From Dysidea avara (taxonomy: Eukaryota > Porifera > Demospongiae > Dictyoceratida > Dysideidae): a stretch of 64,000 nucleotides of DNA. The notes under the pieces were generated by a model, which was given only the letters and a program-made list of their open reading frames with translations, had not been told where the DNA came from and made no database searches. Each line of letters opens with the position of its first letter. Position 1 is the first letter of the stretch. The position numbers and the translations under genes are program-made. The stretch lies in contig NC_089274.1 of NCBI RefSeq assembly GCF_963678975.1, positions 2,406,001 to 2,470,000 on the forward strand. Direction: 5' to 3'. This document shows, one piece after another, positions 1 to 64,000 of this stretch.

Positions 1-3000
1 CTGGTTTCTGGCAAGTTAAGCTTGACTCTTGCAGTGCCAAATTATGTCCCTTTAACACTATTTGGACGGTACATGTTTACAAATCTTCCATTTGGACTGC
101 CATCGTCCCAAGATGGTTTTCTGTGTCAGACATGTTTTATAACATCAATGGAGTTGAAGTTATTGATATGGGGAGAAAATGACAAACAGCATGACAACCG
201 ATTGAAATAAGTTTTGGAAAAGGCAATTAAGGCATAGAAATCTCAAGCTTATAATGCCAACTAAAAATGCAAAAAATCAACTATATTGGCCATATATTCA
301 GCAAGGATTGTTTGAAGCCTGATCCTATAAAGACTAGAGCTATGAAAGACATGCCCTGTCCTACAAGCAGAGAAGAGCTCCAGGTATGTTAACCTATTTG
401 GGTAAATGGCAAGATGAACAGCAAAACAGTTTTACATCTCTGAAAGAATTAATCACTGAAGCTGCAGTGCTAAAGTACTTTAACCCAGAGAAGCCCACTA
501 AACTGTCTGTTGATTCTAGCTGTAAGTGTTTGGGAGCTGTTCTCTTACAAGATAACCACCCCATCGCATATGTGCTTACACCATGCCAGTAAAACTATGC
601 TCGAACTGAGAAGGAAATGCTTACCACTGTATTTTGCTGTAACAAGTTTCACAAGTATGTCTAGGGGATGCCAGTCAGAGACAATCGTATAAAAATCTAC
701 TTTACCAGGGCCTGCCAGATTTTAAAAGATGATTATGTCAATTCAGAAGTACCCAATCGATCTTGTGTATCATCCTGGAAAGTAATCGGTGATCGCAGGT
801 ACTGCATATCAAAAGTATTTATCATTCTGGACATTCCATGACCAAATATGTTGCAATGATGGGAGTAGTTTTCAAGGGCGAAAAGACAATTATTCCGAAG
901 GCAACTTAACCAGGAATGCTATCATTAATTAGCAGATCTCATATGGGAATAGAAAGTGAAAAAGATGAGTCAGAGATGTCCTGTACTGACCAGTCATGGC
1001 ATCTCCATCATCTCATCATGTGGTATTTGCAACACATACTAAAGAAGTAAATCAAAAGGACCTCTGATCTGTCACAGTGTGCCATGGGCATAAGTAAGTG
1101 CTGATAGAGTGTTGTAAATCACAGTTTTCTCATCATGGTATACCAGATGTCCTGATAATGGACAATGTTCTGTAGCCATACATTACAATCAGCAATATCA
1201 AATTGATCATCACACCTCCACCCATACCACCCCCAATCCAATGGTATGGCTGAGAAAGTTGTGCAAACTGTCAAGCAATTCATTACACAATGGAAAGGAC
1301 TTAAATTTAGCATTGTTGGAGTATCAGAACACTCCACGGTCAGATATTATTGGCTCACCTGTTCAACTCTTAATGGGTAGGCAAAAAAAGACACTTTTAC
1401 CCACCATTAGCACCTTACTACAGCTTAAAACAATTATTCCCACCATGTACAGTTCAGAAAGAGCTTGTCCAATGCTGACAGCAACAAAAACTATACGATC
1501 ACCAACATGCAAAGCCATCAAAACATCTTGGTGTTGGAGAGCCAGTACTCGTGGCAGCCTAAGATAGCAAATGGAAACCAGCCAAGATTGCCAGTGTTAC
1601 TGGCCCTCGCTTGTACAATATTGTGACACCACAAAGAAAACTATCATACAATACTATCACAGAAACAGATAAGATTTGAGGAATTTAGCATCAAATGCAA
1701 ATATCAACATAAGTGTTGATGACCAATTATATAGTCCAGATAGTGATACAAATGGACCAGTCATTGTATCCCCTGAAGTTTATGAACCTAAGCCACCTGC
1801 TAAATGGTCCCAGCACTAAGATGCTTGCAAAAAACTACCAAGACCCCAGTTAGGTATGCAGACCAATTTCTGCAACTCTCATGCTCACACTGCACACAAT
1901 TTGTCATTGTTAGTTGAACTTAGCACTGTAATTAAGTTTTGCAATTGTAGCACAGCCACTTACCACACTCCTTTTTGTAACAAGAGAGATTTAATATAAA
2001 TAGTGACACGTAATTGTACAATACGATGTTTAACATATGACTTTCTAGAACATTTTAATCAATCTACTACATGCTACATCCACCATAATGTTGTTCTATT
2101 TTGTAACTATTGAGATTGAATCACATTACATCAATGTTCCAAACAATATAATTTTTTTTGAAAGTTACACCCACCATGAGTAATATCCAAGGGATTTTCC
2201 ACTCATAATATGTAATATATTTCATGACCTCATATCACATTAGTATATTATAGCTACACTTGATTGTGGTTGTTATACATGTTGAGCTGCTTGAATTTAT
2301 TAGAATGATGTCTAAAGATTACTAGAGTGTTGTCTTTGGTGATCGCAATCAACAGGATGTTAGGAAATTGCTCAAGGTGATGATATAAGAGGCTGACACA
2401 TGCTGGATGTTGGGAGATTACTGAAGAAACTGTGTAGGATTTGCTGGCACTTAACAGGTTGGAAAAACTGTGAAGGTGATTGTTACACTGTTAATGTGTT
2501 CAATTTACTTGAGATATTCAATTAGTGAAGAGTCTGGTTCAGTGAAATAACTGTCACTTGTATCATGTAAAGAAAAGTGTAAAATATTTGATCCTGGTTG
2601 TTACACTATTAATGTGCATGCAGGGTGTACGTTTTAAGAAGAGATTGGATGACCAGGTTAGTTTAGTGGACCTAATCAAGCATGTGTGATTGATATTTGT
2701 AGAAGTCTTTCAACATTACCGATTGTATCATGTCTTTCTAGAATAACACTGAACCTTTGAAAATTTCTAGTCTGAATATTAAAACATTAATGACCCCATG
2801 ATGTAAAATGGATTCTTCAATATGATCAACCAGTCATTTTCCAACTGGCTACACAAGTCGTGTACCAGATCTTTACTTTAAGCAAAGGGTCAGGCTAGTA
2901 TAAAGTATAAAGTATTTGAACACAGGACACTTGGAATTCATTTACCAGGATACGGGGTGTTGGGGGATTGCCGAAGAAGCTGGTGACTTCTGGAGAAGCT

Positions 3001-3045
3001 GGAACATGTACCAGGTTAACATAAAATGTGAACCTGGTGAGGTTG
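1..3045 (+). mobile_element. Ty3/gypsy LTR retrotransposon fossil (copy next to gene A)
   Basis: This is a degraded LTR retrotransposon read on the plus strand whose 5' part lies outside the window. Recognisable parts in order are a reverse-transcriptase patch (about 20-150, with NLPFGLPSSQ), an RNase H patch (about 390-590), an integrase core patch (about 1,130-1,400), the integrase C-terminal tail (about 1,500-1,670, LGVGEPVLVAA) and a non-coding 3' region (about 1,700-3,045). That 3' region recurs at 9,120-12,270 (inverted) and 56,485-59,840. The element is old and broken many times. Its 3' region ends directly against sequence downstream of gene copy A. Family assignment rests on the order of domains and on integrase-tail similarity to the other copies in the window. 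Confidence 0.75.
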
Positions 3046-3441
3046 GTTTTAGGGTCTGTACCTTTACAGTATTGGCAGCAAGTTGTTTTGGCTAGACAAC
3101 TGTCTGACTAAACTATACACTGTTACTGCAACTTGTCATGATCATGTGTAAGTGACTAATTATAGTGGACTATCAGTAAACAATACATTGATTGGTCCAT
3201 TACTTAACTATACGGATGTTACACAGCATCATGGGCGAGCCTTAGCTAGAGACCATCCGTATTCGTTACGTAAACTTTTGGGAATGGTCATATGGGTCGG
3301 ATGTACAGTTGAACAAACACTACTATAGGGTGGCTCGCCAATTATATTGAATCATAACAATCATGGTTCTGGTTTTCTGGACAAGGGTAAAGACAATTTC
3401 CCCATTTAATAATACATCATCACAGTATAGGGTAACCTATC

Positions 3442-5644
3442 TCACACAATTTTATTGGTACAACTTACCGTAACAGTACGAAGCATTTCTACAATGTGTT
3501 GAATCATTTGAGGTCTATCAACTGATGACTTAGAAATCTCATTTGTCAAGTACAATAGTTTTTCAAGGAATGATTCATGGTCACAATCAGGGTCACACAA
3601 GCTAATTCCATAACAACAGAGAAATGGTCCATTGTGTAGTTCAGGTGGTATCTTCACCTCAATGAAATACTGCTGAACTTTCTTGTGTTCCTGTATGGAT
3701 ATGCAACTAGTAACAACATGGAACTTGACACCAGAGAACATTGCTTAGCTTGTATAAATGTTAACCATAGCTACAGGTGTAGTAACATTGTCTATGACAC
3801 AACACTAGGTTTTGCAACAATGATTCAGTGACGTAGCTATAACCTTACAGACACTTGGTTGCTAAGTCAATCAGTTGTTATTGGTTTATAATATTCATGT
3901 GGACAGGTCAAACAATATATGGTAAAGGTCAACAATAACAAGTTGCACTCACTTCAAGTACAAGCTCCATCCGATCATGTAAATAATCCAACAAGTCTTT
4001 CATCTCTTTTGCCTATAGTAGTATAATGACAAGTCAGCTGTTTCTATGTAACATGTAGTACACTAACTTCATAATCTCTTTGTATTATATCCCTCTTCAT
4101 ATCATGACAACACATTATCTTAAACATGCTGATGTAGCACATCATAGTGTAACTGAAATATTCTATGTTGAGAGTAGCTAGTATGAAGTTGACAACATCC
4201 TACAAAACATTTAAATTATGGGATGTGGAATATTCACTATTATTACCTGTCTCAATCCAGTAGGTTTACAGTCCCCACATAACATTGCAGCTGTCTTGAC
4301 AACATCTGACAAGTCCACCTGTTGGTCTTTGTGATATGCCACAAGAATACAACCAACCTGCAAATGGTAAATGTGTATTACAGAAAGCAGTATAGACGTT
4401 TTGTGCTCTGCTGGGAATCTATTAGTTGTTTAATACACTATTGAAAACTATACTGCTAATGTTTTATGACTGTCAACAGAATTAACACGAACTATTAAGC
4501 CTTTCCTTTAGCTTAGTATCACTTTAAAAATGCATAACTCATGTCTAAATTTAGTGACGGGCTAGCTAAGCCAATATCACCACCATGGTATACCGTATAA
4601 AAGCCCAGGCCTTTGTTTCCTTCTCAACATTTTTGACCCAGCCTGTAACGAATACAGTGGAACCTGTCTATCTAGAACATTTTGGGACCCAGAATTTTTG
4701 GCCACTTCTTGCATAAAGGTTTTCCTCTTTCAGAGGTAAAAAATGTATTAACCAGACCTGTTGGGACCAAAATTTGTCCTTATTATGGAGGTTTTTTCTA
4801 TTGTGTCCTTAATTCGGGGAGTTTGTTAAGAGAGGTTCCACTGTAGGACCTTTATTTGAGACTGGGTGTTTATTTTGGATTGTTCGTCAAGATTACCTGG
4901 CAGGGGTGTAGCTAGCTTTCTGGATTTCCCGGGCACAAGGTTCAACTGTCCCCATGCAAACTATTTAGCAAGAAATGCGAGCCCATCTCTGTGGACTCTT
5001 TACACATTTGCTTTCGAAAAAACTGTTGAAAAGTGCATACATGTACCTAACTAGCTACTATACACTGCTGTTTGTGTGGCTTAATTAGGCTATGATACTA
5101 CTACATGAAAAATATAGAAGCTAAATCTAACAATGATTGACTAACTTAGCCTCCAACCCCGGATTTTTAAAAACTTAAGTGTTTATATATCTATGAGATC
5201 CTCAGGGAGTAATAGCTACACATGAAAACTATTTCCATTAATTTTACAATTCTCCCAAATTCGCTACTATTGATTCAACTGGTAACTCTATACACAAATA
5301 CATTTTTTATCACAACCTCTCATACAGCTATTCGCGAGCATTCCACAATGTGTGACCTCACCAAATCACAGTAGGCCTCGTAAAGAATTCCAGTGTATAT
5401 CTCCGGGTGTCTTTGCTTTCGGTTCAAAGCAGAATCAGCGAAGATAGCATTGTATCCACGTTCTACACAACGAATTTAAAGCGTAATAAGGGGTAACCTC
5501 AAATATTACCCGACAGAACTCACCATCAATGGCATGTGAAAAGAACCTTATAACAGGATACAGCCAACCAGGAGAGTGTAAAAATTCACAAAACTCAGAA
5601 GTCGGGAGTATGGGTACATCGTGAACTGCACCACCAGTAGCCAT
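3442..5644 (-). CDS. Unrecognised multi-exon gene, outer copy A (weak BART/CFAP36-like N-terminus)
   Basis: Exons that splice in phase with GT-AG borders are 5,524-5,644, 5,362-5,462, 4,247-4,357, 4,068-4,199 and 3,953-4,012, giving 175 codons from ATG 5,644. A further conserved stretch at 3,442-3,741 (HNGPFLCCYGISLCDPDCDH) ends at a good donor, but its frame does not follow simply from the preceding exon, so the 3' end is uncertain and may be cut by the retroelement at 3,045. The N-terminus, with EFCEFLHSPGWLYPVI then IYTGILYEAYCDL, resembles the start of BART domains such as CFAP36 and ARL2BP. This is a weak resemblance and no function is claimed. The copy is open, unlike inner copies B and C. 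It starts head to head with copy B across about 320 bp. Relative to copy D it shows an excess of amino-acid replacements. Confidence 0.6.
4655..4843. mobile_element. Tc1/mariner-type MITE in the third-to-second exon intron of gene A
   Basis: The ends are inverted (CAGTGGAACCT at the left, AGGTTCCACTG at the right) and each is bordered by TA at 4,653-4,654 and 4,844-4,845, the target duplication expected of Tc1/mariner elements. There is no coding capacity. It lies inside an intron of copy A, so it is spliced out if the gene is expressed. Confidence 0.65.
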
Positions 5645-5968
5645 CTCTATCAACTGCAAACTGAGTGTGTGCTCTGGAAGGTCGGGCAATTTACCCAGTC
5701 ACGTGTAATTTGATGACGTAAAATAGTTGAGCTGGCACGTGTCCTCGTAGCTAAAGTGCTCCACAACTTTTACGTGAGGAAAAGGTCGCGCTCACACACT
5801 TAACTGCTACTCCTTTCTTGCTCTTCCACGTTCCCAGCCCTAGCTACCAACGGGAAAGACGTCCCAGTAAACAGTTGTATACTGGAAATAATACTAGTGA
5901 TGTCACGTGACTGCACAAATAAGAACTTCTTAGACCTTCCAGACCACATACTCAGTTCATCAGTAGGG
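5645..5968. promoter_or_regulatory. Shared divergent promoter between gene copies A and B
   Basis: About 320 bases separate the two ATGs of the head-to-head copies. Three CACGTG E-boxes lie at 5,700-5,705, 5,736-5,741 and 5,904-5,909, and a CRE-like TGACGTA lies near 5,714. The stretch has more CpG than its surroundings. The equivalent region of the right arm (about 63,258-63,570) keeps most of these motifs. Promoter function is inferred from position and motif conservation. No TATA box is evident. Confidence 0.5.
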
Positions 5969-7640
5969 ATGGCTACTGGTGGTGCTACTTACAATGTACC
6001 TGTACTCCTGACTCCAGAGTTTTGTGAATTTTTGCACTTTCCTTATTGTTATAAGGTTCCTTGCTCATGCCATTGATGGTGATTTGAGGTCATCCCTCAT
6101 TAACCTGTAATGATGCTTTTGTTGTCATATAGAATATGGATACAATTCTGACTTCGCTTATTGTGCCACTATTGACCAAAAGAAAATCGAGGAGAAGTTC
6201 AGAATCATTAATGAGACCTAGCTTCTGTGATTTGGTGAGATTTAGAGCTGGTAGGATTGTAGTTGCACACAGAAATTAAAGGGACCATCAAAGTTCTGTT
6301 ATGCAGTTTAATAGTAATAGAGAAAGCATATTCTCTTTTGTCATGCATATATGGGGAAGGGCTGGCTCAACTTCATCATATAGGGCAAGTGTAAGTGTCA
6401 AACTTACTTATGCAAAGGTCAACAGCGGATCATTCATCATAACTGCATGGAGTGTTGGTTCTCTTATTGGCTGAGATACTTGCACTCTGCTTTGTACCAT
6501 TAATATTAGCTAATATCTTTGATCCCCTCCCATAAATTCTGGGAATTCTTTTGTGTAGCTTTGATTTGTGTTAACCTGCAGGAAAGGTTTAATTGTTTGT
6601 TACCATGATCATCACGTGTGCTGTTGACTGGCTAGGTTAAATTATAGAGCAGTTTAGTATTTGTGTACAGTTTTTACTGGTGTTTAACAATCAACTAATA
6701 GTATTCTCAGAGTGTGTGCAGAATGCAAATTCTATACCACGTCCACCACCCACCACCAACCAATACTCATATTTACAGGTGGACTCGTCAGATGCTATCA
6801 AGACAGCTACAATGTTATATGGGGACTGTAAACCTATTTGAGTGAGACAGGTAATAAGTCACATCCCATAACTTAATGTTTTGTAGGATGTTGTCAACTT
6901 CATACAAGCTACTCTCAATGTGGAATATTTCAGTTACACTATGATGTGCTACAACAACATGTTTAAGATAATGTGTTGTTATGATATGAAGAGGGATATA
7001 ATACAAAGAGATTATGAAGTTAGTGTACTACATGTTACATAGAAACAGCTGACTTGTCATTATATTACTACTATAGGCAAAAGGGATGAAAAACTTGTTG
7101 AAGTTTTTGCATGATCAGATGGAACTTGTACTTGAAGTGAGTGCAACTTGTTATTGTTGACCTTTACCATATATTGCTTGACCTGTCCACATGAAATATT
7201 ATAAACCAATAACAACAACTGATTGACTTGGAATCAAGTATCTGTAAGGTTATAGCTACATCACTGAATCATTGTTGCAAAACCTAGTGTTGTGTTATAG
7301 TCTATAGACAATGTTTAATTTTGTAACTGGCTATGGTTAACGTTTGACTACAAGCTAAGCAATGTTTTCTGGTGACAAATTCCATGTTGGTACTAGCTGC
7401 ATATCCACGCAGGAACATGAGAAGGTTCAGAAGTGTATCAGTAAAGTGCCACTTCAACTACACAATGGACCATTTCTCTGTTGTTATGGAATTAGCTTGT
7501 GTGACCCTGATTGTGACCACGATTCATTCCTCGAAAAATTATTGTACTTGACAAAATGAGATGTTTGAGTCATCAGTTCATAGACCTCGAATGATTCAGC
7601 ACCTTGTTGAAATGCTTCAATCTGTTACGGTAAGTTGTGT
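5969..7640 (+). pseudogene. Inner gene copy B, decayed
   Basis: This is a copy of gene A in opposite orientation. Exon 1 starts at ATG 5,969 but has an 11-base deletion near 6,045 and has lost the intron-1 donor. Exon 2 (from about 6,133) contains an in-frame stop near its end. Exon 3 (about 6,779-6,849) lacks the first third present in copy A and carries a TGA (CCT ATT TGA). Exon 4 (6,887-7,018) is intact, and the block at 7,362-7,559 stops early compared with A. The exon 3 stop is shared with copy C, so B was already broken before the arms were duplicated; the exon 1 and 2 lesions are private. Confidence 0.75.
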
Positions 7641-9119
7641 GTGATATTTTCTGTGAGAAAGGTTATACTGTAATGATGTACTATTAAATGGGGAAGTTGT
7701 CTTGTTGTCTGTCCAGAAAATCAGAAACATGATTGTTATGATTTCATTATAATTAAGTAACCTAATGGACCAGTCAATGTATTGTTTGCTGTAGTCACTT
7801 ACACATGATCATGACAAGTTACAGTAACAGTGTATAGTTTAGTCAGACAGTTGTCTAGTCAGACAGTTGTCTAGCCAAAACAACTTGCTACCAGTACTAT
7901 GTAGGTACAGATCACCCTAAAACCATGCAACCTCATTTTCCCTTCATGACAGCTTGCCAGGTATTTGTTAGGTATCATCAAGCCCGAAAATGGCTACAGA
8001 GCAGTCCAAAACTTGTTTCTATGGAGTTTGTAAAAAAATTCTAAATTATTTTTAATAACTGACTAACTAACTAAGTGGCTCCTTCAGCCAAGCATAACTC
8101 AACAATGGTTAAGGCTACAAGATTGATTTTTTTTACTGTTTGACATCTCTGGCCCAAGGCATGTCTTTTGGCAAGTGCTGCAGGGGCTACATACAGTGAC
8201 CTGTGTCCTTGTGTGTCCCATTTATTTTTCTACTGCCACATAGGCACTGATTTGTGGCAACATGTGATGGCTTCAGTGCTAGCTAGCTATTGCGAGAATC
8301 ATCCATAACTCCTATGGTGACTGGATTGATTGCAGCGATGCTTCTGGTACTGTTCTTTATTTTTAATGCTGTATGACGGGTTGAAAAAGAAGTATAGTAG
8401 CCATTTCACTTCTCAGTGATTGATATTCAGGATGTGCATTCAGTCTGTAATAACTTGATTGATTGCTGAGGCAGTTCTCAAAGTGTTCCTTTTTGTAATT
8501 CACACAATGGGTGGAACAAAGCTGATAGCAAAGCAGAATGGCCACATTGATACGCAAACAATATTTGTATCCATACTAAGCCACTCACCTATTGTGAGGT
8601 AAATCAGTGCCATTTTGCACTGTCTAGCTAGTTAATTTTCTTTTTCCCCTTATCTGAAATATAAAGACATTATATTTCTTGCTTCTTTCTGTTGATTAAT
8701 ACTATGTCATATCTGGAGTTTCGGCGAGTTTCAGCAAATCCTCCGTGAAGTTGATGACTTGAAATCCTATCACAAATAATTGTTTTTGAAAAAGATTACC
8801 TGGACATGGTTAGTATTGTCGTATCAATACACTGTAAAAGTTCAAGAAAATTATATTCTTTGTAATATATGCATGAATTTATTATTAGGATATTGTTAAC
8901 CTAGTGACAGGTGTAAAAACATGGCTGACATGTATACCAGGATAGTGAAATACTTTTTCAGAGCAAAAGCAGTGGAAACAGCAATTTGAAGGATTTTATT
9001 GGTCACCACAATCTCTCTAGCACAACACAATTTCCTGTACACATGTAATCAAAGAAATTATACTTCAACCACTAATTGAAATGATGTCAATTAACAAAGA
9101 AAAAACAAATATAAATGTA
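7641..9119. repeat. Downstream region of copy B: dispersed repeats, no gene
   Basis: No coding exon could be supported. Bases 8,290-8,560 belong to a dispersed family (GTGACTGGATTGATTGCA, then a TTTGTAATGCTGT-like stretch) also seen at about 26,430-26,560 and 31,740-31,830, and mirrored at about 60,420-60,700. Around 7,840-7,875 there is a short direct duplication (agtcagacagttgtctag twice). The stretch has its inverted counterpart at 59,870-61,340. A 64-codon minus-strand frame at 8,363-8,557 is kept in the right arm, but it sits inside the repeat and is probably not a gene. Confidence 0.55.
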
Positions 9120-9410
9120 ATATGACATCACCTCACACAACTACATGGAGCAACAAGTCCAACACTCAGAATGAACTACTGGACAACTTATCCTAACTTG
9201 GTACGTGTGGTAGTGACTTCCACCAGCACCTCCAGAGGTCAAGGACCCTGTACATTTAACTGTGCAATTACCAGGTTCAAATATTTCACACTTTATGTTA
9301 ACCTGGTACATGCAACATGTGCCAGCCTCTTGATACAAGCTCCAGAAGTCACCACCCTAGCAACCCCCAGGCATCCTGTATCCCACTAAATAAATTCCAA
9401 GTGTCCTGTA

Positions 9411-11233
9411 TAGGGCTGCACCGATTCCACTTTTTACCGATACTTCAAATACCAAGTACTCAGCTGGGAAGTATCTGCAAGTACAAGTACCGATACAAGT
9501 ACCTTAAAGTAGCTACTTCATAGTGCACACGTTTATTATATAGTGCATTTCATGGTATTTTTGTACATGTTTTCAGTATGGTTCAAATGAAGTAGCCAAT
9601 CAAGATTCACAAAGAATTAGGCCCCTATTTGGTGATTATTAGTTTCTCATCCAGTCTTTCTAATTATTTTGATGCGGGTGGGAGGGAATTACCATTAGGC
9701 CATTATAGTATTAATACAATGATGTACAGACCTTGTCCAAATTGTCTTTCTTTCCTCCCACAAATTAACATTGGTTTTTAGTTGCAATCGTGCTCTATCA
9801 ACTTCATCATAGCTAGCAGGATTTCAGTAGACTTGAAAAACAGTCGAAAATAGAATCCACTGCAGTAATTTGCCAAGGCAACAACAGTACTCCTGGTGCA
9901 CTGTAGCATTAATTAAAAAACGCCATCGTGTTTCAATACAAATTATGACGGTTTGGTACCACATGTTCTTCTGAGCATGATCAGAGTAAATAATGGCTTA
10001 CCATGCGGTAGCCTAAGAAGGATGCAGGCAGTGGATGAGAAACTAATAGTTACCAAATAGAGGCCTTAAGGAAGTCACTGAAATGCAAACCAGTGAATAT
10101 TCCAGTACTCTTCTGGAGAAGTGTAGACAATATCATAATGATGCTTACAAAAACACAAATATTCTAATACTGAAACACCCCGTCACTTCTACCAGATTGC
10201 TCTATTAGCATTATTGACTGTTCTATTAGAGTATATCGATTTTTTCTCAGTAAAGTGTTTTCACATGTAGGTTTCAGTATAGATCAGTAATTTTGCTGGT
10301 AGTTATTAGTGTTACACTTGATGCTTTAGGCATCCACTGTGCTAGTAAAATAAGCAAGTACAAACGAACGTTATTTTATTCCCACACGTGATAAGAATCG
10401 GATCTGCAACAATGTCCCAGTGCTTTGTCACAGGGTCGCTTTACATACCATCACAATAAGGTCTTGCATTGTTTGGCCACAGAACTGTCCAAGTGTTTCA
10501 CAGGATCATATGTGATATCAATATATGCTGATTTACCTGGAATGCGGGCAAGTGACTGTCCCCAGTCAACAATTCCTCCTTTCTTACTTATTACACCATA
10601 TTGGCCTGATCTAGTTATTTTCAACCAGAGTAATAACTCAGTGGCCGTGCTGGAGCTAACTTGTCCATTGGACTCGGTTCAAAACCTTGAGTCTGACTCT
10701 GCAAGGGAATGTAAACAAGGGAAAAACGAATACCAAGAAATACAGTCTGAATTTGATCGACTGGGAGTTCGTTGTTTTTACAGCACAATTGAACTAAGTG
10801 TATTAGGTCACTACCTATCACCTTCTTTGTCCTCCTTTCCAAACTGTACTAATTTTGTTGATGAGACCACCATGATATCTAAGTCAAGCTGCAGGAGAGT
10901 TTTTGACTTGGCAGCTTAAATAGCTATCTCTGCTTCCAGAAGAATATTTTTGGCTAAGGATTGCTCTGAATGGACTCTTGAATGTTGACACTTGATTAAT
11001 TATACATATATAATATTATATTTTTGTAATTTTTTCCCTTGCCACACCCACTCTTGGGGCATAGCTCTGTGAGTGGCAGTGTGTGTCTGAGGACTCACCT
11101 CACATTATTGTTGTTGTAACACTCAATTTTCATCAATAAAATGATGGCCTCTCTCATGGCCGATTCTGATACTTCATGAAAACAGCAGTATCGGCCCGAT
11201 ACTGATACCGATACTAGAATCGGTGCAGCCCTA
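9411..11233. mobile_element. hAT-like non-autonomous transposon, left-arm copy
   Basis: The element has terminal inverted repeats of about 17 bases (TAGGGCTGCACCGATTC), with a TATCGG-rich subterminal stretch at the right end. It shares the TAGGGCTG end with the hAT at 20,489-22,468. It carries a retroelement-derived reading frame at 10,425-10,919 and no transposase that I can see. A clean 8-bp target duplication is not evident; the flanks share only an imperfect 'tcctgta'. The right-arm copy (57,516-59,569) is the same element plus a later MITE. Confidence 0.65.
10425..10919 (+). CDS. Retroelement-associated ORF carried inside the hAT-like element
   Basis: A 164-codon open frame contains SQGRFTYHHNKVLHCLA, then YWPDLVIFNQSN and VLELTCPLDS, and later ECKQGKNEYQEI and LSVLGHYL. 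This order is familiar from the C-terminal part of reverse-transcriptase-bearing elements abundant in sponges and cnidarians. The PD...ELT spacing resembles a PD-(D/E)XK nuclease core, but the usual Lys is replaced by Thr, so activity is doubtful. It has no start context of its own and ends close to TAA at 10,918. In the right arm the same frame is interrupted by a MITE. It is probably a captured fragment rather than a host gene. Confidence 0.5.
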   Translation: MSQGRFTYHHNKVLHCLATELSKCFTGSYVISIYADLPGMRASDCPQSTIPPFLLITPYWPDLVIFNQSNNSVAVLELTCPLDSVQNLESDSARECKQGKNEYQEIQSEFDRLGVRCFYSTIELSVLGHYLSPSLSSFPNCTNFVDETTMISKSSCRRVFDLAA

Positions 11234-12275
11234 GGACTCCTGTACATTTGGTTTAGGGTTATACTGAATGACGTGATGCAATTGGCAATGTTGAAAGACT
11301 TCTACAAATCATGCATGCTTAATGCAAACCCTGGATTAGGCCCGCTGCAATAACCTGGTCCTCCTCTACACCAGTCTCCTGACATGATTGGAATACCCTG
11401 CACATTAATAGTGTAACAACCAGGATCAAATCACTTTTCTTCTCTTCACCTGACACAAGTGCCAGTTGTTTCACTGAACCAGCCTCTTCACTAATTGAAT
11501 ATCTCAAGTAAATTGAAACACATTAACAGTGTAACAATCACCTTCACAAGTTTTTCCAACCTGTTACAAGTGCCAGCAAATCCTACACAGCTTCTTCAGT
11601 AATCTCCCAACATCCAGCATGTTTCAGCCTCTTTATACCATCACCTTGAGCAATTTCCCAACATCCAATCTATTGATCACCAAAAGCAACACTCTAGTAA
11701 TCTATGGACATCCATCATTCTAATAAATTCAAGTAGCTCTGTATTACATGTACAATATTTATAGCAACCACAATCGAATGTAGCTAATGTGATATGAGGT
11801 CATGAGATCTATTACATAATAAGAGTGGAAAATCCCTTGGATATACGGTGTAACTTTCAAAATATTTTATTTGGAATGTTGATGTATATTGTGATGCAAT
11901 CTCTATAGTCATGAAAACAGAACAACATTATGTCATGCAGTAGATTGATTCAAATGTTCTAGAAAGTCGTGCACTAAACATCGTATGTTTACATGTCACT
12001 ATTTATTACATCTCCCTTGTTACAAAAAGGAGTGTGGTAAGTGGCTGTGCTACAATTGCAAAACTTAATTACAGTGCTCAGATCAACTAAAAATGACAAA
12101 TTGTGTGCAGTGTATGCATGAGAGTTATGGAAATTGGTCTGCATACCTACTGGGGTCTTAATAGTTCTTTGTGAGCATCTTAGTGCTGGGGCTATTTCAG
12201 CAGGTACCCTAGGTTCATAAACTTCAGGGGATACAATGACTGGTTCACTTGTATATCACTGTTTGGATTATGAAT

Positions 12276-12591
12276 ACCAAAACAACCTAGCTGTGAAAAA
12301 AGGGTATGGCCTCAGGGTGAAAGAGATGTGAAATCAAAGGTGGTGGTCAAGAAATGGCTGTGATGGTAGGCTAATGGCAAAAATTTTAATAACAACAATT
12401 CAGGTGAATTTGTGTTACCTTCTCCAAGTTTCACTAGGATTTGGTACCAAATTCACTGAATTGTCATTATTAAAATATTTGCTATCAACTTACCATCACA
12501 GCCATTTCTTGGCCGCCACCTTTGATTTCACATTTTTTATCCTGAGGCTGCATCCTTTTTTCACAGCTTGGCTGTTTTGGTATAGATATCA
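12276..12591. mobile_element. Foldback element F1, left-arm copy
   Basis: Two arms of about 150 bases are inverted copies of each other (ggctgtgatggtaggctaat on the left, its complement on the right) around a short loop near 12,420-12,440. The outer ends read acctagctgtgaaaaaaggg and ccttttttcacagcttggct. It sits within the gypsy 3' region: the flanking sequence continues at about 1,733 of the undisturbed copy. Other copies are at 41,951-42,266, 46,030-46,275 and 56,168-56,484. Confidence 0.7.
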
Positions 12592-12966
12592 CTTCTTTTT
12601 GTAATTTTGTATACTCCAAAGCCAGCCTGTGGCCAGCTTTGGAGTTTGTTAAAGGAGGAAAAGATCAAGTGCTAAATTCTGTGGATATTTTATATGATTT
12701 TTTTTACTGTATGAAAATTATTGTGCATGTCCTCTCTGCTATACAGGTTGGCTTACAACTTGGATGGCTTGTAGCAGAAATCTCTACAAGGTAACTTGAC
12801 TGATTTTAGCTGAACTCTCTACAGGTGACTTGATCTCGGTAACTTGTTTGTAGCTGAGGGGTGAACCTTTCACAGGGTGCTTTTGTTTGTAGTTGAATTC
12901 TCTACATGTTGACTCGTTTGTAGCAGAACTCTCTACAGGGTGACCTACAGGCAACTTGTGTAGCAT

Positions 12967-13250
12967 ATGGATATTATGGGACAGACACTTGCATATAATA
13001 TTGTAGCAGTGTATGCGTATATGTATATATTGTATGGTGTGCTTTTGTTGGAATATTATTGTTCACATGGAAAAAATTGTTGGAGCACTCAGTTGATCCT
13101 CAGCTACAGAGCAACACCTTTACCCTGGTGTGGGCTTAGCCCAGCTGAGCTGCTTATGTGGAAGAGGATAAGAACAGATATTCCTCAAGCATAGGACAAC
13201 TTAATCCCCAAGTGGGAGTATATTCAGAATTTCAGACAATTAGATGATTG
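12967..13250 (+). mobile_element. LTR-retrotransposon integrase fragment (fossil)
   Basis: A short plus-strand reading frame contains LSYRATPLPWCGLSPAELLM, the conserved end of Ty3/gypsy integrase cores. It is opposite in orientation to the gypsy copy it lies within, so it comes from another insertion. It is a broken scrap. The right-arm copy is at about 55,480-55,765 on the minus strand. Confidence 0.6.
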
Positions 13251-13309
13251 GGTGATTTTTTTCACAGGGTGAACTCTCTATTGGGTGACTTGTTTGGGGC
13301 TGAACTCTT

Positions 13310-14515
13310 TATTTATTTATCAATGCTGTGAAAACTTCAAAAATGAAGATCATACACAGATAGCTAACTATAAGTCCATAGCAATAGTTTTGTTGTGATA
13401 ATTTGAAAGATTCTGTTGTGGTGCATTCGACAATGTGGCATGGCAAAGAGCTCCCTGATCTTGGTGATGACATTAAGGAGTACTTGTAGGTGTCTGTATT
13501 ACAGAACAATTCAGATAAACTGAACATGTGGCTTGATCTGGTTTGCAGTTGATATTTGATAGTGTGATGTCTGGGAATGAAACTCTGTAATATATTCTCA
13601 GGGCCGGAGCCCAGAGATTCTGAGTGGTCAGGCCATGGACTGCAATGGAGGTCATAGTCATGCACACTACATTTTATTGATTTGAAATTTAAATCAGATT
13701 ATCTACTGTAATCTTGTTTGTGTGTGATAGCTACAGCATGCATTAACATGCTAAGCTAAGGAAGTCTGGGGGCATGCTTCCTGGGAAAAATTTTGAAAAT
13801 ACATGTTCTGGAATGGCATCTGGAAGCTATTTTACATACATGGTCTCTTTCTGCTTTTAACACCAAGAATATATCTAGGTAGTTTTGAGCTACTGTATAC
13901 CAATTAATTCAATTTAATATATAGCTAGTAGCTAATTTTACTTTCATGATACAAAGTGAGTTTAGTTCTTGAGATACTGAAGCAATTTTGATTGTAATTG
14001 TTAATACATAACATGCATTATCAATTAGCCTATTGTGCAATTCTATGCAGATGGTTCACTGGAAAGTAATTTTAAGACAATTAAAATGGATATAATGGCT
14101 TAGATCAACCAGACTGAACCAGTGTAATAAGAGTCAGTATTGATGAATGCTCTATTAGACTATCACGATGACTGTTCTATTAGAGTATAATGTGATGACT
14201 GCTCTATTAGAGTATCTCGATCTTTTTGCAAATTCAAGTGACTGAAAAGTGGTCCGGCCAGGCTCCGGTCCCTGTATTCTGATAGTAATAGGTGTTCTGT
14301 TTTAGGATGTCAGAGCATTATCAAACTAAACTGGTCTCTACGTGATTCAAGTGATTCCCATTGTAACTCATTTAGCATCTGCGTAACACTGGCATCACAT
14401 GTACTCTCCTTTTACATATGTAGCTTTACATTTCTGTACTTTCTCCAACTTATTCTTATCATTTATTAAGTGTGGACTCCAGACTGTGGTGGCATACTCA
14501 AGTTTAGGTCATACC
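13310..14515 (-). mobile_element. LINE 3' segment (reverse-transcriptase tail), left arm
   Basis: On the minus strand, 14,515-14,340 reads TTVWSPHLINDKNKLEKVQK and then TQMLNELQWESLE, and 13,600-13,310 reads SGSSLPCHIVECTTTESFK. These are typical of the C-terminal region of Jockey/CR1-type LINE reverse transcriptases. The two parts are separated by a 676-bp insertion (13,599-14,274) absent from the right arm. The reading frame has stops and shifts, so this is a relic. The LINE itself lies within the minisatellite. Confidence 0.65.
13599..14274. mobile_element. Left-arm-only insertion with inverted ends
   Basis: The ends are inverted repeats (CAGGGCCGGAGCC at the left, complement of CAGGGACCGGAGCC at the right). 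The six bases tattct flank both sides (13,593-13,598 and 14,275-14,280). The right arm at about 55,135-55,145 has the uninterrupted sequence with a single copy of this hexamer, so the insertion postdates the arm duplication. It is a non-autonomous DNA element and carries two or three 'ctctattagagtat' motifs. Confidence 0.7.
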
Positions 14516-14916
14516 AATCTCTCTACAGGGTGACTTGTTTGTGGCTGCAGGGTAAACTGCTTGTAGCTGAACTCTGTACAAGGTGACTTGTTTGTGGCTG
14601 AGCCTTCTACTTGTTTGTAGTTGAAATCACTACAGGGTGAATTTTTTATAGCTGAACTTGGTGATTTTTTAAACTAAACTCTCTCCAGGGTGATTTTTTT
14701 AAAACTGAACTCCACAAGTGAATTGTTTGTGGTTGAGCTCTCTTCAGGATGACTTGTGTGCAGTAAAACTCTCTACAGGGTGATTTTTTGTAGCCAAATC
14801 TCTATAGGGTGACTTGATTGTAGTTGAACTCTCTATTGGGTTCCTTGCTGTTAGCTGAACTCTCTATATGGTGACTTGATCGGGACTAAACACTCTAATA
14901 GAGTGACTCATTACCA

Positions 14917-15210
14917 TAGGTGGCTCCAGGATTTTTGGCGACTGGTTTCTGATCAAAAGCATAGCTAGATTTTAGGTGAAGACCTAAGAAAAAAGGGTCG
15001 ACACCTCCTAAGAATGGCTATTCTCCACTAAACAATATTTTTATCACTGCTAAAGCACATAAAAATCTTTTCATAACTTCATAGTTTGCTACACTACTCT
15101 GAATACTGTGACTGCTATATTAGAGTGACTGACTGCTCTATTAGAGTATCTTGATCTAAATGTGACCGGTTTCCAGAAACCTCAGAAACCCCCCTGGAGC
15201 CGCCCCTGCA
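14917..15210. mobile_element. Short MITE with GGCGGCTCC-type ends, left arm
   Basis: The ends are imperfect inverted repeats (ataggtggctccaggatttt and the complement of cccctggagccgcccctg), and there is no coding capacity. The interior includes the 'ctctattagagtatcttgat' motif. The mirrored copy is at about 54,222-54,503, and a related end pair is at 49,215-49,506. Confidence 0.5.
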
Positions 15211-15359
15211 TTACGTAGCTGAATGTTCTATTAGGGTGACTACATTATTAGAGTATCTCGATCATGCACTTAAAAGACAGATGCCTGTACAAGGTGATAC
15301 CCTTACATACAATCCATACAGTTACAAAACAACAATTACAATTACAAAACTATAAACAG

Positions 15360-15700
15360 TCATAATACTCTAGAATAGAAACTGTTTCAGTTTTGATCTG
15401 AAATATTTAACATGGCTTTGAGCTAAAATGTCCACTGGAATAGTGTTCCACAAGAATGCCACGGATACAAAAAAGAGTAACGAAAACATTGATGGTAGAG
15501 GAAAACAGTTTTAATGTTTGGGAGTGCGACTTTGTACACAATTTATTGAACTCAACTAAATCTAGTACACCCCTTCCAAATATCATACAAAATTGATAGT
15601 GACAAGAAATGCTGTCTAGACTGTAGGGACGGCCATTGCAGTTCACTGATACAATCATATTTGATGACTTAGATCGTTGATGTAATTGTGGATTCCAGGT
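15360..15700 (-). mobile_element. LINE 3' terminus, left arm
   Basis: The minus-strand reading includes NMIVSVNCNGRPYSLDSISC and FNKLCTKSHSQTLKLFSSTI. In the neighbouring frame it contains VAFLWNTIPVDILAQSHVKY, a common C-terminal pattern of LINE open reading frame 2 (the LWN-P motif followed by FRSKLKQFLF and a stop). It is a relic with one or more frame changes. The right-arm copy is at 53,760-54,060 on the plus strand. Confidence 0.6.
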
Positions 15701-15774
15701 GCTACAGATCCAGCGGGCTGCTCTGCGTTACACTGATTCAATTAATTTAATGTTTGTAGAAGTAAGTGCTTTAT

Positions 15775-16545
15775 TACACCTAGTTGACTTTCGTAGTGTA
15801 ACTCAGTGGTTTTTAATCTGATTCCTTGTAGACCACTGAAAGATTGCTCTATAATAATCTACCTATCTATGCATTTTCAGCTGATTCCGTAAACTAGTTT
15901 GCCTGGTAGGCATGGCAAGTAATCCTTATTTTCCTTAACGAAACTTGATCATATGTTTGTTACACATGGTTGGCATTTTTGTTATCTCCATGGCTGTTAA
16001 GTGCGATTTCTTTCAAATCATAAAAGATTTGCACTACGATGGTTGCTCCATGTACAGACCGATTTTCAAGTCATTCCTTCAAGTGGTTTACCCTGTGGCC
16101 ATGACAAAAAATTGCTATTGCAGTTTTTGGAAAACTGCGTATAACTTCCTTGTTCTTTATCCGATGTGTACGAAAGTTGGACTGTAAACATGCTGCATTA
16201 TGCACTTACTGCCCTCTAAATTTGAAGAAAATGGACTAAAGCATACACGAGTTACAGTAAGTATTTCAAAGAAAAGAAGAAAAACAAAGAAACTTAAGAC
16301 AAACGTTGAAAGCACATATCTCAGTGATGGCTTGGAAGATTTGGCTCAAATTTGAAACAGGAAGTGCCCCACCTCGAGGGAGTTTCCATAGCAAAAATGG
16401 TTCATTTCTGGTCAAGCACTATCAAAGCTACGTATGTGTGAAACTTTGTTTTCTTGGTTCCTATAAATACACACTTGTCTGTCACTCGCCCGCGCTGGCT
16501 GTACTTGGCTGCATGACTTACTATCGTGTGTTATCTAGGAAATCA
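15775..16545. repeat. Unclassified dispersed repeat R1, left arm
   Basis: The sequence starts near agttgactttcg and ends near actatcgtgtgt. Related sequence occurs at 45,232-45,725 (same strand) and 52,887-53,650 (inverted arm). The plus strand is unusually open here (frames at 15,945-16,187 and 16,306-16,608), and the right-arm copy holds a 220-codon frame at 52,820-53,482. The predicted peptide resembles nothing I know, and the 45-kb copy does not keep the frame. I treat it as a non-coding repeat. Confidence 0.5.
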
Positions 16546-16606
16546 TCAACACTTATGTCGATATTTGCATTTGATACTAAATTCCTTGAATATTTTCTAT
16601 TCCTGT

Positions 16607-16751
16607 GATAGTATTGTATGATAGTATTGTATGATAGTATTGTATGATAGTATTGTATGATAGTATTGTATGATAGTATTGTATGATAGTATTGTATGAT
16701 AGTATTGTATGATAGTATTGTATGATAGTATTGTATGATAGTATTGTATGA
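16607..16751. repeat. 13-bp minisatellite (atagtattgtatg), about 11 units
   Basis: About 11 nearly perfect units of a 13-base repeat lie at the end of the retroelement integrase tail. The right-arm copy (52,727-52,823) has about 7 units, and the copy near 1,640-1,665 has only one or two. The array therefore grew after the gypsy copies separated and changed length between the arms. Confidence 0.85.
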
Positions 16752-17115
16752 CAGTAATGTCCTTGTAGTGTCACAATATTGTAAGAGTGAGGGCCAGTAT
16801 TACTAACACTGGCAATCTTGGCCGGTTTCCATTTGTTATCTTTGGCTGCTATGAGTACTGGCTCTCCGACTCCAAGGTGTTTTAGTGGCCTTGTCATAGT
16901 ACAATTTTTATTGCTGTTGATATTCATAGACATCCATCTGGCTTTGGTAGAATCGCGTCTAGCTATCCTAGAATCTTTCTTTGTAGCTTGAACAATGGAC
17001 TTTGCCTTAATCCAGTGGCCTGCAGATTGAGCCATGAGTACTTGGCATTTTTGTCGTTAATTTCAAATTTTTCGAGAATTTCCCACTATATGGCATAGTC
17101 ACTACCATCACACAT
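16752..17115 (-). mobile_element. Ty3/gypsy integrase C-terminal fragment (fossil), left arm
   Basis: On the minus strand this reads TRPLKHLGVGEPVLIAAKD and KWKPAKIASVSNTGPHSYNI, the same integrase tail as at about 1,510-1,630. It is separated from its own 3' region (9,120-12,270) by about 4.3 kb of later insertions. The inner boundary of the palindrome arm falls here. It is an old, broken element. Confidence 0.7.
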
Positions 17116-18478
17116 ATCACCACAGGTCTATTTTATTACATATATTCAGTAATAGCAGGTGAAGGGAATTGTTAATGTTTTGTACTTACACATTTTCAGA
17201 CAAGTGGTTTTCTTCTTGACACATCACAGATCTCAGTTGTGGATGCTTACACCAGATCATCAGAATCTTGAACATCAAACACTTTCACAGATCTCCATCA
17301 TACATGTCTGCATCAGATCATCAAACCATCTGTCCTTGATAATGTAGTAGCAATGATAATAATCAGCTGCAGTGAAAATATATATAGTGGTCAAATACTG
17401 ATACATACAATACAAGTACTTGTTCAATAGCTGTATACAGTACTTCTAGATCTGTATCTAAAACATAACACATTAATGACTACACTATACCAAACCACCT
17501 TCAGGAAACTTACCTGGATGTGGGCACCGAACAGTTATAAATGCTTGTGTTAACCAGAATTGACAAAATCTGAGGGTGCCAAAACATGGTAAGCAGAAGA
17601 TACTATTGAAAATTAACATATCAACAAAGTATGAATGTGTAAGCATAGAACTACTCACATTAGTACTATACAAAGCAGCCAAAAAGTGATGAACTATGTA
17701 TGAATGCTTACTTATCTGGCTATTTAACATTGGACCGCTACGTTTTGTGTAGGCTATGGCAATAGGATATCTGATGTGTACTAAATGATGCTGTGTATCA
17801 AAAAGGCTCAGTTCTGAAGCCGCCTTGCCAATTTTTGTTGTTGCATAATATCTAGATAGTTGCTATTTTCACATAAAAACTATCATTCCCACAAGCAATC
17901 AAGCTGAATGTCACAGCATGGTGAATACTACACAAAACTATACACTAAAATGGACTTGCATCAGAAATGTCAAAACACATACGTAGCTATGTTATGTCCT
18001 AAACTTATTGAAAAATAACAACGCAATAAACTGGAGTGTACCAAGCTAATACTGCCAAGGTCAAGCAGAATATATTTCTATAAAAACACTCCAGTTAGTG
18101 GTAAGCACCTCATACTACTCTGCCTTCTGTGTTTACCCTCCAGTGCTTAACTGGTAAAGTTGATATACACTCAGGCCATGGGTATGTGTTTTCACAGATT
18201 TTTGGATCAAGTTTTGGAACTCCATGGATTATATACATACATCAAGAATTGGATTACATGAAAACAAAGTGCCATACCAAATGCACACATACAGAGGAGA
18301 CTCACTGAATGACATGCATTCCACACAATCATTAATAATCTCTTAACCTGGAACTTTAAAAGTTCTCAAGTGGTTAGCCCATTCTTTGTCTTGTATCTCA
18401 TCCCTAAAGAAGATTATCAATGGAAAGGAGTACATGCAATAGCTCATACATACAACTTCATAACCTTCAAAGTTATCC

Positions 18479-18513
18479 AGCTAACCACAGCCTTAAACTG
18501 GCTGTGGTTAGCT
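18479..18513. repeat. Perfect short hairpin
   Basis: agctaaccacagcc and its exact complement ggctgtggttagct are separated by seven bases. No U-run follows, so it is not obviously a terminator. It may be a transposon remnant. Confidence 0.7.
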
Positions 18514-18808
18514 ACATAAATCTCACGATCCACGTTGCCTTAAAAGCTCCTGACGTTACACTAAAACTGACTATAATAAACAAACACAGGTAAATTAATG
18601 CTTGCCTCTATTGTAATTGGGTAATTGGGTATCAAAAGGCGGTAGACTAAGAAAGTCGGGCAACAGGACGATGGTGTCACAGTCTGATCTGGAAGCCATG
18701 GCAGAATTTTGGGTAGGCCAGCTCGAGTCGGCACAGCTCCTTCTCCCACTTCTTCCTTTTCGTGTGTGCCACCATCACGCCAGGTATCAGCTTGGTACCT
18801 CACTCTTC

Positions 18809-18866
18809 TGGCTGTATCTTCTGGCTGTATCTTCTGGCTGTATCTTCTGGCTGTATCTTCTGGCTG
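18809..18866. repeat. 13-bp tandem repeat (ctggctgtatctt), about 4.5 units
   Basis: Four near-identical units occur in a row, followed by a diverged fifth. They are unrelated in sequence to the 13-bp array at 16,607. Confidence 0.85.
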
Positions 18867-19689
18867 TGTCAGTTGCATCTTTGTTCAAAGTTACAACTAA
18901 CTCTTCCATAAACTAGAAGCATTAGTGCAATGATGATGCACTGTTGCCAAGTTTTCCGTGAGCAATATGATGGCAGATAATGACTACCGGGTACTTGGTT
19001 ATAGGTAGACTAGATATAAGTCAGAGTAGTCATGCAGAGTGCATGAGCCGGCCCCTTTCCAGTATTTGGTAGCTAGCTACCATGGCTGCTTGACACGAGG
19101 CTTGACATCTCAGTAGCAATCCGCACATTTTCATAACCGTCAGCCTCGTTTAGTGGTACACATTCATCAGTAATAAAATTCTTAGTAACTTACATTGACT
19201 GCATTTAAAAATTCAACAGTTTTACACATGTTTACTGTCAATGTAAATATATGGATCCATTTTGTAGTATGTTACATAAAATAGTGCTGCTTTGTTTGGC
19301 CCCCAGCCTGGCAACTGTGGGCAGGAAGGTGGGCAGGTGGGCAAGCAGGCAGGTGAGTGAGCAGGTAAGCAAACAGGCAGGCAGAAAATTCAGTTATAAA
19401 TTAAGTTAGTTAAAAATTCAGTTATAAATTCAGTTATTCAGGCAGGCAGAAAATTCAGTTGAAAATTTATAGTTTAGGGTTACTCTGAAGACATTTTAGG
19501 CCGTGATTATATACACATAACCAATACTGAAGCTGTCATGAAGGGAAAATGAGGCTAGCTGTAGAGTGATATTTTTGACTCAGAAGAGCCCAAAATACAT
19601 GGTCCCTACTATACAGAACTACCATCAAATATAGCATTAAAATCAAGAAAACACACAGAGCCAGATATAGAATTTTTAAAAAAAAGCAC

Positions 19690-19765
19690 TGAAACTTGAA
19701 TTTTTGTCTGCCTGTCTGTCTGCCTGCCTGCCTGCCTGCCTGCCCACCCGCCCGCCCGCCCGCCT
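19690..19765. repeat. Tetranucleotide microsatellite (tgcc/cccg)
   Basis: A run of tgtc, tgcc and then cgcc repeats. A purine-rich relative (gcaggcag, gtgggcag) lies at 19,320-19,385 in the other orientation. Confidence 0.8.
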
Positions 19766-20480
19766 GACCACAGTTGCAAGGCTGGAGACAAAACAAAGTA
19801 GTGCACAGCCACCATTTGTGACCAGATCTGTGAAAACTCGACACAATTGTGCAAGCCTAAATTAAGCTTAACATGCTACCTTCATGACACATCAGCATTG
19901 AATACAATGGATGGAATAATTGCATATTTAAAATCAAATCCATAAATTTTTGAATGCTTTGTTCCCAGTGAAGAAAGGGCCTAACAATAAAAACCTGAGT
20001 ATTGTCTTATTTTCCTACTTGAGAAGCTTGAAAATCTTTGATTCGCCTACTGTTGATGAGTTGAGAAGGGGTGAGAATACTGCTGATACCATCGTGATCA
20101 TCAGACACGTATGTAAGTGGGCATGAATTGATTACAGTTTCAACTTCAGTTAGAATAGTATACAGTTCCTCATAGTTTTATTTGCTCTTCCCCACAGTCT
20201 TCTTTAAACTACGTTTAATGCTTCTGACAAGTCTTTCCCAGTCCACCAGGGGACTTTCTCTGCAATAAACTTCCTTAACACATTAAATGCCCTTATACAC
20301 ATATACACATTTGGTGTTTCTAAATCATTGACATATTCAGGTATTCCATGGTTTAATTGATCTCGTATAATTTTATCATACTCACCAAGGATTCCAGGGT
20401 TTAACTGAATCCATTTAAGTAAGGATTTCAAGCGAACTTCATGCAGAGTCAGATGATCAGGAACTACACATTGAATCTTT

Positions 20481-20488
20481 TTCCAAGG
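20481..20488. repeat. Left 8-bp target-site duplication of the hAT
   Basis: ttccaagg lies immediately before TAGGGCTGAAA and is repeated exactly at 22,469-22,476. Confidence 0.95.
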
Positions 20489-22468
20489 TAGGGCTGAAAC
20501 GGATAGTAAATTTCAATACCCGGATATCCTGGACAAATCTTCTACGGATAATTGATTGCATAATCAAAAGATAAAGAAAAGTTTGTCCATCACACATATC
20601 GAATGTTACACACTATAAAAATAGATATTTGTTACACGTGGTTTTTGTAAGATACATTATTTTTAAAGGTTGTAAGTTTTTGTTTAAAAAAATTAACATG
20701 TCAGTGTTCTCCGACTTCAGACTACTCCTTAGATTACTAACAACCAAACCTGCAGTGGAAAAAATCCGCTCTGACGGAACCGAAGTTGCAGGCACACATA
20801 ACAGCTGACGAGCTACTTTTGATATAACAGGAAACCGTTCTTGGTTTGATTTCCACCACAATAATGCACATTTGTCATGGTGTAGCTGTGGTTCTCTTTT
20901 AAATCGGTCAAATTCAGCCTTTCCAGACTTGTCTTCCTTTGTAGACTGTGATGAACTGGCAGTAGTTCCCAGTAAAAATGACATGGCTGTTTCTTTCTTC
21001 TTCTTTGCATTAGGTTCTCCAGATTCTTCTCTACTAGTACTTGTAGTCGGCTCAGCTTCCAAACTCTCTTCAATGATAGTTATCTTCTCTAACAAAACTT
21101 TCTGAACTTCTTCCCTGTATTCATCCTTCAAAAAGTCCAAATCTTTGTATCGTGGATCAACTGCAGCTGCAAGAATTGCTACATTTTCTGGATCAAAAGC
21201 AAAGCGATCTACTAGCTGGGATGTTACAGTTTCTTTAAACTTTTGTATGGTTGGCAAATCAGTGGTGTCAGCCTTTAGATGACAGTTGATCAGCCCATGG
21301 ATAACAGGATATATCAATGATGATGATACATTTCGTTCTAAAGACAAGGCTTTTGTAGCTACATGTAAAGCCTTAAGTACTACCAGTAACTGTGAAAGGA
21401 GGTCCCACTGGTCAGCATTTAAATCCAAATACCTTTTATCAACTGGTGTAACTTTCTCATCATGAATGACTGCATATACAGCCAATCGTTCAGCAAGTTA
21501 CAAACTCCTGTTAGTCTACTAATGGTGTGAATCTCTAACCCAGCATTGACTGCCAGCTGAAGTGTGTGCCCTAAACAAGGTAAGTCACTCCAATCTTCAA
21601 GCAAATCAGAAGCAAGCACCATATTTGATGCATTGTCATGGACCACAGCAACTACCTTATTATCAATATTCCAATCCTTTGCTATTTTCCTTAGATTTTC
21701 AGCAATATGAACACCTGTGTGATGCTCCATCATTTCTCGAGTTACCAATACTTTGCTGTCAAGCACCCAGTCTTTAGTAATGAAGTGAATGGTGACTGTG
21801 ATGTAGGCTTGCACTGCTCTACTTGTCCAGATATCTGTTGTAAGTGATACACTAAGAGTACTCTCGAGACTGCTTAACCTTTCCTCCTTGATGGTATGAT
21901 ATTTCTTACAAATAATCGAATGTGCGTGATGGTACTACATACGCTGGTTCTATATAGTTCATTAGTTGCTTGAAACCAGCACCTTCGACCACTCTCAAAG
22001 GTCGCAAATCAAGTGCAACAAAGTTAGCAATCCTTTCAGTTATAGCTGCTGCTTTTTGTGAGCTACAAACTCGTAAACCACTATGATTTAGAACACTTTG
22101 TTTCGGTTGCTGCTTTTTCTTATTAGCCTCACTGTTCATCAATCGCTGATATTCCTGCAGGTGCTTCGCCTGAAGGTGACTCTTTAAATTACTCGTGCCT
22201 CCACCATCAGAAAGTTTTAGATCACATAATTTGCATGGTATCTTTCTTTTCAAATTTCTGTCATCGCCGCCTGCCTCTTCATTGTCCTTTGGCTCATCAA
22301 AGTACTCCCAAACACCACTCTTTCTTTTACACGTAGACGCCATTTACATTTCTGTGACAATCTATTGCGCATGCGTATTATGTAATATCCGTTTTAATCT
22401 ATTTTGTTAATCCGGATGGCAATTACTATCCGGATAACCGGATAAATAGGATATTCATTTCAGCCCTA
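20489..22468 (-). mobile_element. hAT DNA transposon, 1,980 bp, full length
   Basis: The inverted ends TAGGGCTGAAA and TTTCAGCCCTA are followed inward by GGATA/CCGGAT-rich subterminal repeats. Exact 8-bp duplications (ttccaagg) flank it, the hallmark of hAT insertion. It encodes a minus-strand BED-finger transposase with two frameshifts, so it is complete in structure but probably not autonomous. The perfect duplications and well-kept reading frame indicate a fairly recent insertion, later than the BEL/Pao element it interrupts. Confidence 0.93.
20613..22343 (-). pseudogene. hAT transposase (ZBED type), frameshifted
   Basis: It starts at ATG 22,343. An N-terminal BED zinc finger (CKLCDL, then HLQAKH, residues about 37-61) is followed by the catalytic region with SLTTDIWTS (just upstream of 21,814), VVHDNASNM and PCLGHTLQLAVNAGL (about 21,560-21,660). 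The C-terminal dimerisation region reads CALLWWKSN, then SVPSERIFSTAG, which carries the expected catalytic Glu, and ends at 20,613. The three open segments are 22,343-21,906, 21,814-21,419 (extending upstream in frame) and 21,485-20,613. A frameshift lies near 21,915 and another near 21,500. Total length (about 570 codons) is normal for the family. Confidence 0.85.
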
Positions 22469-22476
22469 TTCCAAGG
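22469..22476. repeat. Right 8-bp target-site duplication of the hAT
   Basis: ttccaagg directly follows TTTCAGCCCTA and is identical to 20,481-20,488. Confidence 0.95.
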
Positions 22477-23860
22477 TAGGCCCACCTCATATCAATTGTG
22501 TTCAAATGCGATTGAGGGCAAAAATGGATCTTCCCTTGATGGACCAAATGAGGGCTCCTTAACTCCACCTCCCAAAACCTTTGTAAGGATTTTACAAGCA
22601 CATCATCTTCACTATGTATTGGATTATAAAGGATTCCTGAATAATCAAATGACTGTGGCTAATCTTATTTGCTTCAATGATGTCAACTGTCCCAGAGAAC
22701 AGCCACCTCAGCTTATACTGCTCAACGCGACAGGCCTTTGGTTTCCTTGTACAGTATCTCTTGATACAACATTCCAATAAAAATTAGAGCTGATTAAAAC
22801 GTCAATGTCTCCACTAGCTCCATTATAATTATCCGCTAACTGTAGACCATGCAAATGAAAGTATTTCTCAACATATACTGCTGAAGGGCAAGGAAAAAAA
22901 TGACAGGAGACGTGAGAGCAGAGATACCAATGGCCTCACCTTGAGCATGACCCTGGAAGTACAGTTTAACTACACTGCACTCTTGTGTTTTGTAGTTGCA
23001 TGTACCAAAGGTATTTAAGTGTAGTTTTTGTACATTTTAAAGGTTTAATTGTCTCTTTAACTTCTCAGTAACGTAAGATAGTTGGATAATACTGTCAAAT
23101 AGCACACAGACATATACATCCAAGCTACCAGAACTACCAAGGGCCATAGCCTGAGCAGTTTGTAACAAAACAGTTGGTTGTTTCCTACAGGCACTGGTTA
23201 TATTGGTAGCAGTAACCATGCCATCAGCAGGCGGTTGAGTGACCTCAACTTGATGGGGAACTGGGCGACTCATGGGAGGATTATCACACTCCTTGGAGCT
23301 TAGACAAATGGACTGGTGGTGCTTCCTGTGGCAATATTGACAAGATTTACGTGAATCACATTCTCGTGATTTGTGACTTGCTTTTAGACAATTGAAGCAA
23401 TGACCAGACCTCAGTAGTATGTCCTTACGTTTGAAACCTGTTTGCATGATGTAGAATAATGAGCCGTATTACAATAGACATAGCGAATTGACAAATTCGA
23501 AACAGGAGCACTAGCTGTGTAATTTGACCTTCAGTCAGTTGCAGCACTTAAAAGTTTCATTGTATGTATCTTAACTTGTTCAATAGCCTCTCTTGCCTCA
23601 ACCTCCTGCTTAATTAAGTCTATAGCAATTCCCCCATCTCCCAAACATCTTTCTTGGTTTCTTGGACAATACTTAAAAGTAACTCTGGTGTGATTTTGCT
23701 CATAGTGATAGGGATTACCAAACTACCATACTGGGCTGAATTTAAGCCCACTGCAGTTAACGTTAACACTAATTTTGTCAAAAACACACCTGAGAGAGGA
23801 TGGTTTCTCTCCAGTATAGGGTGAGATCTTGATGAGCTCCTCCATGTGAACACTATTTAT

Positions 23861-26800
23861 TATTTTGTTGTGGCTTGCCAAATTTATCTTGCAGTACTGG
23901 CTGATTCATAATTACTCTTGTTTAATGGAAGTACTTGAATTGTACAAGCTGCTTGTCCTCATAATCATTTAATAATTGCTAAGCAAAATCTTTTATTTGA
24001 GTATGCAAAAAGAAATATGAAAATCAACTTCATATCTAGCTATGCCTAACTCTTAAAATCTTGTGAGTAATGTTGGGATCTTATAATATTTACTGGAACT
24101 GTGACTATCTGTGTATGTTTGCTGCAACTGTATACCACAGTCAATACACAATACACATAATTTTGACACCCTACATTACATATGGACATACATATATGTA
24201 CCGGTGTGGACCCAACTCCATCACAGAGAATACAACTCAATGATGATATCCCAACACTTATCCTCTGTAGATGTGACAGCCAATGAAGATGCGGACACTT
24301 CAAATGATGGCTAATTAAATTATTCAACCTGCAAGAAAACATTTATCATGTGTAAAACAGAATCAAAAGATCATTCCACATAGTAAATAATTACTGTACT
24401 AATAGCAAAACACCCTCATAACTATGAAATAGGAAAACCCAAAAGGTAAGAAGTCCTGACAGTACAGGTAGTTAGTACTGTCACTTCAAGTAATCTAATT
24501 GTGTGGCAAGTAGTGACTCCCTTACTAACACTCGCGCTTCTTCATACATATATTATGTAGGATGATATCACAGGAAGTGTATAAGACCTTGGACTAGTGT
24601 ATACCCTCTAGAAGACTTCATCATAACTAATCAGTCAGGTTGGAAAGTGGTAGTATGCAAGTTTATCTACTGGATATACACCCTCGCACAGAAGTATAAA
24701 CTTTAAGAGTCACATGAACTATATACTCATGCACGGATGCAAGCACACACAAGTTACACATGCACAATGCGCACGTGTGCACACACACTACACATACACT
24801 CGTGTTCATGCATGTGCATACACAACATACACACACAGAGTCACCTACAGAACACTACAAGCACACAATAACAATGTATTATGAATACATATGTACACAC
24901 ACACACAGAACTGCAGACAAAACTACAATAATGTTCTACACACATACAGAGTTACTGGATATTGTACACAACAACGTACCTTGGAACAGCAGCAGCAGTT
25001 GCGACAGACTTTGTGATGGTAGTTATGTTCTTGGATAATGAGAGCAGCTTAGGGTTTTGACATACACTTCTTCCAATCTGATGGAAAAACATATACATGT
25101 AGAGTAGAGACATTTCTGGACAAACCCCCATGAGCAGAGATTTGTCATCTAGCTAGCATCAACCAATAGCCAATATTGATGTCATTCATGTGTTTATCAT
25201 CGTGTTATTAATATGATGGTTATTGCAGTGGAGGAAAACAATACAGTGCATGTAAGTATAGGGATACATGCTGCAGATGGTGATGCATTAGAGCAAAAGA
25301 TTGTTTTTTGTGTGCCATTTGAGAAGCTACTGTGGCATCAGAGCATAGCTGCCACTTCCAGTCGACTACATTCTTGTTTGTTTGAGAGAATCTTGAAGTG
25401 AGGGAATTGATAAAGGAGCTAGTCTTCCTGACAGATGTTGATAACAGTGAAAAATTAAGGGAGGTTGAAGATATAGCTACAAGTGGACATTTAATCCCTA
25501 ATTCAGTCATGAAGTAGGGATTAAAATGATATTTTAAGTTAACAGTCCTAACCAAATAGTACTTATCATGTATCCCACTAGGACCTGTAAGATAGCTAAA
25601 TCCTGTAAAGACAGGGAGTCAGAATCTTTTGACTTTAAAAATGCAGAATGGATCCAGACCTATAGTGGTGACTTGATCCACCAGCAACATGTGGTCTAGG
25701 TATGTAATGCACTAAAGGGCACACAATACCTAAGATTTGAAGCTTTCTTTGCAACAATTTTTAGGTGCCAGTTACTGAAGTTGCATGGGGCATACAAGCT
25801 AATCTCTACAATTATATAACACTGTATTAGACGTTAGAGCATGTGTACAACACTACATGGTCTTTGGCATTCTGTGGAGTGCTGGTATGATCTAGTCCTT
25901 CGCACGTGCGCTTATAAATGGAAAAGTGCTATGACAAGATCGATGCCCGGGTCTGCTCGCAGGTCTGGAAGCAAAGACTGCTGTAAAAACATTAGGTATG
26001 AAAAATAACTGTTATATAAATGTAAAAGTGCTTTTTGAAAATGTCCGTGTCTGCATCTGATTGTATCTGCCTTTTCCAACTACTCAAATATGCACACACT
26101 GGGCTTTTTGGGCTCCTTTGATAGGACATTATGTCCTGCCAAATTCAATTACAGTCAGACAATGGCTACTTTGTCCAGAAATTGTCCGTGTCTGACCGTT
26201 CTCGGGAGCATTGCTACATACACACACTTATCACTGAACTTAGTATGCTATGCACTTTTACAAAACTTCAAATGACATGTGAAGTTGTGTGTGTAGTGTG
26301 CTTGTATTATGTGTGTGCTTCTAGTGCTGTTCTTTGTTTGTAATGCTGTCTAACAGGTAGAGCATACCTGAAAATGATACGGAATGGCCATTCAGTTCCC
26401 AGTAATTGATAATTGGGGCAAGCATTTTATCACAATTTCTATAGTGACAGGATTAATTGCAAAGGAGCTACTTGTTGTTTGCAATGCTATATATAATGGG
26501 TGGAACAAAAACAAAATGGAATGGCAAGTGATAGTTAGGATGCATGTTAAGTCGCTATGTCAGGTTGACGCCATTCTTTCTTTGATGCAGTATGCATTGG
26601 TCCACCAGTCATGTTATGTTACAACAGGAGTTTATGAGCTGCCTTTAGTGGCTCATAAGCTCCTGGTTATAAAAAAGTAAACAAGCAAATGTATAAAAAA
26701 AATAAGACTCAGGAATTAATGTCCACTAAATGTATAGCTGCAAGGCCATTATTTCCTTTGATGCAGTATGCACTAGCAGTTCACCAGTCATAATTGTTAC

Positions 26801-26935
26801 AAAAAAAAGTAAACAAGTAAATACCAGGAATATACCATGGCTGAATTAGGGATTAAAAAGTCCGCTAGTAGCTATATCTGCAGGTGTAGGTGACCTCCTT
26901 TTTGATTAAACTTATTTTTTTCCTATACTTGCTAG
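23861..26935. other. Region between BEL/Pao fossil and ABC transporter: no certain gene
   Basis: A CA-rich microsatellite occupies about 24,725-24,910. Exon-like minus-strand stretches at about 24,197-24,330 (LNNLISHHLKCPHLHW, with acceptor and donor) and about 24,980-25,045 (ending CCAAG|GTACG) could be real but cannot be assigned. Bases 26,330-26,890 belong to a dispersed repeat also found at 31,730-32,090, ending in ctgaattagggattaaaa; a scrap of its end is at 25,496-25,525. I found no upstream exons of the ABC transporter here. Confidence 0.35.
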
Positions 26936-28032
26936 GATATGGTCAAAGGAGAGTTGAAAGTGGAGAAGGTGTACTTTACATACCCATCAAGACTTAACGT
27001 ACCAGTACTACAAGGACTGAGTCTCAGTATACAGTCTGGTCAGACATTGGCTCTAGTGGGCCCCAGTGGTTGTGGAAAGAGTACAGTAGTGTCTCTGTTG
27101 GAGAGAATGTATGACCCGAACAAAGGTGTATTGGTATGTACTTGTACTTTGGGTGTGATTACTGTTATATTTATAGAAATTTGATGGAGAGAGTCTACAG
27201 TCACTAAATGTTCAATGGCTTCGTTCTCAGATAGGGCTAGTCTCCCAGGAGCCAGTATTATTTGACACATCAATTGCATATAACATCCGCTATGGAACTA
27301 GCTTTAGAGAAGTGTCTGATGAAGAAGTAGAAATGGCTGCAAAGGCTGCTAATATTCACAACTTCATCATCACCTTGCCACAAGTAATGTATTGTCTGAT
27401 ATCACAACACATCAGTAACCAGTTTACTACAGGACTACAACATGAACGTTGGATCCAAGGGTACTCAATTGTCAGGAGGACAGAAGCAACGAGTAGCTAT
27501 AGCTCGTGCTCTAGTTAGAGACCCAAAAATATTACTGCTGGATGAGGCCACGCCCTCTCTAGACTCAGAGAGTGAAAAGGTATATCATTAAAGTCAAGCA
27601 ACATCAAATCAGTACGATATCTTAGAAAGTAGTGTGGTTACTGCAGTATATTGTTCTACATATCATGATCAGCTTAATGTATATATGTATAGGCTTATTA
27701 GCTGTCAAGACAGTATCATGGCATTTAGAAAAGCCCCTCCAGAGTATATACCTTTGGTATAACAGAATCGTTTAAATATCCTTAGTACCTAAGTGCATTA
27801 CCCAGATGTTAAACTTCATGTTGTTATTCCTTAGTAGATTGTACAAGAGGCACTGGACAGTGCTAGGAAGGGTCGTACCAGTGTAGTGATTGCTCACAGA
27901 CTATCTACCATACACATTGCTGACTGTATTGCTGTGATAAAAGATGGAGTAGTGATTGAGGCTGGCACCCACAACCAACTAATGGAGTGGAAAGGAGCTT
28001 ACTACAAGTTAAACAAGGCACAAAGCTTATGA
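26936..28032 (+). CDS. ABCB-type (P-glycoprotein/MDR) transporter, C-terminal nucleotide-binding domain
   Basis: Four exons (26,936-27,133, 27,177-27,383, 27,433-27,579, 27,838-28,032) join in phase with GT-AG introns and end at TGA 28,030-28,032. They encode a complete second ATP-binding domain: A-loop region FTYPSR, Walker [11 protein letters not shown]-loop [10 protein letters not shown], signature [15 protein letters not shown], Walker B ILLLDEA and H-loop VVIAHRLST. The family exports lipids and hydrophobic compounds across membranes using ATP. The D-loop reads TPSLD where TSALD is usual. Membrane-spanning exons and the first ATP-binding domain are not recognisable upstream, so either they lie beyond very long transposon-filled introns or this is a displaced 3' fragment. 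The gene ends 275 bases from the stop of the convergent 14-3-3 gene. Confidence 0.85.
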
Positions 28033-28306
28033 AGGAATAAATTGATATCACTTGTACATGTAACTTTTAGGAGCTCAACCTTGTTGCACGTTTCACTTGT
28101 CACAGTGTGTTCAAATGTATTAGCTATGGTTTTATGTAGTCAAAGGGTGAGGTAAGTAAGTTAATAGTCAGCTCTTTAAAACATAAAAAAGAAGCAATTT
28201 CATTGATTGACAGTTATTTAATCTCCATGAGAGTTCCACCAAGCCGTGGTCCATTAAACATTCACTGACTTATATACCTGCCATAATTACATGCATAATT
28301 TACACA

Positions 28307-31300
28307 TCACTGATCTTCATCTGGTTCGTTGTGTCTTTGTGTCCACAACTAGAAGTATAACATTAGTTATTATGCCATGTAATTTGGATGAGCTAACCGT
28401 CAAATTATCTTTTAGTAACTGCATAATCATTGTACTTCTCTTGTAACATTCCTCACTGATTTTGTCAAGATCAAGAATGGCATTATCAAATGCCTTGAAA
28501 CATTATCAATATGAACCATGGACATCATTTAAACTAGCTTACTTCTTTAGCCAACTGACAGGCTTTATCTGGCATGTTCTTAATCTCATAATAAAATACA
28601 GAGTGATTCAAGGCCAGGCCCAGTCTAATAGGATGAGTAGTGGCCAAGTTCTCTGCTGCTATCCTTCCTTCTTCATAGGCCCTTGCACCTTCCTCAATGT
28701 CTAACAGATTACTACAATAAAGTGTAATAGAAAACATAGTATACTCTACCATTTTCTGTTTCCTTGTTTCCTGGAATTCCAAATTCTGCTAAATATCTGC
28801 AGTAATCTCCTTTCATTTTATAATAAAACACTTTTGACTCATCATCTGCAGCATTCTTCAACAAATGATCATCTAACAAACCCTGCGATTAAAGAAATAA
28901 ACACTACTGGCATGTGAACATATATAATAAATGTACAAGTAAAATGCTACATGCACACCTTTACCAGTCTACAAAATTACATGTTTATCTAGCTGGAAAC
29001 CACATGATGCTCTCAAGCCTTTTTTTGCATGTATCCAGACTTGGAGTTTACTACATTGCACAGTATTGAAATAATTACATATATACACAATTACTATAGT
29101 ATTGTAAAAATCGCAAATATTTCTATCAGGACAAATACTTTCCAGGGTATTTGAATACAAATACTCAGCTGTTGCACTACAGAAAATTGCATTTTTGACA
29201 AGTGATCAAGTTGACCACTGTATTATAATTATCTACACAGATATCTTATCGGCTTGTGTTAATGCTAGATGTCAGTGGTATAACTTAATTTCAAAGGGAT
29301 ATAATTATAGTGTTGCTTGTGCAAATGTTAACAATGTCATATTCTTAATGATCAAGAGTCAATTAACTTTACAGTCTTGTGTAAATCATTTTATTTGAAG
29401 TAATTTTAGATACAAGATGCATTAACTGATCGCAGCATAAATGTGCCCTATTTGCTTTGTCAGTTTGGCTTGGTGGGCTGGGTATTAGATACTTTTATAA
29501 GTGATCTGATGATGAATTCGCTGCCTCCCTGAAAGTGAGTTAGGTGACTCTTCCTTTAGTGGAATCGATCTTAAGTAACAGGTTACTTTGTGATATTCAG
29601 TGTGATAAACAAATATTGGATATCATTACCATCAAACAACAGAAACAAAGTGCTTTGGTTGCTGAAGTTATCTGTTGATTTGTAACGTACTCTCTCTTTG
29701 GCCAGTGAAAAGGGTGCATCATCTTGGCTATCTGCCCTGCCTGTGGTATTGCTCTACACAAGGCCACTTTTAGGGATGCCTCGTGTTTATGTTATGGTTA
29801 GCTTCCCACTGGATTTTCTACCAATTGTGTTTGTGGCCAGGGTTTTATTGTCAATCATGCCATGAGTTGCTCCACAGAGGGATTCCCTACTCTCCGACAT
29901 AATGATTTGAGAGACTTCACAGCTGCTGTCCTAATTGAAGTGTGTAGTGATGTGAGGTTCTGTTGCAGCCTCTTACAGGCGAGACCCTTCAATTTGCAAC
30001 AGCTAAAAAATGAGGATGGAGCTTGTGTAGATGTTTTGCTTCAGGATTCTGGGAATGGAAACATCAGAAGGCTTGTTTTGATGTTTAATGCTAATGTACC
30101 TTCATATCATGGTACACAAGTATCCTCACTTTATTGACGTTTTGAATGCGAGAAACAACAGAAGTATGTGCAATGTATCAGGGAAATTGAGATGGGTTCT
30201 TTTATCCCACTTGTGGTATGGGTCATGCTGCTATGCTTACCTTGTCTCTCTTTAGAAGGAGTTGTCATTAGGCCTGAACCTATATATACTTTTGAAATTG
30301 CCTATTATGATTTTGAGCAATGCTCCAAAATTTTCCCTATTATGCTCCAATTATGCCCAGTTTTGTCCCAAATATGCTCATATAAAATTATGTCGTGACT
30401 GCTCTATTAGAGTATCTAATGCATCAGTGAATGTTCTATTAGGATATTTCAATATGCGGTGACTGTTCTATTAGAGTATATTGATCTTTAACTAATCTTT
30501 TCTTCACAATGCAGCTGTAAATCTGATTTTTAGCTAGTTTGTGTACTATCCCATTCTGCATCATGCATAATATACAGAGTTTCAGCTTCTCTGATAACAA
30601 ATGCACAAAAATTGTGCCTATTATTCTGGCATTATGCTCAATGCTTTTGGCTACCTATTATATATGTCCCAAAATATGCTAGCAAAATCGGCGCAGGCCT
30701 AGTTGTCATACAGCTAAGTGATGTCATGGCAGCATTGCAGGACTTAGTTATTGTTTGTTATGCTCCACTATTATGTGCTTGAGAGGAGCTGGATCATACA
30801 TCAGGGCTGTCCACTTTTACTAGGAGCACTTGACCTTGAGGGTCAGGTGGTTCAAGCTCATTGATTGTAAATTGATCCTAGTAATTTTTCTAGCACTTTT
30901 AACACCTTAGTGCTAAGGGTGCTGGTAACCACAAGAAAAAAATTAAAAAGTACAAGATGCATCCATGCAGTTTCCAAAAAAATTTACAAATACTCAAGAT
31001 TTGTATTTTACAAATACTGCTAAAATATAATGGATGACCCAAGTCTGTTCCCCTTATTGCTCTGGTTAACATTGTTGCAAGCTATAAGTTGGTTCAACAA
31101 ACATTAATAAAATGGACAACTAGGTCATCTATAGATTATTTGAGAAAATCTTGTGTGAAAACTTTTGATCCTGCACTACATTGAACGGACCCATATTTCA
31201 TAAGGATCAAAACTTCCACAAAGATTTTCAGGAAAATAGCAAAACTATTGGTACAGGACCTAAGGACCAGACAGCTAGGCCATGGTGCCTTAATACACAG

Positions 31301-34300
31301 ATGCATTAGCTTCTCGTATAGCCAATCTTATTTCGCGTTGGCAGTCACGTGAATAACTTAGGGTGCTAAATGAACCCCACAACACTCAGGGGATTTGATC
31401 CTGTACCCCACAGTATTGCTACACCACTGCCAAATATCCACCTCCCTTAGTTTTAAACTTATCATACAGTAGTACTGTACCATACATTGGAGGATCATGG
31501 AACTTTGCACTTTCTCACAAAAAAATACTGACCAGCAACCAGCCTCACAATACCTTCATGGCACCTTGGTAGTATTGGCTAGTACTTTCAATATGACCCA
31601 AAACACTTCCAATAAGTTGCTACGAAATTTTAAAAAAAAATAGTGGAATGACTGTCTCCTCTTTTGTGTCCCATTACCTTTGCTGTCAGTGTAAGGTGTC
31701 AATTTGCGGTAAGGTGTGATGGCTTTCCTACATTTGTAAAGGAAATTGTTTGTACTTTCTGTAGTGACTGGATTGATTGCAAAAGCACTTCTCATACTGC
31801 TATTCATTTGTAACGGTATGTATAATGGGCTGAATGTAGCTAAAAATGAAGCATAATGACCACTTCATGCAATTGATACACTTTGTGCAATTGATAATTG
31901 GGAAGATGGGAACATGTTCAAAAAAAAAAGGGTTGGCACCATTTTTGCTTTTGATGTGGTATGCATGGGTTCACTAGTCATAAATAAAGTAAACAAACAA
32001 GCACAAGGAATTTTTAACTTCACCATAGAAGTCATAACTGAATTAGGGATTAAAATCTCCCAGTACATATATCAACAGGTTTAGACGATCGACCTTCCTT
32101 GTTTCACAATTACCCTAACCCTAACTGATGTTTACCTGTTAAGCATAACGCATCTTTCACTGTTTGTATGAAAATAAGGTTTTGGTGAGTTTGAGGCAAA
32201 ATGCTTGTCTTATCAACAGCAGGCTGGGCCAACTCTTGCTAGCTTGCCTCAAACTCATCAATGCTTACTTTTTCACATAACTGAATCCTGATCAGTGACT
32301 TCTTTACAAAATATAAACTGGCTGCTGGAAAAGTATTGCACTGCATTCTTAATTGGCTGTTGCTATACTGCACTATCCCTGCAGTGTACTCAGTCTTAGG
32401 TTACAGGTCCTGTTTGTGGTTTGTGTGTATGCTGGCAATCCATGTGGTGTTTTGTAGGTCTACATAGGTAATGTTTTTGAATGCTTTGTTCTTAGTGAAG
32501 AGGGGGCCTAACAATAAAAAACCTGGATATCATCTTATTTGCCTACTCAAGAGGAACTTGAAAATTTTGTTTCGTTGCAGTGTACGCAAGGATACAAAAG
32601 TTATGGGCATTTGTTTACACACATTGAAACGATAGTAGGCGATCAATCTTTCTTCGCTAATTTCGCTTTTGTATGTAGTGAAGAAATGTGATACAAGGGA
32701 AAAACTTAATTCCCCTACTCATGGTGAACAGGATGTTGCAAATTTCAACTCCATGTGTCATTCGCAACTGTTTTAGTAAGCGCCTGTAATTTATTTTCCC
32801 TGAAGGTAATGGAAAGCTACAATTAACAATTAAATAAGCTAAAATACACATTCAAAATTAATTCAGATCACATGATGTATTGTATCGAAATATTGAATTC
32901 TGAAAAATATATCGATAATTTTTGATATCAGCAAAAAAATCAAACAATATGATATAATATTGATATTTCGTCTAACACCAGTACAAATCGATTTTTCTGT
33001 TGTTGCTACTTTGTAGGGCTGTAACTCCCAAAGTTATTGCCATATCAGGCTGAAACTTTGCATTTGGCTAAGTAGCTTATGAATATTTAATAAACAGGAA
33101 TTCGAAAAATGCGCTATTGTGTTGGGTTTTTGCAGATCCGGTCACATTTTATGCCATAATAACAAACTCACTAGTGGCATGTGCCTTTTGGGAAGTGTGT
33201 GCCCTCTGCACCTTGCCTTTCCTTTTATCTTCGATCAGGCTAGTTGTTGTCTTCTTCATGCAATGAAACCATATCTTTCTGTATCAATACTTTCCTTTAG
33301 CAGCATAATTATTTATACGATGCAAAATTATTTAAAGCGCTTATGCTCAGTAGATTTCTGTAACTTCCTTCATGATTCGATTGGATCAAGACCATACCCA
33401 TTAATGGATTATTAACAATCAAGCATGGAGACCACTCCTTTAACAATCTATTTACATGATCACAATGACCACACCCCTTATTATAAATAATAGCTACAAA
33501 AGATTAAAGCTATACCTACATAACTAGCTACTACTACATAAAGGAGAATACTATAACTAAGAGGGGGTAATGCTAGCACAGTGAAAATATGAAATAGTGA
33601 CACACACCCTGGTTGGTAAAAGGTTGACTCACAGTCATCCTAATAGAACAGTCAGTGTATAGCTGTATGCTATAACAAAACAACCAAACAAACTAGTACA
33701 TTTAAAATGAAGCAGTGATCCAAGCGATAAAAAGTAGTGAAACAAGAGATGAATGATGGTACTACAGCATAGCTCAGTGGGAAAATCCCTACTTTGGCAT
33801 TGAACAAAATAATTGTTATAACATGCCAATGTAGGGATTTTTCACAGAGCTATGCTGTAATAAAATCGTTCATCTCTGGTTTCTATCGCTTGGATCCCTA
33901 CTTCATGTTTAAATTACTGCAATAATTTTTGAATGTAGCCACCAGTATATATTAGCTAGCTATATACACCCAGGTGAAAACGAAACCAAAAGCTGAACCT
34001 GACCCTAACTGTAGGTGTATAATGATGTCTTTCTGAAGATAAGATTTTGGGAGTTCGAGACAAGCTAGGGTTGGCTTCACGCCTTCAAGTCCAACCCTAG
34101 CTTGCCTCAAACTCACCAAAAACTTGAACTTCACACAACTAATGTGTTTGAATTACCATATGAATAACCACTGCGTTCTTAATTCATAGAAGTTTGTGGA
34201 CATTTGCTATACTTTGTTCATAGCAAAATTCCAGGCATGTCCAATATTTCTATTGAAAAATGAAATTAATTATTGTATACCACCTAACCTCATGTACGAT

Positions 34301-35216
34301 TAGTAACTTTCCGGGTATGATATGTGTAGAGCAACTCGCTGTGAGCACAGTGATGCTAGAAGAAGCCCAATTCAGATGATTAAAGTGGCCTAAACTGATG
34401 CGGTGTAGAAAATTCCTTCCTACATTTGTATTGGACGTCTTGGGGTCATGCAATAAATGGAGTAATAACCTGTGACACGTGATAGATACCTCAGATTCCA
34501 GACCAGATTTGAAAAGAGCAGTGAATGGCGATTTAAATGAGCTATATAAGAAGGAAATCAGGAAATTTAGGCATATCATTTTGAGGTTGAAAATCACTTT
34601 CTTGTTCTATGACAAATTGAATGATGGATATTAGGAAGGGAACGATCTAATGGCATTCTGACACCCACTGCCCCTCACTACATTAGTGTTACACTGAAAC
34701 TAATATAAAGCATTGTGAATTCGTTCTGCAGGAATTTACAGTGTTTCCAAGTCCATGATTAAGCACAATAATGTCCGTTTTTGTAGCAAACTTTTTCATA
34801 TGACTATACGTACAACTATCCCTACTGCAAGTTAATCAATATCAATAAACATTTACATGCAGGGGCTTAGTATGCGACCATAAAATGCATACCAGCACTT
34901 CATCACAGATTGATTTGTAGTCATCCATAATCTTTCCCTTGTACTCAGCAACCAACTGTCGTCTCATTACACCTTTGTGATCCAGTTCGTCCCTACTACT
35001 CAGGCTACATTCAATAGTCGACATAGCACGCAGAGCAAAATATTTCTTGGCCAGTACGTTCTTGTATGCTACTGACAGTAAATTTCTTTGCGAATAGTCA
35101 AGTAAGCCACGTTTGATCTCAACAATCTTCTTCACTGATTTCATCATGTCGTCATATCGTTCTGTACTCTCTGCAAGTTCGGCTATCGTGGTTTCACGTG
35201 CAACCTCTATCTCCAT
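28307..35216 (-). CDS. 14-3-3 protein, complete, five exons
   Basis: The exons 34,893-35,216, 28,750-28,882, 28,543-28,700, 28,398-28,493 and 28,307-28,348 join in phase into 250 codons from ATG 35,216 to TGA 28,307, the normal family length. Hallmarks are [58 protein letters not shown] and LLKDNLTLW. 14-3-3 proteins are cytosolic dimers that bind phosphoserine/phosphothreonine peptides. By alignment with human zeta, Lys49, Arg127, Tyr128, Asn173 and Asn224 are kept. The segment [10 protein letters not shown] has Tyr at the position of phosphate-binding Arg56 and Ala at Ser58, the dimer-regulating site. Intron 1 is about 6 kb and full of repeats; the other introns are short. It is a divergent paralogue, and the orthologue is not assignable. 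Confidence 0.93.
29640..30270 (+). mobile_element. Reverse-transcriptase-element ORF relic
   Basis: Readable pieces are [16 protein letters not shown] (about 29,699), then [18 protein letters not shown] and EVCSDV (about 29,880), then NAPSYHG-like and [13 protein letters not shown] (about 30,170-30,200). This order is a recurrent C-terminal region of retroelement polyproteins in sponges and cnidarians, recalled from experience and not checked. The frame changes more than once, so it is a relic. A piece of the same family lies at 40,160-40,366 (VENASFTPLIFTTTGGMGD). Confidence 0.55.
31730..32090. repeat. Dispersed repeat R2
   Basis: It shares gtgactggattgattgca, gtataatgggctga, caattgataattggg and ctgaattagggattaaaa, in the same order, with 26,330-26,890. 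A partial copy is at 8,290-8,560 and its mirror. No reading frame is conserved. Confidence 0.55.
33701..33913. mobile_element. Foldback element F2
   Basis: The two arms of about 95 bases are inverted copies (tttaaaatgaagcagtgatc at the left, complement of atccctacttcatgtttaaa at the right) around a short AT-rich loop near 33,805-33,820. Each arm holds gcatagctcagtggg or its near complement, which looks like a tRNA A box, but no tRNA fold or B box follows. Confidence 0.7.
33970..34140. mobile_element. Foldback element F3 (AAGCTAGGGTTGG core)
   Basis: gttcgagacaagctagggtt and aaccctagcttgcctcaaac form inverted arms around a short loop (34,076-34,098). It is preceded by a subterminal stretch reading aaccaaaagctgaacctgac. 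Relatives are at about 32,140-32,290 (diverged) and 63,004-63,180 (inside the element at 62,950-63,257). Confidence 0.6.
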
Positions 35217-35387
35217 TGTTTACTACCATCCAGTATCACAGAGCGAGACAGCTAAATTGCATTACTTTCCCCCTCCCGTTTGTCCAGGTTTTTCCGTACA
35301 GTGACGCCTTTCAAATTTATACTTTTGCGAATAAAATTAGGCGTGTTGTTGATCACGTGTGACAACATCCAAACCCATTAAAATTTT

Positions 35388-35613
35388 GTGACCGGATTTG
35401 CGAAAAGGGGTCTTCCACACACTTCCAATTCTGCAAACTTGGGAGATCATAACTTAGTGCTAAGTAACACATTAACCAGAATTTTTTCAGCTAAGTTGAT
35501 GCTCACTTCTGACCAAATTTCAAGTCAATAGCTCTTTCCAATCTGAAGTTATGAATTGTCAAAGTTGGCAAATTGGATGTGTGTGGAAGACCCCTTTTTG
35601 CAAATCCGATCTC
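35388..35613. mobile_element. MITE M1 (GTGACCGG ends), copy upstream of the 14-3-3 gene
   Basis: The left end GTGACCGGATTTGCGAAAAG and the right end are near-perfect inverted repeats of about 40 bases (ggtcttccacacac and its complement). There is no coding capacity. It lies about 170 bases upstream of the 14-3-3 start, so it could overlap that promoter. Relatives are at 37,434-37,679 and 58,215-58,451. Confidence 0.8.
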
Positions 35614-35959
35614 ATTTATTTTATGAAAGTGGTTACTGAACCAAAAGGTTTTTATTTTCACATCTAGTAGTTTCCCCAAGCATTCGACATTAGGGGACGT
35701 TTTACTGTTGGCTCAATAGCGAGCCCGGCTTATTGAACCGGCTTCCGGTTCAATATCCACTGCCTTATTTAATTTATTTATTGATCCTGGGCAGACGGCA
35801 TGCTGATGCGCCCAGGGAGCAATGCCTTTTGTGTGACCCCTGTCATTGATAAAAATTGATAATAAATAAGCACACACAGTGCATACACATGGTTACGGTA
35901 CAACTATATTAAGTTATATGTCTAGTAATTGGTTAGTATAAATATGTCAATGTTTTCTG

Positions 35960-37960
35960 ACTCAATCACATCATCAGTACATCTAAGTCCCCTGATCATT
36001 CCTACCATCTGGCTATGGAATCCAGAACAATCTGTTGCTGACTCAGATCAAGAAAAGTGTGAGCTTTTCAATAAAATTTTCACTAGTGCTTTTAGCTACC
36101 TATATAAGTAAGAGTTGATATTAACTCTTGCTATCACTTCACTTACAGACATCACAATTACCCCAGTAATAGTGTTTGACAAACTGACTCTAATAAAACT
36201 CCTCTAGCCACTATTTTGCTTCAGCAGGAGTTTGTACAAGAGCTAAGTACTGAGTCCTTTGTCTACAAATCTTTGGAGTGTTCAGTACTACCCAAGTACT
36301 GGAAAGATGCTTTAATAACACCATGCAGTACATAAGAAGGGAGATCGTTCTAATGTTAGTATTACCGCCCTATTAGTTTGACTCTGCCTATTTGCCGAAT
36401 CTTGGAATCCATTATTAAAGACAACATTTAGGAACATCTGATGGCTAATAATGTGATACCTCCACAACAGCGCAACTTTACTCCTGTTCAACTCAGCTGT
36501 TATTAGCCATGAATGATTGGACTAAAGCACTTGATGATGGCCATTCTGTTGGTATCTTGTATTTTGATTTTGCCAAGGCATTTGATTCTGCCCACCTAAC
36601 CATCTAATAAAGTTGCGAGGTATCCGGCAAGCTTCTAGCATGAATGAGGAATGAATTCGAAGGAAGCAGAAAGTTGTATTGAACAGTCATGCATCAGATC
36701 GGTCAAGTGTCAGTAGTGGTGTGCCACAAGGCTCTGTTTCGTGCCCTATTTTGTTTAATATATATGTTAGCGATATGCCCCTAATAATTAATAGTCCCAT
36801 TTTTTCAATTTGCTGATAATGTGAAATTGTTCAGAATCTATCATGATCAGAACTGTGGATGATTTTTATACCTACAGTAACCTACTTCAACATGATAAAC
36901 TGATTTGCTCTTTGTGTGGTCTAAGACTGAAATGGCAACTGAAGTTCAGCATTAGTAAGTGTAATTGGTTACACTTAGGTCACTGCTAAGGCACTGCTAT
37001 TACATTTTGTGACGTAAGGGATATTGACTTCATGATCATACCACCACAGTTGCCAAGAAGGCTAACAAACTACTCACAAGACTTTTCAGTACTTTGACCA
37101 CAATACATTCATCAATTGCAACTTGTATAAATCATATATCTGCCCTACGGTGACACCATCTGGGGGCCGAAATACATTCTAGATCAAGAAAAAATAGAGA
37201 AAGTACAGAGAAGAGCCACAAAGTTGGTCCATGATCTTCAAAACTGCACATACAATGATTACCTCACTATATAGTTTAAACTTACCATCACTTAAATACC
37301 ATTGACTGCGTGGAGATGTGATAATATTCTACAAGCTATTACACAACCATTTCAATCTAGATATATAGCTACATCAAACTTGTTTATTACCACAACTTTA
37401 TCAACAACTAGGGGTCACAATTACAAGATATTTGGACCGGATCTGCAAAAAAGTACCTTTTTCACACATTTTACATGCCAGCAAACAAAATGATGTAACA
37501 CTTGATTCCTTATACTGATAAACTTGCTCTTAGTTTCACAATGCAGCCAGATACTTTAGCTGCACTCATGAAAAATTGCAGGCAATTATATGCAATGATT
37601 AAAAAGTTATAAAGCTTCACATTTCAACAAAATGGATCAAATTGTGTGTGTTTGTGTGTGTAAAAGGTACCCCGGTCACATTTAAACCTCAAGCAACATC
37701 AAGAGTGAGACCTACTTTTTTCACTGTATGAGCTATCAATGACTGAAACAGTTTACCCAATCACTTAGTTAATGCACCCAAGCTCAATGATTTTAAAAAT
37801 TCTCTTGTCAGTAGCTGGTCTATTTTGTTGTATGATTATTAATTAGTTAATTATATTGTTATAGTTAATACAATGTTTTTGCTATGGAATCATAAATTTG
37901 TTAATTTGTTTTTGTACAGATCAGGCTTTACAGCCGGCTCCTTGAGCCTATAGGTTCTTT
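35960..37960 (+). mobile_element. LINE (Jockey/CR1-like) reverse-transcriptase relic
   Basis: The plus-strand reading shows SLTLPICRILESIIK-like text (about 36,370), GHSVGILYFDFAKAFDSAH (about 36,540, the LINE 'FDKAFD' motif), SSVSSGVPQGSVSCPILFNI (about 36,710), IEKVQRRATKLVHD (about 37,195) and LVNAPKLNDFKNSL (about 37,760). Several stops and shifts break it, so it is inactive. A MITE of family M1 is inserted at 37,434-37,679, splitting TRGHNYKIF from the rest. It is truncated at the 5' end, as usual for LINEs. Confidence 0.8.
37434..37679. mobile_element. MITE M1, diverged copy inside the LINE relic
   Basis: The ends ggaccggatctgcaaaaaag and ggtaccccggtcac are inverted, and attt flanks both sides (37,430-37,433 and 37,680-37,683). 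The LINE reading frame resumes right after the element, which fixes the borders. The interior is more diverged than in the other copies, so this insertion is older. Confidence 0.7.
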
Positions 37961-39643
37961 ACTTCTAATACTAATGCTATATGTAATTGAGGTCTGTACA
38001 TTACGCCAAGTTAATACGCTACTATGGCTATTATACACCAATTTATGTGCTATGGCAAGATATGCACATAGTTTTGTTCTTGATAAATCCTTCAAGTCAA
38101 AATTAATGAAATTCATTAGGAGCTAAAATGGGAAGAAACTGACTGATCGCTGTGCTGGTGAGCATTACTACCCACCATATAAGCTTTATAGGCTGCTGGA
38201 CAAAGATTACATAGACACTTGAAGCTAGCTAATTTATGCAACTTTGTACATGGAGATGAAAGTATAACTAGCTGACTAGCTACCTGTATAACTCCATGTT
38301 TACTTGGGGATGTGGTGGCTAAAGGGAAGATAATGACATGCATGTAGCTTCTTAGTATTGGAATGCTACTATCATCACCTTGCATGAAATATGATGCTCT
38401 TCTGAGAAAACGCATCAATAATTACGTAACAAGTAAGGCTGTCTGCCACTATAATAAATAAATAGCTGATTTCATTTGTATGCTATTTCTAACTAGAACA
38501 TTTGCAGCCATATACCCTTAACATTATATATATTACTTTATAGTATTGCAAAACTTATATCACTTGCTTGTGCATAGTCTATTGATCAGTTGTCTTCATC
38601 TCATGGAATAGTTGTACAATTCTGACTCCCTACACTTTATAATTGCTTCATAGTCACACCCCCAATAACATCTTGAAGCTCATTATACACGCACTTAAAG
38701 GGATTCTGCATAACACTGTAACTTGTGTATACCATATTTACAAGTTTGTTACCCTAGTTCAAAAAATTCAATGTGACAGTCAACTTGACCACTACAAAAA
38801 TGATGTTTTATTAGCCCTGTTTTCAAAAAAAAACAATTATTTGTGGCACCACTACACTCAAAGTGTAGCTACTATTGAAGGTGCAGCAGGAAATACTGTA
38901 ATTACATTACATGTGGGCTGTTAATCACTGTGAAGTGACATAATATATAACATTATTATTGTGTAACAACTCACCCCACAATCAACTATGGATTGTGGGA
39001 GAGTCAGATGATCGCAGAGGACAGTTGACCCAAGTAAGGTTAGTGACAACATTAATATTGTGTAGTCAACTCACAACTACCTATTACTAATTTCAAGCAG
39101 CTGGCTTTATCCACAAGATGGCTCCTTTTCATATTTTGAGGCCCACATGATCACCAGGTAGTATGACTACACCTGCCTGTGTGTGACGTTTCTAGAAAGT
39201 ACTGAGTTGAATGTTGAAGTACATAATATAGTTTGGTCCCTATTCCTTGATTAACAGTTGGCATATATAGTGTGAATATATAAGGCTACTGCTGAATTTA
39301 AAAATGATAGCCCTACTTGGAAATGTTTTAAGTTTAGCTGGCTGTGTTGTTGGGGATTATTAGAGGTGGTGAAAGGTCTTATTAGAGGTGTCCACTAAGT
39401 GAGGTTTCACTGTTGTACAATGGGATAAACTATGCTTTATGACCTCACTAATATTAGGGACAAAATGTTTGGTCCCATAGGTGACTGACCTTATTAATGA
39501 GGTTTCACTGTATGAATCATATAAGGAAGCTGAAAATAATACAGTGTTAGTGGATTGTTAAGTTGAATGAGACATCTGTACAATGCTACTGTTGTGCTGG
39601 TATATAACACACGTAACAGTTGTGTATACAGCTATGATTATTA
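37961..39643. other. No gene seen
   Basis: I found no supportable exon. Bases 39,340-39,515 contain several ttattagaggt / gaggtttcactg stretches, which look like eroded remains of the CAGTGGAACC-type MITE family. Confidence 0.4.
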
Positions 39644-39764
39644 TATAGTTATACAATGGCCATGAGTGCTCTGCCTGATATAAACACACTTGCCTTCTGG
39701 CCTGACGGCCCTCAGGCTCGTGCGTTTATATCAGGCAGAGCACGAGTGCACGTTGTATAACTAT
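39644..39764. repeat. Small foldback (42-base arms)
   Basis: agttatacaatggccatgag and gctctgcctgatataaac are mirrored by gtttatatcaggcagagc and gcacgttgtataact. The loop of about 35 bases (39,690-39,720) contains a second small stem (ctgacggccctcag). Confidence 0.75.
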
Positions 39765-40019
39765 TATGTACCACTCACCTAATAGGTGGGGAGAGTCTCA
39801 CAAGACAGCTGTAACACTTATAAAGGCCAAGTTTCTAACATCAATTGTGGGTAACCAAGCCAGACGTTGCGATGACGTTCCCCCTGTAGTACTGCAGCCA
39901 CCTGAGATATTGAAAGCTAGTACGCTATGGCAGGGGCGTAGGCAGGATTTCCAAATGGGGGGTTCTGCCCTAAGTATAGAATTTCGTAGGTGTGCACATG
40001 TAAACATCACTTTTATTCA

Positions 40020-40366
40020 GTAAGAATTATTAATGATTGGAATGGACTCCCATATGACTCAGTTAATGTTCATTCAACCAATTTGTTTAAGACACACCTC
40101 GATAGATTTTATTATGATTACCAGTATGATATTGTATAAAGTAGAGAATGAAGTAGAGAATGCCTCATGAAGTAGAGAATGCCTCATTTACTCCCTTAAT
40201 TTTTACTACTACTGGTGGAATGGGTGATGCTGCTACTCAGTTTTATAGGAGATTGGTCAACCTTTTGAGTGCAAAGCACAGTCTTTCCTATGGAATAGTG
40301 ATGGGATGGCTGAGATGTTTACACATGGTCGCTACCAGATTCTTTAACGGAAGCAGCTTCCATTGA
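40020..40366 (+). mobile_element. LINE 3' end plus retroelement C-terminal relic
   Basis: Bases 40,020-40,139 read RIINDWNGLPYDSVNV, then NLFKTHLDRFYYDYQYDIV and a stop, the usual end of a LINE ORF2. Directly after, 40,147-40,320 reads EVENASFTPLIFTTTGGMGD and LSYGIVMGWLRC, the C-terminal region of the family also seen at 29,640-30,270. They appear to be pieces of two different elements abutting. Confidence 0.6.
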
Positions 40367-40489
40367 AGGAAACTAACACTGCAGATGTTGTACACTGACA
40401 GCCTGTAGAACCAAGAGGTTCGACAAGAAACTGTACCTCTAAAGAGATAATATACAAAATCATAAGAGCAGACCATGCATACTCTTACC

Positions 40490-40925
40490 GTTGATGGCTG
40501 ATGAACTGTGTCCACTCGTCATCCGCCATAAGCTGAGATAACAGGATATAAAACATGTAATACGTACACAGCAACACCAAAGTTGAATCTGCGTTTGCAG
40601 GCTATTGTCATACAATGCACAATATACAATTTAATACGGCTAAACCTATCATACAAGCTATCATTTTAGTCTAATACTTACTCAGCTAGAGCTGTTTTTG
40701 ATGGCTGCCATTGAAGGAATTGTCCACTTGGCCGCGCCACTTCACCACTACTGTGACAGGCCAGCAGGGATGTACAGTTGTGGTCCATAACTATCATCAT
40801 GGTTCATTGGACGATGGCGCCGATCGCGCACACTCTCTCCGCGAGATACACCGTCCGAGCGACACCACCATATCACTCACATTTACAACCTATGATACAA
40901 CAATAGCGACGAAGATGGCGACTTA
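40490..40925 (-). other. CpG-rich promoter-like segment with possible first exons
   Basis: Bases 40,720-40,925 are much richer in CpG than anything nearby (gatggcgccgatcgcgcaca, ctccgcgagat). On the minus strand, a possible leader exon ends at a consensus donor (GA|GTAAGT near 40,682). It is followed by a segment with acceptor and donor (TCTCAG before 40,536, CG|GTAAGA near 40,490) carrying an ATG-led stretch MADDEWTQFISHQ. The next possible exon is at about 40,330-40,410, close to the retroelement relic. It could be a small or decapitated host gene. No domain is recognised. Confidence 0.3.
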
Positions 40926-41950
40926 ATTGCATCTAATACGCATGCGCACACCACTGACCCCTTCAATTTTAGACAAGCATTACTACAAAGTTTTGCAGGT
41001 GTGCTAACTGCATGTGCAAGAAAATCTAGATTTGTATGACTCTTAGATTGAATAATTAATTTTTCTGGTATTATATGCTTTGCCATATGAAAATGTGTGT
41101 GTATGAAATTATCACAACAAACTGAAGCTAGTTAGCTAGATATAGTGATTAACAGAAGTGTAGCTACTTATTGTAAAATCATCATGACTTTGTTTGGTAC
41201 AGTAAAAAAAATCTTAAGTCACATGGGATGGTGATAATAGGATGGTGATAATGGGATGGTGAAGCTAAAAATAAGACAATAATGAGATCTGATGGTGAAG
41301 CTAAAAAGTTGTCACATTTAGTTAAGTAAACAAAGCCATACAAAGAATGTGTATTAAACTAAAGTATAATCTGTTTCCCATAATATAAGATGGGGTTTAT
41401 ACTAAAGTATAAGATAGTTAGTATAATGCAAGACTATACAGAGATTATTTGTATAGTTTAAGCCATTAGATATACCATCTTATATTCCTCTTCAGTTTTT
41501 CACAGTGTCGAATGGACAAGATTGTTTTATTTGACACATTTTATTTATGTAAGGTTGTATATAGCACAAGTTGCTGTCAGATCATCAGTACTTCAGATAT
41601 CTTCAATAGGTGCCTTTAAAGATTGCAGTGGTTGCATGTCATGAGTGCACTGCATGTATATGGATTTAAATTCACTGCATGCAGATAGTCTTATATATTT
41701 GGTCTTATGGACTACTCTAGTCCATTGGTTTGTTGGCCTAAGGTTAGGGTGCTCTAATTATAGCTGTGTATTGTTTATCTGTGATAGCCATCTGCCAACT
41801 GAAGCAACTACTGACAATATAGCTACAGTTTCCTTGGAAAGAGGAATATCTCAGAAAGGTATAAAGGTATATAAAATACATAATAATGGAACATTTGGTT
41901 CTTTAGAGTTTGTAGCAGCTACAAAATGCTTTGCCAGCTGTATATGTCTA
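40926..41950. other. No gene seen
   Basis: AT-rich sequence with a short local repeat (gggatggtgataat and gatggtgaagctaaaa, each twice, 41,224-41,310). No supportable exon. Confidence 0.4.
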
Positions 41951-42266
41951 ATCTAATCAAAACAGCCAAGCTGTAAAAAAAGTGTGACCCCTAAAAAGGC
42001 CATGGTGAAAAAAGATGTGAAATCCAAGGTGGCGGCCAAGAAATGGCTGTGATGGTAGGTTAATGGTAAAACTTTTAATAACGACAATTCATGTGAATTT
42101 GTGTTTCGGCACCAAATTCACCTGAATTATCATTATTAAAAGTTTTACCATTAACCTACCATCACAGCCATTTCTTGGCCACCACCTTGGATTTCACATC
42201 TTTTTTCACCATGGCCTTTTTAGGGGCCGCACTTTTTTTTACAGCTTGGCTGTTTTTGATTAGATA
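41951..42266. mobile_element. Foldback element F1, best-preserved copy
   Basis: Arms of about 150 bases are almost perfect inverted copies (gccaagctgtaaaaaaagtg, ccatggtgaaaaaagatgtg, ggctgtgatggtaggttaat and their complements), with a loop of about 10 bases near 42,105-42,114. The high arm identity implies a recent insertion or arm-to-arm correction. It is followed at 42,290-42,330 by the accompanying ccaaagccagccataggccg stretch that also trails the other F1 copies. Confidence 0.8.
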
Positions 42267-42469
42267 TCACTTCTTTTTGTACTTGTATACCCCAAAGCCA
42301 GCCATAGGCCGACTTCGGGGCTCTTTTAACGTATCCTTTTTCTTTACCACAGGAAGAATAAAAAGACAAAGCAAATTTTTAATACTTCAACTGTTTTTCA
42401 TTTTATCAGTAATTATACAAATTATATACCTATATTTATTACATGTCTATTATTCCCTACTGGATCACT

Positions 42470-45130
42470 TGTTCGCAGCTGATCTCTCTACTAAGTGACT
42501 TGAAATGTAGCTGAACTATCTACATGATGGTTTCTTTGTCACTGAACTCTACAAGATGACTTGTTTCTAGCTGATCTCTCTACAAGATGACTTCCTCTAG
42601 CTGATCTCTCTACATGGTATTGTATTGTATTGTATTAATGCTTGGTGACTTGTATCTAGCTGAACTATCTACAGGATGATCTGATTGTAATTGAAATCTC
42701 TACAGGGTGACTTGTTTCTAGCTGATCTCTCTATAGGGTAGCTAACTTGTTTCTAGCTGAACTCTCTACAGAGTGGGTTCTTTGTAGCTGAAGCTGCTGA
42801 ACTCTCTAAAAGGTGACTTTTCTAACTGATCTCTCTATAGGGTGACCTGATTTCTCTGTAGGGTGACTTTTATCTAGCTGAACACTCACAGGGTGATTTG
42901 TTTGTAGCTGAACTCTCTACAGGGTAATTTATTTGCAGCTGAACTCCATGCAGGGTGATTTGTTTGTAGCTGAACTCTCTACAGGATGGTTTCTTTGTAG
43001 CTGAACTCTCTACAAGGTGACTTGCTTCTACCTGATCTCTCTAGACAGTGACTTCTTCTAGCTGATCTCTCTACAGGGTAACTTGTATAGCTGAACTCTC
43101 TACAGGGTGATTTGTTTGTAGCTGAACTCTCTACAGGATGGTTTCTTTGTAGCTGGTCTCTACAAGGTGACTTGTTTCTAACTGATCTCTCTACAAGGTG
43201 ACTTCTCCTACTACAGGTTGACTTGTATCTATAGCTGAACTATCTACAGGATGACCTGTTTGTAGCTGAAATCTCTACAGGGTGATTTGTTTGTAGCTGA
43301 ATTATCTACAGGATGACTTGTGTCTAGCTGATCTCTCTATAGGGTAACTTGTTTCTAGCTGAAATCTCTACAGAGTGGGTTCTCTGTAGCTGAACTCTCT
43401 ACAAGGTGACTTCTTCTAGCTGACCTCTCTATAGGGTGACCTGATCTCTCTGCAGGGTGACTTTTATCTTGCTGAACTCTACAGGGTGATTTGTTTGTAT
43501 CAAAACTATCTACAGGGTGATGTTATTATACCTGAACTTTCTACAGGGTGCATTTGTAGCTGAACTCTCTACAGGGTGATCTGATCTCTCTACAGGGGGT
43601 GATTTGTTTGTAACTGCATGATATCTCTACAGGTAGATTTGTCTGTAAGTGAACTCTCTACAAGGTGATTTGTTTGTAGCTGATTTCTCTACAGGATAAT
43701 TTGTGTGTAGCTTACATAACTCTCTACAAGGTGATTTGTTTGTAGCTGAACTCTCTAAAGGGTGATGTGTTTCTAGCTGATCACTCTACAGGGTGATTTT
43801 TTTTGTAGCTGAATTCTCTACACAGTGATTTGTTTGTAGCTGATCTCTCTACAGAGTGATTTTTATTTGTAGCTGAACTCTCTACAGGGTGATTTGTTTG
43901 TAGCTGATTTCTCTACAGGGTGATTTGGTTGTAGCTGAAGTCTCTACAAGGTGTTTTGTTTGTAGCTGATCTCTCTACAGAGTAATTTGTTTGTAGCTGA
44001 ACTCACTACAAGGTGATTTGTTTGTAGCTGATCTCTCTACAAGGTGATTTGTTTGTAGCTGAAGTAAGCCTGAACTCTCTACAGGGTGATTTGCTTGTAG
44101 CTGAACTCTCTACAGGGTGATTTGCTTGTAGCTGAACCGGCTCTCTGCAGGATGGTTTCTTTGTCACTGAACTCTCTACAAGGTGACTTGTTTCTAGCAG
44201 ATCTCTCTACAAGGTGACTTCCTCTAGCTGATCTCTCTACAGTCTCTACAGGCATACTTTATTCCACGGACTGGACTGGACTTGTGGACTGAGCTGGAAA
44301 CAGCTTTTAAACAATAATCCAGGAATTATCCATCTCTTGCAACATTGGAGACACCACTATCGAGCTACAACTGCTGCTGCTGGCTCTTCTCCCTTACAAA
44401 TCAAGACACTAGCGCATGCACTAATTAATTAGAATACACTTACGATACATGCCGTACTAGCAGTGATGCAGCGTGATAAGGGCTATTCTTGTAGCGTAGA
44501 TGTTTTCCTTTGTTGTTTTAGCACTAGTGTTACAGCTGTAGAGATGAGCCAGTAATTATTCTTAGCAGGTAGCGAGGTGCTGGGGCTATGCAATTAATCT
44601 GGCTCATCACTACAACCCTAACGCTAGTGTTAAGTACTGAAGCAACAAAGGAAAACATGTATGCTACAACAATAGCCTCTGTCACGCTTTATCACTGTGA
44701 GTACACGTGTATCGTAAGTGTATTCTAATTTATTAGTGCATGCGCTAGTGTCATCTGACTTGTAAGGAAGAGCAGTGCCAGTAGTTATAGCTCGATAGTA
44801 GTGTCTCCAGTGTTGCAAGAGATGGATAATGCCTGGATTATTGTTTAAAGCTGTTTCCAGCTCAGTCCGCCAGTCCAGTCCAGTCCACGAGTCCAGTCCA
44901 GTCCGTGGAATAAAGTAGCTAGGCCTGTTTATAGCTGAACTTTCTTCAGTGTGACTTGTAATGTATAGGCTTCTAAGCCTCAACCCAAATCACATCATAA
45001 TCATAATGTTCTGATTCTTCTGAATCACTACAGCAATATATTTGTAGCTGAACTCCCTATGGGTGATTTGCTTCTTGCTGAACTGACTATAAGATTAACT
45101 GTTTGCAGCCGAACTCCCTACAGAATAACT
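42470..45130. repeat. 31-bp minisatellite array, about 2.7 kb
   Basis: Dozens of diverged units of about 31 bases alternate tgatttgtttgtagctg with aactctctacaggg. Higher-order alternation with 'cttgtttctagctgatctct' variants is visible. The array is interrupted by a 666-bp palindrome (44,254-44,919). The same unit forms the smaller arrays in both arms, so it is a family that spread through this locus. Confidence 0.9.
44254..44919. mobile_element. Large palindrome inside the minisatellite
   Basis: The left arm 44,254-44,553 and right arm 44,600-44,919 are inverted copies of about 300 bases (atactttattccacggactg against cagtccgtggaataaagta) around a loop of about 46 bases. Small differences exist between the arms. 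Minisatellite units resume on both sides. There is no coding capacity. It is probably a foldback transposon, though a replication-generated inverted repeat is also possible. Confidence 0.8.
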
Positions 45131-45231
45131 TGCAATGTAATAGAATTCTATAATGGAGTAAATAATTAGCTGAATGCTTTATTAGGGTGACTGTTCTATT
45201 AGAGTATCTCGATCTCGTATTTGCTACACGG

Positions 45232-45725
45232 AGTTGACTTTCGAATTATAACTCAGTGGTTTGTACTCCGATTCTTCTGTACTACTGCAAGGGCTTTCTA
45301 TGAAGATTATTCCAGCTATACACCGATTTTCAGCTCATTGTTCTAAGCGGTTTGCCTAGTAGGCGTGAAAATAATACAACTTGTTTGTATAGATGATCGG
45401 AATACGCGTTTGCGTTTTATAGCAATTTTTGCAAGCGTGCGTGCGAAAAGACGAAGAAAAAAAACGAAGAAAATTGAAACTATGGCAGCTCGTACCTCGG
45501 AAATGACTTGAGCGATTTCCTTCAAATTTTGAATGTAGACTTCCCTAGCTGGCGGACAACTCTGTAGCAAATTTGGTTCCAATTGGATAAGGGATCACCG
45601 AGATATAAAGGTGTGAAAATGACGTTTTCTTCCTGTAAATATACCCACGGTGTGGCGCGCCGGCTTCTTGGGCCGCACAACTATATAAGGCTATAGTATC
45701 TATGGCACGACACACTATCGTGTGT
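45232..45725. repeat. Unclassified dispersed repeat R1, spacer copy
   Basis: It starts agttgactttcgaattataa and ends cacactatcgtgtgtc, in parallel with 15,775-16,545. It is shorter in the middle, with weak similarity there. The reading frame seen in the arm copies is not kept. Confidence 0.5.
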
Positions 45726-46029
45726 CTTGATCCATAACAGCTACCAGCTGTGAAAAAAGGGCTGCTTGTAGCTACTTCCTGTTGCATTTGTATACCTCAA
45801 AGCCAGCCTATATGGCTGGGTTTGGGGCATAATTTTTCTTCATTACAGGAATGAAGAAAGCGTGATTGCTGCCAGTTTTGCATCTATTTGATTTATTGCT
45901 GTTAAATTAGCGGATTATATATTTGCAATCAAAAATTCAGCTCTTGATCTCTTACTCCTCTCTGCAGCAAAGAAAAGACAAGTAAGAGAAGTCCCAAGGC
46001 CTTGGCTTTGGAGTATATATTCAAATACA

Positions 46030-46275
46030 GATATCAATAACAGCCAAGCTGTGAAAAAAGTTGCAGCCTTTCAATAATCACCAGGGTGAAAAAGAATGTG
46101 AAATTCAAGGTAGTAGCCAAGAAATGGCTGTGATGGTAGGTTAATGACAAAAGTTTTAGAATGACAATTCAGGTGAATTTGGTGCCACCTGCTCTTGGCA
46201 CCAAATTCACTGTTATTAAAATTTTTGCCATTAACCTATACCATCACTGCCATTTCTTGGCTCGACTTTTTGAGC
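46030..46275. mobile_element. Foldback element F1, degraded copy
   Basis: The left arm (agccaagctgtgaaaaaagt, then ggctgtgatggtaggttaat) is complete. The right arm stops after gccatttcttggct and has small changes. It lies about 200 bases upstream of the multicopper oxidase start. Confidence 0.65.
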
Positions 46276-46469
46276 CACATGACACACTATTGCCGGTGTG
46301 CCTTGATAGTTGCACATGCTGATATGTCTGTTGTGGTATTAGTGTGCCTTATGTATAGCATGTGCTTATGACACATTATTATGCATTGGAAGGTGTGTTA
46401 GTATGTACGGTCATATTATGTTATCTATGTATGTCATTACACTAGAGTCACTACTGATGTTTTTTACAG

Positions 46470-47231
46470 ATGTTAAAGCTCATACTATTGGCAGTGTGGA
46501 CAGCTATTGTAAGTTGTACGCAGAACAACTTACCTAGATTTAGCACCAGCAAAACAATTGATTGTACGTACCGTCCCAATGATCCCTGCTATCTGGATCT
46601 GGTAGTCGAGCCACTGACATCAATGACCTATTACAAATTTACTGATTATAACAGAGAGCTGAAGGGGTACAGAGCAGCTTTTAATTCTTCTGGCAATGTG
46701 GTGACTCTCAACCCAGATGTTAACACTGAATACATGCAGCCCCCAATCATTACTGATGGCCGTTTCAGGCCCATCATAACTATTAATGGACACATGCCTG
46801 GTCCCACTATCATTGCTCATAAAAACCAAAGGCTGGTAATAACTGTCTACAATGAACTTAAGAATGTTGAAGGTATATCGATTCACTGGCATGGCATACA
46901 CCAGATAGGTACACCACGGGCAGATGGGGTGGCATATGTCATGCAACTTCCTATCATGTCTGGACAACACTACCAATATGATTTTATAGCTAGTCCATCT
47001 GGGACACATTGGTATCATGCACACAGCGGCGCACAAAGAACCGATGGCCTGTATGGAGCATTGATAATAATGGAAGATCATGTTTTACCTGGTGACTTGT
47101 ATGACTATGACCTACCTGAACAACACACATTAGTGTTAATGGATTGGCAAAAGGATGCATCAATTGACTTGTTTTATGAAATAGGAACAGGCTTGGGTTA
47201 TTGGAAAGATGATCCACTTGTTCTTTTCTGA
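46470..47231 (+). CDS. Multicopper oxidase (laccase-like), N-terminal cupredoxin domain only
   Basis: A 253-codon frame starts at ATG 46,470 with a signal-peptide-like leader (MLKLILLAVWTAIVSC). The first cupredoxin domain follows, with INGHMPGPTI, the copper motif HWHGIHQ (about residue 139) and HWYHAHSGAQRTDGLYGA (about residues 181-198). These four histidines belong to the type 2/type 3 copper cluster. Whole enzymes run 500-800 residues with three cupredoxin domains and oxidise phenols or metals outside the cell. Domains 2 and 3 are absent: the frame stops at 47,229-47,231, and an oppositely oriented transposon-type gene begins within 20 bases. An acceptor-like ttttttacag precedes the ATG, so an upstream non-coding exon is possible. 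It is likely a truncated gene, or the stop is intron read-through. Confidence 0.8.
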   Translation: MLKLILLAVWTAIVSCTQNNLPRFSTSKTIDCTYRPNDPCYLDLVVEPLTSMTYYKFTDYNRELKGYRAAFNSSGNVVTLNPDVNTEYMQPPIITDGRFRPIITINGHMPGPTIIAHKNQRLVITVYNELKNVEGISIHWHGIHQIGTPRADGVAYVMQLPIMSGQHYQYDFIASPSGTHWYHAHSGAQRTDGLYGALIIMEDHVLPGDLYDYDLPEQHTLVLMDWQKDASIDLFYEIGTGLGYWKDDPLVLF

Positions 47232-47239
47232 TCTGTTCA

Positions 47240-48720
47240 CACTGATTCAGTATCTCAAACACTGTGCTGAGCTCTGTAGCTGATGCATTAATAGTGGCAA
47301 ATATCCTAATACATTTTCTGAGATTGGTTCTTCATCCCTACTTTGAATATTACATTCAGTCCAATATGGAACAGCATGATCTGTGTGCCTTGCTAAGACC
47401 CATATCAAATTTTCTGACATGCAAAAAGAGCTGTACAAGATTCCTTGTCATGGTTATTTCTAGTTATAAGAGATTGTGGGCCAACATGTGCACCAGCTAC
47501 ATAAACATCTAAATCCTGATCTCGGTTGTTTACCTTTCTTTTCAATGTGTGGAAGTTCAAGTGCAGGAAGAAATGGACCATGTACCTTTGCTTGTATTGC
47601 TATACCATTTACCTGATATGAAGTTCCTTTCCCAGTGAGAGTCTCTTAAAGTCAATCAATGTTGTCCCATGCAAGATTGGTGAAAATATGAGGTTTGATA
47701 GAGGTTGGGAGTGTAACCTTTAGCTGTGACTCAGTTGCTACATAGTTTCTGCAGACACAAAGCAGTTTCATTCTCTTCAAGCTGGGAGTATGAAACACCA
47801 TGCCCAAATCTGTTAAGCATTTGAATCATTTCAACATTCCCTGTTAGAGTTTTGACTGCACAGGGGAGTAGGAAATGTTTTGACGGCTTGTGTTTCCCAC
47901 ATGTTACTGCATAAATTAAGTCCTGGCTGGAGGACTGCACTAAGGTGCTCACTCTGTAAGATGTATATTTTGTGTCAGGATCTCCAGTTAGAAAGCCAAC
48001 AAGGAAACGCTCCAGATGATATGGTATGCTCAGATTATCAGCTGAATCTGATGGGTGAAATGGCCAAGGAGAAGGCTCTGTACTTTCTTTGATTTCTGAT
48101 CTGATTTTTGATGATGCCTGATCTATAATCTTAATGCAATTGCTCACCTTTTTCTGCCAAATTTCAAGTTCACTGCACAGACTTTGAACTTCAATGACAA
48201 CTTCCTGCAATGTCACATTGTCAGGTACCAACAGCAACTTTCCTCTGGCATCTTGAAATATATGGATTGAATCTAGCAATTCAGATTCTAATCTTCTCTG
48301 AACATGTTTTCGAGCTGAATCACGTAGAGCAAACTTTATACTTCACCAGAGAGCATAAAAGATTCTAGTCTGACACAATTCTTTTGTTAGGAATTACATC
48401 TGTTTGAATAAATTCAAAAAGATCAGCAAAAGCTCGTTCCTTAACAATTTGATATGTATCCTCTCCATCATCAGCCTTTTTCTTGTTAGCTGTAACTTTA
48501 ACAGTGCACTTTTTATAACATGAAATAGGATAGTGGGCTTCAGCAGCAACTATATCTCTACTTGTTACTGCTAGAATCCTTTCATCAGCTTTCTGAATAC
48601 CACATTCTCTCAATGTTTGATCTGCCCATAGTTGAACAGCTTGTACAAGTTTTTCTCGTGTTTTAGTGCCCTTCACATACTTGCATACCTTACAGATTGG
48701 TCATAAACCCTTGATTCAGA
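47240..48720 (-). pseudogene. Transposon-associated conserved protein relic
   Basis: Minus-strand segments are 48,676-48,365 (AVTSRDIVAAEAHYPISCYK), 48,279-47,731 (LPCAVKTLTGNVEMIQMLNR, FGHGVSYSQLEENETALCLQ) and about 47,340-47,247 (GYLP, then LST-like sequence). I recall these motifs from a multicopy, transposon-like protein family in sponges, cnidarians and Hydra with no agreed name; this was not checked. The parts are separated by frame changes and lack the C-terminal portion. The relic faces the multicopper oxidase fragment and probably truncated it. Confidence 0.5.
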
Positions 48721-49827
48721 CGTTCTTCTGCATAATCTTTTTGATGAGCATGCATCATTCTCATCATCAAGGTTTTTGTCATCTTCTATTTTTGAAATAG
48801 TCTCTCTAAGTCTCTCTTGAGTGTAAAAGCACTTCTACATTTCCTATGGTAATAAATTTCTGGGACTTCCCCTTCATTAAGCTGTTTTGGTAGCATCAAT
48901 GTTTAGCTTATGCTTTCTTATAGTAGCAGCTTTGAGCAAGGTAAGCCATGAATCATAAGTTTTAGACAAGTGGCAATCATTATCCATACCTTCCTGTGAG
49001 CAGATGATGCTCAGTTACTTGAACACTCCACTTACAGGTCTGCAGTTAATAGATAGATTTTAACCAAACATCTACACATCTAGTCTTACCAGCTACTTTG
49101 TTCCAGTAACTCCAACTATCAAAGTACAGCAAACCTACTAAACTACACAGTTCTTTCAAGAGTCAAAACTTAACAGCTGACTGAATACAATAACTGAAGC
49201 ATACCATATACGTATATACAGGGGGAGATTTCTGGGGTCTCCAGAAACCCCCTCTGAAATAGTGCGCTCCCCTATGATTCGTCTGGGCGATAAAAATTAC
49301 AAAGAGTTACATATACTGTATTATATTATGGCTTTTTCTATTGGCAAAACTTCATACTTTTGCCTCTGAAATCACCTTCACAGTGTTCAAAACCATGTAG
49401 TGACCTTTGTTTTTGTTTTTTATGGTCTTCAACTCGCAGCTAAGCTGAAGTTGCAATTCCAGAGAACCTGAAACCCCCTCTGAAAATTTCTAGATCCGCC
49501 CCTGCCATAGCATTTATATCAGATCAGAGTCAGCATTCAGTCACTAGCTAGGTGTCGCCTACTAAATGCACTGAAAAGATTGAATTGAAATCCCAGCACA
49601 GCAATTTTACGGGATATCAGACCAGAGCTACTATGGTTTTTTAAAGAATAAGTATCCAGTCTATAGGTGTGGCCTACTAAACACATTGGCAAGATTGAGT
49701 TAACACAGCAATTTTTATGGGATATCAGACCAGAGATACTATGTGGTTTTTGAAGAGTAAGTATCCAGTCTATAGGTGTGGCCTACTAAACACATTGGCA
49801 AGTCAAATCCCTGCACAGCAATTTAAC
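48721..49827. repeat. MITE end pair and short tandem duplications, no gene
   Basis: Bases 49,215-49,506 have inverted ends (agggggagatttctgg and tttctagatccgcccctgcc) typical of a non-autonomous element. From 49,500, a unit of about 115 bases (gggatatcagaccagag, tatccagtctataggtgtgg, cctactaaacacattggc) is repeated about three times to 49,815 and recurs at 50,357-50,510. No exon was supported. Confidence 0.5.
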
Positions 49828-50195
49828 GGTGTACACGATGTTTATCAATTAGAAATTATAAGTGCCTCTGAAAAAGTGTCTGAAGCTGACTGCATTTATA
49901 GGCCACTCACCTGCTGCACAATGAGCATACAGTCTATTACGTCGCCTAGCTACCAACATCATGCAAATGTAACACGATGTATGAAGTCCAGTTGTTGAGC
50001 TCCTGAGTGAAACTTGCTTAGCTAGTAATTATTGTTATTTCCCCGGAATTGTTTGCACAATGTTTCTAAACTTTGGTAGCTGGGGGAAATAATAAACTGG
50101 TATGTTCATTGTGCAGTGGCCTATAAATGCAGTCAGCTTGCAGACACTTTTTCAGAGGCGCTTATAATCTCTAACTGATAAACATTGTGTGGGGC
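49828..50195. mobile_element. Foldback element F4 within a tandem repeat
   Basis: The left arm (49,828-49,930; aagtgcctctgaaaaagtgt, gcatttataggccact) is mirrored by 50,098-50,190 (agtggcctataaatgc, acactttttcagaggcgctt). A second inner stem pairs tgttatttcccc with gggggaaataata (50,031-50,092). It interrupts the 115-bp tandem unit described to its left and right. Confidence 0.7.
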
Positions 50196-50510
50196 ACTGT
50201 GATGGGGAAAAACTGGATTAGCCATGCAAGACTACTTGCAGAGGTACCTAGTACAAGTATAGTATATTGTGAAGTGTATAAAGAGTTGGATCCTCATGGA
50301 TCCCCATGGGTCCCCTGGTCCTGGGTCCTTGGTCCACTGTTTATACCTACCCCAATTTTATGGGATATCAGACCAGAGCTACTATGTGGTTTTTTGAAGA
50401 GTAAGTATCCAGTTACTGCATAGTTGTGACAAGATTGATAATCAAATCAATAAATTTATATGCCAGACTAGAGCTACTATCTGGTTCTTTGAAGAGTCAC
50501 TATCCAGTCA

Positions 50511-52359
50511 TTAGAATAAGCTGAAAACATGAACTGTTAACATAAGTACATTTCATTACCAGGGTTACTGTTAATGGGTTTAGTAGGATGCAAATTATGT
50601 TTAAAAATCATAGTTATGCCAAACTTAAGCCCAACTACTTGTTTGAAAGTGCTCATATTCATATAATATTATGTATGTGACTCATGTTGAAATTTGGGGT
50701 GTGGTAAAAATTGTGCCATAAAAACCACAAGCTACCATGTCATCAATGCTATCATAAATTTTTCGACTACTGGGATGTATACCTTCTCAAAAACTAACAT
50801 GAACCTTATTCAGCAAAGATGGTACCAACAGCCACAATTTTGGTGCCTAGCTCATGGACTATTTAATGCAACTGTTCAGCAGTCATTAGCATTATCACTT
50901 GAGGGTCTTATAACAACAAGCTAGAGTTTAAATTTATATTTTTACACGTAGTCTATAGCTTAGCCACAGTGGCATGGCTTCTGGAAGTGCAGTCTAGTAA
51001 CTTTTTGTAACTAAGCATGCTGCAGGTAGCTATTATTGCAAACTTTTCTATATTATTAGATTTCTGCTGAATATTATATAGGTTGTTTTACTGAAGTAAG
51101 TTTAAAAGGATTCATTGTCTTTCTTCAAATTCTGTGTATCAGAATTCTGAGAGCAAAATATCCAAGTTTTTCCCTTGTTGACTTCATAGTGCTGTTCTGG
51201 AATTCTGGATCTGGCACTGTGCAGACACTAATACATGTATGTATATATATACCTTTTTAAATTCCATTTGCTATATTGCTTAAGGCATATAGACTCATGC
51301 AGACTTTCTAAAAACGGTTTTTACTCTAAAGCACAGCAGACTGATGGCATTATGGGTCACATAGCTCAAAACAACTTTGGTGGATTTAATCATTTAATCC
51401 CACAAATCTCAAGAAAAAAATCAATAATATCTCTGTCAACCAAAAGATCAGTTATTTATGTGCACAAGTAGGTTATAAAACTATATGGTGCATGGGATGG
51501 TGAGGATAATTATAAGTATATTCTCTGTCCATACAAGAGCACAAGGGTCTAACTGTGTATAGAAATGAAATCTCTTGCCAATTTGTCGTTTTAAGTTCTC
51601 CCAGGAACTGAGACATCAAAGAGATAGTTACAAAATAATAAAGCAGTTTACTTAATGTTCTTTCAGGTTAGAGTTCAAGTATATACGTACTTAAAATTAG
51701 ATGTAATCCTGACTATGTAATCTATGTAGTGGAGCAACATAGTGCAAAAATGGGCATTTTGTGCACTTTGTGATACATTTATGAAAATTTCCTCACAAAT
51801 TGTACTCCTTAATTATGACATTTATTTTTTGATATAGTGTCACTGCAGATTTGACATTGACCATGTTTACATTGAAAATTCACCATTTCTGTATTTATTT
51901 CCCTGAGGCATTGTTTTACGCTGATTTCAAATTAAAGGTGGTGACCTAAGAAACAACTTGACTTTTGTTTGAAGCATTCCACTCCAAAGTTATTTTTAGT
52001 GACAAATTCTTTAGCCTTATGTACCAATGAGCAGGCAATTCCATTGCTAACATATAGTTAGTCATAACTTCAAAATGAAATCACTTATATACAGACTTCA
52101 AATAAAGCCAAGTTGTTACTTTAAGCAAGACCATTGATTTACCATGCAATAATCATGTAAAATAATTCCTCAGGGAGATAAAAGGCAAAAAGGATGATTT
52201 TTCAAATGCAAAGATGGCTAGCTGTAAAGGCCAAATCTGTGATGGCACTATATCAAAAACTAAATGTCATAAGGAGTGCAATTTGTGTGCAAAGTTTCAG
52301 GTTGATATCAAATGCCACTCAACTAATGTACACAATCTTGTGGTTGGAAGTTACGGTAA
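50511..52359. other. No gene seen
   Basis: No supportable exon, and no strong repeat apart from AT-rich runs. This unremarkable sequence continues to the inner edge of the right arm. Confidence 0.4.
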
Positions 52360-52880
52360 TGTGTATGTGTGATGGTAGTGACTATGCCATATAGTGGGAA
52401 ATTCTCGAAAATTTTGAAATTAACAACAAAAATGCCAAGTACTCATGGCTCAATCTGCAGGCCACTGGATTAAGGCAAAGTCCATTGTTCAAGCTACAAA
52501 GAAAGATTCTAGGATAGCTAGACGCGATTCTACCAAAAACAGATGGGTCTCTATGAATATCAACAGCAATAAAAATTGTACTATGACAAGGCCACTAAAA
52601 CACCTTGGAGTCGGAGAGCCAGTACTCATAGCAGCCAAAGATAACAAATGGAAACCAGCCAAGATTGCCAGTGTTAGTAATACTGGCCCTCACTCTTACA
52701 ATATTATGACACTACAAGGACATTACTATCATACAATACTATCATACAATACTATCATACAATACTATCATACAATACTATCATACAATACTATCATACA
52801 ATACTATCATACAATACTATCACAGGAATAGAAAATATTCAAGGAATTTAGTATCAAATGCAAATATCGACATAAGTGTT
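52360..52880 (+). mobile_element. Ty3/gypsy integrase C-terminal fragment (fossil) with 13-bp minisatellite, right arm
   Basis: It reads LGVGEPVLIAAKD and KWKPAKIASVSNTGPHSYNI, as in the left arm. It is followed by about 7 units of the 13-bp repeat (52,727-52,823) and the stretch tcaaatgcaaatatcgacat shared with about 1,690. The element's 3' region resumes only at about 56,485, so later insertions of about 3.6 kb separate them. It is old and broken. Confidence 0.7.
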
Positions 52881-52886
52881 GATAAT

Positions 52887-53650
52887 TTCCTAGATAACAC
52901 ACGATAGTAAGTCATGCAGCCAAGTACAGCCAGCGCGGGCGAGTGACAGACAAGTGTGTATTTATAGGAACCAAGAAAACAAAGTTTCACACATACGTAG
53001 CTTTGATAGTGCTTGACCAGAAATGAACCATTTTTGCTATGGAAACTCCCTCGAGGTGGGGCACTTCCTGTTTCAAATTTGAGCCAAATCTTCCAAGCCA
53101 TCACTGAGATATGCGCTTTCAAAGTTTGTCTAGTTTCTTTATGTTTTCTTCTTTTTTTTGAAATACTTACTGTAACTCGTGTATGCTTTAGTCCATTTTC
53201 TTCAAATTTAGAGGGCAGTAAGTGCATAATGCAGCATGTTTGCAGTCCAACTTTCGTACACATCGGATAAAGAACAAGGGAGTTATACGCAGTTTTCCAA
53301 AAACTGCAATAGCCATTTTTTGTCATGGCCACAGAGTAAACCACTTGAAGGAATGACTTGAAAATCGGTCTGTACATGGAGCAACCATCGTAGTGCAAAT
53401 CTTTTATGATTTGAAAGAAATTGCACTTAACAACCATGGAGATAACAAAAATGCCAACCATGTGTAACAAACATATGATCAAGTTTTGTTAAGGAAAATA
53501 AGGATTACTTCCCATGCCTACCAGGCAAACTAGTTTACGGAATCAGCTGAAAATGCATAGATAGGTAGATTATTATAGAGCGATCTTTCAGTGGTCTACA
53601 AGGAATCAGATTAAAAACCACTGAGTTACACTATGAAAGTCAACTAGGTG
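52887..53650 (-). repeat. Unclassified dispersed repeat R1, right arm, with a long open frame
   Basis: This is the mirror of 15,775-16,545. On the minus strand it is open for 220 codons (53,482-52,820), about twice as long as in the left arm. No domain, signal or membrane pattern is convincing, and codon content looks like chance openness in a repeat. Confidence 0.45.
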
Positions 53651-53759
53651 TAATAAAGCATTTACTTCTACAAACATTAAATTAATTGAATCAGTGTAAC
53701 GCAGAGCAGCCCGCTGGATCTGTAGCACCTGGAATCCACAATTACATCAACGATCTAAG

Positions 53760-54070
53760 TCATCAAATATGATTGTATCAGTGAACTGCAATGGCCGTCC
53801 CTACAGTCTAGACAGCATTTCTTGTCATTATCAATTTTGTATGATATTTGGAAGAAGTGTACTAGATTTAGTTGAGTTCAATAAATTGTGTACAAAGTCG
53901 TACTCCCAAACATTAAAACTGTTTTCCTCTACCATCAATGTTTTCGTTACTCTTTTTTTGTATCCGTGGCATTCTTGTGGAACACTATTCCAGTGGACAT
54001 TTTAGCTCAAAGCCATGTTAAATATTTCAGATCAAAACTGAAACAGTTTCTATTCTAGAGTATTGTGATT
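53760..54070 (+). mobile_element. LINE 3' terminus, right arm
   Basis: Mirror of 15,360-15,700, again with MIVSVNCNGRPYSLDSISC. The same relic state shows that it was already decayed before the arms were duplicated. Confidence 0.6.
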
Positions 54071-54221
54071 GTTTATAGTTTTGTAATTGTAATTGTTGTT
54101 TTGTAACTGTATGGATTGTATGTAAGGGTATCACCTTGTACAGGCATCTGTCTTTTAAGTGCACGATCGAGATACTCTAATAGTGTAGTTACCCTAATAG
54201 AACATTCAGCTACGTAATGCA

Positions 54222-54503
54222 GGGGCGGCTCCAGGGGGGTTTCTGAGGTTTCTGGAAACCGGTCACATTTAGATCAAGATACTCTAATAGAGCAGTCAGT
54301 CACTCTAATATAAGTAGTGTAGCAAACTATGAAGTTATGAATAAAGATTTTTATGTACTTTAGCAGTGATAAAAATATTGTTTAGTGGAGAATAGCCATT
54401 CTTAGGAGGTGTCAACCCTTTTTTCTTAGGTCTTCACCTAAAATCTAGCTATGCTTTTGATCAGAAACCAGTCGCCAAAAATCCTAGAGCCGCCTATGGT
54501 AAT
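54222..54503. mobile_element. Short MITE with GGCGGCTCC-type ends, right arm
   Basis: It starts aggggcggctccaggggg and ends aatcctagagccgcctatgg. Mirror of 14,917-15,210. Confidence 0.5.
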
Positions 54504-54514
54504 GAGTCACTCTA

Positions 54515-55985
54515 TTAGAGCGTTTAGTCCCAATCAAGTCACCATATAGAGAGTTCAGCTAACAGCAAGGAACCCAATAGAGAGTTCAACTACAATCAAG
54601 TCACCCTATAGAGATTTTGGCTACAAAAAATCACAATGTAGAGAGTTTTACTACACACAAGTCATCCTGAAGAGAGTTCAACTACAAACAATTCACCTGT
54701 GGAGTTCAGTTTTAAAAAAATCACCCTGGAGAGAGTTTAGTTTTAAAAATCACCAAGTTCAGCTATAAAAAATTCACCCTGTAGTGATTTCAACTACAAA
54801 CAAGTAGAAGGCTCAGCCACAAACAAGTCACCTTGTACAGAGTTCAGCTACAAGCAGTTTACCCTGCAGCCACAAACAAGTCACCCTGTAGAGAGATTGG
54901 TATGACCTAAACTTGAGTATGCCACCACAGTCTGGAGTCCACACTTAATAAATGATAAGAATAAGTTGGAGAAAGTACAGAAATGTACTGCTACATATGT
55001 AAAAGGAGAGTACATGTGATGCCAGTGTTACGCAGATGCTAAATGAGTTACAATGGGAATCACTTGAATCACGTAGGGACCAGTTTAGTTTGATAATGCT
55101 CTGACATCCTAAAACAGAACACCTATTACTATCAGAATATATTACAGAGTTTCATTCCCAGACATCACACTATCAAATATCAACTGCAAACCAGATCAAG
55201 CCACATGTTCAGTTTATCTGAATTTTTCTGTAATACAGACACCTACAGGTACTCCTTAATTTCATCACCAAGATCAGGGAGCTTTTTGCCATGCCACATT
55301 GTCGAATGCACCACAACAGAATCTTTCAAATTATCACAACAAAACTATTGCTATGGACTTATAGTTAGCTATCTGTGTATGATCTTCATTTTTGAAGTTT
55401 TCACAGTATTGATAAATAAATAAAGAGTTCAGCCCCAAACAAGTCACCCAATAGAGAGTTCACCCTGTCAAACAAATCACCCAATCATCTAATTGTCTGA
55501 AATTCTGAATATACTCCCACTTGGGGGTTAAGTTGTCCTATACTTGAGGAATATCTGTTCTTATCCTCTTCCACATAAGCAGCTCAGCTGGGCTAAGCCC
55601 ACACCAGGGTAAAGGTGTTGCTCTGTAGCTGAGGATCGACTGAGTGCTCCAACAATTTTTTTCATGTGAACAATAATATTCCAACAAAAGCACACCATAC
55701 AATATATACATATACGCATACACTGCTACAATATTATATGCAAGTGTCTGTCCCATAATATCCATATGCTACACAAGTTGCCTGTAGGTCACCCTGTAGA
55801 GAGTTCTGCTACAAACAAGTCAACATGTAGAGAATTCAAAAACACCCTGTGAAAGGTTCAACCACAAACAAGTCACCCTTCAGCTACAAACAAGTCACCA
55901 AGATCAAGTCACCTGTAGAGAGTTCAGCTAAAATCAGAGAGAGCTCAAGTTACCTTGTAGAGATGTAGAGATTTCGGCTACAAGC
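54515..55985. repeat. 31-bp minisatellite, right arm, with LINE and integrase pieces
   Basis: Minisatellite units lie at 54,515-54,900, 55,436-55,475 and 55,790-55,985. Between them are the LINE segment (54,905-55,430, plus; TTVWSPHLINDKNKLEKVQK) and the LTR-element integrase scrap (about 55,480-55,765, minus; broken). The LINE segment is uninterrupted here, which gives the empty site for the left-arm insertion at 13,599-14,274. Confidence 0.7.
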
Positions 55986-56167
55986 CAGCCAAGTTGTAAA
56001 CCAACCTGTATAGCAGAGAGGACATGCACAATAATTTTCATACAGTAAAAAAATCATATAAAATATCCACAGAATTTAGCACTTGATCTTTTCCTCCTTT
56101 AACAAACTCCAAAGCTGGCCACAGGCTGGCTTTGGAGTATACAAAATTACAAAAAAGAAGTGATATC

Positions 56168-56484
56168 TATACCAAAATAGCCAAGCTGTGAAAAAAGGAT
56201 GCAGCCTCAGGATAAAAAATGTGAAATCAAAGGTGGCGGCCAAGAAATGGCTGTGATGGTAAGTTGATGGCAAATATTTTAATAATGACAATTCAGGTGA
56301 ATTTGGTACCAAATCCTAGTGAAACTTGGGGAGAAGGCAACACAAATTCACCTGAATTGTTGTTATTAAAATTTTTGCCATTAGCCTACCATCACAGCCA
56401 TTTCTTGGCTGCCACTTTTGATTTCACATCTCTTTCACCCTGAGGCCATACCCTTTTTTTACAGCTAGGTTGTTTTGGTATTCA
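56168..56484. mobile_element. Foldback element F1, right-arm copy
   Basis: Mirror of 12,276-12,591, with arms of about 150 bases (gccaagctgtgaaaaaagga and cccttttttt-acagctaggt). Bases immediately right (aagtgaaccagtcattgtat) match about 1,750, so the element sits inside the gypsy 3' region. Confidence 0.7.
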
Positions 56485-57837
56485 TAATGATATACAAGTG
56501 AACCAGTCATTGTATCCCCTGAAATTTATGAACCTAGGCTACCTGCTGAAATAGCCCCAGCACCAAGATGCTCATAAAGAACTATTAAGACCCCAGTAGG
56601 TATGCAGACCAATTTCCATAACTCTCATGCATACACTACACACAATTTGTCATTTTTAGTTGATCTGAGCACTGTAATTAAGTTTTGCAATTGTAGCACA
56701 GCCCCTTACCACACTCCTTTCTGTAACAAGGGAGATGTAATAAATAGTGACATGTAATCATACGATGTTTAGTGCACGACTTTCTAGAACATTTGAATCA
56801 ATCTACTGCATGACATAATGTTGTTCTGTTTTCATGACTATAGAGATTGCATCACAATACATCAACATTCCAAATAAAATATTTTGAAAGTTACACCGTA
56901 TATCCAAGGGATTTTCCACTCATAATATGTAATAGATCTCATGACCTCATATCACATTAGCTACATTCGATTGTGGTTACTATAAATATTGTACATGTAA
57001 TACAGAGCTACTTGAATTTATTAGAATGATGGATGTCCATAGATTACTAGAGTGTTGCCTTTGGTGATCAATAGACTGGATGTTTGGAAATTGCTCAAGG
57101 TGATGGTATAAAGAGGCTGACACATGCTGGATGTTGGGAGATTACTGAAGAAGCTGTGTAGGATTTGCTGGCACTTGTAACAGGTTGGAAAAACTTGTGA
57201 AGGTGATTGTTACACTGTTAATGTGTTTTAATTTACTTGAGATATTTGAATAATTAGTGAAGAGGCTGGTTCAGTGAAACAACTGGCACTTGTGTCAGGT
57301 GAAGAGAAGAAAAGTGATTTGATCCTGGTTGTTACACTATTAATGTGCAGGGTATTCCAATCATGTCAGGAGACTGGTGTAGAGGAGGACCAGGTTATTG
57401 CAGCGGGCCTAATCCAGGGTTTGCATTAAGCATGCATGATTTGTAGAAGTCTTTCAACATTGCCAATTGCATCACGTCATTCAGTATAACCCTGAACCAA
57501 ATGTACAGGAGTCCTAGGGCTGCACCGATTCTAGTATCGGTATCAGTATCGGGCCGATACTGCTGTTTTCATGAAGTATCAGAATCGGCCATGAGAGAGG
57601 CCATCATTTTATTGATGAAAATTGAGTATTACAACAACAATAATGTGAGGTGAGTCCTCAGAAACACACTGCCACTCACAGAGCTATGCCCCAAGAGTGG
57701 GTGTGGCAAGGGAAAAATTACAAAAATATATTATATATGTATAATTAATCAAGTGTCAACATTCAAGAGTCCATTCAGAGCAATCTTTAGCCAAAAATAT
57801 TCTTCTGGAAGCAGAGATAGCTATTTAAGCTGCCAAG

Positions 57838-58553
57838 TCAAAAACTCTCCTGCAGTTTACTTAGATATCATGGTGGTCTCATCAACAAAGATAGTACAGT
57901 TTTGAAAGGAAGACAAAGAAGGTGATAGGTAGTGGCCTAATACACTTAGTTCAATTGTGCTGTAAAAACAACGAACTCCCAGTCAATCAAATTCAGACTG
58001 TATTTCTTGGTATTCGTTTTTCCCTTGTTTACATTCCCTTGCAGACTCAAGGTTTTGAACCGAGTCCAATGGACAAGTTAGCTCCAGCATAGCCACTGAG
58101 TTATTACTCTTGTTGAAAATAACTAGATCAGGCCAATATGGTGTAATAAGTAAGAAAGGAGGAATTGTTGACTGGGGACAGTCACTTACCCGCATTCCAG
58201 GTAAATCAGCATATGTGACCGGATTTGCGAAAAGGGGTCTTCCACACACATCCAATTCCGTAAACGTTGGAGACCATAACTCAGTGTTCAAGTAACATAT
58301 TAACCTGAAATTTTCACCATGTATTCAGCTATAGTGGTGCTCACCACTGTCCAAACTTCAAGGCAATAGCTCTTTCCAATCTGAAGTTATCAATTGTCAA
58401 AGTTGGCAAATTGGATGTGTGTGGAAGACCCCTTTTTGCAAATCCGGTCACATATATTGATATCACATATGATCCTGTGAAACACTTGGACAGTTCTGTG
58501 GCCAAACAATGCAAGACCTTATTGTGATGGTATGTAAAGCGACCCTGTGACAA
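57838..58553 (-). pseudogene. Captured retroelement ORF, right arm, split by a MITE
   Basis: This is the minus-strand counterpart of 10,425-10,919, with SQGRFTYHHNKVLHCLA at 58,553 and YWPDLVIFNKSN downstream. MITE M1 is inserted at 58,215-58,451 within the codons after YVISIY, a stop follows EIQSEFD, and a DSARE-to-ARE shortening is seen. It is not functional here. Confidence 0.6.
58215..58451. mobile_element. MITE M1, right-arm-only insertion
   Basis: Inverted ends of about 43 bases (GTGACCGGATTTGC and complement). atat flanks both sides (58,211-58,214 and 58,452-58,455). The left arm near 10,527 has the empty site cagcatatattgat (read on the minus strand) with a single atat, which establishes a 4-bp A/T target duplication and a date after the arm duplication. 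Confidence 0.9.
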
Positions 58554-59869
58554 AGCACTGGGACATTGTTGCAGATCCGATTCTTATCATGTGCGGGAAT
58601 AAAATAACATTCGTTTGTACTTGCTTATTTTACTAGCACAGTGGATACCTAAAAGCATCAAGTGTAACACTAATAACTACCAGCAAAATTACTGATCTAT
58701 GCTGAAACCTACATGTGAAAACACTTTACTGAGAAAAAATCGATATACTCTAATAGAACAGTCAATAATGCTAATAGAGCAATCTGGTAGAAGTGACGGG
58801 GTGTTTCAGTATTAGAATATTTGTGTTTTTGTAAGCACCATTATGATATTGTCTACACTTCTCCAGAAGAATACTGGAATATTCACTGGTTTGCATTTCA
58901 ATGACTTCCTTAAGGCTTCTATTTGGTAACTATTAGTTTCTCATCCACTGCCCGCATCCTTCTTAGGCTACCGCATGGTAAGCCATTATTTACTCTGATC
59001 ATGCTCAGAAGAACATGTGATACCAAACCGTCATAATTTGTATTGAAACACGATGGCGTTTTTTAATTAACACTAAAGTGCACCAGGAGTACTGTTGTTT
59101 CCTTGGCAAATTACTGCAGTGGATTCTATTTTCGACTGTTTTTCAAGTCTACTGAAATCCTGCTAGCTATAATGAAGTTGATAGAGCACGATTGCAACTA
59201 AAAACCAATGTTAATTTGTGGGAGGAAAGAAAGACAATTTGGACAAGGTCTGTACATCAGTGTATTAATACTATAATGGCCTAATGGTAATTCCCTCCCG
59301 CTCGCATCAAAATAATTAGAAAGACTGGATGAGAAACTAATAATCACCAAATAGGGGCCTAATTCTTTGTGAATCTTGATTGGCTACTTCATTTGAACCA
59401 TACTGAAAATGTGTACAAGAATACCATGAAATGCACTATATAATAAATGTGTGCACTATGAAGTAGCTACTTTAAGGCACTTGCTATCGGTACTTGTACT
59501 TGCAGATACTTCCCAGCTGAGTACTTGGTATTTGAAGTATCGGTAAAAAGTGTAATTGGTGCAGCCCTATACAGGACACTCGGAATTTATTTAGTGGGAT
59601 ACAGGATGTCGGGGGGGTTGCTAGGGTGGTGACTTCTGGAGCTTGTATCAAGAGGCTGGCACATGTTGCATGTACCAGGTTAACATAAAGTGTGAAATAT
59701 TTGAACCTGGTAATTACACAGTTAAATGTACAGGGTCCTTGACCTCTGGAGGTGCTGGTGGAAGTCACTACCACATGTACCAAGTTAGGATAAGTTGTCC
59801 AGTAGTTCATTCTGAGTGTTGGACTTGTTGCTCCATGTAGTTGTGTGAGGTGATGTCATATTACATTTA

Positions 59870-61339
59870 TATTTGTTTTTTCTTTGTTAATTGACATCGT
59901 TTCAATTGGTGGTTGAAGTATAATTTGTTTGATTACATGTGTACAGGAAATTGTGTTGTGCTAGAGAGATTGTGGTGACCAGTAAAATCCCTCAAACTGC
60001 TGTTTCCACTGCTTTTGCTCTGAAAAACGTATTTCACTATCCTGGTATACATGTCAGCCATGTTTTTACACCTGTCACTAGGTTGACAATATCCTAATAA
60101 ATAAATTCATGCATATATTACAAAGAATCTAATTTTCTTGAACTTTTACAGTGTATTGATATGACAATACTAACCATGTCCAGGTAATCTTTTTCAAAAA
60201 CAATTATTTGTGATAGGATTTCAAGTCATCAACTTCACGGAGGTTTGCTGAAGCTCGCCGAAACTCCAGATATGACATAGTATTAATCAACAGAAAGAAG
60301 CAAGAAATATAATGTCTTTATATTTCAGATAAGGGGAAAAAGAAAATTAACTAGCTAGACAGTGCAAAATGGCACTGATTTACCTCACAATAGGTGAGTG
60401 GCTTAGTATGGATACAAATATTGTTTGCGTATCAATGTGGCCATTCTGCTTTGCTATCAGCTTTGTTCCACCCATTGTGTGAATTACAAAAAGGAACACT
60501 TTGAGAACTGCCTCAGCAATCAATCAAGTTATTACAGACTGAATGCACATCCTGAATATCAATCACTGAGAAGTGAAATGGCTACTATACTTCTTTTTCA
60601 ACCCGTCATACAGCATTAAAAATAAAGAACAGTACCAGAAGCATCGCTGCAATCAATCCAGTCACCATAGGAGTTATGGATGATTCTCGCAATAGCTAGC
60701 TAGCACTGAAGCCATCACATGTTGCCACAAATCAGTGCCTATGTGGCAGTAGAAAAATAAATGGGACACACAAGGACACAGGTCACTGTATGTAGCCCCT
60801 GCAGCACTTGCCAAAAGACATGCCTTGGGCCAGAGATGTCAAACAGTAAAAAAAATCAATCTTGTAGCCTTAACCATTGTTGAGTTATGCTTGGCTGAAG
60901 GAGCCACTTAGTTAGTTAGTCAGTTATTAAAAATAATTTAGAATTTTTTTACAAACTCCATAGAAACAAGTTTTGGACTGCTCTGTAGCCATTTTCGGGC
61001 TTGATGATACCTAACAAATACCTGGCAAGCTGTCATGAAGGGAAAATGAGGTTGCATGGTTTTAGGGTGATCTGTACCTACATAGTACTGGTAGCAAGTT
61101 GTTTTGGCTAGACAACTGTCTGGCTAGACAACTGTCTGACTAAACTATACACTGTTACTGTAACTTGTCATGATCATGTGTAAGTGACTACAGCAAACAA
61201 TACATTGACTGGTCCATTAGGTTACTTAATTATAATGAAATCATAACAATCATGTTTCTGATTTTCTGGACAGACAACAAGACAACTTCCCCATTTAATA
61301 GTACATCATTACAGTATAACCTTTCTCACAGAAAATATC
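59870..61339. repeat. Region downstream of copy C, no gene
   Basis: Mirror of 7,641-9,119. The dispersed repeat R2 fragment is at about 60,420-60,700. No supported exon. Confidence 0.5.
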
Positions 61340-62905
61340 ACACACAACTTACCGTAACAGATTGAAGCATTTCAACAAGGTGCTGAATCATTCGAGGTCT
61401 ATGAACTGATGACTGAGTCGGGTTCCTGCATGGATATGCACCTAGTAACAACATGGAACTTGTCACCAGAGAACATTGCTTAGCTTGTAGTCAAACATTA
61501 ACCATGGCCAGTTACAAAATTAAACATTGTCTATAGACTATAACACAACACTAGGTTTTGCAACAATGATTCAGTGATGTAGCTATAACCTTACAGATAC
61601 TTGGCTACCAAGTCAATCAGTTGTTGTCATTGTTTATAATATTTCATGTGGACAGGTCAAGCAATATATGGTAAAGGTCAACAATAACAAGTTGCACTCA
61701 CTTCAAGTATGAGCTCCATCTGATCATGCAAATACTTCAACAAGTTTTTCATCTCTTTTGCCTATAGTAGTATAATGACAAGTCAGCTGTTTCTATGTAA
61801 CATGTAGTACACTAACTTCATAATCTCTTTGTATTATATCCCTCTTCATATCATAACAACACATTATCTTAAACATGTTGTTGTAGCACATCATAGTGTA
61901 ACTGAAATATTCCACATTGAGAGTAGCTCGTATGAAGTTGACAACATCCTACAAAACATTAAGTTATGGGATGTGACATATTCACTATTATTACCTGTCT
62001 CACTCAAATAGGTTTACAGTCCCCATATAACATTGTAGCTGTCTTGATAGCATCTGACGAGTCCACCTGTAAATATGAGTATTGGTGGGTGGTGGACGTG
62101 GTATAGAATTTGCATTCTGCACACACTCTGAGAATACTAATAGTTGATTGTTAAACACCAGTGAAAACTGTATACACAAACACTAAACTGCTCTATAATT
62201 TAACCTAGCCAGTCAACAGTACATGTGATGATCATGGTAACAAACAATTAAACCTTTCCTGCAGGTTAACACAAATCAAAAGCTACACAAAAGAATTCCC
62301 AGAATTTATGGGAGGGGACCAAAGATATTAATATTAATGATACAAAGCAGAGTGCAAGTATCTCAGCCAATAAGAGAACCAACACTCCATGCAGTTATGA
62401 TGAATGATCCGCTGTTGACCTTTAGTTTGACACCTACACTTGCCCTATATGATGAAGTTGAGCCAGCTCTTCCCCATATATGCATGACAAAAGAGAATAT
62501 GCTTTCTCTATTACTATTAAACTGCATAACAGAACTTTGATGGTCCCTTTAATTTCTGTGTGCAACTACAATCCTACCAGCTCTAAATCTCACCAAATCA
62601 CAGTAGATCTCATAAATGATTTTGAACTTCTCCTTCATTTCTTTTGGTCAATAGTCACACAATAAGCGAAGTCAGAATTGTATCCAATATTCTATATGAC
62701 AACAAAAGCATCATTACAGGTTAATGAGGGGTGACCTCAAATATGCTCAAACTCACCATCAATGGCATGAGCAAAGAACCTTATAACAGGATACAGCCAA
62801 CAAGGAGAGTGCAAAAATTCATGGAGTCGGGAGTACGGGTACATCGTAAGTAGCACCATAGATGGTGTGTGCTCTAATATCTATGGTAGCACCACCAGTA
62901 GCCAT
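61340..62905 (-). pseudogene. Inner gene copy C, decayed
   Basis: Starts at ATG 62,905. Exon 1 has a partial tandem duplication (about 62,846-62,885) and has lost about nine bases around the FCEF codons, but keeps the donor near 62,750. Exon 2 (about 62,688 down) begins with an extra T that shifts frame. Exon 3 (about 61,998-62,070) shares the TGA and the shortened 5' side with copy B. Exon 4 (about 61,820-61,950) is intact. The MFSG-type exon near 61,400-61,480 is cut short by a deletion. The lesions shared with B date to before the arm duplication; the rest are private. Confidence 0.7.
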
Positions 62906-62949
62906 CTCTACTGATGAACTGAGTATGTGGTCTGTAAGGTCTAGAAGTT

Positions 62950-63257
62950 GTTATAATAACCGGAACCGGTATGAGGAATGGAACGGAACGGAACGACTAA
63001 ACCAGGTGAAGAAGAAACCAAAGCTGAACCCAACCCTAACCTGTTAAGCATTATGATGTATTTCACTGTCTGTATGAAGATAAGTTTTTGGTGAGTTCGG
63101 GGCGAGCTAGGGTTGGCCCGGCTTCGCCGGGACGCTCGCTCCAACCCTAGCTCGCCTCGAACTCACTAAAAACTTACCCTAGTGCAGCACTGTGTGCTTG
63201 ATAGTGGAGTTAGCAGAGTGACCGTTCCGTTCCATTCCTGATTCCGGTTATTATAAC
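62950..63257. mobile_element. Right-arm-only element with gttataataaccgg ends and a foldback core
   Basis: Outer inverted ends gttataataaccggaa and ttccggttattataac are followed inward by ggaatggaacggaacgg and its near complement. The core (63,004-63,180) is a foldback of family F3 (gcgagctagggttgg and ccaaccctagctcgc). The left arm at about 5,915-5,930 lacks it, so it arrived after the arm duplication. It separates copy C from the shared promoter. Confidence 0.75.
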
Positions 63258-63570
63258 TCAGATTACTTAATAACTTGCCAGTTTTTATTTGTGCAGTCAC
63301 GTGCAATATAATGACATCACTATTATCTGCAAGCCACGTGACTAATCCAGTATGCAACTGTTTACTGGGACGTCTTTCCCGTTGGTAGCTACGTGGAAGA
63401 GCAAGAAAGGAGTAGCAGTTAAGTGTGTGAGCGCGACCTTTTCGTCACGTAAAAGTTGTGGAGCACTTTAGCTACGAGGACACGTGCCGGCTCAACTATT
63501 CTACGTCATCAAATTACACGTGACTGGGTAAATTGCCACACTCAGTTTACAGTTGATATTTTTGATAGAG
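63258..63570. promoter_or_regulatory. Shared promoter between gene copies C and D
   Basis: Counterpart of 5,645-5,968. CACGTG boxes lie at 63,298-63,303 and 63,335-63,340 and two more between about 63,480 and 63,530, along with a ctacgtcatc CRE-like site. The copy C side is now displaced by the 308-bp insertion. Confidence 0.5.
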
Positions 63571-63850
63571 ATGGCTACTGGTGGTGCAGTTCACGGTGTA
63601 CCCATACTCCCGACTCCAGGGTTTTGTGAATTTTTACACTCTCCTTGTTGGCTGTATCCTGTTATAAGCTTCTTTTCTCGTGCCATTGATGGTGAGTTCT
63701 GTCGGGTGAGTTTGAGGTTACCCCTTACTTACGCTTTAAATTCGTTGTGTAGAATATGGATACAGTGCTGTCTTCGGTGATCCTGTTTTGGACCGAAAGC
63801 AAATAAAACAGGAAATATACAAAATTCTTTACGAGACCTACTGTGATTTG
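63571..63850 (+). CDS. Unrecognised multi-exon gene, outer copy D (5' part only)
   Basis: Exons 63,571-63,691 and 63,753-63,850 are open, have consensus borders (GATG|GTGAGT, TGTAG|AA, TTTG|GTGAGG) and encode the first 73 codons. The gene continues beyond the window. The layout is identical to copy A, but exon 2 is one codon shorter. Notable replacements against A are SE to PG (residues 16-17), G to C (26), R to S (33), H to R (37) and most of residues 42-65. Two silent codon differences were found. It starts head to head with pseudogene C. Function unknown; see copy A for the weak BART-like resemblance. Confidence 0.6.
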
Positions 63851-64000
63851 GTGAGGTCATGAGGTCACACATTGTGGAATGCTCGCGAATAGCTGTATGC
63901 AGAGATTGTGATAAAAATGCATTTGTGTATAGAGTTACCAGTTGAGTCAATAGTAGCGAATCCGGAAGAATTTTAACATTAATGGAAATAGTTTTCAAAA

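Follow-up and report, generated by a model that had tools for sequence, protein, structure and literature searches.

Locus organisation

The window, by which we mean the whole 64,000-nucleotide stretch of Dysidea avara DNA that was analysed, contains four copies of one gene family, designated A, B, C, and D, together with a large inverted repeat (Table 1). Our favoured explanation is that one inverted segmental duplication gave rise to two head-to-head gene pairs, with A and D on the outside; this view forms part of the selection reading developed below and shares its standing of slightly under an even chance. Outside the region of A-D exons 1-2, the two arms differ at 190 of 10,227 columns of the arm alignment (1.86%). 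Their longest identical run exceeds anything obtained in 5000 random placements of the arm differences (501 bases or fewer), pointing to recent homogenisation between the arms at this position.

Table 1. Features of the locus (positions within the window)
Feature	Position	Strand	Remarks
Gene A exon 1	5524..5644	-	ATG at 5644, open reading frame, GT donor; 8/121 substitutions vs D
Gene A intron 1	5463..5523	-	GT...AG; 2/60 substitutions and 2 indels vs D
Gene A exon 2, divergence hot spot	5362..5462	-	15/98 substitutions and one codon indel vs D; maximum window of the arm
Gene A exon 3	4247..4318	-	open, AG/GT, phase 0
Gene A exon 4	4068..4199	-	open, AG/GT, phase 0
Gene A exon 5	3953..4012	-	open, AG/GT, phase 0
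Gene A exon 6	3469..3690	-	open, AG/GT, phase 0
Gene A last exon, probable (predicted)	3323..3376	-	by eye: AG acceptor, 17 codons and TAG stop
Gene D exon 1	63571..63691	+	open; partner of A exon 1
Gene D intron 1	63692..63752	+	
Gene D exon 2	63753..63850	+	open; 98 bases vs 101 in A; gene then exits the window
Gene B, broken, head-to-head paralogue	5969..7629	+	exons 5969-6078, 6133-6234, 6779-6850, 6887-7018, 7077-7136, 7413-7629
Gene C, broken paralogue, paired with B across the inverted repeat	61353..62905	-	exons 62905-62757, 62691-62594, 62066-61995, 61948-61817, 61761-61702; exon 6 remnant 61417-61353
Inverted repeat, left arm	5223..17116	+	blocks vs 63997-52364; divergence per block
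Inverted repeat, right arm	52364..63997	-	reaches the window end
Arm-to-arm identical stretch	7860..8728		869 bases, longest identical run
Promoter A/B, presumed shared, divergent	5645..5968		3 CACGTG boxes
Promoter region C/D, presumed shared	62906..63570		4 CACGTG boxes
Inverted-repeat element, 306 bases, inside the C/D promoter region	62951-63256		no counterpart in the left arm

Read from the sequence, the structure is gene-like: exons 1-6 of A are open with GT/AG borders, and D is open over exons 1-2. The A-D comparison covers the two of A's six or seven exons that have a D partner within the window. Gene B carries a net loss of 11 bases in exon 1, a TGA in exon 3, and a frameshift in exon 6; gene C has a 36-base insertion and an 8-base deletion in exon 1 and has lost most of exon 6. 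The exon 3 TGA is identical in B and C. The two presumed promoter regions hold 7 of the window's 17 copies of CACGTG, the sequence of the G-box.

The product is unrecognised, as the earlier note on this DNA had said, with no relative in Pfam (best E = 0.16) or the PDB (best E = 0.59) and no family relatives in the viral_contigs or genome_contigs searches. The Rfam scan (gathering threshold) and the tRNA scan were both empty, and the 31-base repeat of the window had no match in viral_contigs or plasmids. From the sequence, we guess that the A/D product may be soluble, helical, and intracellular. Both A and D retain E-GY---F at the beginning of exon 2 and YCDL where it ends, with many intervening positions differing. 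A self-recognition, immune, or reproductive role, also suggested previously, found no backing in the Pfam and PDB comparisons and has only analogy behind it.

Divergence between A and D is concentrated in exon 2

The codon alignment gives 24 differences between A and D over 219 coding bases, with 18 codons replaced, 2 changed silently, and one in-frame codon indel, exactly the counts of the earlier note; the nucleotide alignment, which places the codon gap differently, gives 23 exonic changes. For the surrounding DNA, the note's figure of about two substitutions and two single-base indels in intron 1 compares with 2/60 and 2 indels here, and its figure of about four substitutions in about 130 bases of promoter with 5/216 (core, 3/124). 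The first 139 bases of intron 2 contributed 8/138 substitutions. Pooled noncoding DNA thus differs at 15/414 positions (3.6%) and exons 1-2 at 23/219 (10.5%; Fisher p = 0.0012). This excess lies mostly in exon 2 (15/98); exon 1 alone (8/121) is not clearly higher than local noncoding DNA (15/414, p = 0.20). The excess of coding over noncoding change described in the earlier note is confirmed for the two exons taken together.

We scanned the arm alignment in 98-column windows (10,381 overlapping windows; mean, 2.0 differences). The maximum of 15 falls on exon 2 of A-D (17 windows, starts 5,360-5,376), followed by separate peaks of 9 at 5,501-5,599, covering most of exon 1 and the start of intron 1, and of 8 at 5,223-5,321, in noncoding DNA of intron 2; a further peak of 7, at 6,119-6,217, coincides with exon 2 of B-C. 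A two-exon mask slid along the remainder of the arm alignment (10,227 columns) reached at most 13 differences (mean, 4.0), compared with 23 observed for the A-D exons, and this maximum sits at 5,922, over the B-C exons. Because A-D noncoding DNA itself exceeds the arm (15/414 versus 190/10,227, p = 0.017), local rates differ. Circular shifting of the exon labels within the 633 A-D columns produced 45 shifts equal to or better than the observed one (p = 0.07).

This shift result would fit an account in which chance, uneven mutation, and relaxed constraint suffice: A and/or D would be in decay, as B and C are, with exon 2 as one extreme of a patchy profile. The noncoding position of the arm's third highest window, the peak of the broken B-C pair at its own exon 2, and a dN/dS in exons 1-2 indistinguishable from 1 point the same way. 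We nevertheless consider this account unlikely, given 15 changes in the 98 columns of exon 2 against an arm mean of 2, the intactness of A across six exons, and an exon excess that remains without CpG sites.

Replacement and silent changes

Replacement sites of A-D changed at 21/171, a rate about 3.4 times that of local noncoding DNA (15/414, p = 0.0002) and 6.6 times that of the remaining arm (190/10,227, p = 3e-11). Silent sites (3/48) did not differ significantly from local noncoding DNA (p = 0.42) or from the rest of the arm (p = 0.06). Fast replacement sites combined with silent sites that are not significantly different are the direction predicted by diversifying selection.

Estimates of dN/dS for A-D exons 1-2 all lay between 1.7 and 3.1, none significantly above 1 by the Fisher or likelihood ratio tests: NG86 gave 2.07 or 1.72 (Fisher p = 0.30 and 0.61) and maximum likelihood (ML) 1.9-2.8 (likelihood ratio p = 0.07-0.27 over eight settings). 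A binomial test gave p = 0.04-0.31, depending on the transition bias and codon-gap placement. The ratio was 0.93 (NG86) or 0.85 (ML) in exon 1. For exon 2 alone, NG86 gave 2.6-4.2 (Fisher p = 0.18-0.51) and ML 7.6 (p = 0.02), this exon having been singled out post hoc. The earlier proposal of diversifying selection is thus supported by the replacement rate relative to local noncoding DNA, but the dN/dS of exons 1-2 is not significant, and on that measure the proposal rests on the post hoc exon 2. That note had named a ratio near or below 1 over full transcripts as contrary evidence; A-B exons 3-6 gave 0.65-1.2, though B is broken, compared with the nonsignificant values above 1 for A-D exons 1-2.

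CpG decay, broken copies, and gene conversion

CpG decay was rejected as the cause of the A-D exon excess because the excess remains without CpG sites (19/203 versus 12/376, p = 0.003; exon 2 alone, 12/88, p = 0.0004). The B-C pair also shows more change in exons 1-2 than in introns 1-2 (12/199 versus 10/578, p = 0.004), although both copies are broken; without CpG sites, the contrast is 7/189 versus 9/572 (p = 0.085). For B-C exons 1-5, the contrast is 18/463 versus 23/997 (p = 0.09) and, without CpG sites, 12/449 versus 20/987 (p = 0.44). CpG decay accounts for much, perhaps not all, of the B-C exon excess. Circular shifts in the other pairs gave no significant result (B-C exons 1-5, 152/1460; B-C exons 1-2, 97/1460; A-B exons 3-6, 173/914; A-C exons 3-5, 142/620).

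Silent sites of A-B exceeded introns 3-5 (p = 0.02), less clearly introns 3-6 (p = 0.09). Silent sites tend above noncoding DNA in each of the three pairs compared, and also when the pairs, which share copies and are non-independent, are pooled (OR 2.2, p = 0.006; without A-B, 2.5, p = 0.04). Protein-level selection gives no account of this silent-site excess in exons. It favours, together with the exon 1-2 excess in the broken B-C pair, exon-limited gene conversion, by which exons 1-2 would have received blocks from unseen paralogues with matching exons and diverged introns, leaving foreign variants in exons only. The family has four copies in the window, conversion is already evident in the 869 identical bases, and in the excerpted account of copepods, GOT1Sd and GOT1Sr convert largely in exons, with an intron diverged (PMC3728101). 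Exon 2 also has a weak cluster at 5,450-5,401, where six changes specific to D are interrupted by a single one specific to A. Set against this, no donor was seen in the window, A and D changes are interspersed in exon 1, and conversion by itself predicts no surplus of replacement over silent changes; we regard it as an unlikely source of the pattern.

Alignments of the four copies revealed no clear tracts of conversion between the neighbours A-B or C-D. Sites grouping A+B against C+D numbered two in the multiple alignment and none in the pairwise projection, which drops columns gapped in any copy (20 in exon 1, 16 in intron 1, and 10 in exon 2). In that projection, copy-specific to between-clade changes were 28:14 in exons and 2:8 in intron 1 (p = 0.012; A and D only, p = 0.052). 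A stronger contrast from the four-way alignment (p = 1.7e-6) was discarded as overstated, the C exon 1 insertion being misplaced there.

The duplication could also be older than 2% divergence implies, if the arms were homogenised and selection removed conversion across the exons, leaving older, partly adaptive exon divergence between young introns. Inter-arm conversion at 7,860-8,728 and exon silent sites somewhat higher than noncoding DNA agree with this, as does cattle CEACAM32, which, as excerpted, converts in the leader exon and introns and not in the Ig-like domain exons (PMC7042247). However, about 10 kb of arm would have to be homogenised to about 2% while these exons were spared, and a recent duplication is simpler, making this scenario improbable. 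Homogenisation of introns had been foreseen in the earlier note as a possible objection; it did occur between the arms at this locus, and together with the A-B ratio it makes the outcome for that note's contrary conditions mixed.

Proposed diversifying selection on exon 2

Selection favouring a changed protein in exon 2 of A/D leads among the explanations; it is unproven, and we place it just short of an even chance. The sequence shows that arms about 2% diverged contain the A-D coding exons as islands of higher divergence, peaking on exon 2, with mostly replacement changes. Further support comes from 18 of 20 changed codons being replacements, from the sole indel being in frame, and from A remaining open over six exons and D over exons 1-2 while B and C are broken. 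An inverted segmental duplication would first have yielded both head-to-head pairs; the A and D proteins would then have been driven apart by selection that favoured replacements, mostly within exon 2 and its 34 residues. Promoter and introns may meanwhile have drifted or at times homogenised between the arms, and B and C would have lost function and decayed.

A more specific version, which we hold to be possible but on the unlikely side, is that strong diversifying selection acts on this one exon of 34 residues, with the frame and several core residues kept, and that the gene belongs to an animal family, perhaps a sponge one, that is lineage-restricted and undescribed; a protein of recognition or host conflict that lacks a known domain would be expected to behave in this way. 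At a single locus, the selection signal is suggestive and statistically thin. If confirmed, it would point to a fast-evolving protein of a non-model animal that had gone unrecognised, with a defined 34-residue segment as the candidate for recognition or conflict. The locus also offers a natural control: of its four copies within one inverted duplication, two are broken and two look intact as far as they can be followed, and the arms provide a neutral yardstick.

Comparison with known systems

The divergence pattern is of an already known kind; the gene family itself is unrecognised. In snake venom gene families, as excerpted (PMC2711939), and in A/D alike, coding change in duplicated genes is faster than expected and concentrated in particular exons or segments. 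Unlike those families, A/D is one pair compared over two exons, with nonsignificant dN/dS and an unrecognised product, and the likeness claims no sequence relation. Ruminant CEACAM32, in the excerpted report (PMC7042247), resembles A/D in that noncoding parts are subject to conversion while one duplicate keeps its coding exons different; it is an immunoglobulin-superfamily gene compared across species, whereas A/D encodes a protein without a recognised domain at one locus. The GOT1 paralogues of Tigriopus (PMC3728101, as excerpted) likewise show divergence islands between duplicates amid conversion, with one pair converting largely in exons; Ka/Ks is far below one for GOT1p1/GOT1p2, and in the GOT1S pair some values exceed one. 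These are enzyme genes for which paralogue conversion events were detected, whereas no donor was seen for A/D. Finally, according to the excerpted study (PMC4773876), the sponge Amphimedon queenslandica has compact divergent head-to-head gene pairs in an AT-rich genome (64.2%), with the G-box commoner in bidirectional promoters; the likeness of the A/B and C/D pairs would lie in these traits, including the CACGTG sites of their presumed promoter regions.

Inverted repeat and gene copies

The window is AT-rich, and its genes have a eukaryotic look, with short GT/AG introns. The main structural feature is a large inverted repeat (blocks of 87-98% identity, gaps counted) with arms of ~12 kb each and a spacer of ~35 kb. 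The arms' outer ends carry members of a single gene family arranged in two head-to-head pairs, A with B and C with D; A and D are the outer copies, B and C the inner ones. Gene A probably ends at 3,323 in a short last exon, as read by eye. Both inner copies are broken and carry an identical TGA in exon 3; in B, exon 1 is shortened and exon 6 frameshifted, and in C, exon 1 carries both an insertion and a deletion and most of exon 6 is missing. Neither Pfam nor PDB contains a recognised relative of the A-family protein. The searched contig collections yielded no family relatives, which says little about animals because they consist of viral, bacterial, and archaeal sequence.

Features of the window
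Feature	Position	Strand	Details
Left arm of inverted repeat	5,223-17,116
Right arm of inverted repeat	63,997-52,364
Gene A		minus	six exons, frame open, canonical borders
Gene D		plus	exons 1 and 2, then runs past window end
hAT-type transposase	20,613-22,343	minus	three overlapping reading frames
Open stretch, partial 14-3-3 protein match	34,845-35,219		E = 5.5e-18
Degenerate tandem array	42,469-44,242		31-base unit
Long open stretch, multicopper oxidase match	46,458-47,231		Cu-oxidase_3, E = 3.4e-35

The transposase has a BED zinc finger, a Hermes-like DNA-binding domain, and a C-terminal dimerisation domain, with a DUF659 match below threshold. Sequence similar to the tandem array recurs inside the arms (~14,517-14,908 and ~54,505-54,897). 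Between C and D lies a 306-base element with terminal inverted repeats (62,951-63,256) that lacks a left-arm counterpart, a small transposon-like insertion that probably postdates the duplication. CACGTG, which we take to be the letters of a G-box, occurs 17 times compared with 5.0 expected, and 7 of these sites cluster in two divergent promoter regions (5,645-5,968 and 62,906-63,570). In the sponge Amphimedon, bidirectional promoters are reported to carry G-box elements four times as often as unidirectional ones (PMC4773876). Taken with the AT-rich composition, this makes a sponge a plausible source.

Substitution divergence between the arms is 6.0% in the A-D block, 2.8% in B-C, and 1.4%, 1.9%, and 1.8% in the others. 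Even the noncoding DNA of A-D exceeds the remaining arm (15/414 versus 190/10,227 aligned columns, p = 0.017). From 7,860, identity is unbroken for 869 bases (501 at most when the differences were placed at random 5,000 times), a sign of recent gene conversion between the arms; conversion has acted in this locus.

Divergence of A and D

The earlier note claimed that the coding exons of A and D diverge faster than their introns, and our counts matched its own: 24 changes in all, with 18 replaced codons, 2 silent codons, and one codon indel. Substitutions numbered 5/216 in the promoter, 8/121 in exon 1, 2/60 in intron 1, 15/98 in exon 2, and 8/138 at the start of intron 2. When the arm alignment was scanned in 98-column windows (mean, 2.0 differences), exon 2 was the top window with 15; the next separate peaks held 9 (most of exon 1 and the start of intron 1), 8 (noncoding, in intron 2), and 7 (exon 2 of B-C). 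The exon excess relative to the arm is real. Inside the A-D block alone, shifting the exon labels circularly matches the observed excess in 45 of 633 cases, and exon 1 alone does not differ significantly from local noncoding DNA (p = 0.20).

Replacement changes clearly exceed noncoding divergence (p = 0.0002 local, 3e-11 arm); silent changes show no significant increase (p = 0.42 and 0.06, respectively). Depending on codon-gap placement, NG86 counting gave a dN/dS of 2.07 or 1.72 for exons 1-2 (Fisher p = 0.30, 0.61) and 4.18 or 2.63 for exon 2 (p = 0.18, 0.51), with 0.93 for exon 1. A pairwise maximum-likelihood (ML) codon model gave 1.9-2.8 for exons 1-2 (p = 0.07-0.27, eight settings), 0.85 for exon 1, and 7.6 for exon 2 (p = 0.02). 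As transition bias rose from 1 to 8, the neutral binomial probability fell from 0.157 to 0.039 for 21/24 replacements and from 0.31 to 0.10 for 20/24.

Broken copies and CpG sites

If selection on proteins were the sole cause, the pattern should be absent from broken copies. Exons 1-2 of B-C are nevertheless more diverged than introns 1-2 (12/199 versus 10/578, p = 0.004), and over exons 1-5 both silent (5/83) and replacement (15/361) changes exceed the introns (20/1,035; p = 0.03 each). Without CpG sites, B-C exons 1-5 gave 12/449 versus 20/987 (p = 0.44) and exons 1-2 gave 7/189 versus 9/572 (p = 0.085), whereas the A-D excess persists (19/203 versus 12/376, p = 0.003; exon 2 alone, 12/88, p = 0.0004). 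CpG decay therefore accounts for much of the B-C excess, though perhaps not all of it, and for little of that in A-D. Exons 3-6 of A-B gave 48/480 versus 32/434 (p = 0.20), with a dN/dS of 0.65 (NG86) to 1.2.

Silent sites lie above noncoding DNA when three non-independent comparisons are pooled (OR 2.2, p = 0.006). Selection by itself does not account for this excess, which keeps exon-limited conversion in play as a rival account of the A-D exon divergence.

Conversion and possible selection

The A-D exon divergence is correctly observed and stands out in its locus. Diversifying selection, the reading proposed in the earlier note, draws support from the replacement excess, but dN/dS over exons 1-2 is not significant; it is the most likely single interpretation, unproven, on two exons, 24 changes, and two silent codons. 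The 869-base identity keeps live the accompanying caveat that conversion may have homogenised the introns. Faster divergence of exons is a kind of pattern already well known. Intron homogenisation would not by itself remove selection: for CEACAM32 in cattle, the authors infer that conversion in the mature-protein exons is held back by selection (PMC7042247).
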